Source: Trinickia caryophylli
GTDB taxonomy: Bacteria; Pseudomonadota; Gammaproteobacteria; Burkholderiales; Burkholderiaceae
DNA: 64,000 nucleotides
Direction: 5' to 3'
Assembly (NCBI RefSeq): GCF_034424545.1
Contig: NZ_CP139970.1
Span: 1,612,001 to 1,676,000, forward strand
The notes under the pieces were generated by a model. It was not told where the DNA came from. It made no database searches and saw nothing but the letters and a program-made list of their open reading frames with translations. A program made the position numbers and the translations under genes. Below, piece by piece: positions 1 to 64,000 of this stretch (positions are counted from its first letter, which is position 1; each line of letters starts with the position of its first letter).

Positions 1-1092
1 ACCGATGCCGGCACGCTCGATCCGATCATCGATCGAATCCTGCGCACGGTCGGCACGCGGCCGACGCGCATCGTGATGGGCACGACGCTGCTCGCGCTGC
101 TGATCCACCTCGACGGCTCCGGCGCCGTCTGCTTCCTCGTGACGATTCCCGCGATGCTGCCGCTCTACGATCGCCTCGGGATGGACCGGCGTGTGCTCGC
201 CGCGGCGGTATCGATGGCCGCGGGCGTCAACTTTCTGCCCTGGACCGGCCCGATGATCCGCGCCTCGGCCTCGCTGCACCTGCCGGTGCCCGCGCTCTTC
301 AATCCGCTGATACCGGCGCAGCTCGTCGGGCTCGCGTTCGTCTTCGGGGCCGCCTACTGGCTCGGGCGGCGCGAGGAAAAGCGCCTCGGCATCCAGGCTG
401 CCGCCTCGGGCGGCGCGTTCGCGATGCCCGAGCGCGTGCTGACCGACGAGGAGAAAGCGCTGCGGCGCCCGCGCAACTTCTGGTTCAACGTCGTGCTCAC
501 GCTCGTGGTGCTCGGCTCGATGGTGGTCATGGGAGAGAAGGTCCCACCCGCGCTGATGTTCATGGTCGGGCTTTGCATCGCGCTCATCGTCAATTATCCG
601 AACGTCGACGAGCAGCGGCGGCGCATCGATGCGCATGCCCGCGCGGCGCTGATGATGGCCGGCATCCTGCTCGCGGCCGGCGCGTTTACGGGCATCATGC
701 AAGGCAGCGGCATGCTGAAGGCCATGGCTCAGGTGGCCGTGGGTTTCGTGCCGGCCGATATGGCCTCGCATATTCCCGTCGTGCTCGGGGTGCTCTCGAT
801 GCCGCTCAGCCTGCTCTTCGATCCGGATTCGTTCTATTTCGGCGTGCTGCCCGTCGTAGCCGAAGTGGCCGGCTCGCTCGGCGTGCCGGCCGTAAAGATC
901 GGACAGGCCGCGCTCCTCGGCCAGATGACCACGGGCTTTCCGGTCAGCCCGCTCACGCCCGCAACGTTCCTCGTATGCGGCCTTACGCGCGTCGATCTGG
1001 CCGATCACCAGAAATTCACCTTTCCCTTGCTCTTCGGCGCGTCGCTCGTCATGACGGCGGCATGCGTCGCGCTCGGAATCTTCTCGCTTTGA
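1..1092 (+). CDS. CitMHS-family citrate/carboxylate-proton symporter (5' end outside window)
   Basis: The reading frame is open from the first base, so the true start lies upstream; about 363 residues of the C-terminal part are visible. The protein is a polytopic inner-membrane transporter. Segments such as RPTRIVMGTTLLALLIHLDG and the stretch TIPAMLPLYDRLGMD are typical of the CitMHS family, which imports citrate, often as a metal complex, with protons. A charged loop around residues 145-160 of the visible part separates two hydrophobic blocks, as in the ion-transporter fold. It ends 25 bp before an AtuA-type pair on the same strand, so the three genes may form one operon for import and catabolism of an organic acid. 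Family assignment is solid; the actual substrate is not shown by sequence. Confidence 0.88.
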   Translation, partial: TDAGTLDPIIDRILRTVGTRPTRIVMGTTLLALLIHLDGSGAVCFLVTIPAMLPLYDRLGMDRRVLAAAVSMAAGVNFLPWTGPMIRASASLHLPVPALFNPLIPAQLVGLAFVFGAAYWLGRREEKRLGIQAAASGGAFAMPERVLTDEEKALRRPRNFWFNVVLTLVVLGSMVVMGEKVPPALMFMVGLCIALIVNYPNVDEQRRRIDAHARAALMMAGILLAAGAFTGIMQGSGMLKAMAQVAVGFVPADMASHIPVVLGVLSMPLSLLFDPDSFYFGVLPVVAEVAGSLGVPAVKIGQAALLGQMTTGFPVSPLTPATFLVCGLTRVDLADHQKFTFPLLFGASLVMTAACVALGIFSL

Positions 1093-1117
1093 ACGATTTG
1101 CTCGAACCACATTGACG

Positions 1118-2485
1118 ATGACAGCACGACGACCGAAAACACTCGTCCGCCTGGGCGCCGGCGCCGGCTATTCGGGCGACCGGATCGAGCCGGCCGTCGA
1201 GCTCGCCGAGCACGGCGCGCTCGACTACCTCGTGTTCGAATGCCTGGCCGAACGCACGATCGCGCTTGCGCAGCAGGCGCGGCGCGGCGATCCGTCGAAG
1301 GGATACGACCCGCTGCTCGAAGCCCGCATGCGCGCGGTCTTGCCTGCCTCGCGGCGAAACCGCGTGCGGATCATCTCGAACATGGGCGCGGCCAATCCGC
1401 TCGCCGCCGCGCAAGCAAGCGCCGCCATCGCTGCGTCGTTGGGCTTGCGCGGCCTGAAGATCGCGGCGGTGCTCGGCGACGACGTGCTCGACGCGGTCTT
1501 GCACGGCGGCTGCCGCTTCGAGGAAACGGGGCAGCCCGTGGAGCCGCTCGTCTCGCGGATCGTCTCGGCCAACGCCTATCTCGGCGCAGCGCCGCTCGTG
1601 GCCGCGCTGGAGGCTGGCGCCGACATCGTGCTGACGGGGCGCGTATCCGATCCCTCGCTCTTTCTCGCGCCGCTCGTGCACGAGTTCGGCTGGGCCTTCG
1701 ACGATTGGCAGCGGCTCGGTCAGGGTACCGTCGTCGGCCATCTGCTCGAATGCGCAGGCCAGGTCACCGGCGGCTACTTCGCCGACCCCGGCTGCAAGGA
1801 CGTCCCGGCGCTGGCGCGGCTCGGCTTTCCGATCGGAGAGGTGTCGCCCGACGGCAGCGTCGTCGTCACCAAAGTCCCGTCGGCCGGCGGCCTCGTGACG
1901 GCGGCAACCTGCAAGGAGCAACTGCTCTACGAGATCCACGACCCGGCCCGCTATCTGCAGCCCGATGTCGTTGCCGATTTCACGGGCGTGCGCATCGTCG
2001 AGCAATCGCGCGACCGTGTGCACGTGAGCGGCGGGCAAGGCCACGCGCCCACGGGGACGTTGAAGGTCTCGGTCGGTTATATCGACGGCTTCATCGGCGA
2101 AGGCCAGATCTCCTATGGCGGCCCGGGCGCCGTCGCACGCGGGCGGCTTGCGCTCGACATCGTCCGCGAGCGGCTCGCGGCGACCGGCGTTGCCGTCGAC
2201 GAACTGCGCGGCGAACTGATCGGCGTCGATTCGCTCTACGGCTCGTCGCCCGCGGCACATGCCCCGAACCGCGACGAACCCTATGAGGTACGCGTACGCG
2301 TGGCCGGGCGCACGCGCACGCGCGAAGAAGCCCTGCGCCTCGCGAACGAGGTCGAAACGCTCTATACGAACGGTCCGGCAGGCGGCGGCGGCGCGACGAA
2401 GAGCGTGCGCGAGGTCTTGGCGGTGCAATCGGTCCTGCTGCCGCGCGACGCGGTGCGTCCGCGCATCGAAATGGTGGAGGTCTGA
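1118..2485 (+). CDS. AtuA-family protein (DUF1446)
   Basis: A 455-residue protein of the acyclic-terpene-utilisation AtuA family (DUF1446). The N-terminus LVRLGAGAGYSGDRIEPA and the segments DYLVFECLAERT and TGRVSDPSLFL are family hallmarks. The biochemical reaction of this family is not well defined; members occur in citronellol/geraniol degradation loci and in many other acyl-CoA catabolic loci. I prefer the ATG at 1118 to the in-frame TTG two codons earlier. Its stop is followed immediately by the ATG of the next gene, which encodes the small partner domain usually fused to, or beside, AtuA. A specific terpene role is not supported, because atuB, atuC, atuF and the other genes of that pathway are absent here. 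Confidence 0.85.
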   Translation: MTARRPKTLVRLGAGAGYSGDRIEPAVELAEHGALDYLVFECLAERTIALAQQARRGDPSKGYDPLLEARMRAVLPASRRNRVRIISNMGAANPLAAAQASAAIAASLGLRGLKIAAVLGDDVLDAVLHGGCRFEETGQPVEPLVSRIVSANAYLGAAPLVAALEAGADIVLTGRVSDPSLFLAPLVHEFGWAFDDWQRLGQGTVVGHLLECAGQVTGGYFADPGCKDVPALARLGFPIGEVSPDGSVVVTKVPSAGGLVTAATCKEQLLYEIHDPARYLQPDVVADFTGVRIVEQSRDRVHVSGGQGHAPTGTLKVSVGYIDGFIGEGQISYGGPGAVARGRLALDIVRERLAATGVAVDELRGELIGVDSLYGSSPAAHAPNRDEPYEVRVRVAGRTRTREEALRLANEVETLYTNGPAGGGGATKSVREVLAVQSVLLPRDAVRPRIEMVEV

Positions 2486-2824
2486 ATGAAGCTGCGCATG
2501 CTGGCGCATTCGCGCACGGGCGACAAGGGCGATACGCTGAACGTCTCCGTCATCTGCCGCGATCCGCGCGATTACCCCCATCTGCTCGCCCATGTCACGC
2601 CGGCGCGTGTGAAAGCGCACTTGAGCGGCATCGTACTGGGCGATGTCGTTCGCTACGAATTGCCCCTGCTCGCGGCGATGAACTTCGTCATGCGGCGAGC
2701 GCTCGGCGGCGGCGTGACGCGCTCGCTGGCACTCGACGCACATGGCAAATCGGTGAGCAGCGCCCTGCTCGACCTCGAGGTGCCCGCCCCGCCGCCGGCC
2801 GCGAACAATACCCCAGCCGATTGA
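2486..2824 (+). CDS. AtuA-associated small protein (ferredoxin-fold-like AtuA C-terminal domain)
   Basis: A 112-residue soluble protein beginning MKLRMLAHSRTGDKGDT. The motif SRTGDKGDTLNVS is characteristic of the small domain that follows AtuA, either as a fused C-terminal domain or as a separate gene. Its ATG directly abuts the stop codon of the upstream AtuA gene and a purine-rich GGAGG lies 9-5 bp ahead, so the two are translationally coupled and probably act as one complex. The C-terminus is alanine- and proline-rich and probably flexible. No enzymatic residues can be assigned. Confidence 0.8.
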   Translation: MKLRMLAHSRTGDKGDTLNVSVICRDPRDYPHLLAHVTPARVKAHLSGIVLGDVVRYELPLLAAMNFVMRRALGGGVTRSLALDAHGKSVSSALLDLEVPAPPPAANNTPAD

Positions 2825-2958
2825 CCGGGGTCGTGCGGCCGACGAAGAAATGGGGGTTCGGACCGGCCCACGGCACCGGCTCGAGCCGCGCCGCACCCTG
2901 GCCGGCGACATGCAAAAAGGCGGGCGCAGTCACGTCCGGTGTCGTATGATCTGCCCGC

Positions 2959-2974
2959 CTCCGTTATAACGGAG
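2959..2974. promoter_or_regulatory. 16-bp perfect palindrome upstream of the DUF4434 gene
   Basis: CTCCGTTATAACGGAG reads the same on both strands. It sits in the 130-bp gap between the AtuA pair and the DUF4434 lipoprotein gene, about 55 bp before the chosen start. The symmetry and AT-rich centre are compatible with an operator for a dimeric regulator. No regulator has been linked to it. Confidence 0.4.
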
Positions 2975-3029
2975 TGTGCCCGCCGCAAAGCGCGGGCGCC
3001 ACCCGCTCGCTCTCATTCGCCCCTTGCCG

Positions 3030-4052
3030 ATGAGCTCACCCGTATCGCCGATGCGGCGCCGGCTGTTGCAGGCCTGCGCGGCCATTCCTCTTTTGCCGCT
3101 GGCCGGCTGCAAGCATTCGCCGGTAACGGGCGGCAGCTTCATCCAGCTGTGGCTCGCGCATCTGGCGTGGCCTCGGGAGAAGTGGCAAAGCCGGCTCGCG
3201 GCCACCCGCGCGCTCGGATGCGACGAAATCTTCGTGCAGTGGGTCGGCGTCGAAGGCGAGCGAGACGCCGCATGGGCGGCACCTGACACCCTGCTTCGGC
3301 TGATCCTCGACGAGAGCGACGCGCTCGGCATGGGCGTGCATCTGGGCCTGACCTACGACGAGCGCTGGTGGACCGCCATCGCCGCGGCCGACGACGCTAC
3401 GGTCGCGGGCTTCCTGAACGAAACCGGCGCGCGGGCGCGCACCGGCATGTCGAACGCGCCGTGGGTTTCGCACAGTGCGTTCCGCGGCTGGTATATCCCC
3501 TATGAGCTCGAGCAGTACAGTTGGGCCTCGCCCGTGCGCCTCGACATGCTTTCGAACTGGCTGAGCGGGCTGTCGACGGCGGCCATCGGGTCATGCGGGC
3601 ACGAGCCCACGATCTCGACCTATCGAAGCGCGCTGCCCTCGAACAATACGCTCGCCGACATGTGGAGCACGCTGCTCGATCGCGTCGACATCCATCCGAT
3701 GATCCAGGACGGTGCCGGCGTTGCCGGCCTCGAGAATTATCGCGGACTGCAGCCGCTGCACGACATGCTCGTCGAGCGTCGGGCCCGGTTCGATCTGATT
3801 CTCGAATTGTTCGAGCAGTTGCCGCCCGCTCGAAGCGGCACCGGGTTCAGCGCGAAAACGGCGCCGTACTCGCGCGTCGAGGCGCAATGGGACATCGCGC
3901 GCGACTACGGCGCACAACGTGTCGTCGCTTTCGCCATCGATCCCTGGGTGCTCGACGATACGCCGGAAGCCGAGGCGCTGAGGCAGCGGTGGCTGAGCGC
4001 ACTCGGCGACGGCAGCCGGCGTGCCGAGCCGTCTACAGGCACTTCCCGATGA
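3030..4052 (+). CDS. DUF4434 lipoprotein, probable envelope TIM-barrel protein
   Basis: A 340-residue protein with a basic, hydrophobic leader MRRRLLQACAAIPLLPLAGC ending in a lipobox (LAGC), so it is predicted to be a periplasm-facing lipoprotein. The body matches the DUF4434 pattern: FIQLWLAHLAWPREKWQSRL, then GCDEIFVQWVG and YIPYELEQYSW, which resemble strands of a glycosidase-like TIM barrel. The ATG at 3030 was chosen over the GTG at 2976; ATG 3051 is also possible and would put the arginines next to the start. Its 3' end overlaps the end of the convergent acyl-CoA dehydrogenase gene by 20 bp. DUF4434 genes occur next to nfrAB-type polysaccharide loci (ybcH of E. coli, from memory), which fits the large operon on the opposite strand. 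A hydrolase role is inference. Confidence 0.72.
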   Translation: MSSPVSPMRRRLLQACAAIPLLPLAGCKHSPVTGGSFIQLWLAHLAWPREKWQSRLAATRALGCDEIFVQWVGVEGERDAAWAAPDTLLRLILDESDALGMGVHLGLTYDERWWTAIAAADDATVAGFLNETGARARTGMSNAPWVSHSAFRGWYIPYELEQYSWASPVRLDMLSNWLSGLSTAAIGSCGHEPTISTYRSALPSNNTLADMWSTLLDRVDIHPMIQDGAGVAGLENYRGLQPLHDMLVERRARFDLILELFEQLPPARSGTGFSAKTAPYSRVEAQWDIARDYGAQRVVAFAIDPWVLDDTPEAEALRQRWLSALGDGSRRAEPSTGTSR

Positions 4053-5160
4053 TCTCGCGCAGAATCTCGCTCGTCCCGCCGAAGATGCGCAGCGCGCGCG
4101 CATCGGCCCATGCACGACCGATGCCGTACTCGGCCATGTAGCCGTAGCCTCCGTGGAGCTGCAGGAGATCGTCGAGCACGGTGCCTTGCAGCTCCGTCGC
4201 ATTGAGCTTCGCCATCGCGGCCGTCACCGCATCGAGCTCGCCCGCCATATGGCGGTCCAGGCATTGATCGAGGAAGGCCCGCAGCATCGTGCTTTTCGCG
4301 AGCGCATCGGCCAACTTGAAGCGCGTGTTCTGATAATCGAGCACGCGGCGCCCGAACGTCTTGCGTTGTCCCGCATACGAGATCGCGGCCTCGAGCATGC
4401 CCTCGAGCGAGGCCGCCGCGCGCAATGCGATGGCCAGCCGCTCCTGGGGCAACTCTCGCATGACGTATTCGAACGCGGCATTCTCCTCGCCGAGAAGACA
4501 ATCGGCGGGCAGGCGGACGTCGTCGAAGAAAAGCTCGCACGTGTCCTGACAATGCTGCCCGATCTTCGCAAGCGCCGGTCCCTTCGAAAAGCCGGGGGTG
4601 CGGGCCTCGACGACGAAGAGCGACATGCCGCGCGCGCCAAGCTCCGGCGCGGTGCTGGCGAGCACCACGACCAGATCCGCGTTGACGCCGTTCGTAATGA
4701 ACGTCTTCTGGCCGTTGAGCCGGTATTCGCCGCCATCCCGGCGCGCGTGCGTGCGGATGGCCTTCAGGTCGCTGCCGGCCCCCGGCTCGGTCATCGCCAC
4801 CGCGCCGATCGCCTCGCCGCAAGCCATCGCGGGCAGCCACCTCGCCCGTTGCGCGGCGGTGCCTAAATGCCAGATGTACGGCGCCACCATGTCGGAATGA
4901 ATCGAAAAGCCGATGCCGAGACAATTCGCCCTGGCCAACGCCTCGATGACGACGGCTGCATGGATGAAGTCGCCGCCCTGCCCATAGGGCTCGGGCAGCG
5001 CGCAATTGAGCAGACCGCTCGCCCCCGCCCTGCGCCATAGCGACTTGGGCGTAATGCCGTCGCGCTCCCAGCTCCCGTAAGCGGGCAGTATCTCCTTGTC
5101 GACGAATCGCGCCACCTGATCGCGAAACTGGAGGTGATCGTCCCGGAATATCGTACGCAT
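4033..5160 (-). CDS. acyl-CoA dehydrogenase family flavoprotein
   Basis: A 375-residue acyl-CoA dehydrogenase with the FAD/substrate motif AMTEPGAGSD, the segment TFITNGVNAD, the QRKTFG helix and the C-terminal GGTSEILREIIG. At the position of the medium-chain enzyme's catalytic glutamate it has glycine (FGGTSEI), as in the long-chain/isovaleryl subgroup, where the base lies in an internal helix. The start MRTIFRDDH at 5160 is the family start; the open frame extends upstream without homology. It begins 53 bp after the stop of the AlgF-like gene on the same strand, so it may be the last gene of the polysaccharide operon, where it could act on an acyl-carrier-bound substrate. Equally, it may be an unrelated fatty-acid or terpene catabolic enzyme paired with the AtuA genes. 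Confidence 0.88.
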   Translation of the reverse strand: MRTIFRDDHLQFRDQVARFVDKEILPAYGSWERDGITPKSLWRRAGASGLLNCALPEPYGQGGDFIHAAVVIEALARANCLGIGFSIHSDMVAPYIWHLGTAAQRARWLPAMACGEAIGAVAMTEPGAGSDLKAIRTHARRDGGEYRLNGQKTFITNGVNADLVVVLASTAPELGARGMSLFVVEARTPGFSKGPALAKIGQHCQDTCELFFDDVRLPADCLLGEENAAFEYVMRELPQERLAIALRAAASLEGMLEAAISYAGQRKTFGRRVLDYQNTRFKLADALAKSTMLRAFLDQCLDRHMAGELDAVTAAMAKLNATELQGTVLDDLLQLHGGYGYMAEYGIGRAWADARALRIFGGTSEILREIIGKCL

Positions 5161-5213
5161 GCGTGGTTCTCGTTGATGGCGGTCATCCGCCGCCGGGCTA
5201 TGACCGAATCCGT

Positions 5214-5909
5214 TCATTGCCGGTAAGGATCGACCTCGCTCAGTTGGCCACGCAGCACCGGCGCGGCGGCGGACCCTGTCAGGAAGAGGCTGTAGTGATC
5301 GCCCGGCTGAAGCGCCGGGAGTTTGTAAGTTGCCGATTGCGACGCACCGCACGACGCCGACAACGCCGCGGCGACGGGACGGATGCCGCGCCCGGCCGCA
5401 CTGTATGCCGCAACGCTCGGAAAAAGCGTCGGGCCGCCGGCACCGGCCACGTCAAGCCGTCCTTCGCACCCTTGCACGAGGCTGTAAAAGCGCAAGTCCG
5501 CCTTCAGCGCATCCTGGGCGGCGCCGGTGTCGTCGATGGCCTGCAGCGACCGATGATCGCCTTCGCGCTTCGCCACGAGCGTGGTGAATGTATCCGGCGC
5601 CACTTGCCGCTTGAACACCTTGCCATCGAGCACCACGCTGAAGGGCAAATTTGCGCGGACGATGGCATAGGTGCTCGCCATTCTTTCGCCGGCCAGCGTC
5701 TGCGCCGGGCCGTCGGCAATCCGCACGCGCAGCGGGGCATCGCCGGGATTGACGACGCGCACGAACGAAGACCCGGCCGGCGGACGGGCCGCGTAGAGTT
5801 GAGCGAACGCCCCTTCGGCGCGCGCCGCGCTCATGCTCGCCGTCAGCGCGATGCCGACGGCCCAGGCGACGAATCGCACAACAGAACGACGACGCAATAC
5901 GCGAATCAT
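5214..5909 (-). CDS. AlgF-like periplasmic polysaccharide O-acetylation protein
   Basis: A 231-residue protein with a signal peptide (hydrophobic stretch about residues 12-28, cleavage near ARAEG). The mature N-terminus, with LYAARPPAGSSFVRVVNPGD, is the recognisable start of the AlgF family, the periplasmic partner of AlgI, AlgJ and AlgX in alginate acetylation. AlgF has no known catalytic activity and is thought to relay or organise the acetyl transfer machinery. Its ATG overlaps the stop of the upstream AMP ligase (ATGA), so it belongs to the same operon as the MBOAT and SGNH genes upstream. Divergence from true AlgF is considerable, and no alginate polymerase is present, so the polymer modified here is not alginate. 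Confidence 0.78.
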   Translation of the reverse strand: MIRVLRRRSVVRFVAWAVGIALTASMSAARAEGAFAQLYAARPPAGSSFVRVVNPGDAPLRVRIADGPAQTLAGERMASTYAIVRANLPFSVVLDGKVFKRQVAPDTFTTLVAKREGDHRSLQAIDDTGAAQDALKADLRFYSLVQGCEGRLDVAGAGGPTLFPSVAAYSAAGRGIRPVAAALSASCGASQSATYKLPALQPGDHYSLFLTGSAAAPVLRGQLSEVDPYRQ

Positions 5910-7381
5910 TGGACGGGCTCCGAAGAAGAACGCAGGCGGGCGGCCAGATACATCCGCGCCAGTTGCGGACGGTCGGCCTTGTCGGTTTGGGTGAGCGGAA
6001 AGCCGTGGCAGACGATCAGCTCGGATGGAACCATGTACGACGGCAGCCGGCGCCCAAGCTCGGCGCGCCAGCCCGCAAGCGACGGCGGCGGCGGCAAAAG
6101 CCCGGGCGGGCCGGGCTCGTCGGGATCGACGAAACCGACGATACGTACGGCCTGCCCATCGGCTCGCCGCAGCGCAACGGCCGCACCGGCGCGCACGCCG
6201 GGCAACGCCGCGAGCGCGACATCGATTTCCGCCAGCTCGATCCGGTATCCGTGCAATTTGATCTGATCGTCGCGACGCCCTCTGAACGTGACGAGCCCGT
6301 TTTCGTCAATGTGCCCCAGATCGCCGGTGCGGTAGCCGCGCTTGCCGCCGCGCACGAACATGCGCGTGTCGTTCAGATCGGCCCGGTTCAAGTACCCGCG
6401 CATGACATGGTTGCCCGCGATACATATTTCGCCGTCGTCGATGAAGACGTCGGCATAGGGCTTCGCCCTGCCGATCGGAAACGGCGAAGGCGCGGCCGCC
6501 CGCAGCGCCGGATCGATCTCGACCCACGTGGTGGAACACGTTGCCTCGGTCGGACCGTACGAATTGACGATGCGGGCATCGGGAAACCGGGCCCAGAGCG
6601 CTTCGGCCACAGCGGGCGTCAACGATTCGGCACCGAACACGAATACGCGCAAATCGGGCAGATGCGCGCGGTCGAATGCCGGATCGAGCAATTGCTGACG
6701 CACGAACGACGGCGTGCAGGCCCAGATACTCACCTTCGCACGGGCGAGATAGTCGGCGAAGGCCGCGCGGTCCGCGATCGCCTCACGCGGGCACAGCGCA
6801 CAGACACCACCCGTTGCCAACGCACCGACCCAATTGAAGAGCGAGAAGTCGAAGCTGAACAGCATCTGGTCCATGAAGACGGGCGCATCGCCCAATGCGA
6901 GGCAATCGCGAATCCATGCGGCAAAGAGGGTGAGACTCTCGCGCCCGATCTGCACGCCTTTCGGATCTCCCGTGCTGCCCGACGTGAACATGACGTAGGC
7001 AACGTCCTTCTCCGCAAGCGGTGCGGCCCTCACCCCGGTGTCGACGAAGGCTCGGGCCTGCGCGTCGTAGCGCAGTCCCGCGCGCACGAGCTCGGTAATG
7101 CGCGCCACGCGCTCGGCCGGATTGATGACGTCGACAGGCACGAACGGCACACCGCTCGCGAGGCAGCCCAACATGGCCACGAGAAAAGCGGGCTCCTTGT
7201 GCCCCGTGATGACGAGGGGGACATCGCGCCGCACGCCCGCACGTTGCGCGTCGTCGGCCCACTGCCGCACAGCCGTGCGCAGCGAGGACCAGCGCATGGA
7301 CGCCGACGGGCCGACGACCGCGACGCGCTCCTGCGCCGTCTGCGAATCGACGAATTCGAAGCGCTCGAAATCGAAATGCAT
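5906..7381 (-). CDS. AMP-forming amino-acid ligase, DltA-like / stand-alone adenylation domain
   Basis: A 491-residue ANL-superfamily enzyme. Visible core motifs are A3 YVMFTSGSTGDPKGV (residues 129-143), A4 with FDFS (aspartate 178, the residue that binds the alpha-amino group in amino-acid-activating members), A5 SYGPTEAT (274-281), A7 YRTGDLG, A8 GRRDDQIKLHGYRIELAEID and the C-terminal catalytic lysine in TDKADR (K468). Length and architecture fit a stand-alone DltA-type ligase that charges a carrier protein. The carrier gene lies 63 bp upstream on the same strand. The enzyme therefore probably activates an amino acid with ATP and loads it on that carrier for transfer to the polysaccharide. 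Which amino acid is not decidable by eye. Confidence 0.87.
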   Translation of the reverse strand: MHFDFERFEFVDSQTAQERVAVVGPSASMRWSSLRTAVRQWADDAQRAGVRRDVPLVITGHKEPAFLVAMLGCLASGVPFVPVDVINPAERVARITELVRAGLRYDAQARAFVDTGVRAAPLAEKDVAYVMFTSGSTGDPKGVQIGRESLTLFAAWIRDCLALGDAPVFMDQMLFSFDFSLFNWVGALATGGVCALCPREAIADRAAFADYLARAKVSIWACTPSFVRQQLLDPAFDRAHLPDLRVFVFGAESLTPAVAEALWARFPDARIVNSYGPTEATCSTTWVEIDPALRAAAPSPFPIGRAKPYADVFIDDGEICIAGNHVMRGYLNRADLNDTRMFVRGGKRGYRTGDLGHIDENGLVTFRGRRDDQIKLHGYRIELAEIDVALAALPGVRAGAAVALRRADGQAVRIVGFVDPDEPGPPGLLPPPPSLAGWRAELGRRLPSYMVPSELIVCHGFPLTQTDKADRPQLARMYLAARLRSSSEPVQ

Positions 7382-7444
7382 GAATCACTCCGCACAATGA
7401 TCGGCCGCTCGCGCGGCATCCGGCATCCGGCCCGCGGCCCGCAC

Positions 7445-7678
7445 TCAACGGCTCGACGCGATGTATTGCGCGAGCGTACGAACCGACTCGAGATGCACGT
7501 CGATTTCGGTGGGCGGAATCTTGACGCCGAATTCGCGCTCGACCGCAAGCGTCACGTCGACGGCCGAAAGCGAGTCGATCAATCCCGAGTCGATGAGCAT
7601 CGTATCGGCATCGACGCCGGTCAAAACGATCTCTTCGATCAATTGCGCAACGCGCGTTTCGATTTCGTTCACAGGCAT
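7445..7678 (-). CDS. acyl carrier protein, DltC-like
   Basis: A 77-residue acidic helical protein with the phosphopantetheine attachment motif LIDSGLIDSLS; serine 36 of DSL is the expected modified residue. The second half, VEREFGVKIPPTEID, resembles DltC-type carriers. The start MPVNE at 7678 is preceded by CGGAG at a good spacing; an in-frame TTG further upstream is less likely. It lies between the MBOAT gene (18 bp upstream) and the adenylating ligase, which is presumably its loading enzyme. The set ligase, carrier and MBOAT parallels dltA-dltC-dltB, where the carrier-bound aminoacyl group is handed to the membrane transferase. Confidence 0.86.
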   Translation of the reverse strand: MPVNEIETRVAQLIEEIVLTGVDADTMLIDSGLIDSLSAVDVTLAVEREFGVKIPPTEIDVHLESVRTLAQYIASSR

Positions 7679-7696
7679 GGCAATACTCCGTTGCAA

Positions 7697-9298
7697 TCAA
7701 AACTGGAAATAGAGGAAGCGCGCTTCCTTGTGCAGGTTGGCGATGCACAGGAGCAGCAGCGCGAGCGTGGCCATCAGCCACGGTGTATTGGCCCGCCACC
7801 GCATGAACGGCGGCGATGCCTCCTGCGCCTTGAAAAGTGCGGGCGAGTGCGCACCCAATATCTGATGCGCGTTCGGCGCGAACCATGCGATACCGAGCAA
7901 CACGGCGATCCGCAGCGCCTCGAGGTGATGGCCTATCAGCAAGCGCCAGGCATCGCCCGGTTGCAGCCCGCTCAGGGATGGAAACACCGCAGCGGTTTCG
8001 ACGCCATGCAGTCCGAGCATCCCCTCGATCAGCCGCCAGGCGTCGTGCACGCCATTCGCACGGAAAAAGGCCTGTGCCACGAGCACGGCCGCGAACGTCA
8101 GCGCGACGGACAGTACATGCATGGCCATGCCGCGCGCAGGCGCGCTCGCAGGCGGCCTGCGGCCGGCATGCGGCCGGCGGCTCGCCACGAAAATGCGCCA
8201 GAAATGATTGACCGAAAGATAACCCGCGTGCAGCAGGCCGAATACCAGGTATTGAACGCCGGCTCCATGCCAGATGCCCGCGAGGCTCATCGTGAAGACG
8301 GTCGGCACGACGATCGTCGCCGCGAATCCGCCCGGCGAGCGCGCCGCGCCCGAGCCCGCGGGCAGGCCGCGGCGCTCCCTCGCACGGGAAATGACCATCG
8401 CGAGCGGGTAATACAGATACGCGGTGAGATAACGCGTCAGCGTGATGTGCCAGCGCGCCCAGAAATCAATGATGCTGCCGGCCTTGTACGGCGAATTGAA
8501 GTTCAGCGGGAAGCGCACGCCGAACATCTTCGCGAGCCCCAGCGCCATATCCGAATAGCCGGAGAAATCGAAGTACAACTGCAGCGCATAGGCCACGCTC
8601 GTGCCCCACGCGGCCCACAAACCCAACTGTCCCGGGTCGGCGAACCCCGCATCGGCGTAGGACGCGACGCCATCCGCGAGCAGCACTTTTTTCGCGAGAC
8701 CGATCGCGAAAAGCGCGCAGCCTACCGAGAGGTTCTCCGCGCGGAAGCGGTAGGTCTCGCACTGTGCGAACTGCGGCATCATCTCCCGATGGTGCAGAAT
8801 CGGACCGGCGACGAGATGCGGGAAGAACGTGACGAACAGGACGTAGCTGAGCAGGCTGCGCTCTTTCACGATGCCCGAGCGGCAATCGAGCAGATAGCCG
8901 ATCTGCGTAAACGTGAAAAAGGAAATCCCGAGCGGGAGAATCGGTGTGTCGGGTGCCGCGTGCGCGAAGCCGAGGCCGGCGAGAAAGTTGAAAAGCGCCG
9001 CGACATACTTGTAGTGGAGCAGCACGGCCAGATCGGCGGCAATGCTCGCGCCGACAACGAAACCTTGCCATCGAGGGTGGCCCTCGCACCGCATGACGAT
9101 CCGGCTCGCGGCGAAGTTGAACGCGATCGATGCGGCGAGCAGCGCCACGAACTGCGGATTCCACCAGCCATAGAACGCGAACGACATCAGGCAGAGCCAG
9201 AGTGCCGCAAGCCGCCGGTCGAGCCTGGCTGCGGCATAGTGCCCGGCCAGCGCAACCGGCAAGAAGAGAAACAGGAAGAGATAGGAGTTGAACAACAT
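7697..9298 (-). CDS. MBOAT membrane O-acyltransferase, AlgI/DltB-like
   Basis: A 533-residue polytopic membrane protein of the MBOAT superfamily, starting MLFNSYLFLFLFLPVALAGH as AlgI does. The diagnostic segments are present: FWARWHITLTRYLTAYLYYPL and WHGAGVQYLVFGLLHAGYL, the latter with the conserved catalytic histidine. AlgI-type proteins move acetyl groups across the inner membrane for transfer to periplasmic polysaccharide; DltB-type relatives do the same for D-alanine from a carrier protein. Here the gene is followed by a carrier protein and its ligase, so the donor could be an aminoacyl-carrier instead of, or in addition to, acetyl. It starts 14 bp after the stop of the upstream SGNH gene. 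Confidence 0.9.
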   Translation of the reverse strand: MLFNSYLFLFLFLPVALAGHYAAARLDRRLAALWLCLMSFAFYGWWNPQFVALLAASIAFNFAASRIVMRCEGHPRWQGFVVGASIAADLAVLLHYKYVAALFNFLAGLGFAHAAPDTPILPLGISFFTFTQIGYLLDCRSGIVKERSLLSYVLFVTFFPHLVAGPILHHREMMPQFAQCETYRFRAENLSVGCALFAIGLAKKVLLADGVASYADAGFADPGQLGLWAAWGTSVAYALQLYFDFSGYSDMALGLAKMFGVRFPLNFNSPYKAGSIIDFWARWHITLTRYLTAYLYYPLAMVISRARERRGLPAGSGAARSPGGFAATIVVPTVFTMSLAGIWHGAGVQYLVFGLLHAGYLSVNHFWRIFVASRRPHAGRRPPASAPARGMAMHVLSVALTFAAVLVAQAFFRANGVHDAWRLIEGMLGLHGVETAAVFPSLSGLQPGDAWRLLIGHHLEALRIAVLLGIAWFAPNAHQILGAHSPALFKAQEASPPFMRWRANTPWLMATLALLLLCIANLHKEARFLYFQF

Positions 9299-9312
9299 GG
9301 GCAAGGATCCGT

Positions 9313-10437
9313 TCAGGCCGGGTGGCCGTCGTGCGCGATGGCGCGCAATGCGGCTTTCTCGTCGTCGGTGAGCGGCAGCGACAACGCGTACTCCGAGAAC
9401 TCCCAGATGACGAGCCGCACCGTCGACGGCCACGTCGCACGCGCGTTCATGGCTGCGATCAGCGCTTTACCGAACTGCCCGCCGTCGATGCTCACATTCC
9501 AGACTTCGCGCCCGAGCCCCATGCCGAGCCGTTCGGCGAAGCTGCTGCGGCGCCCGTTCGAGCTGCCGGCAAGGAGCACTTCGACGGGCGGCCCGTCGTC
9601 GAGCAGCCCCCCGCCGCGCACCGGCTCGATTCGCAGCGGCGCCACACGTTCGAGCTCCGGCCGCCAGCCAGGGCGCGCCCGCGCGAGGCCCGACAGCTCG
9701 ATCAGATCGCCCATGCGCGGCTGGGGCTGGCCGGAGCCTTCGACGTGGAACGACTGCGCGCCCTTCGCTCCGCCGAGCAGCGGCAACGCCGCACTCGCGA
9801 CGGCTTGCGCCGCGAGCGCCGCGCCGTAGGCGTTCATATGCACGTCGGTGCGGAAGAACACCGGCTGCGCGCGGCCCGCCAGCGTCCCCCGCAAATCGAC
9901 GAACGGCACCCCCTCCTCGCTCAGCGCCTGCTGCCAGACGTCGAGGCGTTCGCGCATGGGCCTCGCTACCGGCTGCCCGCATAGATGGGCCGCCTCGATG
10001 CGCGACTTGTCCGGCACCGCGACGACGAGCACCGCGATCTGTCGGGCACGCAACTGCCGCGTCCAATAGCGCATGAGCCGCAAGCGCTCGCCGAGCACGT
10101 CGGCGCCCACGCCCGGCTGCGGACGAAAGCCGTCGCGGTAGAACATCCACTGCGGGCAGCCGAGCGCCACCTGCTCGCCCGCGTCGCCGAGCAGCCGGTA
10201 GCGAAGCGCTGCACCGACCGTGTCCACCGCGCCTTGTGCCGGCAGCTTCAGCAATGCGCCGAGCGCCCGGCCGGCCGAGCCGTCGAGCCAGGCCGCGCGC
10301 CGGGCAGGCAGCGCATCGGACCCGGCTCGGCACAGTTGCCAGCCGCCCCACGCAAAACCGGCCGCGAGCAGGATCGTCCAGACCGCCGCGCTCGTTCGAT
10401 GGCGCCGCATCGCGGCGCGTTCCGCGCGGTCCGTCAT
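9313..10437 (-). CDS. AlgJ-like SGNH O-acyltransferase, membrane-anchored
   Basis: A 374-residue protein with one N-terminal membrane anchor (about residues 17-34) and a periplasmic AlgJ/AlgX-type SGNH hydrolase-like domain. The catalytic DxH pair is visible as FRTDVHMNAYG (Asp198, His200), and a nucleophile serine is in LLAGSSNGRRSSF (about residue 292). Such proteins accept acyl groups passed through the MBOAT partner and place them on the polymer. Its ATG overlaps the stop of the upstream, related SGNH gene by 4 bp. The presence of two such proteins mirrors AlgJ plus AlgX in alginate systems. Confidence 0.84.
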   Translation of the reverse strand: MTDRAERAAMRRHRTSAAVWTILLAAGFAWGGWQLCRAGSDALPARRAAWLDGSAGRALGALLKLPAQGAVDTVGAALRYRLLGDAGEQVALGCPQWMFYRDGFRPQPGVGADVLGERLRLMRYWTRQLRARQIAVLVVAVPDKSRIEAAHLCGQPVARPMRERLDVWQQALSEEGVPFVDLRGTLAGRAQPVFFRTDVHMNAYGAALAAQAVASAALPLLGGAKGAQSFHVEGSGQPQPRMGDLIELSGLARARPGWRPELERVAPLRIEPVRGGGLLDDGPPVEVLLAGSSNGRRSSFAERLGMGLGREVWNVSIDGGQFGKALIAAMNARATWPSTVRLVIWEFSEYALSLPLTDDEKAALRAIAHDGHPA

Positions 10438-11471
10438 GGGCGGTGCCCGAGCGCGGTCTGCAGGCGTGCGAGCCACGCGTCGGCGGACATGATCGATGCG
10501 TTGTCCCACAGGCCCGACGCATCGGGCCCTTGCTCGTAGGTCGGCTCGAACATCTGCCAGACGAGGACTTGCGGCGGTTGTTGCTTGAAGGCGGAAGACT
10601 CCACGTATTCGAGCAGCACGATCCAGGGGCCGACGTTGCCGGGTTTCCAGTTGACCGACACGGGTCGGTCGATGAGATTCGAGAGCTTCTGGGGAAACCC
10701 GAAATACGGCTGCACCATGCTGTGCCCCGTCACGTGCACGGGGGCGGGCGCATCGTCGAGCAGCCCGGCGTCGTCGGCTTGCCGGCGCACCGTATAGACC
10801 TCCCGGCCGACCTGCCTTTGCTCGTCGGGCGTCAGAAAGAGCTGTGCGAGATCGCCATAGCGCCGCTCGTTGAAGACAGCGCCAAGCTTCATTCCCGAGC
10901 CCACCTGCCCGCCGAGCTTCGGCACGTCGCGCGCAATCATTTGCGCCGTGGCCTGCGCGGCCGCGTCGGCGGCGGCCTGGGTCCAATGCTGATCCGTGCG
11001 GTAGAACACCTCCTGCCCCGACGTCTTGAGCTGCTGCATGATCGCCGCATCGTCGAAGGTCGGAATGCCGGCGCGCTCGAGCTTGCTCACGATGAGCCGA
11101 TAGCGCTGCCTGACAGCGGGGCTCAACGCCCGGCCTTCGGGCAGCTTGTCCTCGTAAAAGAGCGTCTTGTCGGGCAGCAGCAGGACTTCGAGCTTGACGC
11201 CGCGCGCCGCGAGCAATTCGTGCGCCTTCGCGACGAGCCGCGTGGTGTCGTCGATACCGCGCTCGTCGACCTGCGTCAGGCTGCCCCAGCCGGGAAAGAG
11301 CCACCCGTCCCTGCCTTTCACGACCATCGCCGAGGTCTGCTGCGCAAGCGCGCCGGCCGCGCCGAGCGCGCTCAATGCGCCGAATGCGAGCGCGCTGACG
11401 GCGGCGCCGCGCGCGAGGCGGCGCAGCGAGCCGATGGCCGCCTGTAGCGGTGCTGAAACGCCCTGATTCAT
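10434..11471 (-). CDS. AlgX/AlgJ-like SGNH polysaccharide acetyltransferase
   Basis: A 345-residue exported protein with a signal peptide (MNQGVSAPLQ start, hydrophobic core residues 22-43, probable cleavage at ALAQQ). The AlgX/AlgJ catalytic residues are visible: VFYRTDQHWTQ (Asp160, His162) and VTGHSMVQ (Ser251). The chosen ATG at 11471 has GAGGAGGA about 9 bp ahead; the ATG three codons earlier sits directly on that ribosome-binding site. It follows the NfrA gene by 73 bp and is coupled to the second SGNH gene by an ATGA overlap. It probably performs the final acyl transfer to the polymer in the periplasm. Confidence 0.84.
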   Translation of the reverse strand: MNQGVSAPLQAAIGSLRRLARGAAVSALAFGALSALGAAGALAQQTSAMVVKGRDGWLFPGWGSLTQVDERGIDDTTRLVAKAHELLAARGVKLEVLLLPDKTLFYEDKLPEGRALSPAVRQRYRLIVSKLERAGIPTFDDAAIMQQLKTSGQEVFYRTDQHWTQAAADAAAQATAQMIARDVPKLGGQVGSGMKLGAVFNERRYGDLAQLFLTPDEQRQVGREVYTVRRQADDAGLLDDAPAPVHVTGHSMVQPYFGFPQKLSNLIDRPVSVNWKPGNVGPWIVLLEYVESSAFKQQPPQVLVWQMFEPTYEQGPDASGLWDNASIMSADAWLARLQTALGHRP

Positions 11472-11544
11472 ACAGCCCATTCCTCCTCGTATGGCAACGC
11501 GGGTGGCCCGCGCATCGCACTGCGCGAACACGCGGCCCCGCCGG

Positions 11545-14397
11545 TCAATAAGAAAACGTCACCGTCATGAACAGACCCTTGCTCCGGTCCGCCTGCCCGC
11601 CGCCGACGTTGAAGCGGTACTGCGTCGACCAATCGACACGGGAACGCGGCCCGTCGTAGTGGCCTTCGCGGAACCAGTAGCGAAAATTCAAACCGAGCCC
11701 CGCGCCCATCGACCATGTCTTGCCGTTGCCTTGAAGCGCGATCGATCCATCGCCGGCGCCGGGCACATCCACACGATCGTTCTCGTCGACGATGTCGCCA
11801 CCCACGACGACGTAAGGAAAGATCACGAGCCGATCGCTGACGGCATCGATGCGATAACTGCGGCCAAGCCGGACTTCATAGGCGGCGAAGAGTTGCTGGC
11901 GCTTGTAGCGGCCCGAGGTGCGATAGCGCGTTTCGCCCGTCGCGGTATCGGTCAGCCAGAACGCCGTCGGCATGTCCTGCCAGGAGTAGCCTCCTTGCAT
12001 ATAGGCTTCGGTCGTGAACCAGCTCGGCTGGTCCAGGCGCAGGCCCGTGCCCGTGTAATAGCCGTAGGTCACGTAGGCAAGCCAGCCGCCATTGCCGGCG
12101 CGCGAGCTGTAGTGCGCGGTCATCGGCGCGCTCGTCGCCGCCGCCGCGGGGTTGGCCGGATCGCGCCCGCTCAGCCGGCATCGCAGCGCGGGCGACTCCG
12201 GCGTGAGCGTGCCCGAGCGCGTGGCCGAGCCGAGCATGAACTGGCGCTCGAGGCCGAACGTCAGCCCGAGCTCCGTCGACGGCGTGAAGCGCAGGCCAAG
12301 TGCGCCCGTCGTCGTCGGCACGCCAGCGAGCCCGCTGTTGGTACTGCCGCCGATGTTCGTCAGCGCCCCCGTGCACGGATCGGCGATGCGCTGATCGGGC
12401 GTCGCGCCGTCGCTGTTGGCGAGCGTGTCCGAGAGGCGGCCGTAAAGCTCGAACACGCGCGTGGCCGTATTGAGAACGTTGGACGGGCGCCAGAACACCT
12501 CGGCCGTGCCGAACACGGCATCGCCGGGCACCGTGATGGGCGCGCCGCCCAACCCGGCGCCGGCCGGGCGCGCGCCGCGGTATCCCACCGATACTGTCGC
12601 GCCCCACTCGCGAGACAACCCGGTGGCCGTGCTGCGCGTGTCGAAGCGCTGCTGCGGCGTCATGGGCAGCGCACCCTCGTCGTTGAGATCGATTGCGCGC
12701 CTGAAAGCGTCCACGGCGCCGCGCCGGTCGCCCGCACCGGCCAGCGCATAGGCCTCGTCGAGGATCACCGCCGCAGGCGCATGGCCGCTCGCGCGCGCCG
12801 CGGCGAAGTCGTCCGCGGCCTCCCTGAAACGGCCGCGCCGCTGGTTCAGATAGCCGCGCTGCCTCAAGAGCAGCGCATCGCCGGGATGGGCGGCCACGTC
12901 CGCGTCGAGCCGCTGCGCAGCCTCCGCTTGCTGCGCTGGCGTGCCGGACGAGAGCGTCGTCGTCAGCAAGCGCTGCATCGCCGGGTTCGAGGGGTCGCGC
13001 TGCACGGCTTTGCGCGCCTCCTGCACGGCTTGCGGGTAATCCTTGCGGGAATACGCGGCGATCGCGCGCGCCGCCGGCGCTGTCAGGTCCGACGAGTCGT
13101 ACGGCAGCAGTTCGCACGAGGTGCCGTAGGGCGTATCGCGGCAATCCTGGATCGGCGCCGGGTAGTCATCGAGCGCGAGCGACTCGGGCACCCGGCCGCC
13201 TTCCTTCGCGCGACGCATGCGCACGGCCACCGCCGGATCCTTCGCGTCGAGCGGTTGCAGCAGCGCCTGCGCGCGCCCGATGTCGCCGGCCGCCAGCGCC
13301 GCGTCCGCCGCGATCAGGCGTGCGTGGCGCTTTTGCGCGTCGTCGAGCCAATCCTGCCGAAGCACGGCGTCGAAGTCCTCGTTCGCGAGCGCGGTCTTCA
13401 TCTGACGCTGGCGCAAGTAGCCGCGCATGACACGCGCAACCGTATTGCCGTCGTCCTGGTGCAAGGCATCGGTCGCCGCGTCCTCCGCCTCGGCCAGCTG
13501 TTCGTCGAGCATCAGCGAGGTGACGAGCAGCAACCGGTAACTTTCGACGTCCGCGGCGAGCGCCACCGCCTCGCGCGCGAACGGCACGGCGGTGGAAGCG
13601 TCGGGCGCCTGGTAGCTCTTGGCGGCCGGGTCCTGCGCCATCCGGCGGCGAAGCGCCTGCTCGCGTGCGACGAGATCGCTCCGGTTGGGCGCGCCGAGTG
13701 CGAGCGCCGCATGGGCCGCCTGCACGGCGGCGTCGAGCTTGCCTTGCGCTTCGAGCGCCGCCACCCACAGCAACGCCCACGCTCCGCGCGACGGGTCCGT
13801 TCGAAACGCGGTTTCCGCATCGCTCGCCGCCGCCCCGTACTCGCTGCGGTTGTACTCGGCATAGGCCTGCGTCGCGATCGGAAACGCCTTGCGGTAGGCC
13901 TCGCTGTTCGCATCGCCGCCCGCACCCAGCGTTCCCGTCAGATTGGCTTTCGCGGCCGTCAATTCCGGCGCGCGCATCCCGGCGGCAAGCGCCGCATCGA
14001 CGGCACGATCGGCATCGGCGATGCGCCCAGCCTTTTGCAGCGCATAGATGAGCAGCAGCCGCAAGCGCAGCGAGTCGGGACGCAGCCGGATAGCCGCTTG
14101 CGCCTGGTCGGCCGCCGACGCATAGCGCCCGGCGTTGTAGCTTGCATAGGCGAGGTGGGCGAGACGCCATGCCGGCCCGGTGAGCGGGGCCTCGCCCCTC
14201 ACCGGCGCCGGCGGCGCCGATGCGGCCGGCGTGGAGGAAGCGGCGGAGCCGGCGTCGGCCGCTGCCGCGAGCGGCGTGACGGCGAGCGCGAGCGAAGCGC
14301 CGCAGGCGATCGCGCTCAGCCGCATGCGGCGGAACGACACCGCGCACATGCGCAAAGAGGGATCGCGCTGGCGCGAAAGGAGATGGCGCCGGCTCAT
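11545..14397 (-). CDS. nfrA: NfrA-type outer-membrane exopolysaccharide export protein
   Basis: A 950-residue exported protein. A signal sequence runs to about ALAVTPLAAAADA (a shorter start at the internal MRLSAIAC is possible). Residues about 60-600 are helical TPR-like repeats (for example AYASYNAGRYASAADQAQAA and AYAEYNRSEYGAAASDAETA). The C-terminal third is a beta-barrel ending in VTFSY, the aromatic terminus of an outer-membrane protein. This is the organisation of the phage N4 adsorption protein NfrA, now understood as the secretion channel for a surface glycan. Its ATG overlaps the stop of the nfrB-like gene (ATGA). It is the expected exporter of the polymer made by the upstream synthase. 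Confidence 0.87.
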   Translation of the reverse strand: MSRRHLLSRQRDPSLRMCAVSFRRMRLSAIACGASLALAVTPLAAAADAGSAASSTPAASAPPAPVRGEAPLTGPAWRLAHLAYASYNAGRYASAADQAQAAIRLRPDSLRLRLLLIYALQKAGRIADADRAVDAALAAGMRAPELTAAKANLTGTLGAGGDANSEAYRKAFPIATQAYAEYNRSEYGAAASDAETAFRTDPSRGAWALLWVAALEAQGKLDAAVQAAHAALALGAPNRSDLVAREQALRRRMAQDPAAKSYQAPDASTAVPFAREAVALAADVESYRLLLVTSLMLDEQLAEAEDAATDALHQDDGNTVARVMRGYLRQRQMKTALANEDFDAVLRQDWLDDAQKRHARLIAADAALAAGDIGRAQALLQPLDAKDPAVAVRMRRAKEGGRVPESLALDDYPAPIQDCRDTPYGTSCELLPYDSSDLTAPAARAIAAYSRKDYPQAVQEARKAVQRDPSNPAMQRLLTTTLSSGTPAQQAEAAQRLDADVAAHPGDALLLRQRGYLNQRRGRFREAADDFAAARASGHAPAAVILDEAYALAGAGDRRGAVDAFRRAIDLNDEGALPMTPQQRFDTRSTATGLSREWGATVSVGYRGARPAGAGLGGAPITVPGDAVFGTAEVFWRPSNVLNTATRVFELYGRLSDTLANSDGATPDQRIADPCTGALTNIGGSTNSGLAGVPTTTGALGLRFTPSTELGLTFGLERQFMLGSATRSGTLTPESPALRCRLSGRDPANPAAAATSAPMTAHYSSRAGNGGWLAYVTYGYYTGTGLRLDQPSWFTTEAYMQGGYSWQDMPTAFWLTDTATGETRYRTSGRYKRQQLFAAYEVRLGRSYRIDAVSDRLVIFPYVVVGGDIVDENDRVDVPGAGDGSIALQGNGKTWSMGAGLGLNFRYWFREGHYDGPRSRVDWSTQYRFNVGGGQADRSKGLFMTVTFSY

Positions 14398-16565
14398 ATC
14401 GCGGCAGGCAGGCCGCTCAGACGGCGCTGCTCCTGGATGACATGGGAGAGGGCCTCGCGCGAGATCACGCCGCGCGCCACCATGTACTCGCCGATGCGAC
14501 CATGCCGGTCGGGGCGGTAATCGGTCAACGCGGCGTCGAACGCATGCCGTTTCACGTATCCGTGTTCGATCAACATATCGCCGATGAGCGGAACGCCGCG
14601 GCCGCCGGCTCCGGCCTCGGGTGCGCCGCTGCCGTGGGCGTCCGACGTGCGCACCGCCACGCCGCCGCGCAGATGGCGCAGGCCTGCGGCAATCTCGCCC
14701 TCGCGCACGACGTGCAGCGCGACCGGCTGGCCCAACTGCGTTTCCAACGAGGCGATCGCGGCATCGCCAACCGGGCTCGCGGCGAGCACGATCGCATGGC
14801 CGGCCGGGCCCTCGCCGCCGGGCAGCACGCGGTAGCGAACGACCGTGTCGAGCGGCAGCCGTGCGGCGTGACGATCGAGCGCGCTCAGATCGAGCGCGCC
14901 GCGCGGAAGATCGGCCTGGAACGCGATCGCCTCGGCCAGCGTTTCTTCGTCGAGCCATCCCTTCGCCATCAGCACCCGGCCAAGCGGCGCCTCGCGCGCA
15001 TACCCCTCGTTCAGGGCGCTCTCGAGCTGGCTGGCATCGATCGCCTGCCAGGAGAGCAGCAGCTCGCCAAGGCGTTGGCGGCGCTCGGTCAGGCCGTCGG
15101 CCGAGGGAAAATCGTGCATCGTCTTGTCCCACGCGAGCCGCTTGCCGGTCACGAGGTGCACGGCGAAGAGCCGCCACGCGCGCGCGACGGCCATGAAGTT
15201 CACGAAGTTGGCGATGATCATGCGCGGCAGGCACAACAGACCGTGCTCCCAGCCGTAGAGCCGCGTGACGAAATAGACGCGCTGAGCGGCGCGCAGTGCG
15301 AGCGCGCAGCCGTTGGCCCACAGCAGCCACTGGAACCAGTGCGCATCCGCGAGCGGAGACGCCGGAAACGCTGGGGTGAGACCGAGCGCCTGCGCGAGTT
15401 CGAATGCAACGAACTGGATGACGAGCAGGTACGCGAGCATGCCGATGAACGACGTCACCACGCCCTTGCGATCGCGCATCAGCAAGTAGCGATTCGCGAG
15501 CGACCCCGAAAACCCTGTCTGCCGCCACCCCTGCATGCCGATGCCGAGCGTCCAGCGCGCACGCTGGCGATACGCCGTGCGCAGCGTGTCGGGGAAGAAT
15601 TCGCGCACGCAAAGCGGCATCGTCAGCGTGAATTCGCGCTCGGGACCGAGGCCAAACCACGACTTGCGACGGGTCGAAAAGGTCACGGGAAAGCGCGCGA
15701 AAATCGACTGCATTCCCATCGTTCCGAGGCGGTTGCCGACGTCGTAATCCTCGGTGAGGCTTTCGGTATTGAACGGCTGATTGCCGGTTTCGCCGATGAG
15801 CGCGGCGAGCGCGCGACGCGAGAAGCAGGTGCCGACGCCGGCCGACGGCACCGTCCCCGCGAGGCTCTCGCGCACTACGAGATCCTTCGCATGCCACTCG
15901 GCGAACTCGTCCATGTACGTGCCGGCCACGAGTTCGAACCAATGGCGTTCGAGCGAGGCGACGGGAAGCTGGATCATGTCCTTGCGCGGCAGCAGGTAGT
16001 TGAAGAACTTGAGCTCGAGCGGATGGAGCACGTCCTCGCTGTCGTGCAGCACCACGCCCGCGAACTCGATCTCGCTTTCGCGCTCGTATTTCAGAATGCC
16101 CTGAACGACCCAGTTCAGGCAGTCGGCCTTGCAGGTCGGTCCATCGTGCGGCACCTCGATGCGGCACAGCTGCCGGTAGCGCCGGCGCATGCGCTCGACC
16201 TCGGCGATCGTCCGCGCATCGTTGCGGTAAGTGCCCACGAAAACGACGTAGTTGCGATAGTCCAGCACGCGCACGAGGTCTTCGAGCATCGCCGCAATCA
16301 CATCGTGCTCGAGCCACGCGGGCACCATGATGGCGATCGGCTGCTCGGCACGCACGTGCAATTGCTCCGCCGTAAGCGGCTTGTGTCGCCGCTTTACGGT
16401 GAAACGCCGGTACGCCTCGCGCGACCAGAACCAGAGATCGATGAACAGATCGTCGAGGCTCGAGACGAAGATGAGCACGGCCACGACGCCGGCCATCGTC
16501 TCGAGGCCCGAGTAATAGCGGCTCATCGCGTAGCCGCCGTACCACTGCAGCGCGGCAAGATCCAT
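14394..16565 (-). CDS. nfrB: NfrB-type processive glycosyltransferase with C-terminal MshEN-like c-di-GMP modules
   Basis: A 723-residue inner-membrane family-2 glycosyltransferase. N-terminal membrane segments precede a GT2 domain with HDSED (residues 174-178), TEDYDVGNRL (271-280) and the polymerase signature QRARW (334-338). Further membrane helices span about 365-465. The soluble C-terminus has two MshEN-like regions: about 497-555 (RLGELLLSWQAID and LGRVLMAKGWLDEETL) and about 655-720 (IGDMLIEHGYVKRHAF and IGEYMVARGVISREAL). MshEN repeats bind c-di-GMP, so synthesis is probably gated by that messenger. The first half-motif has W where glycine is usual. In E. coli, NfrB makes an N-acetylmannosamine-containing glycan from the WecB product; wecB is the first gene of this operon. 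Confidence 0.9.
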   Translation of the reverse strand: MDLAALQWYGGYAMSRYYSGLETMAGVVAVLIFVSSLDDLFIDLWFWSREAYRRFTVKRRHKPLTAEQLHVRAEQPIAIMVPAWLEHDVIAAMLEDLVRVLDYRNYVVFVGTYRNDARTIAEVERMRRRYRQLCRIEVPHDGPTCKADCLNWVVQGILKYERESEIEFAGVVLHDSEDVLHPLELKFFNYLLPRKDMIQLPVASLERHWFELVAGTYMDEFAEWHAKDLVVRESLAGTVPSAGVGTCFSRRALAALIGETGNQPFNTESLTEDYDVGNRLGTMGMQSIFARFPVTFSTRRKSWFGLGPEREFTLTMPLCVREFFPDTLRTAYRQRARWTLGIGMQGWRQTGFSGSLANRYLLMRDRKGVVTSFIGMLAYLLVIQFVAFELAQALGLTPAFPASPLADAHWFQWLLWANGCALALRAAQRVYFVTRLYGWEHGLLCLPRMIIANFVNFMAVARAWRLFAVHLVTGKRLAWDKTMHDFPSADGLTERRQRLGELLLSWQAIDASQLESALNEGYAREAPLGRVLMAKGWLDEETLAEAIAFQADLPRGALDLSALDRHAARLPLDTVVRYRVLPGGEGPAGHAIVLAASPVGDAAIASLETQLGQPVALHVVREGEIAAGLRHLRGGVAVRTSDAHGSGAPEAGAGGRGVPLIGDMLIEHGYVKRHAFDAALTDYRPDRHGRIGEYMVARGVISREALSHVIQEQRRLSGLPAAI

Positions 16566-18775
16566 CACGCCCGGTCCTTCGACTGATGGCGACGGCGAAC
16601 GAAGTGCGAGGCGAGCAGCAGCACGATCAGGCCCACGATCCCGCCCGCGACCATCCAAGGCCACCCAGCCCAGTCTCGATCGTCCGCGGCGGTGGCTGCC
16701 GTCGCGGGTTCGCCCGGGTGACGCGAATCGAAGAACTGCGCCGGAGCGTTCGCGGAGACGAGCGCCACGTCGCCGTGCACGAGTTGGAGCGCCGCCGGCA
16801 GTTGCGGCGCCTTCGCACCGAGCGTGCGATAGGCGATGCCTGCCGCGCCGTTCGCTTGCGCCACCTCGATGACGGCGAGGTTCGTCAGGCCGGATACGTC
16901 GGCGTAGGCGCGGCCCGAAGCATCGGTCAGCGTCAAACGGTCGGCCGACAGGCGTGCGCCCGACGTCTGGCCCGCAAGCGCAACGTCGGCTGCGAGGAAC
17001 GGGCCTGCCGGCGTGACCGGATCGGCGCCCGCTGCCACGGTCAACGTGGCGCGGGTGAGCGGCGCGCCCGCCACGCTCGCCAGCCGCGCCAGGCGCCGCA
17101 GTCCGGCCGGCGCATCGTCGAGATACGCCTGCGGCACGATCACGTTTGCTTGCCGCGCAAGGCGCGCGATGGTGCCGGTGAAGTCGTCGCCATCGGCGTT
17201 CACGCGCTCGAGCGTGAGATGGCTCGTGGGCAGTACCGCCACCGGGTACCCTTGGCCGCGCGGCTCGCAGCCGCCCTCCAGGCGCCGCTGGAAGACGACC
17301 CGCAGCGCGTTCACCGGTGCGAGCGCATAGCGGGGAACGTGCGCCGTGATGCGCTCGGGTTTGCCGTTTTCGGCGAGCATCCTGGAGGCGATCAGCACGT
17401 CGTTGAAGTAGACCGAGGCGATCTGGCCCGCGCCACGAGGCGTCGGCGCCGCCATCACGTCGAGCACCACGTCCCCGGGCAAGCGGCCGCCGGCCGCGAC
17501 GGCGGCAAGATCGAAGCTGGCCTCCCACACCGCGCGGGCGAGCACGTCGAGCGTGCGCGGCACGCCGCCGAGCGCCGACAACGAGACGCGTTCGCCGTGC
17601 GCATAAGGGGCTTCGTCGAGACGATGAACGACGTACCGGTCCGCGGCGCCGATCGGCCGCCACGCGCGCGAGAGCGCCTCGACCGAGACCGGATCGCCGA
17701 CGACGATCGCTGTTTGCCCCGGCAGCCGTGCGAGCCGCACCTCGCCGGGCGCGAGCGGGTTCACGATCGGCGCCAGCGAGCGAGCCCGCCATGAGTCGAA
17801 CGCCGCGGCCGCATCGGAGGATACGGCCGCGATCTGCGCGCGCAGCGCATCGAGTGCCTGCACCGTGGCGCGGCGCATGGCGTCGTCGGCAACGATCACG
17901 TCGGGTGCAAAGCCGCGCGGGGCGAGCGCGATCAGCGCGCCGACCTGCGCCGCATCGGCGAGGGTGGCCGAGCCGCCGTGCGCCAGTGCCGCGAATGCCG
18001 GTACCGCACGCAATGCGGCGGGCACGTCGATGCCGCTCACGTCAACGGCGTCGCCCACCGCCGGCCACGCGATCGTGGCCGGGGCGCGCCCTTCCCGTTC
18101 CATGAGCGCTTCGACGCGCCACGCGGTATCGAACGCCGGTGCCTGGACGCGCCGGCCCGAAACGGCGACCACGGGCGTGATCGGCAAGGTGCTCCAGGCG
18201 GTGCGCACATCGGCAATCGTCGCCGGATCGTAGCGATAGGTGAGTCGCGAGCCAGGTGCGACGCGCAGTACGTTGCCGACCGCCGTCTGATCGGTACAGA
18301 GCCGGTCGTCAATGACGGAAGACCATTGCAGCCCGACACGTACGAAACCGCTCGGCCGCGGCACCCCGGCAACGCCGATCGTGGCTGCGGCGTCGCCCTG
18401 CGGCTGCGTGAAGCCGCGCGACATTACGGGTACGCCGTCGAGCGAAACCAGCATGGTCGTGCGTCCGCCGTCGGCGCGCAGGTAGCTCCCATCCAGTTGG
18501 AGGCTTGCATCAGCGATCGATACGCCGGCCGGCACAGGCAGATAGAGTTCGCTGCGCGTATCGGGCGCGGAGAATACGATCGGCTCGCGAATGCCGAGAT
18601 CGGCGAGCGACACCGTTCGCGAGACCAGGCGCCCCTCGCCCAGGCGGGCAAACGCATCGGTCACACCGTCCTGTGCCGCCGCGGCCTGGCCGGTCGTGAA
18701 AAGAAATAGAGCCGGCGCCGTCAAGGCCGCCAGACGAAGAGGCGCCGCGAGGCGCGAAGCGATATCGAAAATCAC
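16565..18775 (-). CDS. BcsB-like periplasmic polysaccharide-synthesis protein
   Basis: A 736-residue protein starting at a GTG with AAGGA six bases ahead. It has a signal peptide (residues about 10-34), a long beta-rich periplasmic body and a single C-terminal membrane helix (WMVAGGIVGLIVLLLASHF) followed by a basic tail. This is the layout of BcsB, the cellulose-synthase partner that guides the glucan through the periplasm. Segments such as ELYLPVPAGVSIADASLQLD and GLQWSSVIDDRLCTD fit the family. Its stop overlaps the nfrB start by one base. There is no bcsA or bcsC here, so it most likely serves the NfrB synthase and not cellulose. Confidence 0.82.
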   Translation of the reverse strand: MIFDIASRLAAPLRLAALTAPALFLFTTGQAAAAQDGVTDAFARLGEGRLVSRTVSLADLGIREPIVFSAPDTRSELYLPVPAGVSIADASLQLDGSYLRADGGRTTMLVSLDGVPVMSRGFTQPQGDAAATIGVAGVPRPSGFVRVGLQWSSVIDDRLCTDQTAVGNVLRVAPGSRLTYRYDPATIADVRTAWSTLPITPVVAVSGRRVQAPAFDTAWRVEALMEREGRAPATIAWPAVGDAVDVSGIDVPAALRAVPAFAALAHGGSATLADAAQVGALIALAPRGFAPDVIVADDAMRRATVQALDALRAQIAAVSSDAAAAFDSWRARSLAPIVNPLAPGEVRLARLPGQTAIVVGDPVSVEALSRAWRPIGAADRYVVHRLDEAPYAHGERVSLSALGGVPRTLDVLARAVWEASFDLAAVAAGGRLPGDVVLDVMAAPTPRGAGQIASVYFNDVLIASRMLAENGKPERITAHVPRYALAPVNALRVVFQRRLEGGCEPRGQGYPVAVLPTSHLTLERVNADGDDFTGTIARLARQANVIVPQAYLDDAPAGLRRLARLASVAGAPLTRATLTVAAGADPVTPAGPFLAADVALAGQTSGARLSADRLTLTDASGRAYADVSGLTNLAVIEVAQANGAAGIAYRTLGAKAPQLPAALQLVHGDVALVSANAPAQFFDSRHPGEPATAATAADDRDWAGWPWMVAGGIVGLIVLLLASHFVRRRHQSKDRA

Positions 18776-18930
18776 GGCCGATCCTTGATCGAATACGCGA
18801 AAACTGAGTCGATGAACAACGGGAATCGAAAGCGCGGCCCGGCGCGTCGCATACCACGCCCCACTTGTGCGATCCCACTGCGGGAGCCCGCCCGCGAATG
18901 GCGCAGGCGCAATGTCGAACGCGATGCGCG

Positions 18931-20124
18931 CTAAGCGAGCGCCCCGACCGCGTCCGGCAGGCAGGACAGCTGCCGCGAGGCAGCGCTGCCCATGAACTCG
19001 CTGAACGGCATGCCCGCGATCGCGGCAGCAATGCGCTCGGACGCGCGTCCGTCGCCGTACGGGCTGATCGGCGCGCGTGGGGTGACGCCGGCGCGGATTT
19101 CCTCGAGCAGGACGCGCGCGGCGTAGACGATCGTTTCCCGGCGCGTGCCGACCAACTGCACCGCGCCCGCCGCGAGCGCCTCCGGACGCTCGGTGACTTC
19201 GCGCATGACGAGCACCGGCTTGCCGAGCGCGGGTGCCTCCTCCTGCACGCCGCCCGAATCCGTGAGCACGATCGACGCGCGCTGCATGAGCCGCACGAAG
19301 GGCAGATAGCCGAGCGGCTCGATCAAATGCACGTTGGGCGAATTGCCGACGAGCGCATGCACCGGCCCGCGAACGTTCGGGTTCAGATGGACCGGATAGA
19401 CGATCTGTACGCCGTCGCGCCGGGCGAGTTCGTCGAGCGCCTCGCAGATCGATGCGAGCCCCTCGCCGAAGCTCTCGCGCCGGTGCCCGGTCACGAGTAC
19501 GACAGGCTTCGTGTCGTCGATTTCGGGCAAAGCATTGTCGAGCGAGGCCCGCAAAGCGGCATCCGCGTCGATGCGCGCGACCGTTTGATAGAGCGCGTCG
19601 ATGACCGTGTTGCCCGTCACGACGATACGCCCCTGAAGCGCTTCGGCCCGCAGGTTGGCTCTCGCACTGGCGGTCGGCGCGAACATCAGATCGCTCACGG
19701 CATCGACTACGCGCCGGTTCATCTCCTCGGGCCACGGCCTGGCCATGTCGCCGGTGCGCAGCCCCGCCTCGACATGGCCGACGGGAATCCGGCGATGAAA
19801 CGCGGCAAGCGCTGCGGCACAAGCGGTGGTGGTATCGCCGTGCACGAGCACACGGTCCGGCTCCTCTTGCGCGAGCACGGCGTCGAACGCCGCAATGAGG
19901 CGCGAGGCCAGCTCGTTGAGCGACTGATTGCCCGTCATGAGGGCAAGGTCGTATCGCGGGACGATATCGAAGATATCGAGCGCCTGAGCCAGCATCGAGC
20001 GATGCTGGCCGCTTACGCAGACAACGGATTCGAGTTCCGGCGTCTGCGTGAGCGCCTTTACGACGGGAGCCATTTTGATCGCCTCCGGCCGAGTGCCGAA
20101 GACGGATAAAATCTTTTGTGCCAT
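18931..20124 (-). CDS. wecB: UDP-N-acetylglucosamine 2-epimerase (non-hydrolysing)
   Basis: A 397-residue cytosolic epimerase converting UDP-GlcNAc to UDP-ManNAc (EC 5.1.3.14). The family signatures FGTRPEAIKMAPVVKAL, VHGDTTT, HVEAGLRTGDM, LTDSGGVQEEAP and GTRRETIV are all visible. ATG 20124 is preferred over the GTG one codon upstream. It is the first gene of the polysaccharide operon, 155 bp before the BcsB-like gene. No ManNAc dehydrogenase (wecC) accompanies it, which suggests that UDP-ManNAc itself is the building block, as in the E. coli N4-receptor glycan. Confidence 0.93.
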   Translation of the reverse strand: MAQKILSVFGTRPEAIKMAPVVKALTQTPELESVVCVSGQHRSMLAQALDIFDIVPRYDLALMTGNQSLNELASRLIAAFDAVLAQEEPDRVLVHGDTTTACAAALAAFHRRIPVGHVEAGLRTGDMARPWPEEMNRRVVDAVSDLMFAPTASARANLRAEALQGRIVVTGNTVIDALYQTVARIDADAALRASLDNALPEIDDTKPVVLVTGHRRESFGEGLASICEALDELARRDGVQIVYPVHLNPNVRGPVHALVGNSPNVHLIEPLGYLPFVRLMQRASIVLTDSGGVQEEAPALGKPVLVMREVTERPEALAAGAVQLVGTRRETIVYAARVLLEEIRAGVTPRAPISPYGDGRASERIAAAIAGMPFSEFMGSAASRQLSCLPDAVGALA

Positions 20125-20392
20125 CACATCCGTGCCCGTATCGATTTTATTGAATGCCCTGCGTCGGGCACTGACGGTTTCATCCGGCCGAAAATCATGC
20201 GAAACCGCTGAAGCACCCCGTATTCCGGCTATTTACCGGCCATCGCCCGTTCGATTAATACCCATGCAGAAGTGGACCGCGCAAGGTCGCACGGGCGCCC
20301 CACGCGGCCGGCGGACAATGAAGCCTGCAATGCGCGCGCGTCCCGCACGCACGGCCTCTGGACTGCACCGGTGGGCAGATATTCGCCCAGCC

Positions 20393-20423
20393 GCATGCGG
20401 CAGATGGTCTGCCTGCCGCATGC
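20393..20423. repeat. 11-bp perfect inverted repeat (hairpin) upstream of wecB
   Basis: Arms GCATGCGGCAG and CTGCCGCATGC are separated by 9 bp. A second, nested pairing (GGCAGA and TCTGCC) can form within it. There is no following T-run on either strand, so a regulatory hairpin or operator is as likely as a terminator. Confidence 0.45.
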
Positions 20424-20537
20424 GCCGGGGATGAACCGCGCTGAAAGGCACTGCGGCTAATCCCGGCAGAACGCGATTATCCGAATTTTTTTAAATTGAA
20501 TTGCAAACAATCGTTAAAGTCTCGACGCAATGCGAGC

Positions 20538-20549
20538 GCAAACGTTTGC
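20538..20549. promoter_or_regulatory. palindrome GCAAACGTTTGC, LacI/PurR-like operator candidate
   Basis: A perfect 12-bp palindrome with the central CG typical of LacI-family operators; with flanks it matches the classic PurR pattern GCAANCGNTTNC. It lies in an AT-rich stretch 414 bp upstream of wecB and about 190 bp beyond the end of the TetR gene. No LacI-family gene is in the window. Confidence 0.35.
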
Positions 20550-20734
20550 AGTTCTTAAAAATATTTACCGACGCCGGATCGAACCGCGCGCACCCGCCTT
20601 TTTACGACGAAACCATGACAGATATCGAAGACGTTATACGAGGGAGTTGCCGGAAAAATGGAGCGCGCGAGCATGAATGCCGGCGAGAGCAGGCAAGATA
20701 CGCGATATCGAGCTCTCGATACCGCAAACAATCT

Positions 20735-21355
20735 CTAGTCGAGGAGCCGAAGCGCGCTTTCAACCAAGCCCGCCACCTCGTCACGCGAGCGGCCGGTCTT
20801 GCCGAGCACGCGCATTCCCTGGAGGACCGATAGCAACGTCAGGGCGGTTGCCGCGACATCGATAGCCGGCGAGATCGACCCGTCTTCCTGGCCTTGGCGA
20901 ATGAACGAGGCGAGACGCTTTTCGTGCGCGCCGAGCGCAGCGGCAACGCGCTTGGCCATCTCCGGATCGGAACTGGCCAGGTCGACAGCACTGCCCACCA
21001 CAAGGCACCCCCGTCTGCCGCTCTTGCCCTGGCTGTATTCGGCGTAGACCTCGAGCATCGCCCGTACGCACTCACGCCCTGTCTGCGCCGATTCGAGCGC
21101 CTGCGCAAGACGCTCCCCGCGCAGCGAGACGTAGCGTTCGAATGCGGCGATAAACACCGCCCGCTTGTCGCTGAACGCCTTGTAGAGGCTGCCTTCGGTG
21201 ATTTGCACCGCAGCCGTGAGCCTGCTCAGCGACGTGGCGTGATAGCCATATTCGCTGAACACGCCGATCGCCTTGTCGAGCACGGCATCGAGGTCGAATT
21301 CGCGCGGGCGGCCGGGGCCGCGGGAGGCCCCGCCGGGAATGGAAGATTGGCTCAT
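20735..21355 (-). CDS. TetR/AcrR-family transcriptional regulator
   Basis: A 206-residue regulator. The N-terminal helix-turn-helix is clear: GRPREFDLDAVLDKAIGVFSEYGYHATSLSRLTAA and then EGSLYKAFSDKRAVF (residues about 16-66). The C-terminal ligand domain includes RRGCLVVGSAVDLAS, as in the YcdC/NemR-like subgroup that often senses electrophiles or aromatic compounds. The start MSQSS at 21355 gives the usual short basic leader. No adjacent divergent transporter or enzyme gene is present, so the target is unknown; it may regulate itself or distant genes. Confidence 0.88.
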   Translation of the reverse strand: MSQSSIPGGASRGPGRPREFDLDAVLDKAIGVFSEYGYHATSLSRLTAAVQITEGSLYKAFSDKRAVFIAAFERYVSLRGERLAQALESAQTGRECVRAMLEVYAEYSQGKSGRRGCLVVGSAVDLASSDPEMAKRVAAALGAHEKRLASFIRQGQEDGSISPAIDVAATALTLLSVLQGMRVLGKTGRSRDEVAGLVESALRLLD

Positions 21356-21415
21356 GCACCGATATTAGAGAGTACACGCTTCCGAATCAAGTCGAACGCC
21401 GATGCCCGGCCGCGC

Positions 21416-22204
21416 TCACAAGAGCGCAACGACCAGTTCGATGGCTTGCCGATACCACGCCACGCCTTTACCCGTCACGGACAGCAGTGCGATGGCGATG
21501 AACAGCAACTGCTTGATCAACGCACTGGCGGGACGGAAGCGGTAGGTCAACGCGAAAATCCGCACCGCTGCGGTGGGCGCCCGCTTCGCGAGCACTTCGT
21601 CGCTCATCGTATGCAGGCTCATCATGAAATTGATGCCGACGCCGAGCGCGACAAAAAAGAGCGCGACGATGTTCTGCATCAACGCCTGACGCTGCGGCTC
21701 CGACAATGTCAGCCAAAAGCGCAGCATATTGCGATCGTTGACGAGCGCGAACAGTTCGCGCGGAAACGCCCCGGCGACGTAATCGAGCAGCGTCAGCAGC
21801 GCGACGGCAACCGCAGGCCCGAGCGCCACCGTCCCCGCTTCGCGGGCCGTGCACGAATCCGAGCGCGACCGGAGTACGAACAACACGAGCGCCAATAACG
21901 CGGGCAATGCCGAAGCCACCGCACCGTAGCGCAGGCAACTGGCCGTCGCATCGAAGTGCTTGACATAGAGCCACGACGTGAAAGCAGTCATGACGATGCC
22001 GCTCCAGAACGCCGATTGGTTCTGCGTTTCGCCGCGCGAAGCGGGATTCGAAAAGTACTGCCGGATCTCGGTGCGAGGCTGAACGATGTAGGTATCGTGC
22101 GTGCTCACCTCGACCTGATTGTGGTCGCCCAGCACCTTGGTTCCGAAGTTCGTCCCCTGGTCGATGAAGTTGTGGCTTCCGCTGACGTTCGCTTGATTGC
22201 TCAT
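21416..22204 (-). CDS. four-helix membrane protein with Asn/Gly-rich N-terminal repeats
   Basis: A 262-residue protein I do not recognise. Residues 1-45 are polar with short repeated turns (SGSHNFIDQG, GTKVLGDHNQVEVS), recalling G-x-x-N beta-repeat leaders found on some bacterial conflict and membrane proteins. Four hydrophobic segments follow (around SGIVMTAFTSWLYV, ALPALLALVLFVL, GPAVAVALLTLLDYVAGAF and NIVALFFVALGVGINFMM) with a possible fifth at the C-terminus. MSNQANV at 22204 was chosen as the start. It sits alone downstream of a 615-bp gap and 60 bp before the TetR gene on the same strand. Function unknown. Confidence 0.6.
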   Translation of the reverse strand: MSNQANVSGSHNFIDQGTNFGTKVLGDHNQVEVSTHDTYIVQPRTEIRQYFSNPASRGETQNQSAFWSGIVMTAFTSWLYVKHFDATASCLRYGAVASALPALLALVLFVLRSRSDSCTAREAGTVALGPAVAVALLTLLDYVAGAFPRELFALVNDRNMLRFWLTLSEPQRQALMQNIVALFFVALGVGINFMMSLHTMSDEVLAKRAPTAAVRIFALTYRFRPASALIKQLLFIAIALLSVTGKGVAWYRQAIELVVALL

Positions 22205-22819
22205 GGTGTCGGCCCCTGACAGTTCGATTGAGGGATGGCGCGCGGCATGCGGTGCCATCGCCGAAGACGCGCGGACGACGATCGTCGTTTACCGTCGCAG
22301 CCGATGCATCGCGCGGTTCACGGAAGTTCGCTCCGTAGACACAAGGTTACGCGCGCATCAGGACATTTTTTGTCCCGATGACCGCACGAGCAGGCGGGGA
22401 AGAGAAGTCGAGCCGGAGGCCGCGTGCGCATGCCTCGCGGCAAGGGCAGGCGCAATGGGATGCATTCGGCGCCGGCGCGGCTCGGGCGGCGACGGACGTT
22501 CGGCGTCCCAAGCCAGGTAGCCGAGATCGTCGCGCTCATGGCCGGGCATGGCGGCCATCATGGACTGTCCGTTCCGGGGCTGGGTACTTAACCGCTACGC
22601 AGATCAGATGCACCGTTCATAGCGGTTGGCACATTGGAGAATTAGATCGCCGACGTTGTCGAGCCGGCTGACAGCGCGTTGCGAGGCGCTGCGGCGTCGG
22701 TTGTCGACGCCGCAGCCCAGGGGCGCTTCAAAGTTGACGTGGGACTCGAAGCCGGCGATCACGCTTGCCTGCTTCAGGGATTGCGTCGGATGACGCCTCG
22801 GCCCACCCATGTCGCGGGT
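22205..22819. other. 615-bp intergenic region without a supported gene
   Basis: Both strands have short open frames, none with a recognisable domain or good ribosome-binding site. No tRNA-like or strong hairpin structure was seen. Confidence 0.5.
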
Positions 22820-23185
22820 TCAGGAATGCGCGTAGATCGGGCCCAGGCCGGGGATGTCGTCCTGCGTCGAGGGCGCGAACGCGCGGCCCGTTACACGCGG
22901 CGCGCCCGAGTTCGAGGCACCGCTCGCGACACCGCCGTACTCGGTCGTGGCGGGACCGGCCGCGACGTTCGACGAAGCACCGTCGTGCGCATGCAAACGC
23001 GCGCTTGCCGCTTCGATGGCCTCCGGGTAGTGCGCGTGATCGCCTGCGGGGTTGTAGCCGGCCTTCTCGAGTTCGATGAGTTCGGCGCGGACCTGGGCAC
23101 GCGTGAGGCCCTGGCTCGCCTGAGCGAACGAGAGCGCGGGAGCGGCGATGAGTGCGGCAACGGCGACGAGTTTGATGGCTTTCAT
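22820..23185 (-). CDS. DUF4148 exported small protein
   Basis: A 121-residue secreted protein with a clean signal peptide (MKAIKLVAVAALIAAPALSF, cleavage near SFAQA) followed by the DUF4148 core LTRAQVRAELIELEKAGYNP. The family is abundant in Burkholderia, with unknown function; members are often stress- or envelope-related. The stretch HAHYPEAIEAASARLHAHDG is typical of the tail. Its upstream region and first eleven codons are duplicated about 3 kb away (see the repeat entries). Confidence 0.85.
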   Translation of the reverse strand: MKAIKLVAVAALIAAPALSFAQASQGLTRAQVRAELIELEKAGYNPAGDHAHYPEAIEAASARLHAHDGASSNVAAGPATTEYGGVASGASNSGAPRVTGRAFAPSTQDDIPGLGPIYAHS

Positions 23186-23366
23186 GATGTTCTCCACAAG
23201 ACGGATTGAATGAAGGATCGGTTGGCGATCGGTTCTGCGTACCGCAGGTCGGTGATCGACCTTGCGTATCGATATTTGACCGCCGCGACGTATCCGGCTT
23301 GTTTCCGTTTGGAGCGTCATCTGCAAGCGTGTGTTTCCTGGCAGCGCGTAGATACGATGGGGTACA
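23157..23366. repeat. direct repeat copy 1: DUF4148 5' end and upstream region
   Basis: About 210 bp covering the start of the intact DUF4148 gene and its upstream region. It aligns, with scattered substitutions and a roughly 6-10 bp gap, with 26,176-26,379 in the same orientation. Shared landmarks include ATGATGTTCTCCACAAGACG, CTTGCGTATCGATATTTGA and CGCGACGTATCCGGCTTGTT. Confidence 0.85.
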
Positions 23367-23440
23367 AACTCGCCATTAATGCCAGCCGCGTCGATTTTCC
23401 GATTCAATGAGCGGCGAACTCACTTCACCATGGAGGCACC

Positions 23441-23923
23441 ATGAAATGGCTAGCTTTTTTGGGGACTATGATTTTCGCGCAGGCGGCGTTCGCTCAATGC
23501 GCTCCCGGTATTCCCTCTGCTGGCAACTCTGGCTGTATTCCGCCTGATCGATCAAACTCGCCTTACTACCAAGGCGGTCAGCAAACAGCACCTCCGCCGG
23601 CGGTTTGGGCCGATCGGTGGGGTGCTGTTGTGGTCGATGGAAAGACAGGACAGGCCGGCTTGGTAACGGGCCGCGCGAGCAGGCAAGACGCGATCGATGC
23701 CGCTACACATGACTGCGAAAAATTTGGCAGCGCGCACTGCAAATTGCAGCTCGCTTATCACAACCAATGTGTTGCCATTGGCTGGGGGCAAGACCGCTTT
23801 AACACTTCGAGCGCCCCGAGCCTTCAAGAGGCGGAAAGCGACGCGATGAACGGGTGCAATCGCATCGCAACAGGCTGCAAGATCGCCTATAGCGCATGCA
23901 GCTTTGCCGAAAGGGTTCGCTAG
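23441..23923 (+). CDS. DUF4189 secreted protein
   Basis: A 160-residue protein with a short signal peptide (MKWLAFLGTMIFAQAAFAQ). The mature domain has WADRWGAVVVDGKTGQAG and ATHDCEKFGSAHCKLQLAYHNQCVAIGW, with paired cysteines typical of DUF4189, a small secreted disulphide-containing domain of unknown function. AGGCACC precedes the ATG. Divergent from the DUF4148 gene and 255 bp from it. The DNA is less GC-rich than the backbone genes, which fits an acquired segment. Confidence 0.8.
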   Translation: MKWLAFLGTMIFAQAAFAQCAPGIPSAGNSGCIPPDRSNSPYYQGGQQTAPPPAVWADRWGAVVVDGKTGQAGLVTGRASRQDAIDAATHDCEKFGSAHCKLQLAYHNQCVAIGWGQDRFNTSSAPSLQEAESDAMNGCNRIATGCKIAYSACSFAERVR

Positions 23924-23989
23924 TCTTGCCTCACAGCCTACCTGCCCGAGCGCTTCGGATGCCGGTTGTTGGCGCCACGGACCTTCAAT

Positions 23990-24310
23990 TCGGTTGCCAC
24001 GACATCCTGATTGCGGTGGTTGACGGCCTGAAGGGGCTGGCCGACGCAATCGGCACCGCTTACCCCCGCACGGCCGTGCAGACCTGCATCGTGCACCTGA
24101 TCCGCAACAGTCTGGATTACGCCAGCTACAAGGTCTGCAAGGCCCTTGACGCGGCACTGCGACCGGTCTCTGCGCAGCAGGCGCTGCAGGCGGTCGCTGA
24201 GGGTCCCGGGGGCATCGGATGCCCGATGATCGTGCAGTCATGGCAGCGCGCGTGGGAGCACGTCACGCCGTTCTTGGCGTTTCCTTGCGGCCATATGCCA
24301 AGCGGGGTCG
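23990..24310 (+). pseudogene. IS256/Mutator-family transposase fragment
   Basis: The translated stretch includes DILIAVVDGLKGLADAIGTA, then TAVQTCIVHLIRNSLDYASY and SWQRAWEHVTPFLAFP, unmistakable parts of the middle of an IS256-type transposase. Only about 100 of roughly 400 residues remain; the N-terminus, the first catalytic aspartate region and the C-terminus are missing, and the match is interrupted near GPGGIG. No terminal inverted repeats were found. It is a relic of an insertion between the DUF4189 gene and the effector-like gene. Confidence 0.8.
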
Positions 24311-24539
24311 CTTACCCCGAAGCCGTGCGCGGCCGACGAATGTAGCGGCTGCACGTGGGCACATGAGCTGTGACGCTTTGTTTTCCGGACGGATAGAGGG
24401 CAAGCGACAAGACCACGCACGGCTGTCGCGATAGGCGAAGCGGGCACTTTCGCGTCACGTGCGCGCAATCTGGATCGACAAAAGTTGGGCGTCCCGCGGG
24501 CCTCCCCCGCTTCCACGACGTACGCAACCAGGACTTCCC

Positions 24540-25958
24540 ATGCCCGACATGATCCAATCCCACCTGCCCCCCGCCGACTTCACCTCGCCCGCAGAGACGG
24601 ACGCTCCCCCGTCCGCCGCCGCGATTGCGCGGCCGCTGCGTCGCAGCGCATCGGAGGGCGCGCTTGCCGGCCTCGCGCCACCGGCGCGGCGTTCGGCAGC
24701 GGCCCCCCCCGCAGGCAGGCTGATCCAGCGCCGCAACAGCCTGCCTGCGGTACAGAGCACGCGCGCCCGCGCGTCGATCGACGCCGCGCCGGCCGCCCCC
24801 GCAGCAGCCCCCGCAGCCCTGCCCACGGACGACGATCGGCGTGCGCAGCCGTCCCCCGCTGCGCCGTCCGCCGCCGTCACGCACGCAGACGAGCAACCCA
24901 CATCGGCCTCGGAGAGTCTCGGGTCGACGACAGCACCGCGGCGCGCAGGCCTGCCGCTGTATATGGCGATGCAAGCCGCTCGCCATCTGGTGCCGGTGGC
25001 TGGCGTACGCACGGCCGTACAGGGACTCGCGGCGCCTGCCGTGGCGAGGATGATCGAAACGCATCCCGACGGTGCACTCGCCTCGCAAATCGCGCTGACG
25101 ACGTGGTCGCTTGTGCGTCAGTTGGGCTCGACCTGGCACAGCGAAGCCCGCGCGGACGCCGCCACGCGTGCGTTTCTCGGGGAAACGACCGACTCGCCGG
25201 ACCATACGTCGCGCCGCGTATGGCAGGGCATTCAGCGCACGGGCGCATTGGCCTGCGATATCGCTTCGTTGATCCTGACCGCTCTCGCGCGCACGCACCC
25301 CGACTATGTGCCGATCGCGCAGGCAATGCTCGCTATTCAAGTACGCGGCCACCTTCTGTCCAGCGGCCGCGAGCTGCTTCATCCTACGATCAATACGGTT
25401 CGCGTCGGCCATCCCGACGCGCCCCTCCCAGCCAACGGCGGCAAGCTGCGCCCGTCCGACCTCACGGCGTCAAGCCACCTGGTTTACGGAGGTGCTGTAG
25501 CAACGATCGAATTCGTCTCGCAGATGCTGATGCAGGTCGTGCTCGGGGGCCGCGCCGCATGGGATGCGGGACTCGGTCTTGCGACGGCCGCGGGGGCCAT
25601 TGCGGGGCTCGCCAATGCGGCCACATCGTCGGTCGAGGACACGTTGATCGACAATGCCGTCGAGCGCAATCTCCAAACCGCCGACGAGCGGCATGTGCGC
25701 AGCGTTCATTGGAGCTCGCATAACCCGTTCAGCAACAAGGAACTCGCGCGGCAACTCGAACGCGTCGACGTACGCACCTTCAATCAATTCGTCCCGGCGA
25801 TGATCGCAGCCGGCGTGCTGCACGCGATTAGTCTTGATTCGGAATGGCGCGAGCGAGCCGCCACGGCGGGGATCAACGCGCTGCTGAACGGCGTCATCCT
25901 CGGCGGGCTCATGTCGGTCACGGCGCGCAGCTATCAGACGAGCGACGCGCTGCGCTAG
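24540..25958 (+). CDS. effector-like protein of unknown function with disordered N-terminus
   Basis: A 472-residue protein I cannot assign to a family. Residues 1-130 are Ala/Pro/Ser-rich and probably disordered (for example APAAPAAAPAALPT), with charged clusters; residues 140-470 are helical with several amphipathic or hydrophobic helices (AWDAGLGLATAAGAIAGLANA, AATAGINALLNGVILGGLMS). There is no signal peptide. That layout resembles type III or type VI secreted effectors of plant- and animal-associated beta-proteobacteria, but no catalytic motif is visible and no hrpII/PIP box was found upstream. It is flanked by a transposase scrap on one side and a repeat on the other, consistent with horizontal arrival. 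ATG 24540 was chosen; the open frame reaches further upstream. Confidence 0.55.
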   Translation: MPDMIQSHLPPADFTSPAETDAPPSAAAIARPLRRSASEGALAGLAPPARRSAAAPPAGRLIQRRNSLPAVQSTRARASIDAAPAAPAAAPAALPTDDDRRAQPSPAAPSAAVTHADEQPTSASESLGSTTAPRRAGLPLYMAMQAARHLVPVAGVRTAVQGLAAPAVARMIETHPDGALASQIALTTWSLVRQLGSTWHSEARADAATRAFLGETTDSPDHTSRRVWQGIQRTGALACDIASLILTALARTHPDYVPIAQAMLAIQVRGHLLSSGRELLHPTINTVRVGHPDAPLPANGGKLRPSDLTASSHLVYGGAVATIEFVSQMLMQVVLGGRAAWDAGLGLATAAGAIAGLANAATSSVEDTLIDNAVERNLQTADERHVRSVHWSSHNPFSNKELARQLERVDVRTFNQFVPAMIAAGVLHAISLDSEWRERAATAGINALLNGVILGGLMSVTARSYQTSDALR

Positions 25959-26135
25959 CACGTGCCGCCGGCAGGCGGCCAACGGTTCCTCGACGCTGGA
26001 CGCTAACGAATCATGTGTCGAGGAATTGCATGATCTGGTGCGCGACGGAACGCGGCGCTTACTCGGGCATGTCGTGCCCGCAGCGCTCGAACGCGCCGTC
26101 GCGCACGCCCGCGCGCCGTCGCCATCGTTCTTCAC

Positions 26136-26204
26136 TCACGTTGCGATGACCAGCGCACGGGTATTTGTCGAAGCAGCAACGGCGACAAGTTTGATGGCGC
26201 TCAT
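26136..26204 (-). pseudogene. truncated DUF4148 remnant
   Basis: The frame begins MSAIKLVAVAA, matching the first 11 residues of the intact DUF4148 protein, then diverges into unrelated residues and stops after 22 codons. It lies at the end of the second repeat copy, so only the upstream region and signal-peptide start were duplicated or retained. Confidence 0.75.
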
Positions 26205-26379
26205 GATGTTCTCCACAAGACGGATTGAATAGCGGATCGGTTCGAAGTACCGCAGGTGAGTGATCAACCTTGCGTATCGATATTTGATCGCCGCGACGTA
26301 TCCGGCTTGTTTCCGGTTCGAGCGTCATCTGCAAGCGCGTGTTTCCCGACGGGGCGTAGATACAATGCGCTACACATTA
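26176..26379. repeat. direct repeat copy 2: DUF4148 upstream region without its gene
   Basis: Matches 23,157-23,366 in the same orientation. The pair brackets the DUF4189, transposase-scrap and effector-like genes. Confidence 0.85.
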
Positions 26380-26621
26380 CCCGGCGACGGCGGCTGCACG
26401 GCCGCTCGACGGTTCGCCATCCCTCGCACGGGCGACACGCCGGTATGCGCGGCGTGCGCACTGCTTGGGCAGTTGCGTTTAGAAAGCAGCGATAGTCGCG
26501 CTCGAACGGGAAGAACGCGCCAACGATTACCAGCGTACGCACTAAACGGTCCGTTCAAGGGCCGTGAGCCGGCCGTGGATGCGGTCGATGTTGCCGTTGC
26601 GGTAGACGAGGCGCTCGAGCG
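26380..26621. other. 242-bp non-coding stretch after the second repeat copy
   Basis: No gene or clear site recognised. The 217 bp between the effector-like gene and the repeat (25,959-26,175) likewise hold nothing beyond the DUF4148 remnant. Confidence 0.4.
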
Positions 26622-27110
26622 TCAAGCACGCAACAGATCGAGGCGACGCACGATCAGCTGCTTCATGTTTTCGTCGGGATTGAACACCAGGCACTTTTCC
26701 AGATCGGCAATAGCGGCTTTGTCATCGCCCAATTCGTGCAGCACGTTTGATCTGTTGTAGTAGGCGAATGGGTAGCTTGCATCCAGCTCGATCGCCTTGT
26801 TGAAGTACTCGAGCGACTTCTGCGGCTGTTTCAGTTGGAAGAAGATATTTCCGATGGTGCAATACGCCGTCACGTCGGCGTAGCCGAGCGCAAAAGCCCG
26901 CTCCAGGTCGCCGAGCGCCAAATCGAACTTCTTGAGCATCGCGTAGACCGTGCCACGATCGGCCAGTGCCAGCGCATTGTCCGGATCGACTTGCAGCACG
27001 TCGCCATACAGGGCGAGCGCATCGTCGATGCGCTGCTGTTCCAGGAAGCCTCGCGCCCTCATGCAAAAGGGCGACAGGTCAATTTTGTTTTCACTCATTC
27101 GATCACTCAT
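26622..27110 (-). CDS. TPR-repeat protein in the PAAR-toxin operon
   Basis: A 162-residue protein made almost entirely of tetratricopeptide repeats: ALALYGDVLQVDPDNALALA, then AYCTIGNIFFQLKQPQKSLEYF and PFAYYNRSNVLHELGDDKAAI, about four units between residues 15 and 155. Such proteins act as protein-binding scaffolds. It is the third gene of a minus-strand set after the PAAR toxin and the presumed immunity gene, with a 60-bp gap. It may be a second immunity or accessory factor, but TPR content alone does not show this. The start is ATG 27110 or ATG 27098. Confidence 0.72.
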   Translation of the reverse strand: MSDRMSENKIDLSPFCMRARGFLEQQRIDDALALYGDVLQVDPDNALALADRGTVYAMLKKFDLALGDLERAFALGYADVTAYCTIGNIFFQLKQPQKSLEYFNKAIELDASYPFAYYNRSNVLHELGDDKAAIADLEKCLVFNPDENMKQLIVRRLDLLRA

Positions 27111-27170
27111 GCTCCCGGCGAGCCGCTACGGCAAGCGCGCCATCCAATGCGATTCGTAAGACATCGATAT

Positions 27171-27650
27171 TTATGCCGCGCCACGGTCCGTTTGCGCTAT
27201 GAGCGCTTGCAGGTAGGCCTCGACTGCGTCCAGGCGTACCGCGGAAGCGTTGGGCCGCTTGGGGTCTTGACGCGCGCAATCGCGCAGCGAAGCCGGCACA
27301 TCCGTGCTCGACCATAACTCGCGCTGCTGGAAGATCGCGTACGTCGTACCGTCGATGGGCTCCACGAACAGGTGACCGTGCCACGCTTCCTCATACAGTT
27401 TGCCAGACACGGACTTCAAAAAAACGAGCGCCGTATTGCCCACTGCCAGCGGCGACTGCCCCCAGTGCGCGGGACTGCCGACGAACTCGATCTCCGATCC
27501 AAGCGATGCGGCATCGACCCCTTTGCGCGCGGCATATATTCGCGTGACTCGCGCTCTGAAGCATTGGGGACGCGGCGCCCCCAAGATTTCGACCATTACC
27601 GGATCGCAATTCGATACCTTGTCCGACAGGAAATGCTTCGTGCCGCTCAT
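27171..27650 (-). CDS. probable immunity protein for the PAAR toxin
   Basis: A 159-residue soluble protein without a recognised domain. Its ATG overlaps the end of the PAAR-toxin gene by 4 bp (27,647-27,650), the usual arrangement for a toxin and its immunity protein. It is compact, mildly basic and alpha/beta in appearance (FRARVTRIYAARKG, GNTALVFLKSVSG, GHLFVEPIDGTTYAIF). No export signal is evident, so it would have to act in the cytosol or be exported by an unrecognised route. The role is inferred from position only. Confidence 0.55.
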   Translation of the reverse strand: MSGTKHFLSDKVSNCDPVMVEILGAPRPQCFRARVTRIYAARKGVDAASLGSEIEFVGSPAHWGQSPLAVGNTALVFLKSVSGKLYEEAWHGHLFVEPIDGTTYAIFQQRELWSSTDVPASLRDCARQDPKRPNASAVRLDAVEAYLQALIAQTDRGAA

Positions 27651-28978
27651 TTCGGTACCCAGGGTTGTCCCACTTTCTCGAGCTCGGGAAAGTAGAGTCG
27701 CATGTTGCCGGACGCTTCGGGAATCGGTATGCCAAGACTGCTCGGGAAAGTCGCGCAGTTATAGGTGTTGGCATTTTTGCCGGGGAAGCCATAGAACACG
27801 TTGTCCATGGGATTATCGACCCCGATCGCCTCGTGAGCGGCCTTGATCGCGTCGAAATCGGCTTGCGAAAGAGGAATCTTCTGCTCGATCACCGTTTGGG
27901 GCACGCCATCGCGGCCTATCGCGGGATTCTTCGCAACCGACGCGAAGACACCCGTATCGTCAGTAATGATGCCGGGATAGCTCTCGCCGTGACGAAGGGA
28001 TTGAACGGCATCGTAAGCGGGCATACCCTCCGGCACCTTGGGACCGAACCCGAAGATTTGCTGCCCACCGTCGAAAGAGTATCCAACGTGGCCCGTTACG
28101 ACGTAAGGATGTGGAGCGTCCGCCGCCAACAGATCTTGCGTGGAGCCGGCCCCGCGGAATCCATAGAGCGAAATGGTGGGCTGCTCCGTCGAACCGGCGG
28201 CAGCTTGCGCGGCTTCGATCTGCGCCGCCTCGCCAGCAACCGACGTGGCACTTTTTGCGCCTGCAGCAAGCCCTGCACCTTTCGCTCCGGCGTACCCTCC
28301 GAGCAGGCTTCCGCCAAGCATCGACCACTTTTGCCCGTCGGAGCCTTCTCCGAAGACTTTGCCGCCGATCCACGCACCCGCCTCGCCACCGACGAAGCCG
28401 CCTGCCGCCCCCAGGACAGCTAACACAGGCCCCGCAAGCACCGCGGCAGCAGCAACGCCGACCGCGGTCAGGGTCCAGTTGACCCAGGCGGGGACCTCGG
28501 AGTCCGCCTCGCCGACAGTCGCGCCGCCGATAAAAACGTTGGGCGACCCATCGTTGATCAGCGCGCCGCACTTGAGCCGATCCTCTTTGCGGCTCGCCGG
28601 CTGCGAATTGATAAAGACCGTGGAGGAGCCTTGGGCGACGATTTGCGGCGGACCGGAGTGATCGCTGCACACGCCCTGGCTCAGGTTTGCGCGCATCGCC
28701 GCTCGGCTGTTGACAAATACGTTGGGCGAGCCCCTTATCAGACTTCCCGTGACATGCCGCGGCGCCCACGACATCGTGCCCAGGATTTCACCGAGGCCGC
28801 CGCCGGCAGCCGCTCCAGCCGCAACGGCCGCTATGACGGTCAACGCCGCGCCCCCGGTCACGATGACGGCGGCGGCTCCAATCACTGCGCCGGCAATCAA
28901 CCCGGCGATCATCCACCCTTTGGACGCGGTATGCGCGACTGGATCGCCAAGTCGCGCGGCGGCGAGCAATGTTCCCAC
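27647..28978 (-). CDS. PAAR-domain polymorphic toxin with C-terminal permuted papain-like domain
   Basis: A 443-residue type VI-type effector starting at a GTG preceded by AGGGAGA. The N-terminus has PAAR-like GDPVAHT, a glycine/alanine-rich hydrophobic hairpin (residues 21-65), then the PAAR-like repeats GSPNVFVNSRAAMR, SSTVFINSQPASRKEDRLKC and GSPNVFIGG (83-152). A second hydrophobic region (165-245) leads to the C-terminal domain 265-443. There GHVGYSFDGG (His297) precedes YNCATFPSSL (Cys408), the His-then-Cys order of circularly permuted NlpC/P60-LRAT-like cysteine peptidases. I infer a cell-wall, lipid or protein-cleaving toxin delivered on a VgrG tip. The gene directly downstream overlaps by 4 bp and is the likely immunity gene. 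No vgrG lies next to it in this window. Confidence 0.75.
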   Translation of the reverse strand: MGTLLAAARLGDPVAHTASKGWMIAGLIAGAVIGAAAVIVTGGAALTVIAAVAAGAAAGGGLGEILGTMSWAPRHVTGSLIRGSPNVFVNSRAAMRANLSQGVCSDHSGPPQIVAQGSSTVFINSQPASRKEDRLKCGALINDGSPNVFIGGATVGEADSEVPAWVNWTLTAVGVAAAAVLAGPVLAVLGAAGGFVGGEAGAWIGGKVFGEGSDGQKWSMLGGSLLGGYAGAKGAGLAAGAKSATSVAGEAAQIEAAQAAAGSTEQPTISLYGFRGAGSTQDLLAADAPHPYVVTGHVGYSFDGGQQIFGFGPKVPEGMPAYDAVQSLRHGESYPGIITDDTGVFASVAKNPAIGRDGVPQTVIEQKIPLSQADFDAIKAAHEAIGVDNPMDNVFYGFPGKNANTYNCATFPSSLGIPIPEASGNMRLYFPELEKVGQPWVPK

Positions 28979-29317
28979 GCGTTCTCCCTCTTAACTGGCG
29001 CCGGCAACTATCATCAGATAGCCCGGCACGGCTGGGGCGGCTGGGACGTTCTGTATCCCAACAATCCCTTTCACCGGTTTCGCTTCGTCGAGTCGCTCAT
29101 GCAAAGGCGCAAGTGTCCCGCGACCTACCAGACTCACCGCAGCAGTGCTCACCCCGTGCCGCCGATTTTGGGCGCGATAGATTCGATTGCTGGAGACTAG
29201 GCGCTTCCGCCCCATCTGGGACGGTTGAGACGGCGCTTCGAGTGTAGCCAGTCGGTGTCATGAATTGACCTCATTCGACGCTCCAACGAGCGAGCGGCAA
29301 CAAGAGACGGCGCACCA

Positions 29318-29420
29318 CCGCACTCGCCGGTGCACCCGAACTGTACTTTTAAGCGCGCAGAAAGCACAAGGGGTTACATGAAAACTCGTGTAACCCCTCG
29401 ATCGTATTGGCCGCAGGAAT
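29318..29420. repeat. degenerate copy of the tRNA-Thr downstream flank (probable old att region)
   Basis: Aligns with 38,350-38,455: both have a GCCGGTG/ACCGGTG motif, then GAACTGTACTTTT or GAAACTGTACTTTTT, then AAAGCACAAGGGGTTAC, a hairpin and a trace of GCCG..CAGGA. It probably marks the far end of an older integration at tRNA-Thr. Confidence 0.6.
29369..29398 (-). terminator. hairpin, copy 3 of the tRNA-Thr-associated stem
   Basis: The arms AGGGGTTACATGA and TCGTGTAACCCCT pair with one G-U pair around a short loop. Same stem as those at 33,260 and 38,395. Confidence 0.55.
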
Positions 29421-29539
29421 GGTATTGACGTCTTAATGGACTGATTCCAATAGGAATCCCCGCAAACAAAGATCCAATACACCCCCAAACGTACCCCCAT
29501 ACACCGAGAGACCTGCTAGAGCGACCTCACGGAGCATAT

Positions 29540-30184
29540 GTGTATGCTACAGGCACCAACGTCATGGACACGCCGACAGTGGAAAAATCAAGAACGATGG
29601 TCAGTTTGACTCCGGACAAGATCGCCAAGATCAAGACGACGGCAGTGCGCGGACGGCCATACGCGCCGCGCATCAGTATCGCCCTCGCAGTCCGGCTTCT
29701 GGATAAGCGCGATCGGTACTTCGACCCGTTCGCCGTGTTGCACGAAATCGACTATCTCGAAGGCATCCGCCCGACATCCAAAACAAAGCGTGAATCGCCA
29801 TTCAAGGGATCTCACCTTCAACCCTTTTGGCATAAGCACTTCAGCTCGGCCCGGCACCTTGTCCGAAATATCGGAATCCGCTGGAATCTCGCCGATGGCG
29901 GGAACAGAGATCTAGATCGGATGCTGCGCGAAGTCGCTGAGACATACGGCGAAGATCCCGAACTGTGGCAAGCCTACCTCGTGCACCGCCTCGTAGTCGG
30001 CGGATTCGAGGAACGAGCCCAAAGGGGGCTAACTGGCGATTGGATCATCTACGCGAAACACGATGGCGTGAATTATTACTTGGATCTCGCCACGCACGAA
30101 GAGGGTGAGCCGGGGCACGCTGAAGAGCTATCGAAAAAATTGCGCGATGGCTGCTTCGCGGAATTTCCCTTCGCCTTTCCGTGA
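29540..30184 (+). CDS. hypothetical protein of the older element
   Basis: A 214-residue soluble protein I do not recognise. The central part (PFAVLHEIDYLEGIRPTSKT, LQPFWHKHFSSARHLVRNIG) is followed by an acidic helical stretch and a C-terminal domain with YAKHDGVNYYLDLATHEEGE, where a histidine- and acid-rich sequence could bind metal. The GTG at 29540 has GGAG five bases ahead; ATG 29564 or ATG 29597 are alternatives. The stop overlaps the start of the dam remnant frame. Lower GC than the backbone, consistent with transferred DNA. Confidence 0.5.
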   Translation: MYATGTNVMDTPTVEKSRTMVSLTPDKIAKIKTTAVRGRPYAPRISIALAVRLLDKRDRYFDPFAVLHEIDYLEGIRPTSKTKRESPFKGSHLQPFWHKHFSSARHLVRNIGIRWNLADGGNRDLDRMLREVAETYGEDPELWQAYLVHRLVVGGFEERAQRGLTGDWIIYAKHDGVNYYLDLATHEEGEPGHAEELSKKLRDGCFAEFPFAFP

Positions 30185-30974
30185 CACACCACCAAGGAAA
30201 CATGCGTCCCGTACACCGCAGGGGCGAATTTTTGTTGGAGATTTGGAGACAAGCGTTCATTTCGGTCGGTGTGACCTGCCTGGATTTCTTCGGGCCATTT
30301 CAATCTTGGAGAACGGCGCCGGTCGAAGTGCTTAACGATATCAACGGCGAGCTGGTGAATCTATACCGTGTGATGCAGCACCACGTCGAAGAGTTCGTGC
30401 CCCAGTTCAAGTCGGCAATTTCGAGCCGGCAGGTCTTCAAGTGGCATCAGCAGAGCCGCCCCGAGACGCTCACCGATATTCAGCGCGCCGCGCGCTTCTA
30501 CTACCTGCAACAGCACGCGTTCGGCGGCAAGGTCGACGGGCAGACGTTCGATACGGCGACGACTGCACCGTCGATCAACCTCGTGCGCATCGAAGAGGTG
30601 CTGTCAGCCGCGCATTTGCGGCTTGCCGGTGCCAAGTCGAAAATCTGCCGTGGCACGAGTGCATAAACCGGTATGACCGGCCGCATCGCTTCTTCTATTG
30701 CGATCCGCCGTACTGGCAGACCGAGGGATACGGCGTGCCGTTTCCGTTCGAGGAGTATGAGCGGATGGCGGCTGCGATGCGCGCCTGCAAGGGCAAGGTG
30801 ATGGTCAGCATCAACGACCACCCGGACATTCGGCGCGCATTCGACAGTTTCCCAATGCTCGGCCTCTCGATCAAATACAGCGTCAACAACACGTCGGGTA
30901 GCGGTGCGTCGACGAACCGTGAGCTGGTGATTACGAACTGGGAGCCCGGCACGGAAACAGGTGGGCTGTTCTAG
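30181..30974 (+). pseudogene. phage-type DNA adenine methyltransferase, truncated and frameshifted
   Basis: Two frames together give a D12-class Dam-like methylase: frame 1 has EVLNDINGELVNLYRVMQHH and ARFYYLQQHAFGGKVDGQTF; after about 30,645 the homology continues one frame over with LPWHECINRYDRPHRFFYCD, the catalytic DPPY and VMVSINDHPDIRRAF. The first 30-40 residues (S-adenosylmethionine-binding FxGxG and preceding segment) are replaced by unrelated sequence. Both lesions should inactivate it. Similar stand-alone methylases are common in Burkholderia prophages. Confidence 0.85.
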
Positions 30975-31040
30975 GTCGGCGACACAATTGTCTGTTGTAT
31001 CCTTCGAGAGAGGGTAGTCAAACAACAATCCGAGGGCTTT

Positions 31041-31520
31041 TATGGTCGCAAAGTGCACTTACGCGCTAAACACAGACAGATCAGCATGATCACGTGCGAC
31101 GGCGGGGCATTTGCCGCATTTTCGGGAGACAAGGGCCACGAAAACAAAGTATCTGACGTTGCACTGAAAGACCTTGGTCCCATTCCGAGGGGCATCTACT
31201 ACATCATCGACCGCCAGAGCGGTGGCCGTATGGGCTGGCTTTGGGATCCGATCATGGACATGTACAGCCACTCGAAGCACAATGAATGGTTCGCCCTGCG
31301 GCCGGCCCAGCATCCCAACGACGATTGGACCGTTGTGGACGGCGTTAAGCGGACGAGCCTTCGTTTGCACCCTGTCGGAAGCCATGGGCGAAGCGAGGGG
31401 TGCATTACCCTCGTATCGCCGCCGCAGTTCCAGCAATTGAGGCAATACCTCAAGTCGCAGTCGACGATGTACATTCCTGGTACTTTCACCAAGTACTATG
31501 GGACGGTGGTGGTGAAATGA
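31041..31520 (+). CDS. DUF2778 (Tlde1-like) L,D-transpeptidase-type effector, with apparent frameshift near its start
   Basis: The well-placed start is ATG 31041 with GAGGG upstream, giving MVAKCTYALN; family similarity then continues one frame over as HRQISMITCDGGAFAAFSG, so one base seems to be missing near 31,070. The intact part (frame starting 31,053, 155 residues) contains the family core DLGPIPRGIYYIIDRQSGGR and the catalytic HPVGSHGRSEGCIT with the nucleophile cysteine. DUF2778 proteins include Tlde1, a type VI effector that attacks peptidoglycan. The next gene overlaps by 4 bp and encodes a small membrane protein, a plausible immunity factor. If the frameshift is real, translation could still begin at GTG 31053 or ATG 31086. 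Confidence 0.75.
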   Translation, partial: YGRKVHLRAKHRQISMITCDGGAFAAFSGDKGHENKVSDVALKDLGPIPRGIYYIIDRQSGGRMGWLWDPIMDMYSHSKHNEWFALRPAQHPNDDWTVVDGVKRTSLRLHPVGSHGRSEGCITLVSPPQFQQLRQYLKSQSTMYIPGTFTKYYGTVVVK

Positions 31521-31822
31521 AAATCGTCTTGCGTGTTGTTGCCGTCCTGGTCCTGACGCACCTCTACACGTTACTTATCTATCGGTGGCCACCACTTGCT
31601 CACATCGCCGACCGTGTTATAGACGGCGAATTGGGGCAGAGGGCATATGTCTGGCTAATGAGCCTCTTTGGCTGGGAGGGCGCGGAGAACGGGGAAACGC
31701 TTCTTCTGATCTTTTTTGTCTTAATCGCGCTTGCGGCTGCCTGCCTCACGGTGCTTATCGCGTCCCGCTTGATCTTGGCGCCACTGTGTCGCCGACACGT
31801 GCAGGGGCAAGCGAACAGGTAA
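31517..31822 (+). CDS. small membrane protein, probable immunity partner of the DUF2778 effector
   Basis: A 101-residue protein with an N-terminal membrane helix (IVLRVVAVLVLTHLYTLLI) and a second one near residues 62-88 (LLLIFFVLIALAAACLTVLI), leaving a periplasmic loop of about 40 residues. Its ATG overlaps the stop of the DUF2778 gene (ATGA), so they are co-translated. Placement of the loop in the periplasm, where a cell-wall-active toxin works, fits an immunity function; this is inference. Confidence 0.55.
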   Translation: MKIVLRVVAVLVLTHLYTLLIYRWPPLAHIADRVIDGELGQRAYVWLMSLFGWEGAENGETLLLIFFVLIALAAACLTVLIASRLILAPLCRRHVQGQANR

Positions 31823-31983
31823 GCGGCGTCGGTAAGCTCGTGGGTTCACGGCACAGACATCTGAAGGCAGTCGCAAATCCTGCTTGAGCCACTACAATCG
31901 GGATGCCCATTTGTGCAAAAAATTTCGCGATGTGCCGGTCGGGCCGGGCGTCCGACCGGCACGTCTCTTCTTGGGGCCTCCGT

Positions 31984-32481
31984 ATGAATTTGCTTAGAAC
32001 GCTGATAGTGGGGAATTCGGGTTCGGGAAAGAGCTGGCTTGCCGAACGAATTGCAAATCACATGGGATCACCCTGTATAGATTTGGATTCGATTCATTGG
32101 CTTCCAGGCGGGTACAACGTTGCTCGCGAGCGCAACGAGGCCGTACAGCTGCTGCGAGATGCCGCGAAAGCTGAGCGCTGGGTGATTGAAGGAATTTACG
32201 GCTCGCTCGTCAGTGAGGTCCGTACCGACTCTACGGCACTGATCTGGCTGTGTCTCGACGAAGCGGAATGCATTGAGAACATTCGCCGGCGCGGTATCCG
32301 CCGTGAAGGAAACGCGGCTTCATTCGCAGCATTGTTGGATTGGGCTTCGACGTATCGAAGCCGCCAGGGACCGAGTTCATACATTGGCCACCAGAGACTG
32401 TTTGACGACTACGGGGCAGATAAGCGGGTTCTTCGATCACGCGATGCTGTAATGGCCTTCTTGGATCGTTTGGAAGCATAG
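31984..32481 (+). CDS. P-loop NTPase, adenylate-kinase/FlaR-like
   Basis: A 165-residue protein starting MNLLRTLIVGNSGSGKSWLA; GNSGSGKS is the Walker A loop at residues 10-17. DLDSIHWLPGGY and RWVIEGIYGSLV follow the pattern of small nucleoside- or shikimate-kinase-like proteins annotated as DNA topology modulation/FlaR type. No substrate can be assigned. It begins 161 bp after the membrane-protein gene and appears intact, unlike several neighbours. Confidence 0.7.
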   Translation: MNLLRTLIVGNSGSGKSWLAERIANHMGSPCIDLDSIHWLPGGYNVARERNEAVQLLRDAAKAERWVIEGIYGSLVSEVRTDSTALIWLCLDEAECIENIRRRGIRREGNAASFAALLDWASTYRSRQGPSSYIGHQRLFDDYGADKRVLRSRDAVMAFLDRLEA

Positions 32482-32490
32482 CGTGTCGTC

Positions 32491-32868
32491 GTGGCTCAGC
32501 TGTGCGCAGACGCCGCCTATATCGACACGGCAGTGTCAATACGGCGTTCGTTAGACGCTTACGTCGTGTGCGGAGCTCCGAAGTCTTATTCTTGGATGCA
32601 GCCCTACGCCGACGTGAGCGCCGATGATTTGATCGCGTACATCGAGAGCGTTATCGGGAAGACACCGGATGCATTGACGGACGCCCCGACCACGCCTCTC
32701 GGGGATGCGCAACCATTCGAGTATGAGGGCAGCGCGCCGCTCGCCGATCTGCAACAACAGGCGGGCGTCTTTCTTACGCCAGCGGAGGAGGCTGAGTGCG
32801 AAATGCAATTCGCTGATCAGGTGGAAGGTTTGCGCGACTGGTTTATCGAGATGGGGATCAAGCCATGA
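32491..32868 (+). CDS. hypothetical phage-like protein
   Basis: A 125-residue acidic protein starting at a GTG, with no recognised domain. The C-terminal half (GSAPLADLQQQAGVFLTPAEEAECEMQFADQVEGL) is helical. The start is poorly supported, and the N-terminus may be truncated by the junction with the kinase-like gene 10 bp upstream. Its stop overlaps the ATG of the hicB frame. Confidence 0.4.
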   Translation: MAQLCADAAYIDTAVSIRRSLDAYVVCGAPKSYSWMQPYADVSADDLIAYIESVIGKTPDALTDAPTTPLGDAQPFEYEGSAPLADLQQQAGVFLTPAEEAECEMQFADQVEGLRDWFIEMGIKP

Positions 32869-33223
32869 CCAATGCCATGAACTACAAGGGGTATTTCGCT
32901 CGCATCGATTTCGACGGGCGAGACAACATTTTTGTTGGCCACGTACTCGGCGTGGACGATAGGATCAGCTTTCACGGGGAGACGGTCACTGAGTTGACCG
33001 ATGATTTCCACGCGGCCGTGGATCACTATCTGAGCGACTGCGAACAGGCTGGACGCAAGCCTCAAAAACCGCGTCAGGAAAGCTGATGTTGCGCATCGAT
33101 CCAGATGTTCACGCACAAGTCGGAATCGCCGCCGCGGTGTCCGGGGAAAGCACCAATCAGTGGTCAGAAGAAGTGTTGGGGCGCGCCGCCCGCGAAGTGC
33201 TGGAACACGCGACTCACGCGTGA
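32865..33223 (+). pseudogene. hicB: hicB antitoxin gene, split by a frameshift
   Basis: The first frame (32,865-33,086) gives the RNase-H-like HicB domain: YKGYFARIDFDGRDNIFVGH and DRISFHGETVTELTDDFHAA. It stops after KPQKPRQES. The C-terminal DNA-binding arm follows one frame over from ATG 33086 (MLRIDPDVHAQVGIAAAVSG, 45 residues); the stop and restart overlap as TGATG. In full-length HicB the two parts are continuous, so one base was probably lost near 33,075. No hicA toxin gene is found upstream, so this is an orphan. Confidence 0.8.
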
Positions 33224-33259
33224 CGATCGTTCAGCATTGCTTGCAAACATTGGAAACGT

Positions 33260-33292
33260 CAAGGGGCTACGCAAACTTCGCGTAACCCCTTG
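33260..33292 (-). terminator. hairpin, copy 2 of the tRNA-Thr-associated stem
   Basis: CAAGGGGCTACGC pairs with GCGTAACCCCTTG with one mismatch around a 7-nt loop. It sits 7 bp beyond the tRNA half-copy, as the intact hairpin does at the true tRNA gene. Confidence 0.6.
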
Positions 33293-33299
33293 TCAGATA

Positions 33300-33345
33300 T
33301 GGTGCCGGCTGCAGGACTCGAACCCGCCACCTGATGATTACAAAT
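33300..33345. repeat. attachment-site copy: 46-bp direct repeat of the tRNA-Thr 3' half
   Basis: Identical to 38,435-38,480 over all 46 bp (begins TGGTGCCGGCTGCAGGACTC, ends ATGATTACAAAT). It corresponds to tRNA nucleotides 31-76 including CCA. Immediately beyond it the sequence becomes AT-rich (33,346-33,480) with several GTTAC/GTAAC elements that could be integrase arm sites. Confidence 0.93.
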
Positions 33346-33502
33346 TTTCAATTAAATCAATAAGTTACTGATACTTAAGGGAAAGTAACCGTAACGTAGC
33401 ACAACAGAAAGTATTTTATATCCAGTAACTTAGCGTAAATGAGCGGAAGCTGAAAAAATCTAGCTGTGTACCGCTAGCGTACCGGGAACGCCGTCAAAGT
33501 CA

Positions 33503-33787
33503 CTACTCTCGGACGGGCGGCCATTGGCGAGACGTATGGACCACGTTCAACACTCGCACCAAGTCGCCGGCCACGTCATAGATCAGTAAGTAGCTCTGGT
33601 GCGCGACCAGCTCGCGCGTGCCGGCTACGCGGCCAACCCGGCCTAGGCTCGGATGATCGACCAGCAGCGCGGCTTTTTCCTCGAACAGCTCATCGAGGTC
33701 CAGCGCGGCAACCGGGTTGTCAGCCTCAATGTAATCGTAAATATCGTCGCGATCTTGTATCGCCTCTGGCGTCCAGAACAACTCCAT
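33503..33787 (-). CDS. RelE/ParE-family toxin
   Basis: A 94-residue protein: MELFWTPEAIQDRDDIYDYI at the N-terminus, PSLGRVGRVAGTRELV in the middle and YLLIYDVAGDLVRVLNVVHTSRQWP at the C-terminus, the standard RelE/ParE toxin pattern. Such toxins cleave ribosome-bound mRNA (RelE) or poison gyrase (ParE); the sequence is nearer the plasmid-stabilisation RelE group. Its ATG overlaps the antitoxin stop (TGATG), and antitoxin-first order is standard. It is the last gene before the attachment repeat. Confidence 0.88.
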   Translation of the reverse strand: MELFWTPEAIQDRDDIYDYIEADNPVAALDLDELFEEKAALLVDHPSLGRVGRVAGTRELVAHQSYLLIYDVAGDLVRVLNVVHTSRQWPPVRE

Positions 33788-34074
33788 CACTTCGACGCTT
33801 CAAGCCGGCGACGCGTCTCAGCTCGACGCGCTGCGAATTTGGCTTCGACCTCTGCGGCCGGCACCAGATTACCGGCGTTGGCCGAGGCCCTTGAGCGCTC
33901 GACCTTGGCGCGCAGCCATGCGTCGTATTCTGCCGCTTCCTGTTGCTGCTTCACGTAGTCGCGCATGAAGTCTCGTAGGAGTTGCGCGCCCGTGCGGTCG
34001 TGGGCCTTCGCGGCCGTGGAGAACTCGCTTTTCAGGGCCTCATCGACCCGGAACGTAAAGGTTGCCTCGCTCAT
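33787..34074 (-). CDS. RelB/DinJ-like ribbon-helix-helix antitoxin
   Basis: A 95-residue protein whose N-terminal strand SEATFTFRVDEALKSEFSTAA is a ribbon-helix-helix DNA-binding motif; the C-terminal half is a charged helix (AEVEAKFAARRAETRRRLEA) that would clamp the toxin. ATG 34074 coincides with the edge of a 22-bp inverted repeat, the likely site of autorepression. Confidence 0.85.
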   Translation of the reverse strand: MSEATFTFRVDEALKSEFSTAAKAHDRTGAQLLRDFMRDYVKQQQEAAEYDAWLRAKVERSRASANAGNLVPAAEVEAKFAARRAETRRRLEASK

Positions 34075-34131
34075 GGCGTTTGCTCCATGTGTTACCCAAC
34101 AAGTGCATTGTAACACATGGAGCAAACGCCA
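34074..34131. promoter_or_regulatory. 22-bp perfect inverted repeat over the antitoxin start, probable operator
   Basis: Arms 34,074-34,095 and 34,110-34,131 are perfectly complementary (core TTTGCTCCATGTGTTAC), separated by 14 bp. The left arm touches the antitoxin start codon. Dimer or tetramer binding by the ribbon-helix-helix antitoxin is the simplest explanation; on RNA it would form a strong hairpin sequestering the start. Confidence 0.65.
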
Positions 34132-34177
34132 GCGCCCTCGCCTGAATCAGCGAACCAACCAGCACGCGCCAATGGCG

Positions 34178-34387
34178 TCACTGCAAGCCATCCCGGCGCG
34201 GCCTCGCGCCGGACTCCGACGACAACGCCGGTGCATCGTCAAAGGCCCTTGTCATCTGACGAAGCGCGATTTGTAGCTCACCTTGGGCTCCGTCTTCAAG
34301 TATGCTGTTCAGCAAATCGATCGCATATGCCGGGTCTTCGCGGAAGACCGCAGCCATCGCGTCATCGTGGGCTCTATCGTTCATCAT
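34178..34387 (-). pseudogene. truncated addiction-module antidote (HigA-like)
   Basis: The residues AHDDAMAAVFREDPAYAIDLLNSI and LQIALRQMTRAF match the N-terminal half of chromosomal addiction-module antidote proteins (COG3636 type). After TRAF the sequence leaves the family and stops before the helix-turn-helix is complete, so only 69 residues remain. No partner toxin is adjacent. The start region overlaps the end of the upstream membrane-protein gene by 14 bp. Confidence 0.6.
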
Positions 34388-34889
34388 TCCGTCTCGCACC
34401 CTGCACCTGCTTTGCCCTCAAAATCGCTTCGGCCTGGATGTTGATCTGTTCTTCGCGCTCAGCGTCGTAAGCGGCAAGCCGTTCACGCTTGGTTGCCCGT
34501 AAACCACGATAGGCAAGATACGAGAAACCGATCACATACAGCGTTCCCAACATCGCGCCGACCCATCGGTCAGTCTGTCCGGTTTGCATCGCGCCCCGCG
34601 CCTGCATAAACGCGAAGAACCCAAAAAAGGCGATGACCAGGTAGACAAATTTCTGCGAACGAGCGCCCCTCTTGCGAAGAAGCATGTACAGAGCGGCATA
34701 CAGCAATGGTAGAAGCACAACGTTCGCGGCAACGGCGGCGGCAGGCTGCGTGGCGGACGGCGCCTGCTGGCCGACCCACGTTGCAGCCGACGCCGGCAAC
34801 ATCAGTAGGGCCAAGTAGAGCACTGCCCTACCGCCCCAGACCATCCATAGTGGGTACAGCGTTATCGTAGTCCGCTCTGCCGACGCCAT
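34374..34889 (-). CDS. four-helix membrane protein of the integrative element
   Basis: A 171-residue protein with hydrophobic segments near residues 17-37, 52-70, 80-97 and 110-128, and a charged cytosolic C-terminus (RATKRERLAAYDAEREEQIN). No family recognised. It lies between the abortive-infection gene and the truncated antidote on the same strand and could belong to the defence cargo, but nothing in its sequence proves this. Confidence 0.55.
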   Translation of the reverse strand: MASAERTTITLYPLWMVWGGRAVLYLALLMLPASAATWVGQQAPSATQPAAAVAANVVLLPLLYAALYMLLRKRGARSQKFVYLVIAFFGFFAFMQARGAMQTGQTDRWVGAMLGTLYVIGFSYLAYRGLRATKRERLAAYDAEREEQINIQAEAILRAKQVQGARRNDER

Positions 34890-35004
34890 AAAAATCTCCT
34901 TTCACGTTGGGCGTCTTGAGTTTAGAACACGATTCACTCACACACGACAGGGTTTGCCTTTCGCGACCCAATTGCGGGCGACGCGGCGGCCCCTACTCGA
35001 GGAA

Positions 35005-36252
35005 CTAGCTTCGCCCCTTCGCCGTCTCTCGATGGCGGTACGTCTCAGCGACAAAGTCAATAAAAGCCACTGCGGATGCAACCGCCAACCTAGCATGGCG
35101 TGGCTGTAGTCCTCGGTATTGGCCGTCGCGACCGTGACCAGTTCCATACAGTCCACGTAACTGCGCCAGGTTATTGGTCAACTGCGTGAGATTGCGAAGA
35201 ATAAGGCGAATATTGTCCGCGCCCTTCGTTTCGTCGTTGATCCCCTCGGGCACAAGTTGCAATTCCTTGGCAACCATTTTTGTGAGGTCGCCCAAGTCCT
35301 CAGACCTTGTGAACGCCACGCCGCGCTTCGTCAAAATGGTCTTGCAGCAAGTTTCAATCAGCTCCTTGGCAGTCCCGATCGCTAGTGCTGGGTCACGGTC
35401 AACAGCGTTTTCCAAACGCTCGATTTCCTTTGCCATCCAACCGGCGTCTAACGCATCGGCGACAGTTCGAGCACGGGACACGGACCGGAAGCCGCTATGA
35501 CTGACTTGACGATACGCAAAGCGAGGGCGCCCAGCGATACGTTCCTCTTCGTACAGCTCCCATCCGCCTTGACGCAACTGATCGTTGAAATGCGAAACCA
35601 GCTTAATGGCCTCCTCGCGATCGGGTCGCACGACAGGGTGTACCACTTCACATAAAAAGCGTAAGAAGCCCTCGACAGGTCCGTCAACAAGATTGAATCG
35701 ATCGTCGGAGAAAACCCAGTCGCGATCCCAGTCATTGTTGTTAATGCAATGCTGCCAAATGTCGCCGGCGGCATCCTTGAAGCGACTATCGGTGGACGGC
35801 AACCGCTGCAGATCAAACAACCTGCTCAAGAACTCAACGTCATCCAGCTTGCCGCACCAAACCACATCTTCCAGTCGCATGGCATCGAAGATGTTGATGC
35901 GGATCTGGCGCGGCAAGCCTAAGTCTCCCGCTCGCCAATCCTGTCGCGTCACCTTCGCCGGGACAATGCGGGCGGAATACCAGTCCTGCGTGTCGTGTTC
36001 GAGAATTGTCTTAAGCCGTGCTGTGATTTGCTCTTCTAGCTGGCCTCGCCTGGCCCCCAAGCGTGCGAACTCTTGCGTCGGTACCTCAAACTGAACCTCC
36101 CAGATTTCCGTGCCGCCGTTCCAATTGTCATAACCTGTCTGTTCCGCGCGTGCTGGGTGCTCGCGCACCAAACTGGCGGCTTCATTCATGCCCTCCGCTT
36201 GAAGCAGCCCATGAACCGTCGCTAGCGTCTCCTCCAACAATTTCTTGTCCAT
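35005..36252 (-). CDS. abortive-infection protein with AbiJ-type N-terminal and Abi-C domains
   Basis: A 415-residue protein. The middle part (FLSRLFDLQRLPSTDSRFKD, DIWQHCINNNDWDRDWVF, FLRFLCEVVHPVVRPDREEA) resembles the AbiJ N-terminal domain 3 type. Residues about 285-405 are an Abi-C domain: AIGTAKELIETCCKTILTKR, LILRNLTQLTNNLAQLRG and YGTGHGRDG, a HEPN-like helical module found in phage-abortive systems. HEPN domains often act as RNases; the GTGHGR segment is conserved. It is the only obvious phage-defence gene of the element, between the integrase and a membrane protein. Start ATG 36252. Confidence 0.78.
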   Translation of the reverse strand: MDKKLLEETLATVHGLLQAEGMNEAASLVREHPARAEQTGYDNWNGGTEIWEVQFEVPTQEFARLGARRGQLEEQITARLKTILEHDTQDWYSARIVPAKVTRQDWRAGDLGLPRQIRINIFDAMRLEDVVWCGKLDDVEFLSRLFDLQRLPSTDSRFKDAAGDIWQHCINNNDWDRDWVFSDDRFNLVDGPVEGFLRFLCEVVHPVVRPDREEAIKLVSHFNDQLRQGGWELYEEERIAGRPRFAYRQVSHSGFRSVSRARTVADALDAGWMAKEIERLENAVDRDPALAIGTAKELIETCCKTILTKRGVAFTRSEDLGDLTKMVAKELQLVPEGINDETKGADNIRLILRNLTQLTNNLAQLRGLYGTGHGRDGQYRGLQPRHARLAVASAVAFIDFVAETYRHRETAKGRS

Positions 36253-36319
36253 CCCACACCCATTTTTACAGAAAGGTTTGCTCAGTCGTCACTAGCCTCC
36301 AAAGGCTGCCGCCGTTTTA

Positions 36320-37309
36320 CTAGCAATGCGAACCGTGCCGCACCGAAGGTGCTGCACCTTGCCGACGCCAGTCTATCCTGCTCAAGCCGGCCTCAACAAG
36401 CCGGCTCACGGCTTCATGGCGCAGATCATGGAAATGCAGATCGGCCAAACCCAGATCCTTTACCATGCTGGCCCAAAGCTTCTGAAATACGTAGGGCTTG
36501 CGCTTCCCGTCCCGCCCTGGCTCCCCGAAAAAGACGAGATCGGTGTCGAGCGGCCTTATAGGATTGTCCAAGGCTGAACGCAGTATTTCGACCGCCGCGC
36601 GGGTCAACGGCACCAACCGCGCGGAGCCGTTCTTCGTGTCCTTGAGAGCAACCACGCGGCGGTTCAGATCGACTTGCGATCGGCATAGGCTCGTGATCTC
36701 CGATGACCGCATGCCCGTTTCGACGGCCAGCCGCACGATCCATCCGAGCATCGGATTGCTATGAGCATCAGCGGCCGCGAAAAGCCGTTGCTGTTCCTCC
36801 GGCGTCAAGCGCCGGTCACGTCCCGCGCCGGGGCTTGGTTTCCGGACGTTCGCAACTGGATTGAACGTCAAGCCGATCCCCCACTCCTGAATCGCAACCC
36901 GGAATAGATGGCCGAGCATCGCCAGCTCGATGCGCACGGTATTGTTTGATTTGCCGGCCGCCAATCGTTCATCGCGGTACTTGGCGACGAGTTCGGCACT
37001 AACGGCCGCCATCGAATATTTCCCGAAGAATGCGGTTAAGTGTTGCGAGGTAAAGCGCTCGCTGCGTTGAGTGGTCGGCTTCTTGGTAGCCGACACCTCG
37101 TCCATGTAACGCTTCAATCCCGCCGAGACCGTCAATTTCTCGGATGGCGCACGCGACAGATAGACGCCTCGCACCATCTCGTCCTCCGTGCGACGCGCCC
37201 AGTCGTCCGCATCGCGCTTCGTGCGGAAAGTCTTCGAGGTGGTAGGCCAGCCGATTTTGCGAATGACGGCCTTCCAAGTCCCAGACGGAGTCTTGACGAT
37301 CGTCGCCAT
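36320..37309 (-). pseudogene. tyrosine-type integrase lacking its catalytic C-terminus
   Basis: A 329-residue open frame, start ATG 37309. The N-terminal arm-binding domain (GTWKAVIRKIGWPTTSKTFR) and SAM-like core-binding domain are normal. In the catalytic domain, the first arginine is in AVETGMRSSE (R201), the hairpin lysine in LKDTKNGSAR (K226) and HxxR in HFHDLRHEA (H294, R297). After VEAGLS the frame runs into RIDWRRQGAAPSVRHGSHC and stops; the GH box and nucleophile tyrosine (usually about 40-50 residues on) are missing. In another frame the next bases read KRRQPLEASDD, a plausible natural tail, suggesting an internal deletion. Confidence 0.85.
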
Positions 37310-37316
37310 ATCGATC

Positions 37317-38294
37317 CTATTTGCAGGCTTTGGCCAAATCGGACAACGGGCGCGATGGCGACTCAGGCAAGCTGAATGGCGCATCGCCGAATGATCGGAT
37401 CACGGACCCTTTCTCGCCGAGCAATACGAAAGTGCTACCAAAGCCCTGCAAGAGATAGAACGGTTCCCTTCTCGATCCCGGAGCGTCGGGATCGGCTAGC
37501 GTCACCGAGCGATATTGCGACAGCATTGAGCGACCTTCGCACGCCCACGTTTGTAGCGTTGTGCTAGCAACCTTCGCCGGAATGTACTGGTAGGGAATGT
37601 GCCCGGTAACGGCCGCATACGTCTTGACGAAAGCTCGCGCGCCATCCGCCTTCGCCGGGCTAAGCAGCACGAGTTGCAACAAGAGGTAGATGCCCGTTGC
37701 GAAGAGCGTGACCGAGACCGTGAGTATCAGCGTTAGCGTGATAGGACGCAGCCGCTTGGCTGTCCCCGCAGAGCTCGTTTTGCGCGCCGTACGACGCAAG
37801 CGACGGCGTCCAATGAGTTTCCGTTTGATGCGTTCGATAACTGCCGCGCGCTGCTCGCGTGGAACCCGTTTGCCCGCAGCGCGCAGTGCATATGTCAATC
37901 GGAGGCGCAACGCTAACTCGGCGCATCTGTCTTGCCACCGGCCGCGGCGCTTTACCTTCGACCGTCGCCCAGCCCACCACTCCGGGACCACGACGTTTGC
38001 CCAAAGGTACAAGGTAGAAAGCACAACGACGAACGCCGCTGTGCGCCACACGCTCTGGAGCTGAACACCCGCGAGAATGGTGTCGTATAGGTCCGGCCGA
38101 AACATCATGCCGGGCACGCCGGCCATCTCGGCCCAGCCATCCAGGTGAGAACGACCGACTGCGTAACTGAGTGCGGCCGTCACCGAGAAAACTAGCGCAA
38201 CGCCCTCGAATACGTGTTCGGTAAGGTATGCCCACATGCGTGAGCCAAGGCTCGGCCGCGGAAGCGGCGCGCTTTCGGAAGTGCTCGTCGTCAC
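37317..38294 (-). CDS. membrane protein of unknown function, between integrase and tRNA-Thr
   Basis: A 325-residue protein with membrane helices near residues 27-47, 78-103 and 185-213, a strongly basic cytosolic segment between the second and third (KRKLIGRRRLRRTARK), and a C-terminal domain of about 110 residues likely outside the membrane (HIPYQYIPAKVASTTLQTWA, FGSTFVLLGEKGSVI). No family recognised. It ends 8 bp before the integrase start. It may be a defence or phage-exclusion factor, but this is only a guess from location. Confidence 0.55.
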   Translation of the reverse strand: MTTSTSESAPLPRPSLGSRMWAYLTEHVFEGVALVFSVTAALSYAVGRSHLDGWAEMAGVPGMMFRPDLYDTILAGVQLQSVWRTAAFVVVLSTLYLWANVVVPEWWAGRRSKVKRRGRWQDRCAELALRLRLTYALRAAGKRVPREQRAAVIERIKRKLIGRRRLRRTARKTSSAGTAKRLRPITLTLILTVSVTLFATGIYLLLQLVLLSPAKADGARAFVKTYAAVTGHIPYQYIPAKVASTTLQTWACEGRSMLSQYRSVTLADPDAPGSRREPFYLLQGFGSTFVLLGEKGSVIRSFGDAPFSLPESPSRPLSDLAKACK

Positions 38295-38394
38295 AGGTTA
38301 TTTTTCCAGTTCGATCGCCTGCGGCGGGCATGACGAACGACCCGTCTGCACCCACCGGTGTACCGAAACTGTACTTTTTGACGCCGCAAAAGCA

Positions 38395-38427
38395 CAAGGG
38401 GTTACGTGAATCTCACGTAACCCCTTG
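38395..38427 (-). terminator. hairpin just after tRNA-Thr
   Basis: Perfect 15-bp stem (CAAGGGGTTACGTGA and its complement) with a 3-nt loop, starting 8 bp after the tRNA 3' end on the minus strand. It is probably the terminator of the sspA-sspB-tRNA transcript, carried in by the element's attachment region. Confidence 0.7.
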
Positions 38428-38434
38428 ATTCTAC

Positions 38435-38510
<76 letters not shown>

Positions 38511-38530
38511 GTTGAGCCCGAGATTCTACT

Positions 38531-39028
38531 TCATTTCACGATCTTGAGGTGACCTTTGCCGCCGCCTTTCGAACCGTCGTCACCGGGGGAAGGCGCGGGC
38601 GCATCGGGTGACGGCGAAGAGGCGGCCTCGGCCGGCGCGGCGTCGCCTTCGGTATCCGCGTCGCCCAGAGCAGAGTCCGCGGCGACGGGCCCCGGTGCAC
38701 CCGCCGCGGTAACCGCCGGCTCCACCGGAAACGCCATGCCCTGCCCGTTCTCGCGCGCGTAAATCGCGAGCACGTTCGCCACCTGCACCTCGATCTTGTG
38801 CGCCTTGCCCGAAAAACGCGCGCTGAACTCGATCCACTCGTTGCCCATCTGCAGCTGGCTCGTGGCCTCGAAGCTGATGTTCAGCACGATCTCGTCGTTG
38901 TGCACGAACTGGCGCGGCACCCGCGTCTGGTTGTCCACGCGCACCGCGATATGCGGGGTATAGCCGTTATCCGTGCACCACTCGTAAAGCGCGCGCAGCA
39001 GATACGGCTTCGTCGGAATTTCTTGCAT
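38531..39028 (-). CDS. sspB: ClpXP protease specificity-enhancing factor SspB
   Basis: A 165-residue adaptor that delivers ssrA-tagged proteins to ClpXP. The N-terminal domain KPYLLRALYEWCTDNGYTPH and PRQFVHNDEIVLNISFEAT are the family core. A long Ala/Pro/Asp linker leads to the C-terminal ClpX-docking tail GGKGHLKIVK. It lies 65 bp after sspA, the usual operon. The linker is longer than in E. coli, as is common in Burkholderia. Confidence 0.94.
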   Translation of the reverse strand: MQEIPTKPYLLRALYEWCTDNGYTPHIAVRVDNQTRVPRQFVHNDEIVLNISFEATSQLQMGNEWIEFSARFSGKAHKIEVQVANVLAIYARENGQGMAFPVEPAVTAAGAPGPVAADSALGDADTEGDAAPAEAASSPSPDAPAPSPGDDGSKGGGKGHLKIVK

Positions 39029-39093
39029 CGATTGTCCTCACTTGGAAGCAGTGCCGCCCGCCGAAGCAGGCCACACCGCGCCCCAAAGCGCCC

Positions 39094-39705
39094 TCAACGA
39101 CGCATGACTTTTTCAGACGGCGTCAGTGCTTCGATATAAGCCGGCCGGCTGAAAATGCGCTCGGCGTACTTCATGAGCGGCGCGGCGTTCTTCGAGAGCT
39201 CGATGCCATAGTGGTCCAGGCGCCACAGCAACGGAGCAATCGCCACATCGAGCATCGAGAACTCTTCGCCGAGCATGTACTTGTTCTTCACGAAGATCGG
39301 CGCGAGCTGCGTCAGCCGGTCGCGAATCGCGAGGCGCGCCTTCTCGTGGTTCTTCTCGGCCGCCTTGCCCTTCTCGTTCTCGAGCGTGCTCACGTGCACG
39401 AACAGTTCCTTCTCGAAGTTCAGCAGGAACAGGCGCGCGCGGGCACGCTGCACCGGGTCGGCCGGCATCAGCTGCGGGTGCGGGAAACGCTCGTCGATGT
39501 ACTCGTTGATGATGTTCGATTCGTACAGGATCAGGTCGCGCTCGACCAGAATCGGCACTTGACCGTACGGGTTCATCACCGCGATGTCTTCCGGCTTGTT
39601 GAAGAGGTCGACGTCGCGGATCTCGAAGTCCATCCCCTTTTCGAACAGAACCAGCCGGCAACGCTGGGAAAACGGGCAAGTAGTGCCGGAATACAGAACC
39701 ATCAT
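39094..39705 (-). CDS. sspA: stringent starvation protein A (GST-fold)
   Basis: A 203-residue protein with a glutathione-transferase fold that binds RNA polymerase during starvation. MVLYSGTTCPFSQRCRLVLF, NPYGQVPILVERDLILYES and the C-terminal helical domain fit SspA. The start is one of two adjacent ATGs at 39705/39702. It lies downstream of petABC, separated by a terminator-like hairpin, and upstream of sspB. Confidence 0.94.
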   Translation of the reverse strand: MMVLYSGTTCPFSQRCRLVLFEKGMDFEIRDVDLFNKPEDIAVMNPYGQVPILVERDLILYESNIINEYIDERFPHPQLMPADPVQRARARLFLLNFEKELFVHVSTLENEKGKAAEKNHEKARLAIRDRLTQLAPIFVKNKYMLGEEFSMLDVAIAPLLWRLDHYGIELSKNAAPLMKYAERIFSRPAYIEALTPSEKVMRR

Positions 39706-39748
39706 GTCTAAAGTTTCCTCAAAAAGCTCAAGGGCCGGCACGCCGAAA

Positions 39749-39766
39749 AGCCCGCCGAAGCGGGCT
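39749..39766 (-). terminator. rho-independent terminator of petABC
   Basis: AGCCCGC and GCGGGCT form a 7-bp stem around TTCG on the minus strand, followed by TTTT, 40 bp after the petC stop. Confidence 0.75.
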
Positions 39767-39805
39767 CTTCGTTGCGCCGGCCCTCACACCGGTCTAGCGG
39801 CGTGA

Positions 39806-40573
39806 TTATTTAACGTCCTTCCAGTACGCCGCGTTCAGCCTCCAGGCGAAAAACGTCAGCACGCCCAGGAACAACAGCACCCATACCCCAAGCTGTCTGC
39901 GCGTATGTTGCGTCGGCTCGGACATCCAGGTCATGTAGGCGACGAGGTCGGCCACGGCAGAATCATAATCTACTCGGGACATCGTTCCCGGTTTTACCTG
40001 CTCGAAGCTGACAAATCGATGCGACTTCTCGCCCGTTTCCGGATCGGTATCGTCTTCGTACTTCGCCGTCTGCTCGCCCTGCAACTGCCACAGCACATGC
40101 GGCATCCCGACGTTCGGGAACACCAGATTGTTCCATCCCGTCGGCCGCGTATCGTCACGGTAGAAGCTGCGCAAATAGGTGTAAAGCCAATCGCTGCTGC
40201 GCGCCCGCGCCTCAACCGACAAATCGGGCGGCGCCACGCCGAACCAGACCTTCGCGTCCTCGGGCCGCATCGCCACGTTCATGGTGTTGCCGACCTTGTC
40301 CGTCGTGAACAGCAGGTTCTGCTCGATCTCCTTTTGCGAAATGCCGAGCTGAGTCAGCGCGCTGTACCGCACGAGGCTCGCACTGTGGCAGCTCAGGCAA
40401 TAGTTTACAAACAATTGGGCGCCGTGCTGCAACGATGCAAGGTTACGTGTGTTGTCGGGCGCATGGTCGAGCCTGACACCCTCTTCGGCAAACGCCGGCG
40501 CACCAGCCGCGCCAAGCGCCAGCGCCGCGGCAGCCAGCGCCATCCGCACGAGCTTCGAAAGCAATGTTTTCAT
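39806..40573 (-). CDS. petC: cytochrome c1 of the bc1 complex
   Basis: A 255-residue protein with a signal peptide (cleavage near AFAEE), the haem-binding CLSCH motif at about residues 58-62 of the precursor, the methionine-ligand region (GNTMNVAMRP) and a C-terminal anchor LGVWVLLFLGVLTFFAWRL. It transfers electrons from the Rieske protein to cytochrome c. It begins 22 bp after petB. Confidence 0.95.
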   Translation of the reverse strand: MKTLLSKLVRMALAAAALALGAAGAPAFAEEGVRLDHAPDNTRNLASLQHGAQLFVNYCLSCHSASLVRYSALTQLGISQKEIEQNLLFTTDKVGNTMNVAMRPEDAKVWFGVAPPDLSVEARARSSDWLYTYLRSFYRDDTRPTGWNNLVFPNVGMPHVLWQLQGEQTAKYEDDTDPETGEKSHRFVSFEQVKPGTMSRVDYDSAVADLVAYMTWMSEPTQHTRRQLGVWVLLFLGVLTFFAWRLNAAYWKDVK

Positions 40574-40595
40574 GTGTTGTCGTCCTCGCGCGCAA

Positions 40596-41978
40596 TTAAT
40601 GGGGCTTGAACCGCACACGCTCCGGCGGCTCCTTGAACGTGCCGAGCCGGGTCCAGAACGGCATGCCGAGGAAAAAACCAAAGTAAATCAGCGTGCACAC
40701 CTGCGCGATCAGCGTCGCGGTGGGCGACGGCGGCCGCGTACCCAGGAACGCGAGCGTGAGGAACGTCAGCACGAACACCCCGTAAAACACCTTGTGAAAC
40801 AGCGGGCGGTAGCGGATCGACTTCACAGGGCTGCGGTCGAGCCAGGGCAGGAAGGCAAGCGAAATCACCGCGGCGCCCATGACCACCACGCCCCAGAACT
40901 TCGATTGCGTCAGGAGCATCGCCACGATCACGAGGACGGCGAGCACCGGCAGGCCGATGCGCCACTTTCCGCGCGCCCGCACGAGCGCCAGCAGGCCAAG
41001 CAGACCGATCACGATCATCAGCGTGAGCTTGAACGGGTCCGTCGTCGCACGAAGCATCGCGTAGAAGGCCGTGAAGTACCAGACCGGAGCGATTTCGGGC
41101 GGAGTCTGCAGCGGGTTCGCAGAGATGAAGTTGTTCTGCTCCAGGAAGTACCCGCCCATCTCCGGCGCGAAGAAAATGATCGCGGCGAACACCATCAGGA
41201 ACACGCACACGCCGAGGAAGTCGTGCACGGAGTAGTACGGATGGAACGGAATGCCGTCGAGCGGCCGTCCATCCGGTCCCTTTTTCGCCTTGATCTCGAT
41301 GCCGTCGGGATTGTTCGAGCCGACTTCGTGGAGCGCGACGATGTGCACGAACACAAGCCCGATCAGCACGAGCGGAATCGCAATCACGTGGAACGCGAAG
41401 AAGCGGTTCAGCGTCACATCGGAGACGACGTAGTCGCCCCGGATCCAGAGCGACAGGTCCGGGCCGACGAACGGGATCGCCGAGAAGAGATTCACGATCA
41501 CCTGCGCGCCCCAGTACGACATCTGGCCCCACGGCAGCAGGTAGCCGAAGAAGGCTTCGGCCATCAGGCACAGGAAGATCGCGCAGCCGAAGATCCAGAC
41601 GAGTTCCCGCGGCTTACGGTACGAGCCGTACAACAGCCCCCGGAACATGTGCAGATAGACCACCACGAAGAACATCGACGCGCCCGTGGAGTGCATATAG
41701 CGGATCAGCCAGCCCCACGGCACCTCGCGCATGATGTACTCGACCGACGCGAATGCGAGCACCGCGTCGGGTTTGTAGTTCATCGTCAGGAAAATGCCCG
41801 TCACGATCTGATTGACGAGCACGAGCAACGCCAGCGAGCCGAAGAAGTACCAGAAGTTGAAGTTCTTCGGCGCGTAATACTCGGACAGGTGCGCTTTCCA
41901 CGTCGACGTCATCGGGAACCGCCGGTCGATCCAGCCGGCCAGGCCCGTCGTCTCGATCTCTTTTTCCGTCGTCGCCAT
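40596..41978 (-). CDS. petB: cytochrome b of the bc1 complex
   Basis: A 460-residue integral membrane subunit with the quinone sites and two haems b. Haem-ligand helices are visible around RYMHSTGASMFFVVVYLHMF and ALNRFFAFHVIAIPLVLIG-like sequence (NRFFAFHVIAIPLVL), and the Qo-site motif PEIAPVWYFTAFYAML (a variant of PEWY-type) is present. Starts directly after the petA stop. Confidence 0.95.
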   Translation of the reverse strand: MATTEKEIETTGLAGWIDRRFPMTSTWKAHLSEYYAPKNFNFWYFFGSLALLVLVNQIVTGIFLTMNYKPDAVLAFASVEYIMREVPWGWLIRYMHSTGASMFFVVVYLHMFRGLLYGSYRKPRELVWIFGCAIFLCLMAEAFFGYLLPWGQMSYWGAQVIVNLFSAIPFVGPDLSLWIRGDYVVSDVTLNRFFAFHVIAIPLVLIGLVFVHIVALHEVGSNNPDGIEIKAKKGPDGRPLDGIPFHPYYSVHDFLGVCVFLMVFAAIIFFAPEMGGYFLEQNNFISANPLQTPPEIAPVWYFTAFYAMLRATTDPFKLTLMIVIGLLGLLALVRARGKWRIGLPVLAVLVIVAMLLTQSKFWGVVVMGAAVISLAFLPWLDRSPVKSIRYRPLFHKVFYGVFVLTFLTLAFLGTRPPSPTATLIAQVCTLIYFGFFLGMPFWTRLGTFKEPPERVRFKPH

Positions 41979-42599
41979 TTACGCTTCTCCTTGTTCGTCC
42001 TTGCCGATCACGATCGTGGTCGCCGACGTGAACATGTAGCGGGGAACATCCAGGTTCTGCGGTGCAGGCTTGTTCTTGAACACGCGGCCGGCCAGGTCGT
42101 ACGTCGAACCATGGCACGGGCAAAGAAAGCCGCCGGGCCAGTCGTTCGGCAGGCTCGGCTGCGGCCCCGGCGTGAAGCGCGCCGTCGGCGAGCACCCGAG
42201 GTGCGAGCACACGGCCACGACCACCAGAATGTTCTTGTGATCGGTACGCGAGCGGTACTCGTTCTTGCAGTAAGACGGATCCGGCATGGTGAACGGGTTT
42301 TCCGTATGGGGATCGGCCACTTCGTTGTCCGCTTTCGTGACGTCCTTCAGCATGTCGTCACTGCGGTTGATGACCCAGACGGGTTTGCCGCGCCAGGCAA
42401 CCGTCTTCATCTCGCCCGGCTTCAGGTCGCCGATGTCGACCTCGACCGGCGCGCCGGCGGCCTTGGCTTTCTCGGATGGCTCCAAAGAGCTGGCAAACGG
42501 TACGACGGCGGCTACCCCTCCAATGCCGCCTACTACGGATGTCGCGATCAGCCACGTACGGCGGCTGCTGTCGACGCGTTCCTCTTCTTTATCTCGCAT
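41979..42599 (-). CDS. petA: Rieske iron-sulphur subunit of the bc1 complex
   Basis: A 206-residue protein with a Tat-type N-terminal anchor (SSRRTWLIATSVVGG, twin arginines) and the 2Fe-2S motifs CSHLGC and CPCHGS. The tatABC genes about 3-4 kb away on the same strand encode the export route this protein needs. ATG 42599 gives the usual short cytosolic leader MRDKEEE. Confidence 0.95.
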   Translation of the reverse strand: MRDKEEERVDSSRRTWLIATSVVGGIGGVAAVVPFASSLEPSEKAKAAGAPVEVDIGDLKPGEMKTVAWRGKPVWVINRSDDMLKDVTKADNEVADPHTENPFTMPDPSYCKNEYRSRTDHKNILVVVAVCSHLGCSPTARFTPGPQPSLPNDWPGGFLCPCHGSTYDLAGRVFKNKPAPQNLDVPRYMFTSATTIVIGKDEQGEA

Positions 42600-42825
42600 T
42601 ACACGCCCCACTTCTGAGTTGGATTTCCGTCACGCTTTTTGCCACCGCCGCTAGTTTGCGGGAATGGAGTCGGCATTTACAAGAGCCGGCTACCAAAATC
42701 CGTGCGAACCACTTGATCCGTAAGGGTTTTCCCGAAAATCATCACGATTTCGCCACCTTCTTCGATTTCTCTTTAAGCATTTCGTGTATTACCGGGTTAC
42801 TGCACCGCAATGCGAATGGGGTGAA

Positions 42826-43572
42826 TCAGACCGGATTATCGATGTCGATGAAGAGATGCTCGAGGTCGAATCGCTCGGACAGATGGACTCCGAGCGCCTG
42901 CACGCCGTAGCGCTCGGTCGCATGGTGCCCCGCCGCAAGAAACGCAACGCCGCTTTCGGCCGCGATGTGCGTGGTCGGCTCCGACACCTCCCCCGTGAGG
43001 AAAACGTCGGCGCCGGCATCGACGGCAGCCTCGAAGTAGCTCTGTGCGGCGCCCGTGCACCACGCCACGCGGCGCAGTTCGCGCTCGGGATCGCCGAGCA
43101 CGAGCGGCGTGCGGCCGAGCGTTTGCTCGACCTGCGCCGCGAAGTGCGCAAGCGTGATCGGCATCGGCAGCGTGGCCATCCAGCCGAGATCGTCGGCACC
43201 GAAGCGGGCGTCGCCGATCAGACCCATGCGTGCGCCGATCTGCGCGTTGTTGCCGTACTCGGGATGGGCGTCGAGCGGCAGGTGGTAGGCAAAAAGATTC
43301 ATTTCGTTGGCGATAATAAGCTTCAACCGACGATATTTGCGTCCCGTGATCTGCGACATTTCGTTACGCCAGAAGTACCCGTGGTGCACCAGCACCGCAT
43401 CCGCCCCCCATTCCAGGGCAGCCTTGAGGAACGCAAGTGACGCCGTGACGCCTGTCGCGATCTTGTCGATGCGCCGGCGGCCCTCGACTTGCAGCCCATT
43501 AGGGCAGTAGTCCTTGAAGCGTGCCGTATCGAGGGTGTCGTTCAAGTACAATTCAAGTTCGATCCGATCCAT
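42826..43572 (-). CDS. NIF3-like dinuclear metal-centre protein
   Basis: A 248-residue protein of the NIF3/YbgI family, which forms hexameric toroids with two metal ions per subunit. Metal ligands are visible in [24 protein letters not shown] and the C-terminal [12 protein letters not shown]. The precise substrate of the family is not settled; it has been linked to GTP cyclohydrolase-like chemistry. It is divergent from the HtrA gene with only 19 bp between the two start codons. Confidence 0.92.
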
Positions 43573-43591
43573 AGAAACCTCGATTCTTCAA

Positions 43592-44803
43592 ATGCTTAGA
43601 CGCTTTTGGCTGTTTTTTGCCCAAGCGGTGACGGTGCTGCTGGCACTGATGTTCATCGTGGTAACGCTCAAGCCCCAGTGGCTGCAGCGCCAGGGGCAAT
43701 TCGGCAAGCAGCTCGCCTCACCGATCGTCGCCCTGCGTGAGGTCGCGCCGGGTACGGGTGCCGCCCCGATGGTCGCCTCCTATGCCGACGCGGCCCAGCG
43801 CGCCATGCCGGCGGTCGTCAATGTGTTCTCGGGCAAAGGTGGATCCGTGCCGCCGAATCCGCAAGCCAACGATCCGTTGTTCCGGTACTTCTTCGGCAAT
43901 CCGAAGGGTGGCCGCGATCAGCAGCCGGACGATTCGGCCACGAACCTCGGTTCGGGCGTCATCGTCAGCTCGGAAGGGTACATTCTAACGAACCAGCATG
44001 TCGTGGACGGGGCCGATCAGATCGAGGTGGCACTGGCCGATGGCCGCAGGACGACCGCGAAGGTCGTCGGCGTGGACCCGGAAACGGACCTCGCCGTGCT
44101 CAAGATCAACGTGACGAACCTGCCGACCATCACGCTCGGGCGCGTCGACGAAGCACGCGTCGGCGACGTCGTGCTCGCGATCGGCAACCCGTTCGGCGTC
44201 GGGCAAACTGTGACGATGGGCATCGTCAGCGCGCTCGGCCGCAACCATCTCGGCATCAACACGTTCGAGAATTTCATTCAGACCGACGCACCGATCAATC
44301 CCGGCAATTCGGGCGGCGCGCTCGTGGATGCCCACGGCAATCTGCTCGGCATCAACACGGCCATCTATTCGCGTTCGGGCGGCTCGCTCGGTATCGGCTT
44401 CGCGATCCCCGTCTCCACGGCCAAGAGCGTGCTGGAGAGCATCATTACGACCGGCACTGTCACGCGCGGGTGGATCGGCGTCGAACCGCAGGACGTCACG
44501 CCGGCCATCGCAGAGTCGTTCGGCCTCGAACAAAAGGGCACGATCGTTGCGGGCGTGCTGCAAGGCGGGCCGGCGGACAAAGCTGGAATCAAGCCCGGCG
44601 ACGTCCTGCTCGACGTCAACGGCCAGGAAATCACCGATACCACGCGGCTTCTGAACGTTATTGCGCAGATCAAGCCTGGCACCGATGCCAAGATCCGGCT
44701 GATGCGCAAGAGCAAGGAAATGGAAGTCGATGTGCTGATCGGCAAGCGCCCGCCACCGCCGAAACAGGCGGCGGAAGACAGTGACCAGCAGCAAGACGAG
44801 TAA
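43592..44803 (+). CDS. HtrA/DegS-type periplasmic serine protease
   Basis: A 403-residue protease with an N-terminal membrane anchor (FWLFFAQAVTVLLALMFIVV). The catalytic triad is visible: His136 in TNQHVV, Asp166 in ETDLAVL, Ser240 in NPGNSGGAL. A single PDZ domain (about 285-385, GWIGVEPQDV to DVLIGKRP) follows. One PDZ plus an anchor is the DegS layout, so it may be an envelope-stress sensor protease, though annotations as a Do-family protease are common. The C-terminus is a Lys/Gln/Glu-rich tail. Confidence 0.92.
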   Translation: MLRRFWLFFAQAVTVLLALMFIVVTLKPQWLQRQGQFGKQLASPIVALREVAPGTGAAPMVASYADAAQRAMPAVVNVFSGKGGSVPPNPQANDPLFRYFFGNPKGGRDQQPDDSATNLGSGVIVSSEGYILTNQHVVDGADQIEVALADGRRTTAKVVGVDPETDLAVLKINVTNLPTITLGRVDEARVGDVVLAIGNPFGVGQTVTMGIVSALGRNHLGINTFENFIQTDAPINPGNSGGALVDAHGNLLGINTAIYSRSGGSLGIGFAIPVSTAKSVLESIITTGTVTRGWIGVEPQDVTPAIAESFGLEQKGTIVAGVLQGGPADKAGIKPGDVLLDVNGQEITDTTRLLNVIAQIKPGTDAKIRLMRKSKEMEVDVLIGKRPPPPKQAAEDSDQQQDE

Positions 44804-44949
44804 GGGCGGCGGCCCCTAAGGCCCCTAAGGCAACTAGGGCAACTAAGGCAAGCCGCGGCGACGCCGGGCGGCACGCTCGAGGAGCGAGCGCGCAACCGAC
44901 CGCGCCAACCGACCACCCAATCGACCGCCCGGATGCGCCGGCGCGCGAC

Positions 44950-45735
44950 TCAGCTTGCGGCGCTCTCTCCATCCGCGACCGGCGCGTCCTTGCCGACCAG
45001 AATGCGCGCCGCGATGATGCCGAGTTCGTAGAGCACGATCAGCGGCACGGCGAGAATCAGCTGCGAAAAGACATCGGGCGGCGTCACCACGGCCGCGATG
45101 ACGAACGCTCCGACCGCCACATAAGGGCGGATCTCCTTGAGCTTCTTGATCGTCAGGATGCCCATGCGCACGAGCAGCACGACGACGATCGGCACCTCGA
45201 ATGTCACGCCGAACGCCAGAAACATCGTCAGCACGAAGCTCAGGTAGTTGTCGATATCGGTCGTCATCTCCGCGCCGAGCGGCGCGTTGTAATGCGCCAT
45301 GACGCGAAACAGCGTGGGGAACACGACGAAGTAGGCGAACGCCATGCCGCACAGAAATAGCAGGTAGCTGCTGCCGACGAGCGGCGTCACGAGCCGCTTC
45401 TCGTGCTGGTAGAGCCCGGGCGCCACGAAGGCCCAGATCTGGTAAAGCACGAACGGCAACGCGATCACCAACGCCACGATCATCGTGACTTTCATCGGCA
45501 CGAAAAACGAGCCCGTCACGTCGGTAACGATCATCTTGCCGCCGGCCGGCAGATTCTGCATCAACGGGCGAGCGAGCAGCCGGAAGATGTCGGGCGCCCA
45601 GTAGACGAGCGACGCGAACACGACGATCACCGAAATCCCGGCACGGATGATCCGGTCGCGCAACTCCACGAGATGCGAGATGAACGTCTCTTCTTTGCCT
45701 TCGTCGCGGTTCTGGTTTTGATTGGGGTCGCTCAC
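44950..45735 (-). CDS. tatC: twin-arginine translocase subunit TatC
   Basis: A 261-residue six-helix membrane protein; ETFISHLVELRDRIIRAG is the signal-peptide-binding N-terminus, and PFVLYQIWAFVAPGLYQHEK and FGVTFEVPIVVVLLVRMG are family signatures. It is the receptor for folded Tat substrates such as PetA encoded nearby. Last gene of the tatABC group. Confidence 0.96.
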   Translation of the reverse strand: MSDPNQNQNRDEGKEETFISHLVELRDRIIRAGISVIVVFASLVYWAPDIFRLLARPLMQNLPAGGKMIVTDVTGSFFVPMKVTMIVALVIALPFVLYQIWAFVAPGLYQHEKRLVTPLVGSSYLLFLCGMAFAYFVVFPTLFRVMAHYNAPLGAEMTTDIDNYLSFVLTMFLAFGVTFEVPIVVVLLVRMGILTIKKLKEIRPYVAVGAFVIAAVVTPPDVFSQLILAVPLIVLYELGIIAARILVGKDAPVADGESAAS

Positions 45736-45813
45736 GCCGGCCCTCGTTCGAAAATCGACAACGGCCGCGTTCGCGGCCGAATCATGGAGTCAGTCAACGG
45801 AAACGCCCACGGC

Positions 45814-46368
45814 TCAGAGAAAGCGCCGCGGCTTGCGCAGGCTCATGGGCGTATGGCGGGCCACCCGCGCCGCCCCCGATTGCACCTGGGTACGCCGCCC
45901 CGTGGCTCGCTTATACCAGACGGGCGTGGTGAGCCGCTTCGCACGCCAGTTGCGGCGCTTGGCGGGCGATGCAGCTCCGCCCGACAGCCACGAGCGGGAG
46001 CCCGCACCACCCGAAAAATCGTCCGTGCCGCCCCCGGTGCCATCGTCCGCCGCACCGCCGGCAATGCTCGGCGAAACGCGCGTGCCGGCCTGCCAGGCCT
46101 CGTTGAGTTCCGCTTCCTGCCGGCGCACGCCGTCGTGGATCGAATTCTCGACGTTGCGCGCCGCGGATTCGAAATCGGTCTTCATGCGGCGAAGCTCTTC
46201 GAGCTCGATTTCCCGCGTGACTTCGGCTTTGACGTCGTTGATATAGCGCTGCGCGCGCCCGAAGAGCGCGCCGGCCGTGCGCGCGACGCGCGGCAGCCGT
46301 TCAGGGCCGAGCACGACCAGCGCAACCACGCCGATCAGCGCCATCTTGGTAAGACCGAGGTCGAGCAT
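45814..46368 (-). CDS. tatB: twin-arginine translocase subunit TatB
   Basis: A 184-residue protein with the short N-terminal helix MLDLGLTKMALIGVVALVVL, the GPERLP hinge and a long amphipathic/charged helix. The C-terminal third is Gly/Ser/Arg-rich and longer than in E. coli. It works with TatC as substrate receptor. Confidence 0.94.
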   Translation of the reverse strand: MLDLGLTKMALIGVVALVVLGPERLPRVARTAGALFGRAQRYINDVKAEVTREIELEELRRMKTDFESAARNVENSIHDGVRRQEAELNEAWQAGTRVSPSIAGGAADDGTGGGTDDFSGGAGSRSWLSGGAASPAKRRNWRAKRLTTPVWYKRATGRRTQVQSGAARVARHTPMSLRKPRRFL

Positions 46369-46414
46369 GGGCGTCGTTCGTCAAATACGTCGGAGGCGAA
46401 AAAGCACGCGCCGA

Positions 46415-46657
46415 TCAGCGGAAGTCGCTCGAACGCACTTTTTCCTTGGCGTCGACGTCGACGGTGCCTGCCGGCAGTTCACGCCGCTGCTCGGCCGCGC
46501 CCGGCTGCGCGGACGTCTCGCTCTCTTTCATTCCTTCCTTGAATCCCTTCACGGCCCCTCCGAGATCACTGCCGATATTGCGCAGCTTCTTCGTGCCGAA
46601 GACGAGCGCGACGATCAACAGGACGATCAGCCAGTGCCAAATGCTCAACGAACCCAT
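46415..46657 (-). CDS. tatA: twin-arginine translocase subunit TatA
   Basis: An 80-residue pore-forming subunit: [20 protein letters not shown] helix, [20 protein letters not shown] amphipathic helix, acidic tail. 46 bp before tatB. Confidence 0.95.
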
Positions 46658-46818
46658 GAAAACTCTCCAATTGCCTGCCGCCTGGATAGCATGCATCGGC
46701 AAGCGATATTGACCTTGCGGCCCGATCGGGGCGTACGCGCCCCGGCTGTGCGGCACCCGGTGCCGGCATGCGCCGCCGGGTGCGGGTGCTCACGCGCCCC
46801 ACCCCCGCTGCGCCGTAC

Positions 46819-47181
46819 TCAGCCCATCCGCTGCCAGGGCCGCGGCCCCGCAAGCAGATGAGCGTGCAGATGGTAGACCTCCTGCCCGCCTCCCGGCCCC
46901 GTGTTGATCACGGTGCGAAAACCTGTTTCGCCACCGGTATAAGCGCAGCCGAGCTGATCGGCCAGACGCGAAACCAGAACCATCATTCTACCAAGCAGCG
47001 GCGCATCGCTTTCGGTGCAATCCGACAGTGTGGCAATGTGCCGGCGCGGAATCACGAGGATGTGCGTTTCGGCCGCAGGCCGGATGTCTTTGAAAGCGAG
47101 GAATTCGTCGTCCTCATGGACCTTCGTACTCGGAATCTCACCTGCGGCGATCTTGCAAAACAGACAGTTTTCGTGGCTCAT
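46819..47181 (-). CDS. HIT-family nucleotide hydrolase (HinT-like)
   Basis: A 120-residue protein; C-terminal HIT motif YHLHAHLLAG (HxHxH) and NCLFCKIAAGEIPSTKV at the N-terminus define the HinT branch, purine nucleoside phosphoramidases. It lies in the his-tat cluster in its usual place. Confidence 0.95.
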   Translation of the reverse strand: MSHENCLFCKIAAGEIPSTKVHEDDEFLAFKDIRPAAETHILVIPRRHIATLSDCTESDAPLLGRMMVLVSRLADQLGCAYTGGETGFRTVINTGPGGGQEVYHLHAHLLAGPRPWQRMG

Positions 47182-47227
47182 GGTCTTCCCGGTTGCATGA
47201 CGTGCGAGCGCTTGCGTGATCCTTCCC

Positions 47228-47623
47228 TCAGAACCATGCCTGCGGCTCGAGCGGCTTATTGTCGTAAAGATACAACCAGCCTTTGACAATACGGTAAAGC
47301 ATCCAGATGGAAACTGCCGCGATCACGATAAAGCCGATCGCGACGAATACGAGCGCGCCGCCCACGAGGTAGCCGAGCACACCGAACCAGAACGTGCGGA
47401 TCTGCCACTGGATGTGCGCCGCGTAGGGCGTACCCTCGGCGTCGGTCCGCTTCAGATAGTCGATGATGATGGCGACGAGCCCGGAGATGCCGCCCGTAAA
47501 CCAGTGCAGCGCATAAAGCGCATAGAGTACGTGCGTGAGCGTGCGCATGCTGCGTTCGCGTTCGCCGTCGGACGGGCGGTCGTACGAAACCGGCTCCCGT
47601 GTGCGCTGCGGGTCTTCGTTCAT
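47228..47623 (-). CDS. DUF4870 membrane protein
   Basis: A 131-residue protein with about three membrane helices (LTHVLYALYALHWFTGGISG, FWFGVLGYLVGGALVFVAIG, FIVIAAVSIWMLYRIV). It matches DUF4870, unknown function, and is conserved between hisE and the HIT gene in Burkholderia. Confidence 0.85.
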   Translation of the reverse strand: MNEDPQRTREPVSYDRPSDGERERSMRTLTHVLYALYALHWFTGGISGLVAIIIDYLKRTDAEGTPYAAHIQWQIRTFWFGVLGYLVGGALVFVAIGFIVIAAVSIWMLYRIVKGWLYLYDNKPLEPQAWF

Positions 47624-47678
47624 GGCTGTCCTCGCTGGATCGTACCGGCTCTATGGGGGTTCCGGCGCGCGTGCGGCG

Positions 47679-48041
47679 TCAGCCGCCTTCGCTTTCGCGC
47701 TCGCGACGCTTTCTGAGCGCCTTTTCCTCGATGCCCGACAAGCCCTCGCGCCGCTCCAGCTCGGCTACGACGTCCGCCGGACTCAGATCGAAGTGCGAGA
47801 GCATGACGAGGCAGTGAAACCAGAGATCCGCCACTTCGCCGACGAGTGCCTGCCGCGCGCCGCCTTGCCGGACGTCTTTCGCGGCCAGTACGACTTCGGT
47901 GGCTTCTTCGCCGATTTTCTTCAGCACGGCGTCGTCGCCGCGGTGAAAGAGCCGCGCGACGTAGGAGCTTTCAGGGTCGCCGCCCTTGCGGCTGTCGATT
48001 ACGGCAGCAAGCCGCAAAAGCGTATCTTCGGTGGAATGCAT
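47679..48041 (-). CDS. hisE: phosphoribosyl-ATP diphosphatase
   Basis: A 120-residue enzyme of histidine synthesis step 2. [33 protein letters not shown] and [11 protein letters not shown] carry the acidic metal-binding residues of the MazG-like fold. Separate from hisI, as usual in beta-proteobacteria. Confidence 0.96.
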
Positions 48042-48110
48042 CGGTTCAGTGCGTCGGTGGCGTTCTAACAGCGTGCTAACAGCGTTCGGAGGCGTTCGTT
48101 GCGTCCAGCC

Positions 48111-48518
48111 TCAACGATAGATCTGCTCGGGGTCTTTGAGCACCGGGTCCACGGCCACCCAATCGCCCTCGTCGGCCGTACCCTCGAATTTCTGGAAAAA
48201 ACAGGAGTGCCGTCCGGTATGGCAAGCGATTCCGGACACCTGCTCGACCTTCAGCAGCACGACGTCCTCGTCGCAGTCGAGCCGGACTTCATGCACGCGC
48301 TGCACGTGGCCCGACTCCTCGCCCTTGAACCAAAGACGCTGCCGCGAGCGCGAAAAATAGACAGCCCGCCCCGTCTCGATCGTCTTCGCGAGGGCGTCGC
48401 GGTTCATCCACGCGAACATGAGGACATCGTTGGTCGACACCTCCTGTGCGATCACGGGCACGAGCCCGTTCGCGTCCCACTGGACCTTGTCCAGCCACGG
48501 CTTGTCGGGTGCGCTCAT
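48111..48518 (-). CDS. hisI: phosphoribosyl-AMP cyclohydrolase
   Basis: A 135-residue enzyme of histidine synthesis step 3. [38 protein letters not shown] and the zinc-ligand region [13 protein letters not shown] with [11 protein letters not shown] are present. 25 bp after hisF. Confidence 0.96.
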
Positions 48519-48543
48519 CTCAGTGCCTCAGTCTCACTCAGTC

Positions 48544-49317
48544 TCACAGTCTTACCGAAATGCCCCGGTCGGCCATGAAGCGCTTCGCTTCGCCCACCGT
48601 ATGCTCGCCATAGTGAAAAATGCTCGCGGCCAGGACCGCATCGGCATGGCCCTCGACGATGCCGTCGGCCAGATCGCGCAGCGATCCCACACCGCCCGAG
48701 GCAATCACGGGTACGGGCACGGCGTCGGACACGGCGCGCGTGAGCGCGAGATCGAAGCCGCTTTTCGTGCCGTCCCGGTCCATGCTCGTGAGCAGGATTT
48801 CGCCGGCGCCGTAATCCGCCATCTTGCGCGCCCATTCCACGGCATCGAGCCCCGTGGCCTTGCGGCCGCCATGCGTGAAGACTTCCCAGCGCGGCGCCTC
48901 GCCTTCGGCCGAGGTCCGCTTCGCGTCGATTGCCACCACGATGCACTGCGAACCGTACTTCCGGGCGGCGTCGCGCACGAGTTCGGGGTTCGCGACTGCC
49001 GAGGAATTCATGCTGACCTTGTCGGCGCCCGCGTTGAGCAGGCGCCGCACGTCTTCGACGGCGCGCACGCCGCCGCCCACCGTCAGCGGAATGAAGACCT
49101 GCGAGGCCACGGCCTCGATGATCGGCAGGATCAGATCGCGGCCATCCGAGGTTGCCGTGATATCGAGGAACGTCAGTTCGTCAGCGCCCTGATCGTCATA
49201 ACGGCGGGCGATTTCGACAGGGTCGCCCGCATCGCGCAGTTCGACGAAGTTGACGCCCTTCACGACGCGCCCGGCGGTCACGTCGAGGCAGGGGATGATG
49301 CGTTTTGCTAGAGCCAT
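48544..49317 (-). CDS. hisF: imidazole glycerol phosphate synthase, cyclase subunit
   Basis: A 257-residue TIM barrel: [17 protein letters not shown] (catalytic Asp), [12 protein letters not shown] and [15 protein letters not shown] (second catalytic Asp). Works with HisH, using its ammonia to make imidazole glycerol phosphate and AICAR. Confidence 0.97.
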
Positions 49318-49435
49318 GTTGGTGCCAGTACCGCTGATAGGGCCGCTCGCCGGCGGCGAACGGCGTCGAACCGCCTGTGGCGCCGTGAGGCGCCCGCGCG
49401 ACGCGGCGCGCTTGCGGCGGCGGCTGAAAGCGCCG

Positions 49436-50188
49436 TCACGCGTCGTCCGATTCGCGCAACGTGTCGGCCCGTGTTTGCGCTGCGGTGAAATCGAGGTCGC
49501 CCGAGTAGATAGCACGGCCGCAAATGACGCCTTCGATGCCCTCGTCCTCGACCTCGCACAGCGCGTCGATATCGGCGAGGTTGGACAGGCCGCCGCTTGC
49601 GATCACCGGAATCTTCACGGCGCGCGCGAGACGAACCGTCGCCTCGATATTGATGCCCTGCAGCATACCGTCGCGGCCGATATCGGTATAGATGATCGAC
49701 TCGCAGCCGTAATCCTCGAACTTCTGCGCAAGATCGACGACCTCGTGCCCCGTCAGCTTGCTCCAGCCGTCCGTGGCAACCTTGCCGTCCTTCGCATCGA
49801 GGCCGACGATGATGTGCCCGCCGAACGCCGTGCAGGCATCCTGCAGGAAGCCGGGGTTCTTCACGGCCGCCGTGCCGATGATGACGTAAGACAGGCCGTC
49901 GTCGAGATAGCGTTCGATCGTCTCGAGGTCGCGAATGCCACCGCCCAACTGAACGGGTATTTCGCTGCCCACTTCGTCGATGATCGCCCGGATCGCGTCT
50001 TCATTCCTCGGCTTTCCCGCGAACGCGCCGTTCAGATCGACGAGGTGCAGCCGCCGCGCCCCCCGCTCGACCCAATGGCGGGCCATGGCCGCCGGATCCT
50101 CGGAAAAAATCGTCGCCTGGTCCATATCGCCTTGTTTGAGGCGCACACACTGACCGTCCTTGAGGTCGATGGCGGGAATCAGCAGCAT
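49436..50188 (-). CDS. hisA: ProFAR isomerase
   Basis: A 250-residue TIM barrel paralogous to His[16 protein letters not shown] (Asp base), [20 protein letters not shown] and [14 protein letters not shown] (Asp acid). Isomerises the aminoaldose to the aminoketose in histidine synthesis. Confidence 0.97.
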
Positions 50189-50311
50189 AGCAATCGCGTG
50201 AAATCTGGGAAGGTGGATGACATCGGCAGCGGCCCGCGCGCGGGCCGTCTCGCTAGTTTAGTACAGTCTTTCGGCGCGTCGGCCGCTTGTTGTCCGTCAA
50301 AAGCACGACGC

Positions 50312-50950
50312 TCAGGGGTTCCAGTCGACGAAATTGCGGTAGACGCGCAGGCCGGTGGCCGCGCTTTTCTCGGGGTGAAACTGGGTCGCAAAGATATTGT
50401 CGCGCGCCACGGCCGACGTAAACACCACGCCGTAATCCGTTTCGCCCACTGTATGGGCCGCATTGTCGGGCACTACGTAGTAACTGTGCACGAAATAAAA
50501 AAAACTGCCGTCGGGCACGCCGTCCCAAAGCGCATGGGCTCGCGTCTGCCGCACCCGGTTCCAGCCCATTTGCGGCACCTTGAAGCGCGACCCGTCGTCC
50601 TGCAGCCGGCCCTCGAGCTCGAAGCGCACCACTTTGCCCGGCAACAGCCCGAGGCCCGCGGTATCGCCCTCGGCGCTCCAGTCGAAGAGCATCTGCTCGC
50701 CCACGCACACGCCCATCAGGGGCTTCGCGCGCGAGGCTTCCAGCAATGCATCCTGAAGGCCCGATTCGCGCAGGCAACGCATGCAGTCAGGCATTGCACC
50801 CTGACCCGGCAGCACCACGCGGTCGGCCGAACGGATCGCCTCGGGGCGATCAACGATGGCAACGTCCGCCTCGGGGGCCGCCTGCTTCAGCGCCTGCTGC
50901 ACCGAGCGCAGGTTCCCCATCCCGTAATCCACAATCGCAATCTTCTTCAT
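50312..50950 (-). CDS. hisH: imidazole glycerol phosphate synthase, glutaminase subunit
   Basis: A 212-residue class I glutamine amidotransferase; nucleophile in [14 protein letters not shown], His-Glu of the triad in ATQFHPEKS. Starts two bases after the marC stop. Confidence 0.97.
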
Positions 50951-50952
50951 GG

Positions 50953-51573
50953 CTATCGCAAGTTAGGCAGCAACGCCTTCAATCCGTCGACGATGAACTC
51001 CACCGCCAGCGCCGACAACATCAAACCCATCAGCCGCGTGCCGATATTGATGCCGGTTTGCCCGATGAAGCGGGCGATCGGCTCGGCCAGGCGCAGCGAC
51101 AGGAAGCAGATCGCCGCCAACACCGCGCCGATGACGACGAGCCCCAGCCGGTCGTACCAATGGTGGGCGCTGGCCGCATAGACGATCACCGTGCTGATCG
51201 AGCCAGGGCCCGTGAGAAGCGGGATGGCGAGCGGCACCACGGCAATGCTGTTCTTCGACTCCGCTTCGTCGCGCTCTTCCGGCGTGGCGCGTGCGTTGCC
51301 GATCTGCGCGTTGAGCATGTTGATCGCCATCAGCAGCATGATGATGCCCCCGCCCACCTCGAGCGAGCCCACCGAGATGCCGAAAAAGCTGATGATCTGT
51401 TGCCCGAGCAGCGTCGTGACCGCAATCACGCAGAACACCGAGATCGAGGCGATGCGGATCGTGTGCCGACGCTCGCGCTCCGATTGCCCGGAGGTGAGGC
51501 TCAGAAAGAACGGCACGGCCCCGACCGGGTTGATCAACGCCAACAGCGAAATAAATGATTTGAGCAGATCCAT
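50953..51573 (-). CDS. MarC-family membrane protein
   Basis: A 206-residue six-helix protein; [20 protein letters not shown] and the [12 protein letters not shown] segment define the MarC/UPF0056 family. Function unknown; the old link to multiple antibiotic resistance is not supported. It is embedded in the his operon between hisB and hisH, a Burkholderia arrangement. Confidence 0.92.
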
Positions 51574-51622
51574 CGGTGTGCGCGGCGCGCGCGCCGGTGA
51601 GTCGCGTGTGAGTTGCGGCCGC

Positions 51623-52210
51623 TCAGAGGCTGCCCTTGGTCGACGGTACCTGCCCCGCCGCGCGTTCGTCGTGCTCGGCCGCCATGCGCAGCGCCCGGCC
51701 GAAAGCCTTGAACACCGTCTCCATCTGGTGATGGGCGTTCACGCCGCGCAGATTGTCGACATGCAGCGTCACGCCGGCGTGGTTCACGAACCCGCGAAAG
51801 AACTCGATCGACAGATCGACGTCGAAATTGCCGATGCGGGCGCGCGTGAACGGAACGTTGAATTCGAGCAACGGCCGGCCGGAGAAATCGATAACCACAC
51901 GGGAGAGCGCTTCGTCGAGCGGCACGTACGCGTGGCCGTAGCGGCGAATGCCCTTTTTGTCGCCAATCGCCTTGGCGACCGCCATGCCGAGCGTGATGCC
52001 GGTGTCTTCGACCGTGTGGTGATCGTCGATATGCAAGTCGCCATGCGCCTCGACCTCCAGGTCGACCAGCCCGTGACGGGCGATCTGGTCGAGCATGTGA
52101 TCGAGAAACGGCACGCCGGTGGCCAGCTTCTGCTGGCCGGTGCCGTCCAAATTGATCTTCACACGGATCTGCGTTTCGCTGGTATTGCGAACGACTTCCG
52201 CAACGCGCAT
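51623..52210 (-). CDS. hisB: imidazoleglycerol-phosphate dehydratase
   Basis: A 195-residue monofunctional enzyme (no phosphatase domain). The metal-binding motifs [12 protein letters not shown]-type ([12 protein letters not shown]) and [20 protein letters not shown] are present. Histidine synthesis step 6. Confidence 0.97.
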
Positions 52211-52306
52211 GGAAAACCTCGAGTCGAGCGGGAAAACGAATGCCGAAAGGTGAAAGAACGCGGCGCCCCGCCCGTGTAGCGCGGGAGCAGCCCGATTTTT
52301 CAGCGA

Positions 52307-53380
52307 TTATTTCAAAACAAGCCGAAGCGCGGCGAGCATTTGTGCGTTTTCATCGGGCGTACCCACCGTCAAACGCACGCAATTCGCCAGCAACGGATGC
52401 ATTTTACCCACGTTTTTGATCAAAACCCGCTCCGCGAGCAGCGTTTCGTACACCGCATCCGCATCGGGCACGCGCACGAGCAGAAAGTTGCCCGCGCTCG
52501 GGAAGACGGCCGCCCCCGGCAGCGCGGCCACGGCCTCGGCCAGCCTCGCGCGCTCGGCGCGCAACTGCGCGGCCTGCGGCTCCAGCACGTCGTCGATATG
52601 ATCGAGTACGAATTCGGCCGCGGCCTGCGTGAGCACGTTGACGTTGTAGGGCGGACGAACCTTGTCGAACTCGTCGAGCCAGACGGACGAGCCGACGAGG
52701 TAGCCCAGGCGGATGCCGGCCAGCCCGAGCTTCGACACCGTGCGCATCACCACCACGTTGTCGAACTCGAGCGCACGCGGCAGCCACGTCTCCTGCGCGA
52801 ACGGCTGGTACGCCTCGTCGATGACGACGAGGCTCCTTTTCGCCGCCGCGACGATGCGCTCGATATCGGCGCGCGGATAGAGCGTGCCGGTCGGGTTGTT
52901 GGGGTACGCGAGGTAGATCACGGCTGGCTCGTGCTCGACGATCGCGGCCAGCATCGCCTCGACGTCGAGCGTCAGATCGGGCCGGTGAGGCACGCCCACG
53001 AACTCGAGCTGGGCGAATTTCGCCGACATCTGGTACATGACGAAACCCGGCACCGGCGCGAGCAGTTTCGCCCCTGGCTTCGCCACGGCCATGGCGATCA
53101 TGCTGATGATTTCGTCCGAGCCGTTGCCGAGCAACACGCCGCAGCCGGCGGGTACGCCCATGACGCGCTTGATCTTGTCGATCAGCGCGGCCGGGCGCGG
53201 CGCGGGGTAGCGATTGAGGGCCACCGCGGCCAGCCGTTCGCCGAGCGCCTTGGCCACCGGCTCCGGCAGCGTGAACGGGTTTTCCATCGCGTCGAGCTTG
53301 ACGAACCCCGTCGCGTCCGCAACGGGATAGCTCGTCATCGCCAGCACGTCCGGCCTGATGATGTCTTGCGGCTTGGTCAT
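52307..53380 (-). CDS. hisC: histidinol-phosphate aminotransferase
   Basis: A 357-residue PLP enzyme; the PLP lysine is in [16 protein letters not shown], with [14 protein letters not shown] and [11 protein letters not shown] upstream. 7 bp after hisD. The 96-bp gap to hisB shows no clear terminator. Confidence 0.96.
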
Positions 53381-53387
53381 GGCCCGG

Positions 53388-54710
53388 TCAGCCGGTTTGC
53401 TTCATGCGGTACTCGGCGCTTTTCGCGTGGGCCGGCAGCCCTTCGCCGTAAGCGAGTTCGGCCGCGATTTCGCCGAGTGTCTGCGCGCCCTCGCCGCTCA
53501 CTTCGATGACACTCGAGCGCTTGAAGAAGTCATAGACGCCGAGCGGCGACGAGAAACGCGCCGTGCGCGACGTCGGCAGCACGTGGTTCGGCCCCGCGCA
53601 GTAGTCGCCGAGGCTTTCGCTCGTGAAGCGGCCGACGAAGATCGCACCCGCATGGCGGATTTCATTGGCCCATTGCTGCGCATCGAGCGCTGAAATTTCG
53701 AGGTGCTCGGGCGCGATCTGATTGGCGATCGCGCACGCCTCGGCCATGTCGCGAACCTTCACGAGCGCGCCGCGCCCTTCGAGCGAGCGCTGGATCACCT
53801 CGCGCCGCGGCATCGCCGGCAGCAGTTCCGCAATCGCCTCTTCGACACGCGCGATGAACGCGTCATCGGGGCACAGCAGGATCGATTGCGCGAGTTCGTC
53901 GTGCTCGGCCTGCGAAAAGAGGTCCATCGCGATCCAGCGCGGATCGGTCGTGCCGTCGCACAGCACGAGGATTTCCGAGGGGCCCGCGATCATGTCGATG
54001 CCGACCGTGCCGAACACCCGGCGCTTCGCCGATGCCACGTAGGCATTGCCCGGCCCGCAGATCTTGTCGACGGCCGGTACCGTGGCCGTGCCGTACGCGA
54101 GCGCGCCGATCGCCTGCGCCCCGCCGATCGTAAACACGCGGTCGACGCCGCCGAGCAGCGCCGCCGCCAGCACCAGCGGATTTTTCACGCCGTCGGGCGT
54201 GGGCACGACCATGACGATCTCTTTCACGCCGGCCACGCGGGCCGGAATTGCGTTCATCAGCACCGACGACGGGTAAGCCGCCTTGCCGCCCGGCACGTAG
54301 ATGCCGGCCCGGTCGAGCGGTGTCACCTTCTGGCCGAGCACCGTGCCGTCCGCCTCGGTGTAGTGCCAGCTGTGGCTGCCGCACTCGATCTTCTGCTTCT
54401 CGTGGTAGCCGCGCACGCGCGCAGCGGCAGCCTCGAGCGCCGCGCGCTGCTTCGGCTGCAGGCTCTCGAGCGCCGCCTCGAGTTCGCTTTGCGGCAGCTC
54501 CAGCGCCGCCACGCTCGCCGCGTCGAGCCGGTCGAACCGGTTCGTGTACTCGAGCACCGCGGCATCGCCGCGCGTTTTCACGTCGGCGAGAATCTGCGCC
54601 ACCGAGCGCTCGATCGCCTCGTCTTCGCTCGCTTCGAAGGCAAGCACAGCGGCGAGCGTCGCAGCGAAATCAGCGGCGCTCGAATCGAGTTTGCGAATCT
54701 TCAGAGACAT
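53388..54710 (-). CDS. hisD: histidinol dehydrogenase
   Basis: A 440-residue zinc enzyme of the last two histidine steps. [39 protein letters not shown] and [10 protein letters not shown] carry the zinc and NAD contacts; APEHLEI contains the catalytic Glu-His. ATG 54710 is the family start. Confidence 0.97.
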
Positions 54711-54768
54711 ACTGGTATCCGTTTCGGTAAGGCACGCATCGGCGCGCCGCAGGCTCGCGGCTTCGCCC

Positions 54769-57057
<2,289 letters not shown>

Positions 57058-57086
57058 GGTGAAAACTCCTGGCAGACGTATACAGT

Positions 57087-57887
57087 TCAGTGGCGCAGCT
57101 TGTAGCCGGACGCGATGAGGCGCATCGCGAGGGCGGCAATCAGCGCCAGAAAGACAGCGACGACGGCCAGGCTTGCCAGCGGATCGACATCCGAAACACC
57201 GAAAAAGCCGTAGCGGAAGCCGTCGATCATGTAGAAAAACGGATTGAGCCGTGACACGTGCTGCCAGATGCCGGGCAGCGAATGCGTCGAATAAAACACG
57301 CCCGAGAGGAACGTGAGCGGCATGATCAAGAAGTTCTGGAATGCGGCCAGCTGGTCGAATTTCTCGGCCCAGATGCCCGCGATCAGCCCGAGCGTGCCGA
57401 GCATCGCCGAGCCCAACACGGCGAACGCGAGAATATAGAGCGGCGCCGCAAACGCCACTGGCACGAACCAGATCGTCACCACGAACACGCCCACGCCGAC
57501 CGCGAGCCCGCGGGCGACCGACGCCAGCACATAGGCCGCGAACATGTCCCAATATGTGAGCGGCGGCAGCAGCACGAAAACCAGGTTGCCCGTGATCTTC
57601 GATTGGATCAGCGACGACGAGCTGTTGGCGAATGCGTTTTGCAGCATGCTCATCATCACGAGGCCGGGAACGAGGAAGCTCGTGTATTCGACGCCGGGGT
57701 AGACCTCGACGCGGTCGCGCAGCGCATGGCCGAAGATCGTCAGATAGAGCAGCGCCGTCACCACCGGTGCGAGCACCGTCTGGAACGACACCTTCCAGAA
57801 GCGCAGGATTTCCTTGTAAAACAGTGTGCGAAAGCCGCTCGCCTCGGCCGGCAGCACCTCGAGGCGCGCGTGGAGCTTCTCGGTCAT
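57087..57887 (-). CDS. ABC-2 type transporter permease
   Basis: A 266-residue six-helix ABC-2 permease (FRTLFYKEILRFWKVSFQTV, FLSGVFYSTHSLPGIW, NPFFYMIDGFRYGFFG). The start overlaps the stop of its ATPase gene by 4 bp. Substrate unknown; the family includes YadH-like exporters. Confidence 0.94.
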   Translation of the reverse strand: MTEKLHARLEVLPAEASGFRTLFYKEILRFWKVSFQTVLAPVVTALLYLTIFGHALRDRVEVYPGVEYTSFLVPGLVMMSMLQNAFANSSSSLIQSKITGNLVFVLLPPLTYWDMFAAYVLASVARGLAVGVGVFVVTIWFVPVAFAAPLYILAFAVLGSAMLGTLGLIAGIWAEKFDQLAAFQNFLIMPLTFLSGVFYSTHSLPGIWQHVSRLNPFFYMIDGFRYGFFGVSDVDPLASLAVVAVFLALIAALAMRLIASGYKLRH

Positions 57888-58810
57888 GCGAGCCCCTCCA
57901 CCAGTTCCGGACCCTTCATCAGTTGCACGAAGACGTCCTCGAGATCGGCCTTGCGCACGTCGATTTCGTCGAAGGCGCAGCCGGCGGCGCGGCAGCGCGC
58001 GAGGATCGACTCCACTTCGTCGTAGTTCGACAGACGCAGCAGATGCGACCGAGCGCCCGGTGCCGCGGGCTCGACTTCGAGCGCGCGCAACTCGGCCGGC
58101 AGCATGCCTTGCGCGAGGCGCACGAAAAGCTGCATGCCGGCGAAGCGTGCAAGCAGCGCGCTCGTACGGTCGAGCGCGACGACCTCGCCGCGCCTGAGCA
58201 TGGCGATCCGATCGCAGAGCGATTCGGCTTCTTCGAGATAGTGCGTGGTCAGCACGATCGTGTGCCCTTCGCGGTTCAGGCGCGAGATGAATTTCCAGAG
58301 CGTCTGGCGCAATTCGACGTCCACGCCGGCGGTGGGCTCGTCGAGCACGATCACCGGCGGGCGGTGCACCAGCGCCTGCGCAACGAGCACGCGCCGCTTC
58401 ATGCCGCCCGAAAGCGCACGCATGTTCGCATCGGCCTTCTCGGTCAGATCGAGGTTGGCCATCACTTCGTCGATCCAGTCGTCGTTGTGGCGCAGGCCGT
58501 AATAACCCGATTGGATCCGCAGCGTCTCGCGGACGGTGAAGAACGGGTCGAAGACGAGTTCCTGCGGGACCACTCCGAGCGCGCGGCGCGCGTGGCGAAA
58601 GTCGCTCACGACATCGTGGCCGAGCACGGAAACGCTGCCTTCGTCGGCGCGGGCGAGCCCGGCGAGGATGCTGATGAGCGTCGTCTTGCCTGCGCCGTTG
58701 GGGCCGAGCAGGCCAAAGAACTCGCCCTCGTCGACCGTCAAGCTGACGCCCTTGAGCGCTTGCAAAGCCTTGTAGCGCTTCTTGACGTTGCGGATCTCTA
58801 TGGCTGACAT
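57884..58810 (-). CDS. ABC transporter ATP-binding protein
   Basis: A 308-residue ATPase: Walker A GPNGAGKTTL, signature LSGGMKRRVL, Walker B VIVLDEPTAGVD, H-loop LTTHYLEEAE. The C-terminal 75 residues are a regulatory extension. Partner of the permease downstream (YadG-like). Confidence 0.95.
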   Translation of the reverse strand: MSAIEIRNVKKRYKALQALKGVSLTVDEGEFFGLLGPNGAGKTTLISILAGLARADEGSVSVLGHDVVSDFRHARRALGVVPQELVFDPFFTVRETLRIQSGYYGLRHNDDWIDEVMANLDLTEKADANMRALSGGMKRRVLVAQALVHRPPVIVLDEPTAGVDVELRQTLWKFISRLNREGHTIVLTTHYLEEAESLCDRIAMLRRGEVVALDRTSALLARFAGMQLFVRLAQGMLPAELRALEVEPAAPGARSHLLRLSNYDEVESILARCRAAGCAFDEIDVRKADLEDVFVQLMKGPELVEGLA

Positions 58811-59053
58811 GGATGTGCGCGGCCGTTCTCGGCGGCGCGCCTTTGTTTAGACGTGAGCAGACCCGGCGCCGGCAACGGCGTGGGGCCATCGGCCGAAAAA
58901 TCGGGGCCGAACGGATGCCCGGAAAAACGGTTGATTATAGGGCAAGTCGGCTGTGGAGGGCGCTGGGGCTTTGAGGCCGGGGCGCGGCAGCGGACCGTAG
59001 GCTGTGGTTGCTGCGCCGCAGCGAAGGTGAAGGCGGCCGGACCCGCACGCCCC

Positions 59054-59305
59054 CTACACGAGGCTCGAAATCAGGTGGCAGCCACAGGTGGCGCGATGAC
59101 CGTGCCGGGCAATCGGAACACCGTTGTCCGTCATCGATTCGTCACCTTCCTCAATCAGGTTCGGCTTCACATCCGGGTGCTTGGGACACGATACCTCGTC
59201 GCCCTTGCGCGCGACGAAGCGGCTGTCAAAGCGCATCGTCGACGAGCCTGTGATGACTTTACCGCCGTGATCTGTGTCGTCGCCCACTCGTATGAGATCC
59301 ATCAT
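59054..59305 (-). CDS. PAAR-domain protein
   Basis: An 83-residue single PAAR domain: IRVGDDTDHGGKVITGSS, RKGDEVSCPKHP and MTDNGVPIARHGHRATCGCH, with the Cys/His zinc ligands of the spike tip. It would cap a VgrG spike of a type VI secretion system. Third position after the toxin and two immunity-like genes; 165 bp from the nearer one. The 243 bp between it and the ABC gene hold nothing recognisable. Confidence 0.87.
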   Translation of the reverse strand: MMDLIRVGDDTDHGGKVITGSSTMRFDSRFVARKGDEVSCPKHPDVKPNLIEEGDESMTDNGVPIARHGHRATCGCHLISSLV

Positions 59306-59470
59306 GTCCTGTTTGTTCTCCTGCAGAGTAAGTCGCTGGCGCGCGCCAGTTCGATTCGGCGCGAGTTTTGAAGGCGCCAGCATCCCTGGGAAGCTTGGCG
59401 CTGACGAAGCTACCGCTATTTGTAGCGGAAGTAGCATCTGCATTATGCTCCTGTGCAGCAATGCGAATCC

Positions 59471-60172
59471 TTACTTGTAGCGAAAATACAAGTTGCCGAA
59501 GTTTGGAGGCTTATTCCCCCGACGGTGCTCCCTTGATGTTCTCCGCAGATCGATGTTCTCAACATTTGGCCAACCAAATGTTCTGAAAACTTCCTCCGCG
59601 ATTTCCACAAAACCCGACATCACCATCCAGAAAATAAGTATTGCACCAAGAGTTACAACCATCCCAACATCAAGAAAAATTTCCACACCATCCGTGACTA
59701 GAAACATGAATGGCAACATTAAGTACAACAGCAACGAGCACCACAACCATATTTTAAGCGACCTACGGTAATGCACCTTCCTTCCAGAAGTCGCATGCGG
59801 ATACACAGCAAGCAGTTCATCTCCGTCGCGCTTCACCGCATACGCAACGTAAAGGTCTTCTGCAATACGCTCAGCAACAACCTCAACCTTGTCACCATTG
59901 CGCATCGGCATCATCCAGAGCCAGCCCGTGATCTTTTTACCGTCGATCTCGAACTCCACCCAATCCGCTTCTTCATCAGAATTTCCCGCCATACCGATCA
60001 GGCCGGCGCCTGCCGCGCCCATGCCCATGGCCGAGGCCGCAATTGCCGCCGCACCGACCTGTTGGTGCTGAAGCTCCGTCAGAATAAGGTTGTGGCTACG
60101 GCGCGATCGCTCCAGCCCCGAGATCACTCCCCTCAGCAATGCGGTTGAATTGCTAGGCTCCCGTTTCTTCAT
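59471..60172 (-). CDS. membrane protein, probable immunity factor (paralogue 2)
   Basis: A 233-residue protein with a soluble N-terminal half (LLRGVISGLERSRRSHNLIL, ADWVEFEIDGKKITGWLWMM) and two or three central membrane helices (IWLWCSLLLYLMLPFMFLV, MVVTLGAILIFWMVMSGFV), ending in LRRTSREHRRGN and NFGNLYFRYK. It is a clear paralogue of the next gene upstream, with near-identical ends and a diverged membrane part. Position after a VasX-like toxin suggests immunity to a membrane-targeting effector. Confidence 0.7.
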   Translation of the reverse strand: MKKREPSNSTALLRGVISGLERSRRSHNLILTELQHQQVGAAAIAASAMGMGAAGAGLIGMAGNSDEEADWVEFEIDGKKITGWLWMMPMRNGDKVEVVAERIAEDLYVAYAVKRDGDELLAVYPHATSGRKVHYRRSLKIWLWCSLLLYLMLPFMFLVTDGVEIFLDVGMVVTLGAILIFWMVMSGFVEIAEEVFRTFGWPNVENIDLRRTSREHRRGNKPPNFGNLYFRYK

Positions 60173-60224
60173 GTACGTTTGATCGCAGTATCTGCATCAT
60201 CCTCGTTGTGCCGGGGTACAAATC

Positions 60225-60959
60225 CTACTTGTAGCGAAAATACAAATTTCCAAAATTTGGCAGCCTATTCTCTCGACGGTGCTCCCGTGACGTTCTCCGC
60301 AGATCGATGTTTTCGACATCAGGCCACCCAAAGGCCCTGAAGATCCGCTCTGCAATCTGCACAAAACCCATAAATTTTCGTGAAACTCGAAAAGCAAAGA
60401 ATCCGGACATCATCATCCAAAAAATAAACGTCGGCAATACCCCAAACAACAGCCCATGCCAACCCAAAAAGGATCGCCAACCCGGAATCAACAACATCAA
60501 CCACACAACTAGATAAATAATCAATGAGATCCACAACCATATTTTTACCGATCTACGATAATGCACCTTTCTTCCCGCCGTAGCATGCGGATACACCGCA
60601 AGCAGGTCGTCAGTCCCGCGCTTGACTGCATACGCAACGTAGCGACCGTCAATACATTCAGCGACGACTTCGACGTTATCGCCGTTGCGCATCGGCATCA
60701 TCCAAAGCCATCCGGTAACTTGCTTGCCGTCAAGTTCGAACTCAACCCAATCAGCCTCTTCATCGGAGTTCCCCGCCATGCCGATCAGGCCTACGCCGGT
60801 TGCACCCATACCCATAGCCGAGGCGGCAATTGCTGCAGCACTGACTTGTTGGCGCTGAAGTTCTGTCAGAATAAAGTCGTGACTACGACGCGAACGTTCT
60901 AGTCCTGCAATCGTTCCCTTCAGCAACATTAGCGAATTGGTCGATTTCCATTTCTTCAT
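60225..60959 (-). CDS. membrane protein, probable immunity factor (paralogue 1)
   Basis: A 244-residue protein sharing AAAIAASAMGMGATGVGLIG, GNSDEEADWVEFELDGKQV and the C-terminal LRRTSREHRREN and NFGNLYFRYK with its neighbour; membrane helices near residues 140-200 differ. Its ATG overlaps the stop of the VasX-like toxin gene by 4 bp, the typical effector-immunity layout. Confidence 0.72.
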   Translation of the reverse strand: MKKWKSTNSLMLLKGTIAGLERSRRSHDFILTELQRQQVSAAAIAASAMGMGATGVGLIGMAGNSDEEADWVEFELDGKQVTGWLWMMPMRNGDNVEVVAECIDGRYVAYAVKRGTDDLLAVYPHATAGRKVHYRRSVKIWLWISLIIYLVVWLMLLIPGWRSFLGWHGLLFGVLPTFIFWMMMSGFFAFRVSRKFMGFVQIAERIFRAFGWPDVENIDLRRTSREHRRENRLPNFGNLYFRYK

Positions 60960-63877
60960 GAGAGCTTGGTCATAGCGTCGATAAAATCCTTCTCCTGAAG
61001 GGAAGGGTCCTCATAGCGTGCAACGTCGTGATCCGCGATCCGAAATTGAGTTTCGCGGCCGGTACCAAAAGCACATCGCGAACACCAGCTTTCCAATTCA
61101 TTTGGCGTGATCCACTCTGCCATAATCTGAAGCACAACCAACCCCACCGTTGCCTCCCAGCCAATCAGCATGCCGACCGTTCGCATTATTGTCGATGCTA
61201 TCACTCGACCAGGAATCGTTTCTACCGCCGCGACAACAACGTTTACACCGTACCGGCCTGCGACCTTCTTGAGCAACTTTGAAGAGGTGCAGGCCGCATC
61301 AATCAAGATCGCTCCGCCAATGCCGACCTCAATTCCAGCCTTCGCGAAATAAAGCAAAAATATGTCGTACTGGCCCTTCTCGAACCCATCACGTGACTTC
61401 TCGCCATCCATCCAAGCCGAAATAAACGTACCAAAACTGCTCAACCCGCCGCCCACCAGCTTCCAACCTTGCGTGCGATAGGAACCCTTCAGCGCTCCAT
61501 AGAAAGGCGTCATCGTGATGGTAATCAGCGACGACAGCATCGAAGCGCCCGACTGCGCGAGCTTGATCTCGGTGTCCCGATCCTTGGCAGCGGTCATGAT
61601 TTTGTAAAAGTTAACCGTCTCCATTAGCGCCGCGACCACCGCGATCCGGCTCGACCTCAACGCCTTCACGCCGTCATCGGTCGACTTCATTCCGCCCCAC
61701 ACATCATAGAGGGCTTGGGTCGGCTTGGGCACATCTGTTGGCGACCCAGTTTGCAATATCGAACGCGCCGTCAGCAAGCGCTCGACCGTCTGCACGCGGC
61801 TCAGCTTTTCCAGCTCCGCCTGCTTACGAACCAGCATCATGGCATCGGAATACGAAACGCCCGCACGCTGCAGAAAGACCGACTGAATGATCTTCTCTCC
61901 GACGAAATCGCCCATTTGGTTAACGCGAAACTTGGAAAAAATCGCGTCCCCGACCGTCATCCCGAACGTATCGATTTCAAGACGCTTTAGCAGCCCGCCC
62001 AGCGGCGAGATCTTCTTCACATCGGATTCCAGCGCAAGCTTCGAAAGGTACTTGTAGTACCCGTTGAGCTTGCCGATCATCCCCGCCGCGGAAATCACCG
62101 CATCGACGCCCGGGCTATGCCCCACGCTTGCCTGCCCCTGCCCCGACTCCAGCGGCACATCCTTCTTGGCCTGCGCCGTCTTCAGCAATTGCCCCAACTC
62201 CTTGCGAGCATCTTTTTGGTTCATCGCAATCACACGCCAGATCAGGCTCGCCGGCTGAGCGGGGTCCCATTGCGTGACGAGCGCATCGAGGATGGCCTTG
62301 CCCTTCGGCGTGGAGCCGATGCCGGCAAGCGCGTCGGTAATCACCACCTCGAAAGCGACGGCATCGAGCAAATCGCTCGATTGGTAGTCCTCGAGCGTGT
62401 CCAGAAACAATTTGGCCTGCAACCATTTGCCCACGTCGGCGCTGCGCGCCTCCTGCAGGTCAAACACCGCGGACTGAAGCGCCTTGTAGTTGCCGCGGAA
62501 TTTCTCGATGTCCTGAGGCTTGAGCCTCGCTTCGTACTTCGACCAGTTATAACGCGTCATCGTAGTGAGGTTGCGATCGTGCGCGCCCGGCTTCGCCTGG
62601 GCATAGGCGCGCGCCTCACTCATGATTTGATCGCGATACGCTCCGATATACGGCACGCCCGACCTCGCGCTCCCCGCCGAACTCATCTGCCCCATTTGGA
62701 CGAGCCTGTTCTGGTAACTACCCGGAATGTCGTTGGCGGCCATCCAGTTCATGTCGTCATAGTAGGCGTTGATCTGTGCCGCTCGCGCCGGGTCCGCCCC
62801 CGCCAATGCACGCGCTCGCTGTCCCGCCAGTGCACTTTGTGCACCGGGCCGGCCAAGCGCCGTCATCGACTGCGCCTGTCTCGCCATCGCCTCTTGATTG
62901 CTCAACGCCTGATTGGTGTTCGACTGCACGATGGCGTGAGCCGTATCGATGTCATGGAGCGCGCCGACTTGCAGCGTGCGCTCCTTGGTCACGTATCGAT
63001 CGAGCCAAGCCACGGGGTCTCCGCGGAATCCGTTCAGTTCATGCACGGTGCCGATACTGTCCCACAGCGCGAGCATCATCGGCGGATGATGCGCGTCTCC
63101 GTTTTCGGAATCGACTTCCTTCGCGCCGATCCGCTCCATCAACCTCACGAGCGCCTGACTCGCCGAAGCAGGCGAAGCCTGCCGAATATATGCGGGATAG
63201 CGTGTGACTTCGCGCGTTAACCAGCCTGACTTGTACCCGCCCTTTTCGTCGCTGAACGACTGCTTGTCGTCAGGAAGCGACAGCAGCTTCGGATCGAAGC
63301 CGGGCATATATTCGATCACCTCGTCGATTGCCTGCGCGGTCGCTACAATTGCATGTCCGCTGGCGTCCGTGCCGCTCGCGATCCACTTCGACGGCTCGAT
63401 GAACTGCATTCGCGCCTCTCTTAGCGCGTCGTCACTGGCGTATCGGTCGAAAACCTCCCGATGCCAGGCGTGCTCCGAAAACGCCACGAAGACACGGCCC
63501 GTGCACTTTTCCGGCCGCTCGATTGCAATGAGGTCCATCGGGACCGTAATCGCGCTTTGCGCACACGCAGGATCGGTGATCGGCACCCTCGGCAACGGCA
63601 GTGTCTGCTTCCAGAGGCGCCCATCCGCCGTCACCTTATATGCTTCCCAGTATCGATTGCCGCGCGGACCGATCTCGTAGAAGAGAAAGACCCACCCTTC
63701 ACGCAGCGTGCGCAACCCGTAATGGTGCGCATCCAGTGCAACATCGGTCACGCGCGCGCCGCCCATTCCCCCTGGCATCGCGGCCTTGACGTTTTTCGGC
63801 AAGGCAGAATAGCGCACCGGCAGAATCGGCAAGCCGGTTTTTTCGCAATTCACACACTTCTGGTGGTTCTTTGGCAT
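60956..63877 (-). CDS. VasX-like type VI secretion effector (BTH_I2691 family)
   Basis: A 973-residue protein. The N-terminus CVNCEKTGLPILPVRYSALP and the following DAHHYGLRTLREGWVFLFYE are the VasX N-terminal region. A helical middle follows, then hydrophobic segments near the C-terminus (SSLITITMTPFYGALKG, GLSSFGTFISAW, EVGIGGAILIDAA, VGMLIGWEATVGLVVLQIM) compatible with pore formation in a target membrane. No catalytic motif is visible. Followed by two paralogous membrane proteins and a PAAR gene. Confidence 0.85.
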   Translation of the reverse strand: MPKNHQKCVNCEKTGLPILPVRYSALPKNVKAAMPGGMGGARVTDVALDAHHYGLRTLREGWVFLFYEIGPRGNRYWEAYKVTADGRLWKQTLPLPRVPITDPACAQSAITVPMDLIAIERPEKCTGRVFVAFSEHAWHREVFDRYASDDALREARMQFIEPSKWIASGTDASGHAIVATAQAIDEVIEYMPGFDPKLLSLPDDKQSFSDEKGGYKSGWLTREVTRYPAYIRQASPASASQALVRLMERIGAKEVDSENGDAHHPPMMLALWDSIGTVHELNGFRGDPVAWLDRYVTKERTLQVGALHDIDTAHAIVQSNTNQALSNQEAMARQAQSMTALGRPGAQSALAGQRARALAGADPARAAQINAYYDDMNWMAANDIPGSYQNRLVQMGQMSSAGSARSGVPYIGAYRDQIMSEARAYAQAKPGAHDRNLTTMTRYNWSKYEARLKPQDIEKFRGNYKALQSAVFDLQEARSADVGKWLQAKLFLDTLEDYQSSDLLDAVAFEVVITDALAGIGSTPKGKAILDALVTQWDPAQPASLIWRVIAMNQKDARKELGQLLKTAQAKKDVPLESGQGQASVGHSPGVDAVISAAGMIGKLNGYYKYLSKLALESDVKKISPLGGLLKRLEIDTFGMTVGDAIFSKFRVNQMGDFVGEKIIQSVFLQRAGVSYSDAMMLVRKQAELEKLSRVQTVERLLTARSILQTGSPTDVPKPTQALYDVWGGMKSTDDGVKALRSSRIAVVAALMETVNFYKIMTAAKDRDTEIKLAQSGASMLSSLITITMTPFYGALKGSYRTQGWKLVGGGLSSFGTFISAWMDGEKSRDGFEKGQYDIFLLYFAKAGIEVGIGGAILIDAACTSSKLLKKVAGRYGVNVVVAAVETIPGRVIASTIMRTVGMLIGWEATVGLVVLQIMAEWITPNELESWCSRCAFGTGRETQFRIADHDVARYEDPSLQEKDFIDAMTKLS

Positions 63878-63919
63878 ACGTTGTCGTCGTATCGAATTCC
63901 TTGCGTTCCCGTGGCTGCC

Positions 63920-64000
63920 TTATTGGGAAACCGAGCTACGCAGACGCTGGTACCAAGCGCCCTCGCGGATCTCATCGATCTCGACCGCCGATAGCTGCGA
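63920..64000 (-). CDS. C-terminal end of an upstream gene (runs off the window)
   Basis: The last 26 residues of a minus-strand gene, including VEIDEIREGAWYQRLRSS, stop 42 bp before the VasX-like start. By context a DUF4123 adaptor or a VgrG would be expected; too little is visible to say. Confidence 0.45.
   Translation of the reverse strand, partial: SQLSAVEIDEIREGAWYQRLRSSVSQ

Follow-up and report, generated by a model that had tools for sequence, protein, structure and literature searches.

A putative carrier-fed decoration module in a predicted c-di-GMP-responsive Nfr exopolysaccharide locus of Trinickia caryophylli

The 64,000-nucleotide stretch of Trinickia caryophylli DNA analysed here as a whole (the window) contains an operon which we read, with a probability of about two in three, as encoding an Nfr exopolysaccharide system that responds to c-di-GMP and has a carrier-fed decoration module, the decorating group being an amino acid other than D-alanine. 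The operon is real. Its eleven genes lie on the minus strand from 20124 to 4033 in the order wecB, BcsB-like, nfrB, nfrA, SGNH1, SGNH2, MBOAT, carrier, DltA-like ligase, AlgF-like and acyl-CoA dehydrogenase, contain no internal stops and overlap by 4 nt at four junctions (nfrB/nfrA, SGNH1/SGNH2, ligase/algF and algF/dehydrogenase). A simple codon-position GC filter passes six of them as called, the remaining five sitting within longer open frames. Gene families were assigned by Pfam and NCBIfam profile scores, each judged against the cut-off of its model, with approximate ends in two Pfam queries (bcsB overlong at the start, SGNH2 41 aa short at the end). The initial annotation had placed the genes that it listed on one strand, mostly overlapping or closely spaced, and every one of them was recovered in collinear order; it had omitted the dehydrogenase and a convergent YbcH-family gene. 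Its overall reading of Nfr, Alg-type and Dlt-type modules as one locus stands, whereas it had not recognised that loading modules are swapped or that the locus is chimeric.

The upstream genes comprise what characterises an Nfr system, namely a GT2-type NfrB with MshEN motifs, an NfrA exporter and a linked WecB. The wecB gene (18931..20124, minus strand; TIGR00236, 443.5 bits against a cut-off of 210) encodes a UDP-GlcNAc 2-epimerase, the predicted supplier of UDP-ManNAc, and is followed by a gene with a GTG start for a BcsB-like periplasmic protein (16565..18775, minus; PF03170, 29.7 bits, cut-off 21, a partial match to an overlong query). The synthase gene nfrB (14394..16565, minus; PRK15489, 1052 bits, cut-off 537) combines a GT2 domain carrying the TED and QxxRW motifs with c-di-GMP-binding MshEN motifs, and the MshEN-like repeats noticed initially are confirmed by two models above their cut-offs, MshEN (26.6 bits against 23.1) and the motif NF053729 (79.5 against 38, in two stretches). 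Homology thus speaks for the c-di-GMP gating that had been claimed; in the parts of PMC8669469 available, NfrB is described as binding c-di-GMP and depending on WecB. The polymer is probably ManNAc-based, its ManNAc content being itself a proposal in the accessible portions of PMC8669469 and PMC8669472. The product of nfrA (11545..14397, minus; PF13283, 91.3 bits, cut-off 25) is an exporter with TPR and outer-membrane NfrA_C regions and belongs to type A.

The genes that follow resemble an acyl-transfer relay. SGNH1 (10434..11480, minus; PF16822, 235 bits, cut-off 26.5) is AlgX-like, with a signal peptide recognised by eye and the residues D163, H165 and S254, while SGNH2 (9313..10437, minus; PF16822, 191 bits, cut-off 26.5, from a slightly short query) is AlgJ-like with an N-terminal hydrophobic anchor, also recognised by eye. 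The Ser, His and Asp residues reported at the outset as intact in both are so in the window and in all aligned relatives (44/44 loci for SGNH1, 43/43 for SGNH2). The MBOAT acyltransferase (7697..9298, minus; PF03062, 82.5 bits, cut-off 27) ends in the acyl-shuttle hexapeptide FLYFQF, and a PDB sequence search at E 0.001 returned DltB-type chains as sole matches. Both its His344 (the WHG His) and its Tyr530 (in FLYFQF) are conserved in 42 of 43 loci. A catalytic His, a C-terminal FXYXXF shuttle and an SGNH partner with Asp, His and Ser are thus all present, the shuttle motif and mechanism being those of the available text of PMC12148441. Next come a carrier protein for acyl or aminoacyl groups (7445..7678, minus; PF00550, 40.3 bits, cut-off 20.8), the Ser of whose DSL phosphopantetheine site is aligned in 30 of 30 rows, a DltA-like adenylating ligase (5906..7381, minus; PF00501, 184 bits, cut-off 29.9) and an AlgF-like periplasmic protein (5214..5909, minus; PF11182, 42.3 bits, cut-off 34.4). 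Against the curated Dlt models the window proteins all score below the cut-offs (DltA 328 against 476 bits, DltB 177.5 against 375, DltC 31 against 68).

From these genes and their residues we infer the reactions, the substrate, the polymer and its acylation. WecB would provide UDP-ManNAc, which NfrB would polymerise upon binding of c-di-GMP to its MshEN motifs, the chain leaving through the BcsB-like protein and NfrA. In the cytoplasm the ligase would adenylate an amino acid and then load it on to the carrier, from which the MBOAT could pass the acyl group across the membrane to the Tyr in the FLYFQF shuttle at its own C-terminus; this Tyr would in turn hand the group to the membrane-anchored SGNH2 and so to hydroxyls of the polymer, with participation of SGNH1 and AlgF. 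In half of the type A loci the dehydrogenase may oxidise the carrier-bound group.

The nature of the loaded group depends on the ligase pocket, whose specificity code, a guide only and with positions placed by motif, reads DFFAVGSCSK and is kept almost unchanged in all 20 type A loci, that of the window among them, across two classes. A conserved Asp178 supports the carrier-bound amino acid proposed initially, so that the carrier is probably loaded with an amino acid, but the D-alanine suggested by the early parallel with DltA and DltC is unlikely for this ligase. The accessible part of PMC8972799 gives Leu, Met and Cys as the residues of the D-Ala methyl cavity; in all 20 type A loci these become Phe, Phe and Gly, although the Cys position varies in canonical Gram-negative Dlt ligases too (Ile in L052, L166 and L168). 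Because all three cavity residues are replaced, D-Ala would be a poor candidate in the window, and because the Cys that clashes with L-Ala is Gly while two Phe fill the methyl cavity, we predict an L-amino acid or glycine. Ordinary D-alanylation, with the ligase loading D-Ala like DltA, the polymer becoming D-alanylated and the pocket changes reflecting neutral drift, is nonetheless suggested by the best NCBIfam models of the ligase, which are those of DltA (328 and 323 bits, yet under their cut-offs), by the retained Asp for the amino group and by the near-DltA pocket of type B relatives. The code of the latter, DLYVLCTVAK, agrees with Enterococcus DltA at 8 of 10 positions, and their cavity retains Leu and Cys with Met changed to Tyr. 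The window code, however, matches Enterococcus DltA at 2 of 10 positions, and since the divergent code is kept in every type A locus across two classes, neutral drift is disfavoured and we consider this explanation unlikely.

Less probable still is plain O-acetylation from acetyl-CoA as in alginate, the ligase and carrier then serving a separate pathway within the operon, for which one could invoke the interpretation of published nfr clusters as acetyltransferase loci (PMC8669469 and PMC8669472, in the parts available) and a type C locus (L044) of composition algF-MBOAT-SGNH. Type C has neither carrier nor ligase, and the MBOAT of L044 also ends in FLYFQF, but it is 33% identical to that of the window and occupies a very long branch apart from types A, B, D and F. 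Moreover, in types A and B ligase and carrier remain neighbours of the MBOAT, as do FkbH and carrier in type D. A third possibility, to which we give some limited credence although it too appears doubtful, is that the carrier bears, in place of the loaded amino acid, an oxidised or unsaturated product of the acyl-CoA dehydrogenase family flavoprotein (4033..5217, minus; PF00441/02770/02771), as in prolyl-carrier dehydrogenases. The gene overlaps algF, its product shows 70-80% conservation in 9 other type A loci, and the ERL glutamate, which we take to be the catalytic residue, is found in 10 of 10; a second, distant ACAD (24% identity) adjoins carrier and ligase in G465 and in two Pseudacidovorax loci, and a model for prolyl-carrier dehydrogenases gives 215 bits, short of its cut-off of 650. 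Yet the best PDB sequence match is a long-chain acyl-CoA dehydrogenase and the best NCBIfam model an acryloyl-CoA reductase, the latter below cut-off, and of the 20 type A loci 10 have the gene while the other 10, with the same pocket code, lack it, which excludes a universal need for it and makes it an optional tailoring gene. Of 13 family genomes of type A, 9 lack it in the locus and have no close orthologue at any other place.

The carrier-fed amino-acid reading is accompanied by a consistent pattern of co-inheritance. Among 299 family genomes this ligase occurs in 29, of which 28 also carry nfrB, with 8.3-10.0 kb between the two on the same contig in 25 (hypergeometric 8e-15, for genomes that are not independent). 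Chance adjacency is rejected by these counts (28/29 co-occurring, 25/29 no more than 10.1 kb apart on one contig), and the single exception without nfrB (locus L037, genome G186) is a decayed remnant. The full type A locus, bar the optional dehydrogenase, recurs in 12 more genomes of the family and in 2 of other families, and among the matches listed two Achromobacter, one Cupriavidus and two Stenotrophomonas are of type A as far as their sequence stretches reach. The proposal of Nfr, Alg-type and Dlt-type modules as one system is accordingly upheld by a conserved locus which, among the matches listed, is found again in other families and among the Gammaproteobacteria. Decoration is dispensable, since in 61 of the 94 genomes with nfrB these queries detect no decoration genes in the vicinity of nfrB, some stretches ending at contig ends (the survey leaves out one nfrB fragment, G245:C198).

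Sequence comparison further identifies the operon of the window as a chimera, in which wecB-bcsB-nfrB lie near type B and nfrA onwards near type A: its nfrB groups with type B in the tree, and its NfrA shows, over long alignments, 54-66% identity to family type A but 27-30% to type B. L164 was dropped from trees and counts as the same DNA as L023, and AU tests, which left out L013 (whose MBOAT frame is broken), L143 (the second G465 copy) and types C and E, were run after the identities had been seen, their p values being nominal. Nor is type A uniform: in the S. daejeonensis type A locus (L157) algF precedes SGNH1, the carrier is only 32% identical, and nfrA, algF and SGNH1 find their best matches in type D. 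In type D itself FkbH (TIGR01686, 314 bits, cut-off 147) takes the place of the ligase, beside an MBOAT 56% identical to that of the window. FkbH/carrier modules load glyceryl-type extender units. Type D relatives share with them an FkbH-domain protein and a carrier, but here the neighbour of FkbH is an MBOAT, within an nfr locus, and not a polyketide synthase; no FkbH is present in the window.

The loading part is exchanged among relatives, probably for one that adds a different group, which makes the gene set look like a modular decorating system. On a broader proposal, to which we would give even odds, Nfr loci are a family of polysaccharide decorating systems whose single MBOAT-SGNH relay, with its built-in acyl shuttle, is served by interchangeable carrier-loading cassettes (a D-Ala-like ligase, the second ligase of the window, a ligase with either distant dehydrogenase, or FkbH), swapped together with NfrA and re-coding surface chemistry. 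One relay would then seemingly accept at least three loading specificities, making testable which amino acids bacteria can put on a surface polymer, and why. Since Nfr-type glycans are E. coli phage receptors, a change of decoration by cassette swap is, speculatively, a plausible route of phage escape.

With E. coli nfrBA-ybcH/WecB, which makes the N4 phage receptor glycan NGR, the window shares the MshEN NfrB synthase, NfrA, WecB dependence and a YbcH-family gene, but the annotated E. coli nfr locus lacks BcsB-like, SGNH, MBOAT, carrier and ligase genes. With alginate AlgI/AlgJ/AlgF/AlgX it shares an MBOAT with fused shuttle, two ALGX-family SGNH proteins and an AlgF-like protein, adding a carrier and an adenylating ligase between MBOAT and algF; it thereby departs from the Alg/Pat/Wss type of MBOAT-SGNH system, defined by an acyl-CoA donor and no dedicated carrier. 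With the Dlt pathway (DltABCD-X) it has in common a carrier, an adenylating ligase and a DltB-related MBOAT, but the type A pocket is not D-Ala-like, the shuttle is fused to the MBOAT C-terminus in place of a separate DltX, and Pfam and NCBIfam give no DltD family match in the operon. Gram-negative dlt operons (L145, with DltD by Pfam, and L052, as annotated) have instead an MBOAT of 372-375 aa without the hexapeptide and a separate shuttle peptide ending in FQYQQF or FEYQKF, the same peptide occurring in L144. For teichoic acids, MBOAT decoration fed by a carrier has been described, whereas according to the available text of PMC12148441 (2025) no similar carrier exists in MBOAT/SGNH pathways outside Dlt, a rule which these Gram-negative exopolysaccharide loci break. 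Literature searches, with subscription journals mostly outside their scope, found no report joining at least four of MBOAT, DltA, AlgJ, acyl carrier protein and exopolysaccharide, nor AlgI together with DltA; among the matches listed, none on D-alanylation, exopolysaccharide, alginate, DltA and Burkholderia concerned this system by title, and those on FkbH with MBOAT were, in the parts available, natural-product work.

Convergent to the operon lies a DUF4434 lipoprotein-like gene (2976..4052, plus strand; PF14488, 182.6 bits) of the same Pfam family as E. coli YbcH. A modest predicted structure of its product gives TIM-barrel matches, and the protein possibly has a glycosidase-like fold, which, together with the family membership of YbcH, offers a testable role for an unexplained E. 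coli protein.

On the minus strand of the window eleven collinear genes (20124-4033) encode, in this order, WecB, a BcsB-like protein, NfrB, NfrA, an AlgX-like SGNH protein (SGNH1), an AlgJ-like one (SGNH2), an MBOAT membrane acyltransferase, a carrier protein, a DltA-like adenylating ligase, an AlgF-like protein and an acyl-CoA dehydrogenase. The initial annotation had read 4033..20124 as a hybrid Nfr-Alg-Dlt exopolysaccharide operon; the interval does span the dehydrogenase gene, which was left unnamed there. All eleven genes have a Pfam or NCBIfam match above cut-off, and ligase, MBOAT and carrier score below the curated DltA, DltB and DltC cut-offs. A TetR-family regulator gene (20735-21355) precedes wecB in the same orientation, and some undecorated nfr loci are also followed by weak TetR matches. 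A Mutator-family transposase fragment occupies 23896-24345 (PF00872, profile positions 222-328 of 379).

Is the association of ligase and Nfr genes a general one? Among 299 Burkholderiaceae genomes, NfrB (E below 1e-60) is present in 94 and the specific ligase in 29, the latter called at 443 bits or more, with the next listed matches, NRPS-like, at 174 or less. The co-occurrence proposed as a check in the initial annotation is borne out for ligase and nfrB in these genomes: nfrB is found in 28/29 ligase genomes, on the ligase's contig and 8.3-10.0 kb away in 25/29, and on a different contig in three (G136, G133, G038). The one genome in which no nfrB was found (G186) carries a decayed locus with the ligase (L037). 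Neighbourhoods were mapped for all listed nfrB places except one fragment, and by our reading 33/94 nfrB genomes carry a module of this kind, predicted to decorate the Nfr polymer. In the remaining 61 the queries matched no decoration module near nfrB, some of these stretches ending at contig ends. One locus (L039) retains a 54-aa ligase remnant after nfrA, and therefore loss of decoration genes by deletion has occurred. The window's own genome holds on its second replicon a second, plain cluster, wecB-nfrB-nfrA-YbcH-like (L116, C2:683444-703061), with an NfrB 45% identical to that of the window and no decoration genes found in the cluster.

Of these 33 decorated genomes, 13 carry type A (window included), 15 type B, one type C and four type D. 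Type A has the order nfrA-SGNH1-SGNH2-MBOAT-carrier-ligase-algF-(dehydrogenase) with a convergent DUF4434 gene, and type B nfrA-algF-SGNH1-SGNH2-MBOAT-carrier-ligase-YbcH-like; two type B loci are split over contigs, and that of G038 is also split and is without MBOAT and carrier in the mapped stretch. Type C (L044) consists of nfrA-algF-MBOAT-SGNH without carrier or ligase, a gene set compatible with acetylation. In type D (L047, L048, L078, L079) an FkbH protein (TIGR01686, 314 bits against a cut-off of 147 in L047, the one tested) and a carrier lie between SGNH2 and MBOAT; a small VOC-family gene, methylmalonyl-CoA epimerase-like below cut-off, follows the MBOAT (L047:18650-19057). A decoration module was looked for in type E and none was found. 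Outside the family, type F (G465 and two Pseudacidovorax) has SGNH and MBOAT genes resembling those of type A, together with a convergent block of ligase, carrier, dehydrogenase and DUF4434 genes.

Reports on nfr loci with WecB describe, in some species, additional alginate-type or periplasmic O-acetyltransferases (PMC8669469, PMC8669472). By word search the main texts of both lack 'ligase', that of PMC8669472 lacks 'carrier' and 'DltA', and that of PMC8669469 lacks 'acyl carrier' and 'Dlt'. Our literature search on the combination of Nfr with MBOAT/SGNH and carrier/ligase found no description.

The window locus is chimeric. Its NfrB clusters in the tree with seven rows of type B (SH-aLRT 99), while its MBOAT, on a long end branch flagged by the program, groups with types A and F (SH-aLRT 97); the AU test disfavours both a placement of the NfrB with types A/D/F and one of the MBOAT with type B (nominal p 0.028 and 0.014, respectively). 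The window nfrB shares 71-78% identity with type B and 61-64% with type A of the family; for nfrA the values are 27-30%, over long alignments, and 54-66%. This switch between nfrB and nfrA means that NfrA travels with the decoration genes. Less clear-cut is wecB, with 70-79% identity to type B and 58-62% to most of type A, yet 79% to one type A locus (L011). The C-terminal MshEN part is longer in type B and window NfrB than in types A, D and F of Burkholderiales, where NfrB measures 561-573 aa (714 aa in Stenotrophomonas), and the first MshEN motif pair is, by eye, retained in nearly all NfrB rows printed. The NfrB tree intersperses type D rows with those of type A, and the MBOAT tree sets them apart as a single clade (support 100), a discordance that is a second sign of cassette exchange. 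On a bolder reading of these loci, such exchange would serve to re-code the surface chemistry.

The FXYXXF acyl shuttle is fused to PatA-type MBOATs and resides on a separate peptide, DltX, in Dlt, and MBOAT/SGNH pathways other than Dlt are described as having no similar carrier (PMC12148441). The window MBOAT ends in FLYFQF. Across types A, B, C, D and F, 42/43 MBOAT loci have this shuttle together with the WHG histidine; the remaining one, L013, has a broken frame. Two gram-negative dlt operons (L052, L145), in contrast, encode a short MBOAT without shuttle and a separate peptide ending in FEYQKF or FQYQQF. Types A, B, D and F differ from the non-Dlt pathways so described in uniting fused shuttle and carrier.

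Ten ligase specificity positions were placed by motif, with DltA of an annotated Enterococcus dlt operon (L053) as reference and a numbering that we take to be that of GrsA. The Enterococcus code is DLMILCTVAK, and that of type B ligases DLYVLCTVAK (16/16, and also L222); all 20 type A ligases (window, L011-L022, L141, L142, L154-L158) have DFF(A/T)(V/L)GSCSK. In DltA, Leu, Met and Cys surround the D-alanyl methyl group, and Cys is described as excluding L-alanine through a clash (PMC8972799). By our mapping these are positions 236/239/301, at which type A has Phe/Phe/Gly. Because the amino-group-binding Asp is retained while the cavity residues are so changed, the type A substrate should be an amino acid other than D-alanine and, given the replacement of Cys by Gly, we infer that it would be an L-amino acid or glycine; the Ile at position 301 in some gram-negative Dlt ligases counsels caution in reading the Cys position.

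The dehydrogenase is an optional tailoring gene, since it is present in 10/20 type A loci, and in the nine type A genomes of the family that lack it no close orthologue exists at another place (best match 36%). Its ERL glutamate, presumably catalytic, is conserved in 10/10. The type F dehydrogenase is only 24% identical to that of the window, and the pairing of two such distant enzymes with carrier and ligase favours the carrier-bound group as their target.

Directly after the operon and convergent with it lies the DUF4434 gene (2976-4052, plus strand). E. coli YbcH belongs to the same Pfam family (E = 1.5e-69); its gene in K-12 (L051:1092-1982) is the unexplained third gene of the N4-receptor glycan operon nfrBA-ybcH. 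When window-type DUF4434 proteins are compared by profile with the YbcH/YbcH-like set, the probability is 98.6%; the YbcH-like genes tested from types B, C and E match DUF4434 only below cut-off. The predicted structure of the window protein is modest (mean pLDDT 68.8), and most of its listed Foldseek matches are glycosidases of TIM-barrel-like fold, with hexosaminidases and the C-terminal domain of PgaB among them (query TM-scores about 0.4-0.5). This YbcH homologue is predicted, with modest confidence, to be a glycosidase-like barrel.

Type A loci also occur in two other families of the order (L141, L142). Named records add two Achromobacter, two Stenotrophomonas (Gammaproteobacteria by NCBI) and Cupriavidus basilensis; in the last, DUF4434 lies on the operon strand and is not convergent, and both Stenotrophomonas carriers share just 31-32% identity with that of the window. 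The type A pocket is kept in S. daejeonensis (L157), yet there algF precedes SGNH1, and no dehydrogenase was found in the locus. The ligase profile matched 9/399 genomes sampled from the order, 2/369 from the class and 8/398 from the phylum, the window's genome included each time. Among the matches examined outside nfr loci (L144-L150), one lies in a canonical dlt operon (L145), one in a locus resembling it (L144) and one near a glycosyltransferase gene (L148). A Klebsiella electrica plasmid carries a small DltD-DltX-like-MBOAT-ligase-carrier operon between insertion sequences (L052:11585-15637), and related ligases are found on Enterobacter and Klebsiella plasmids.
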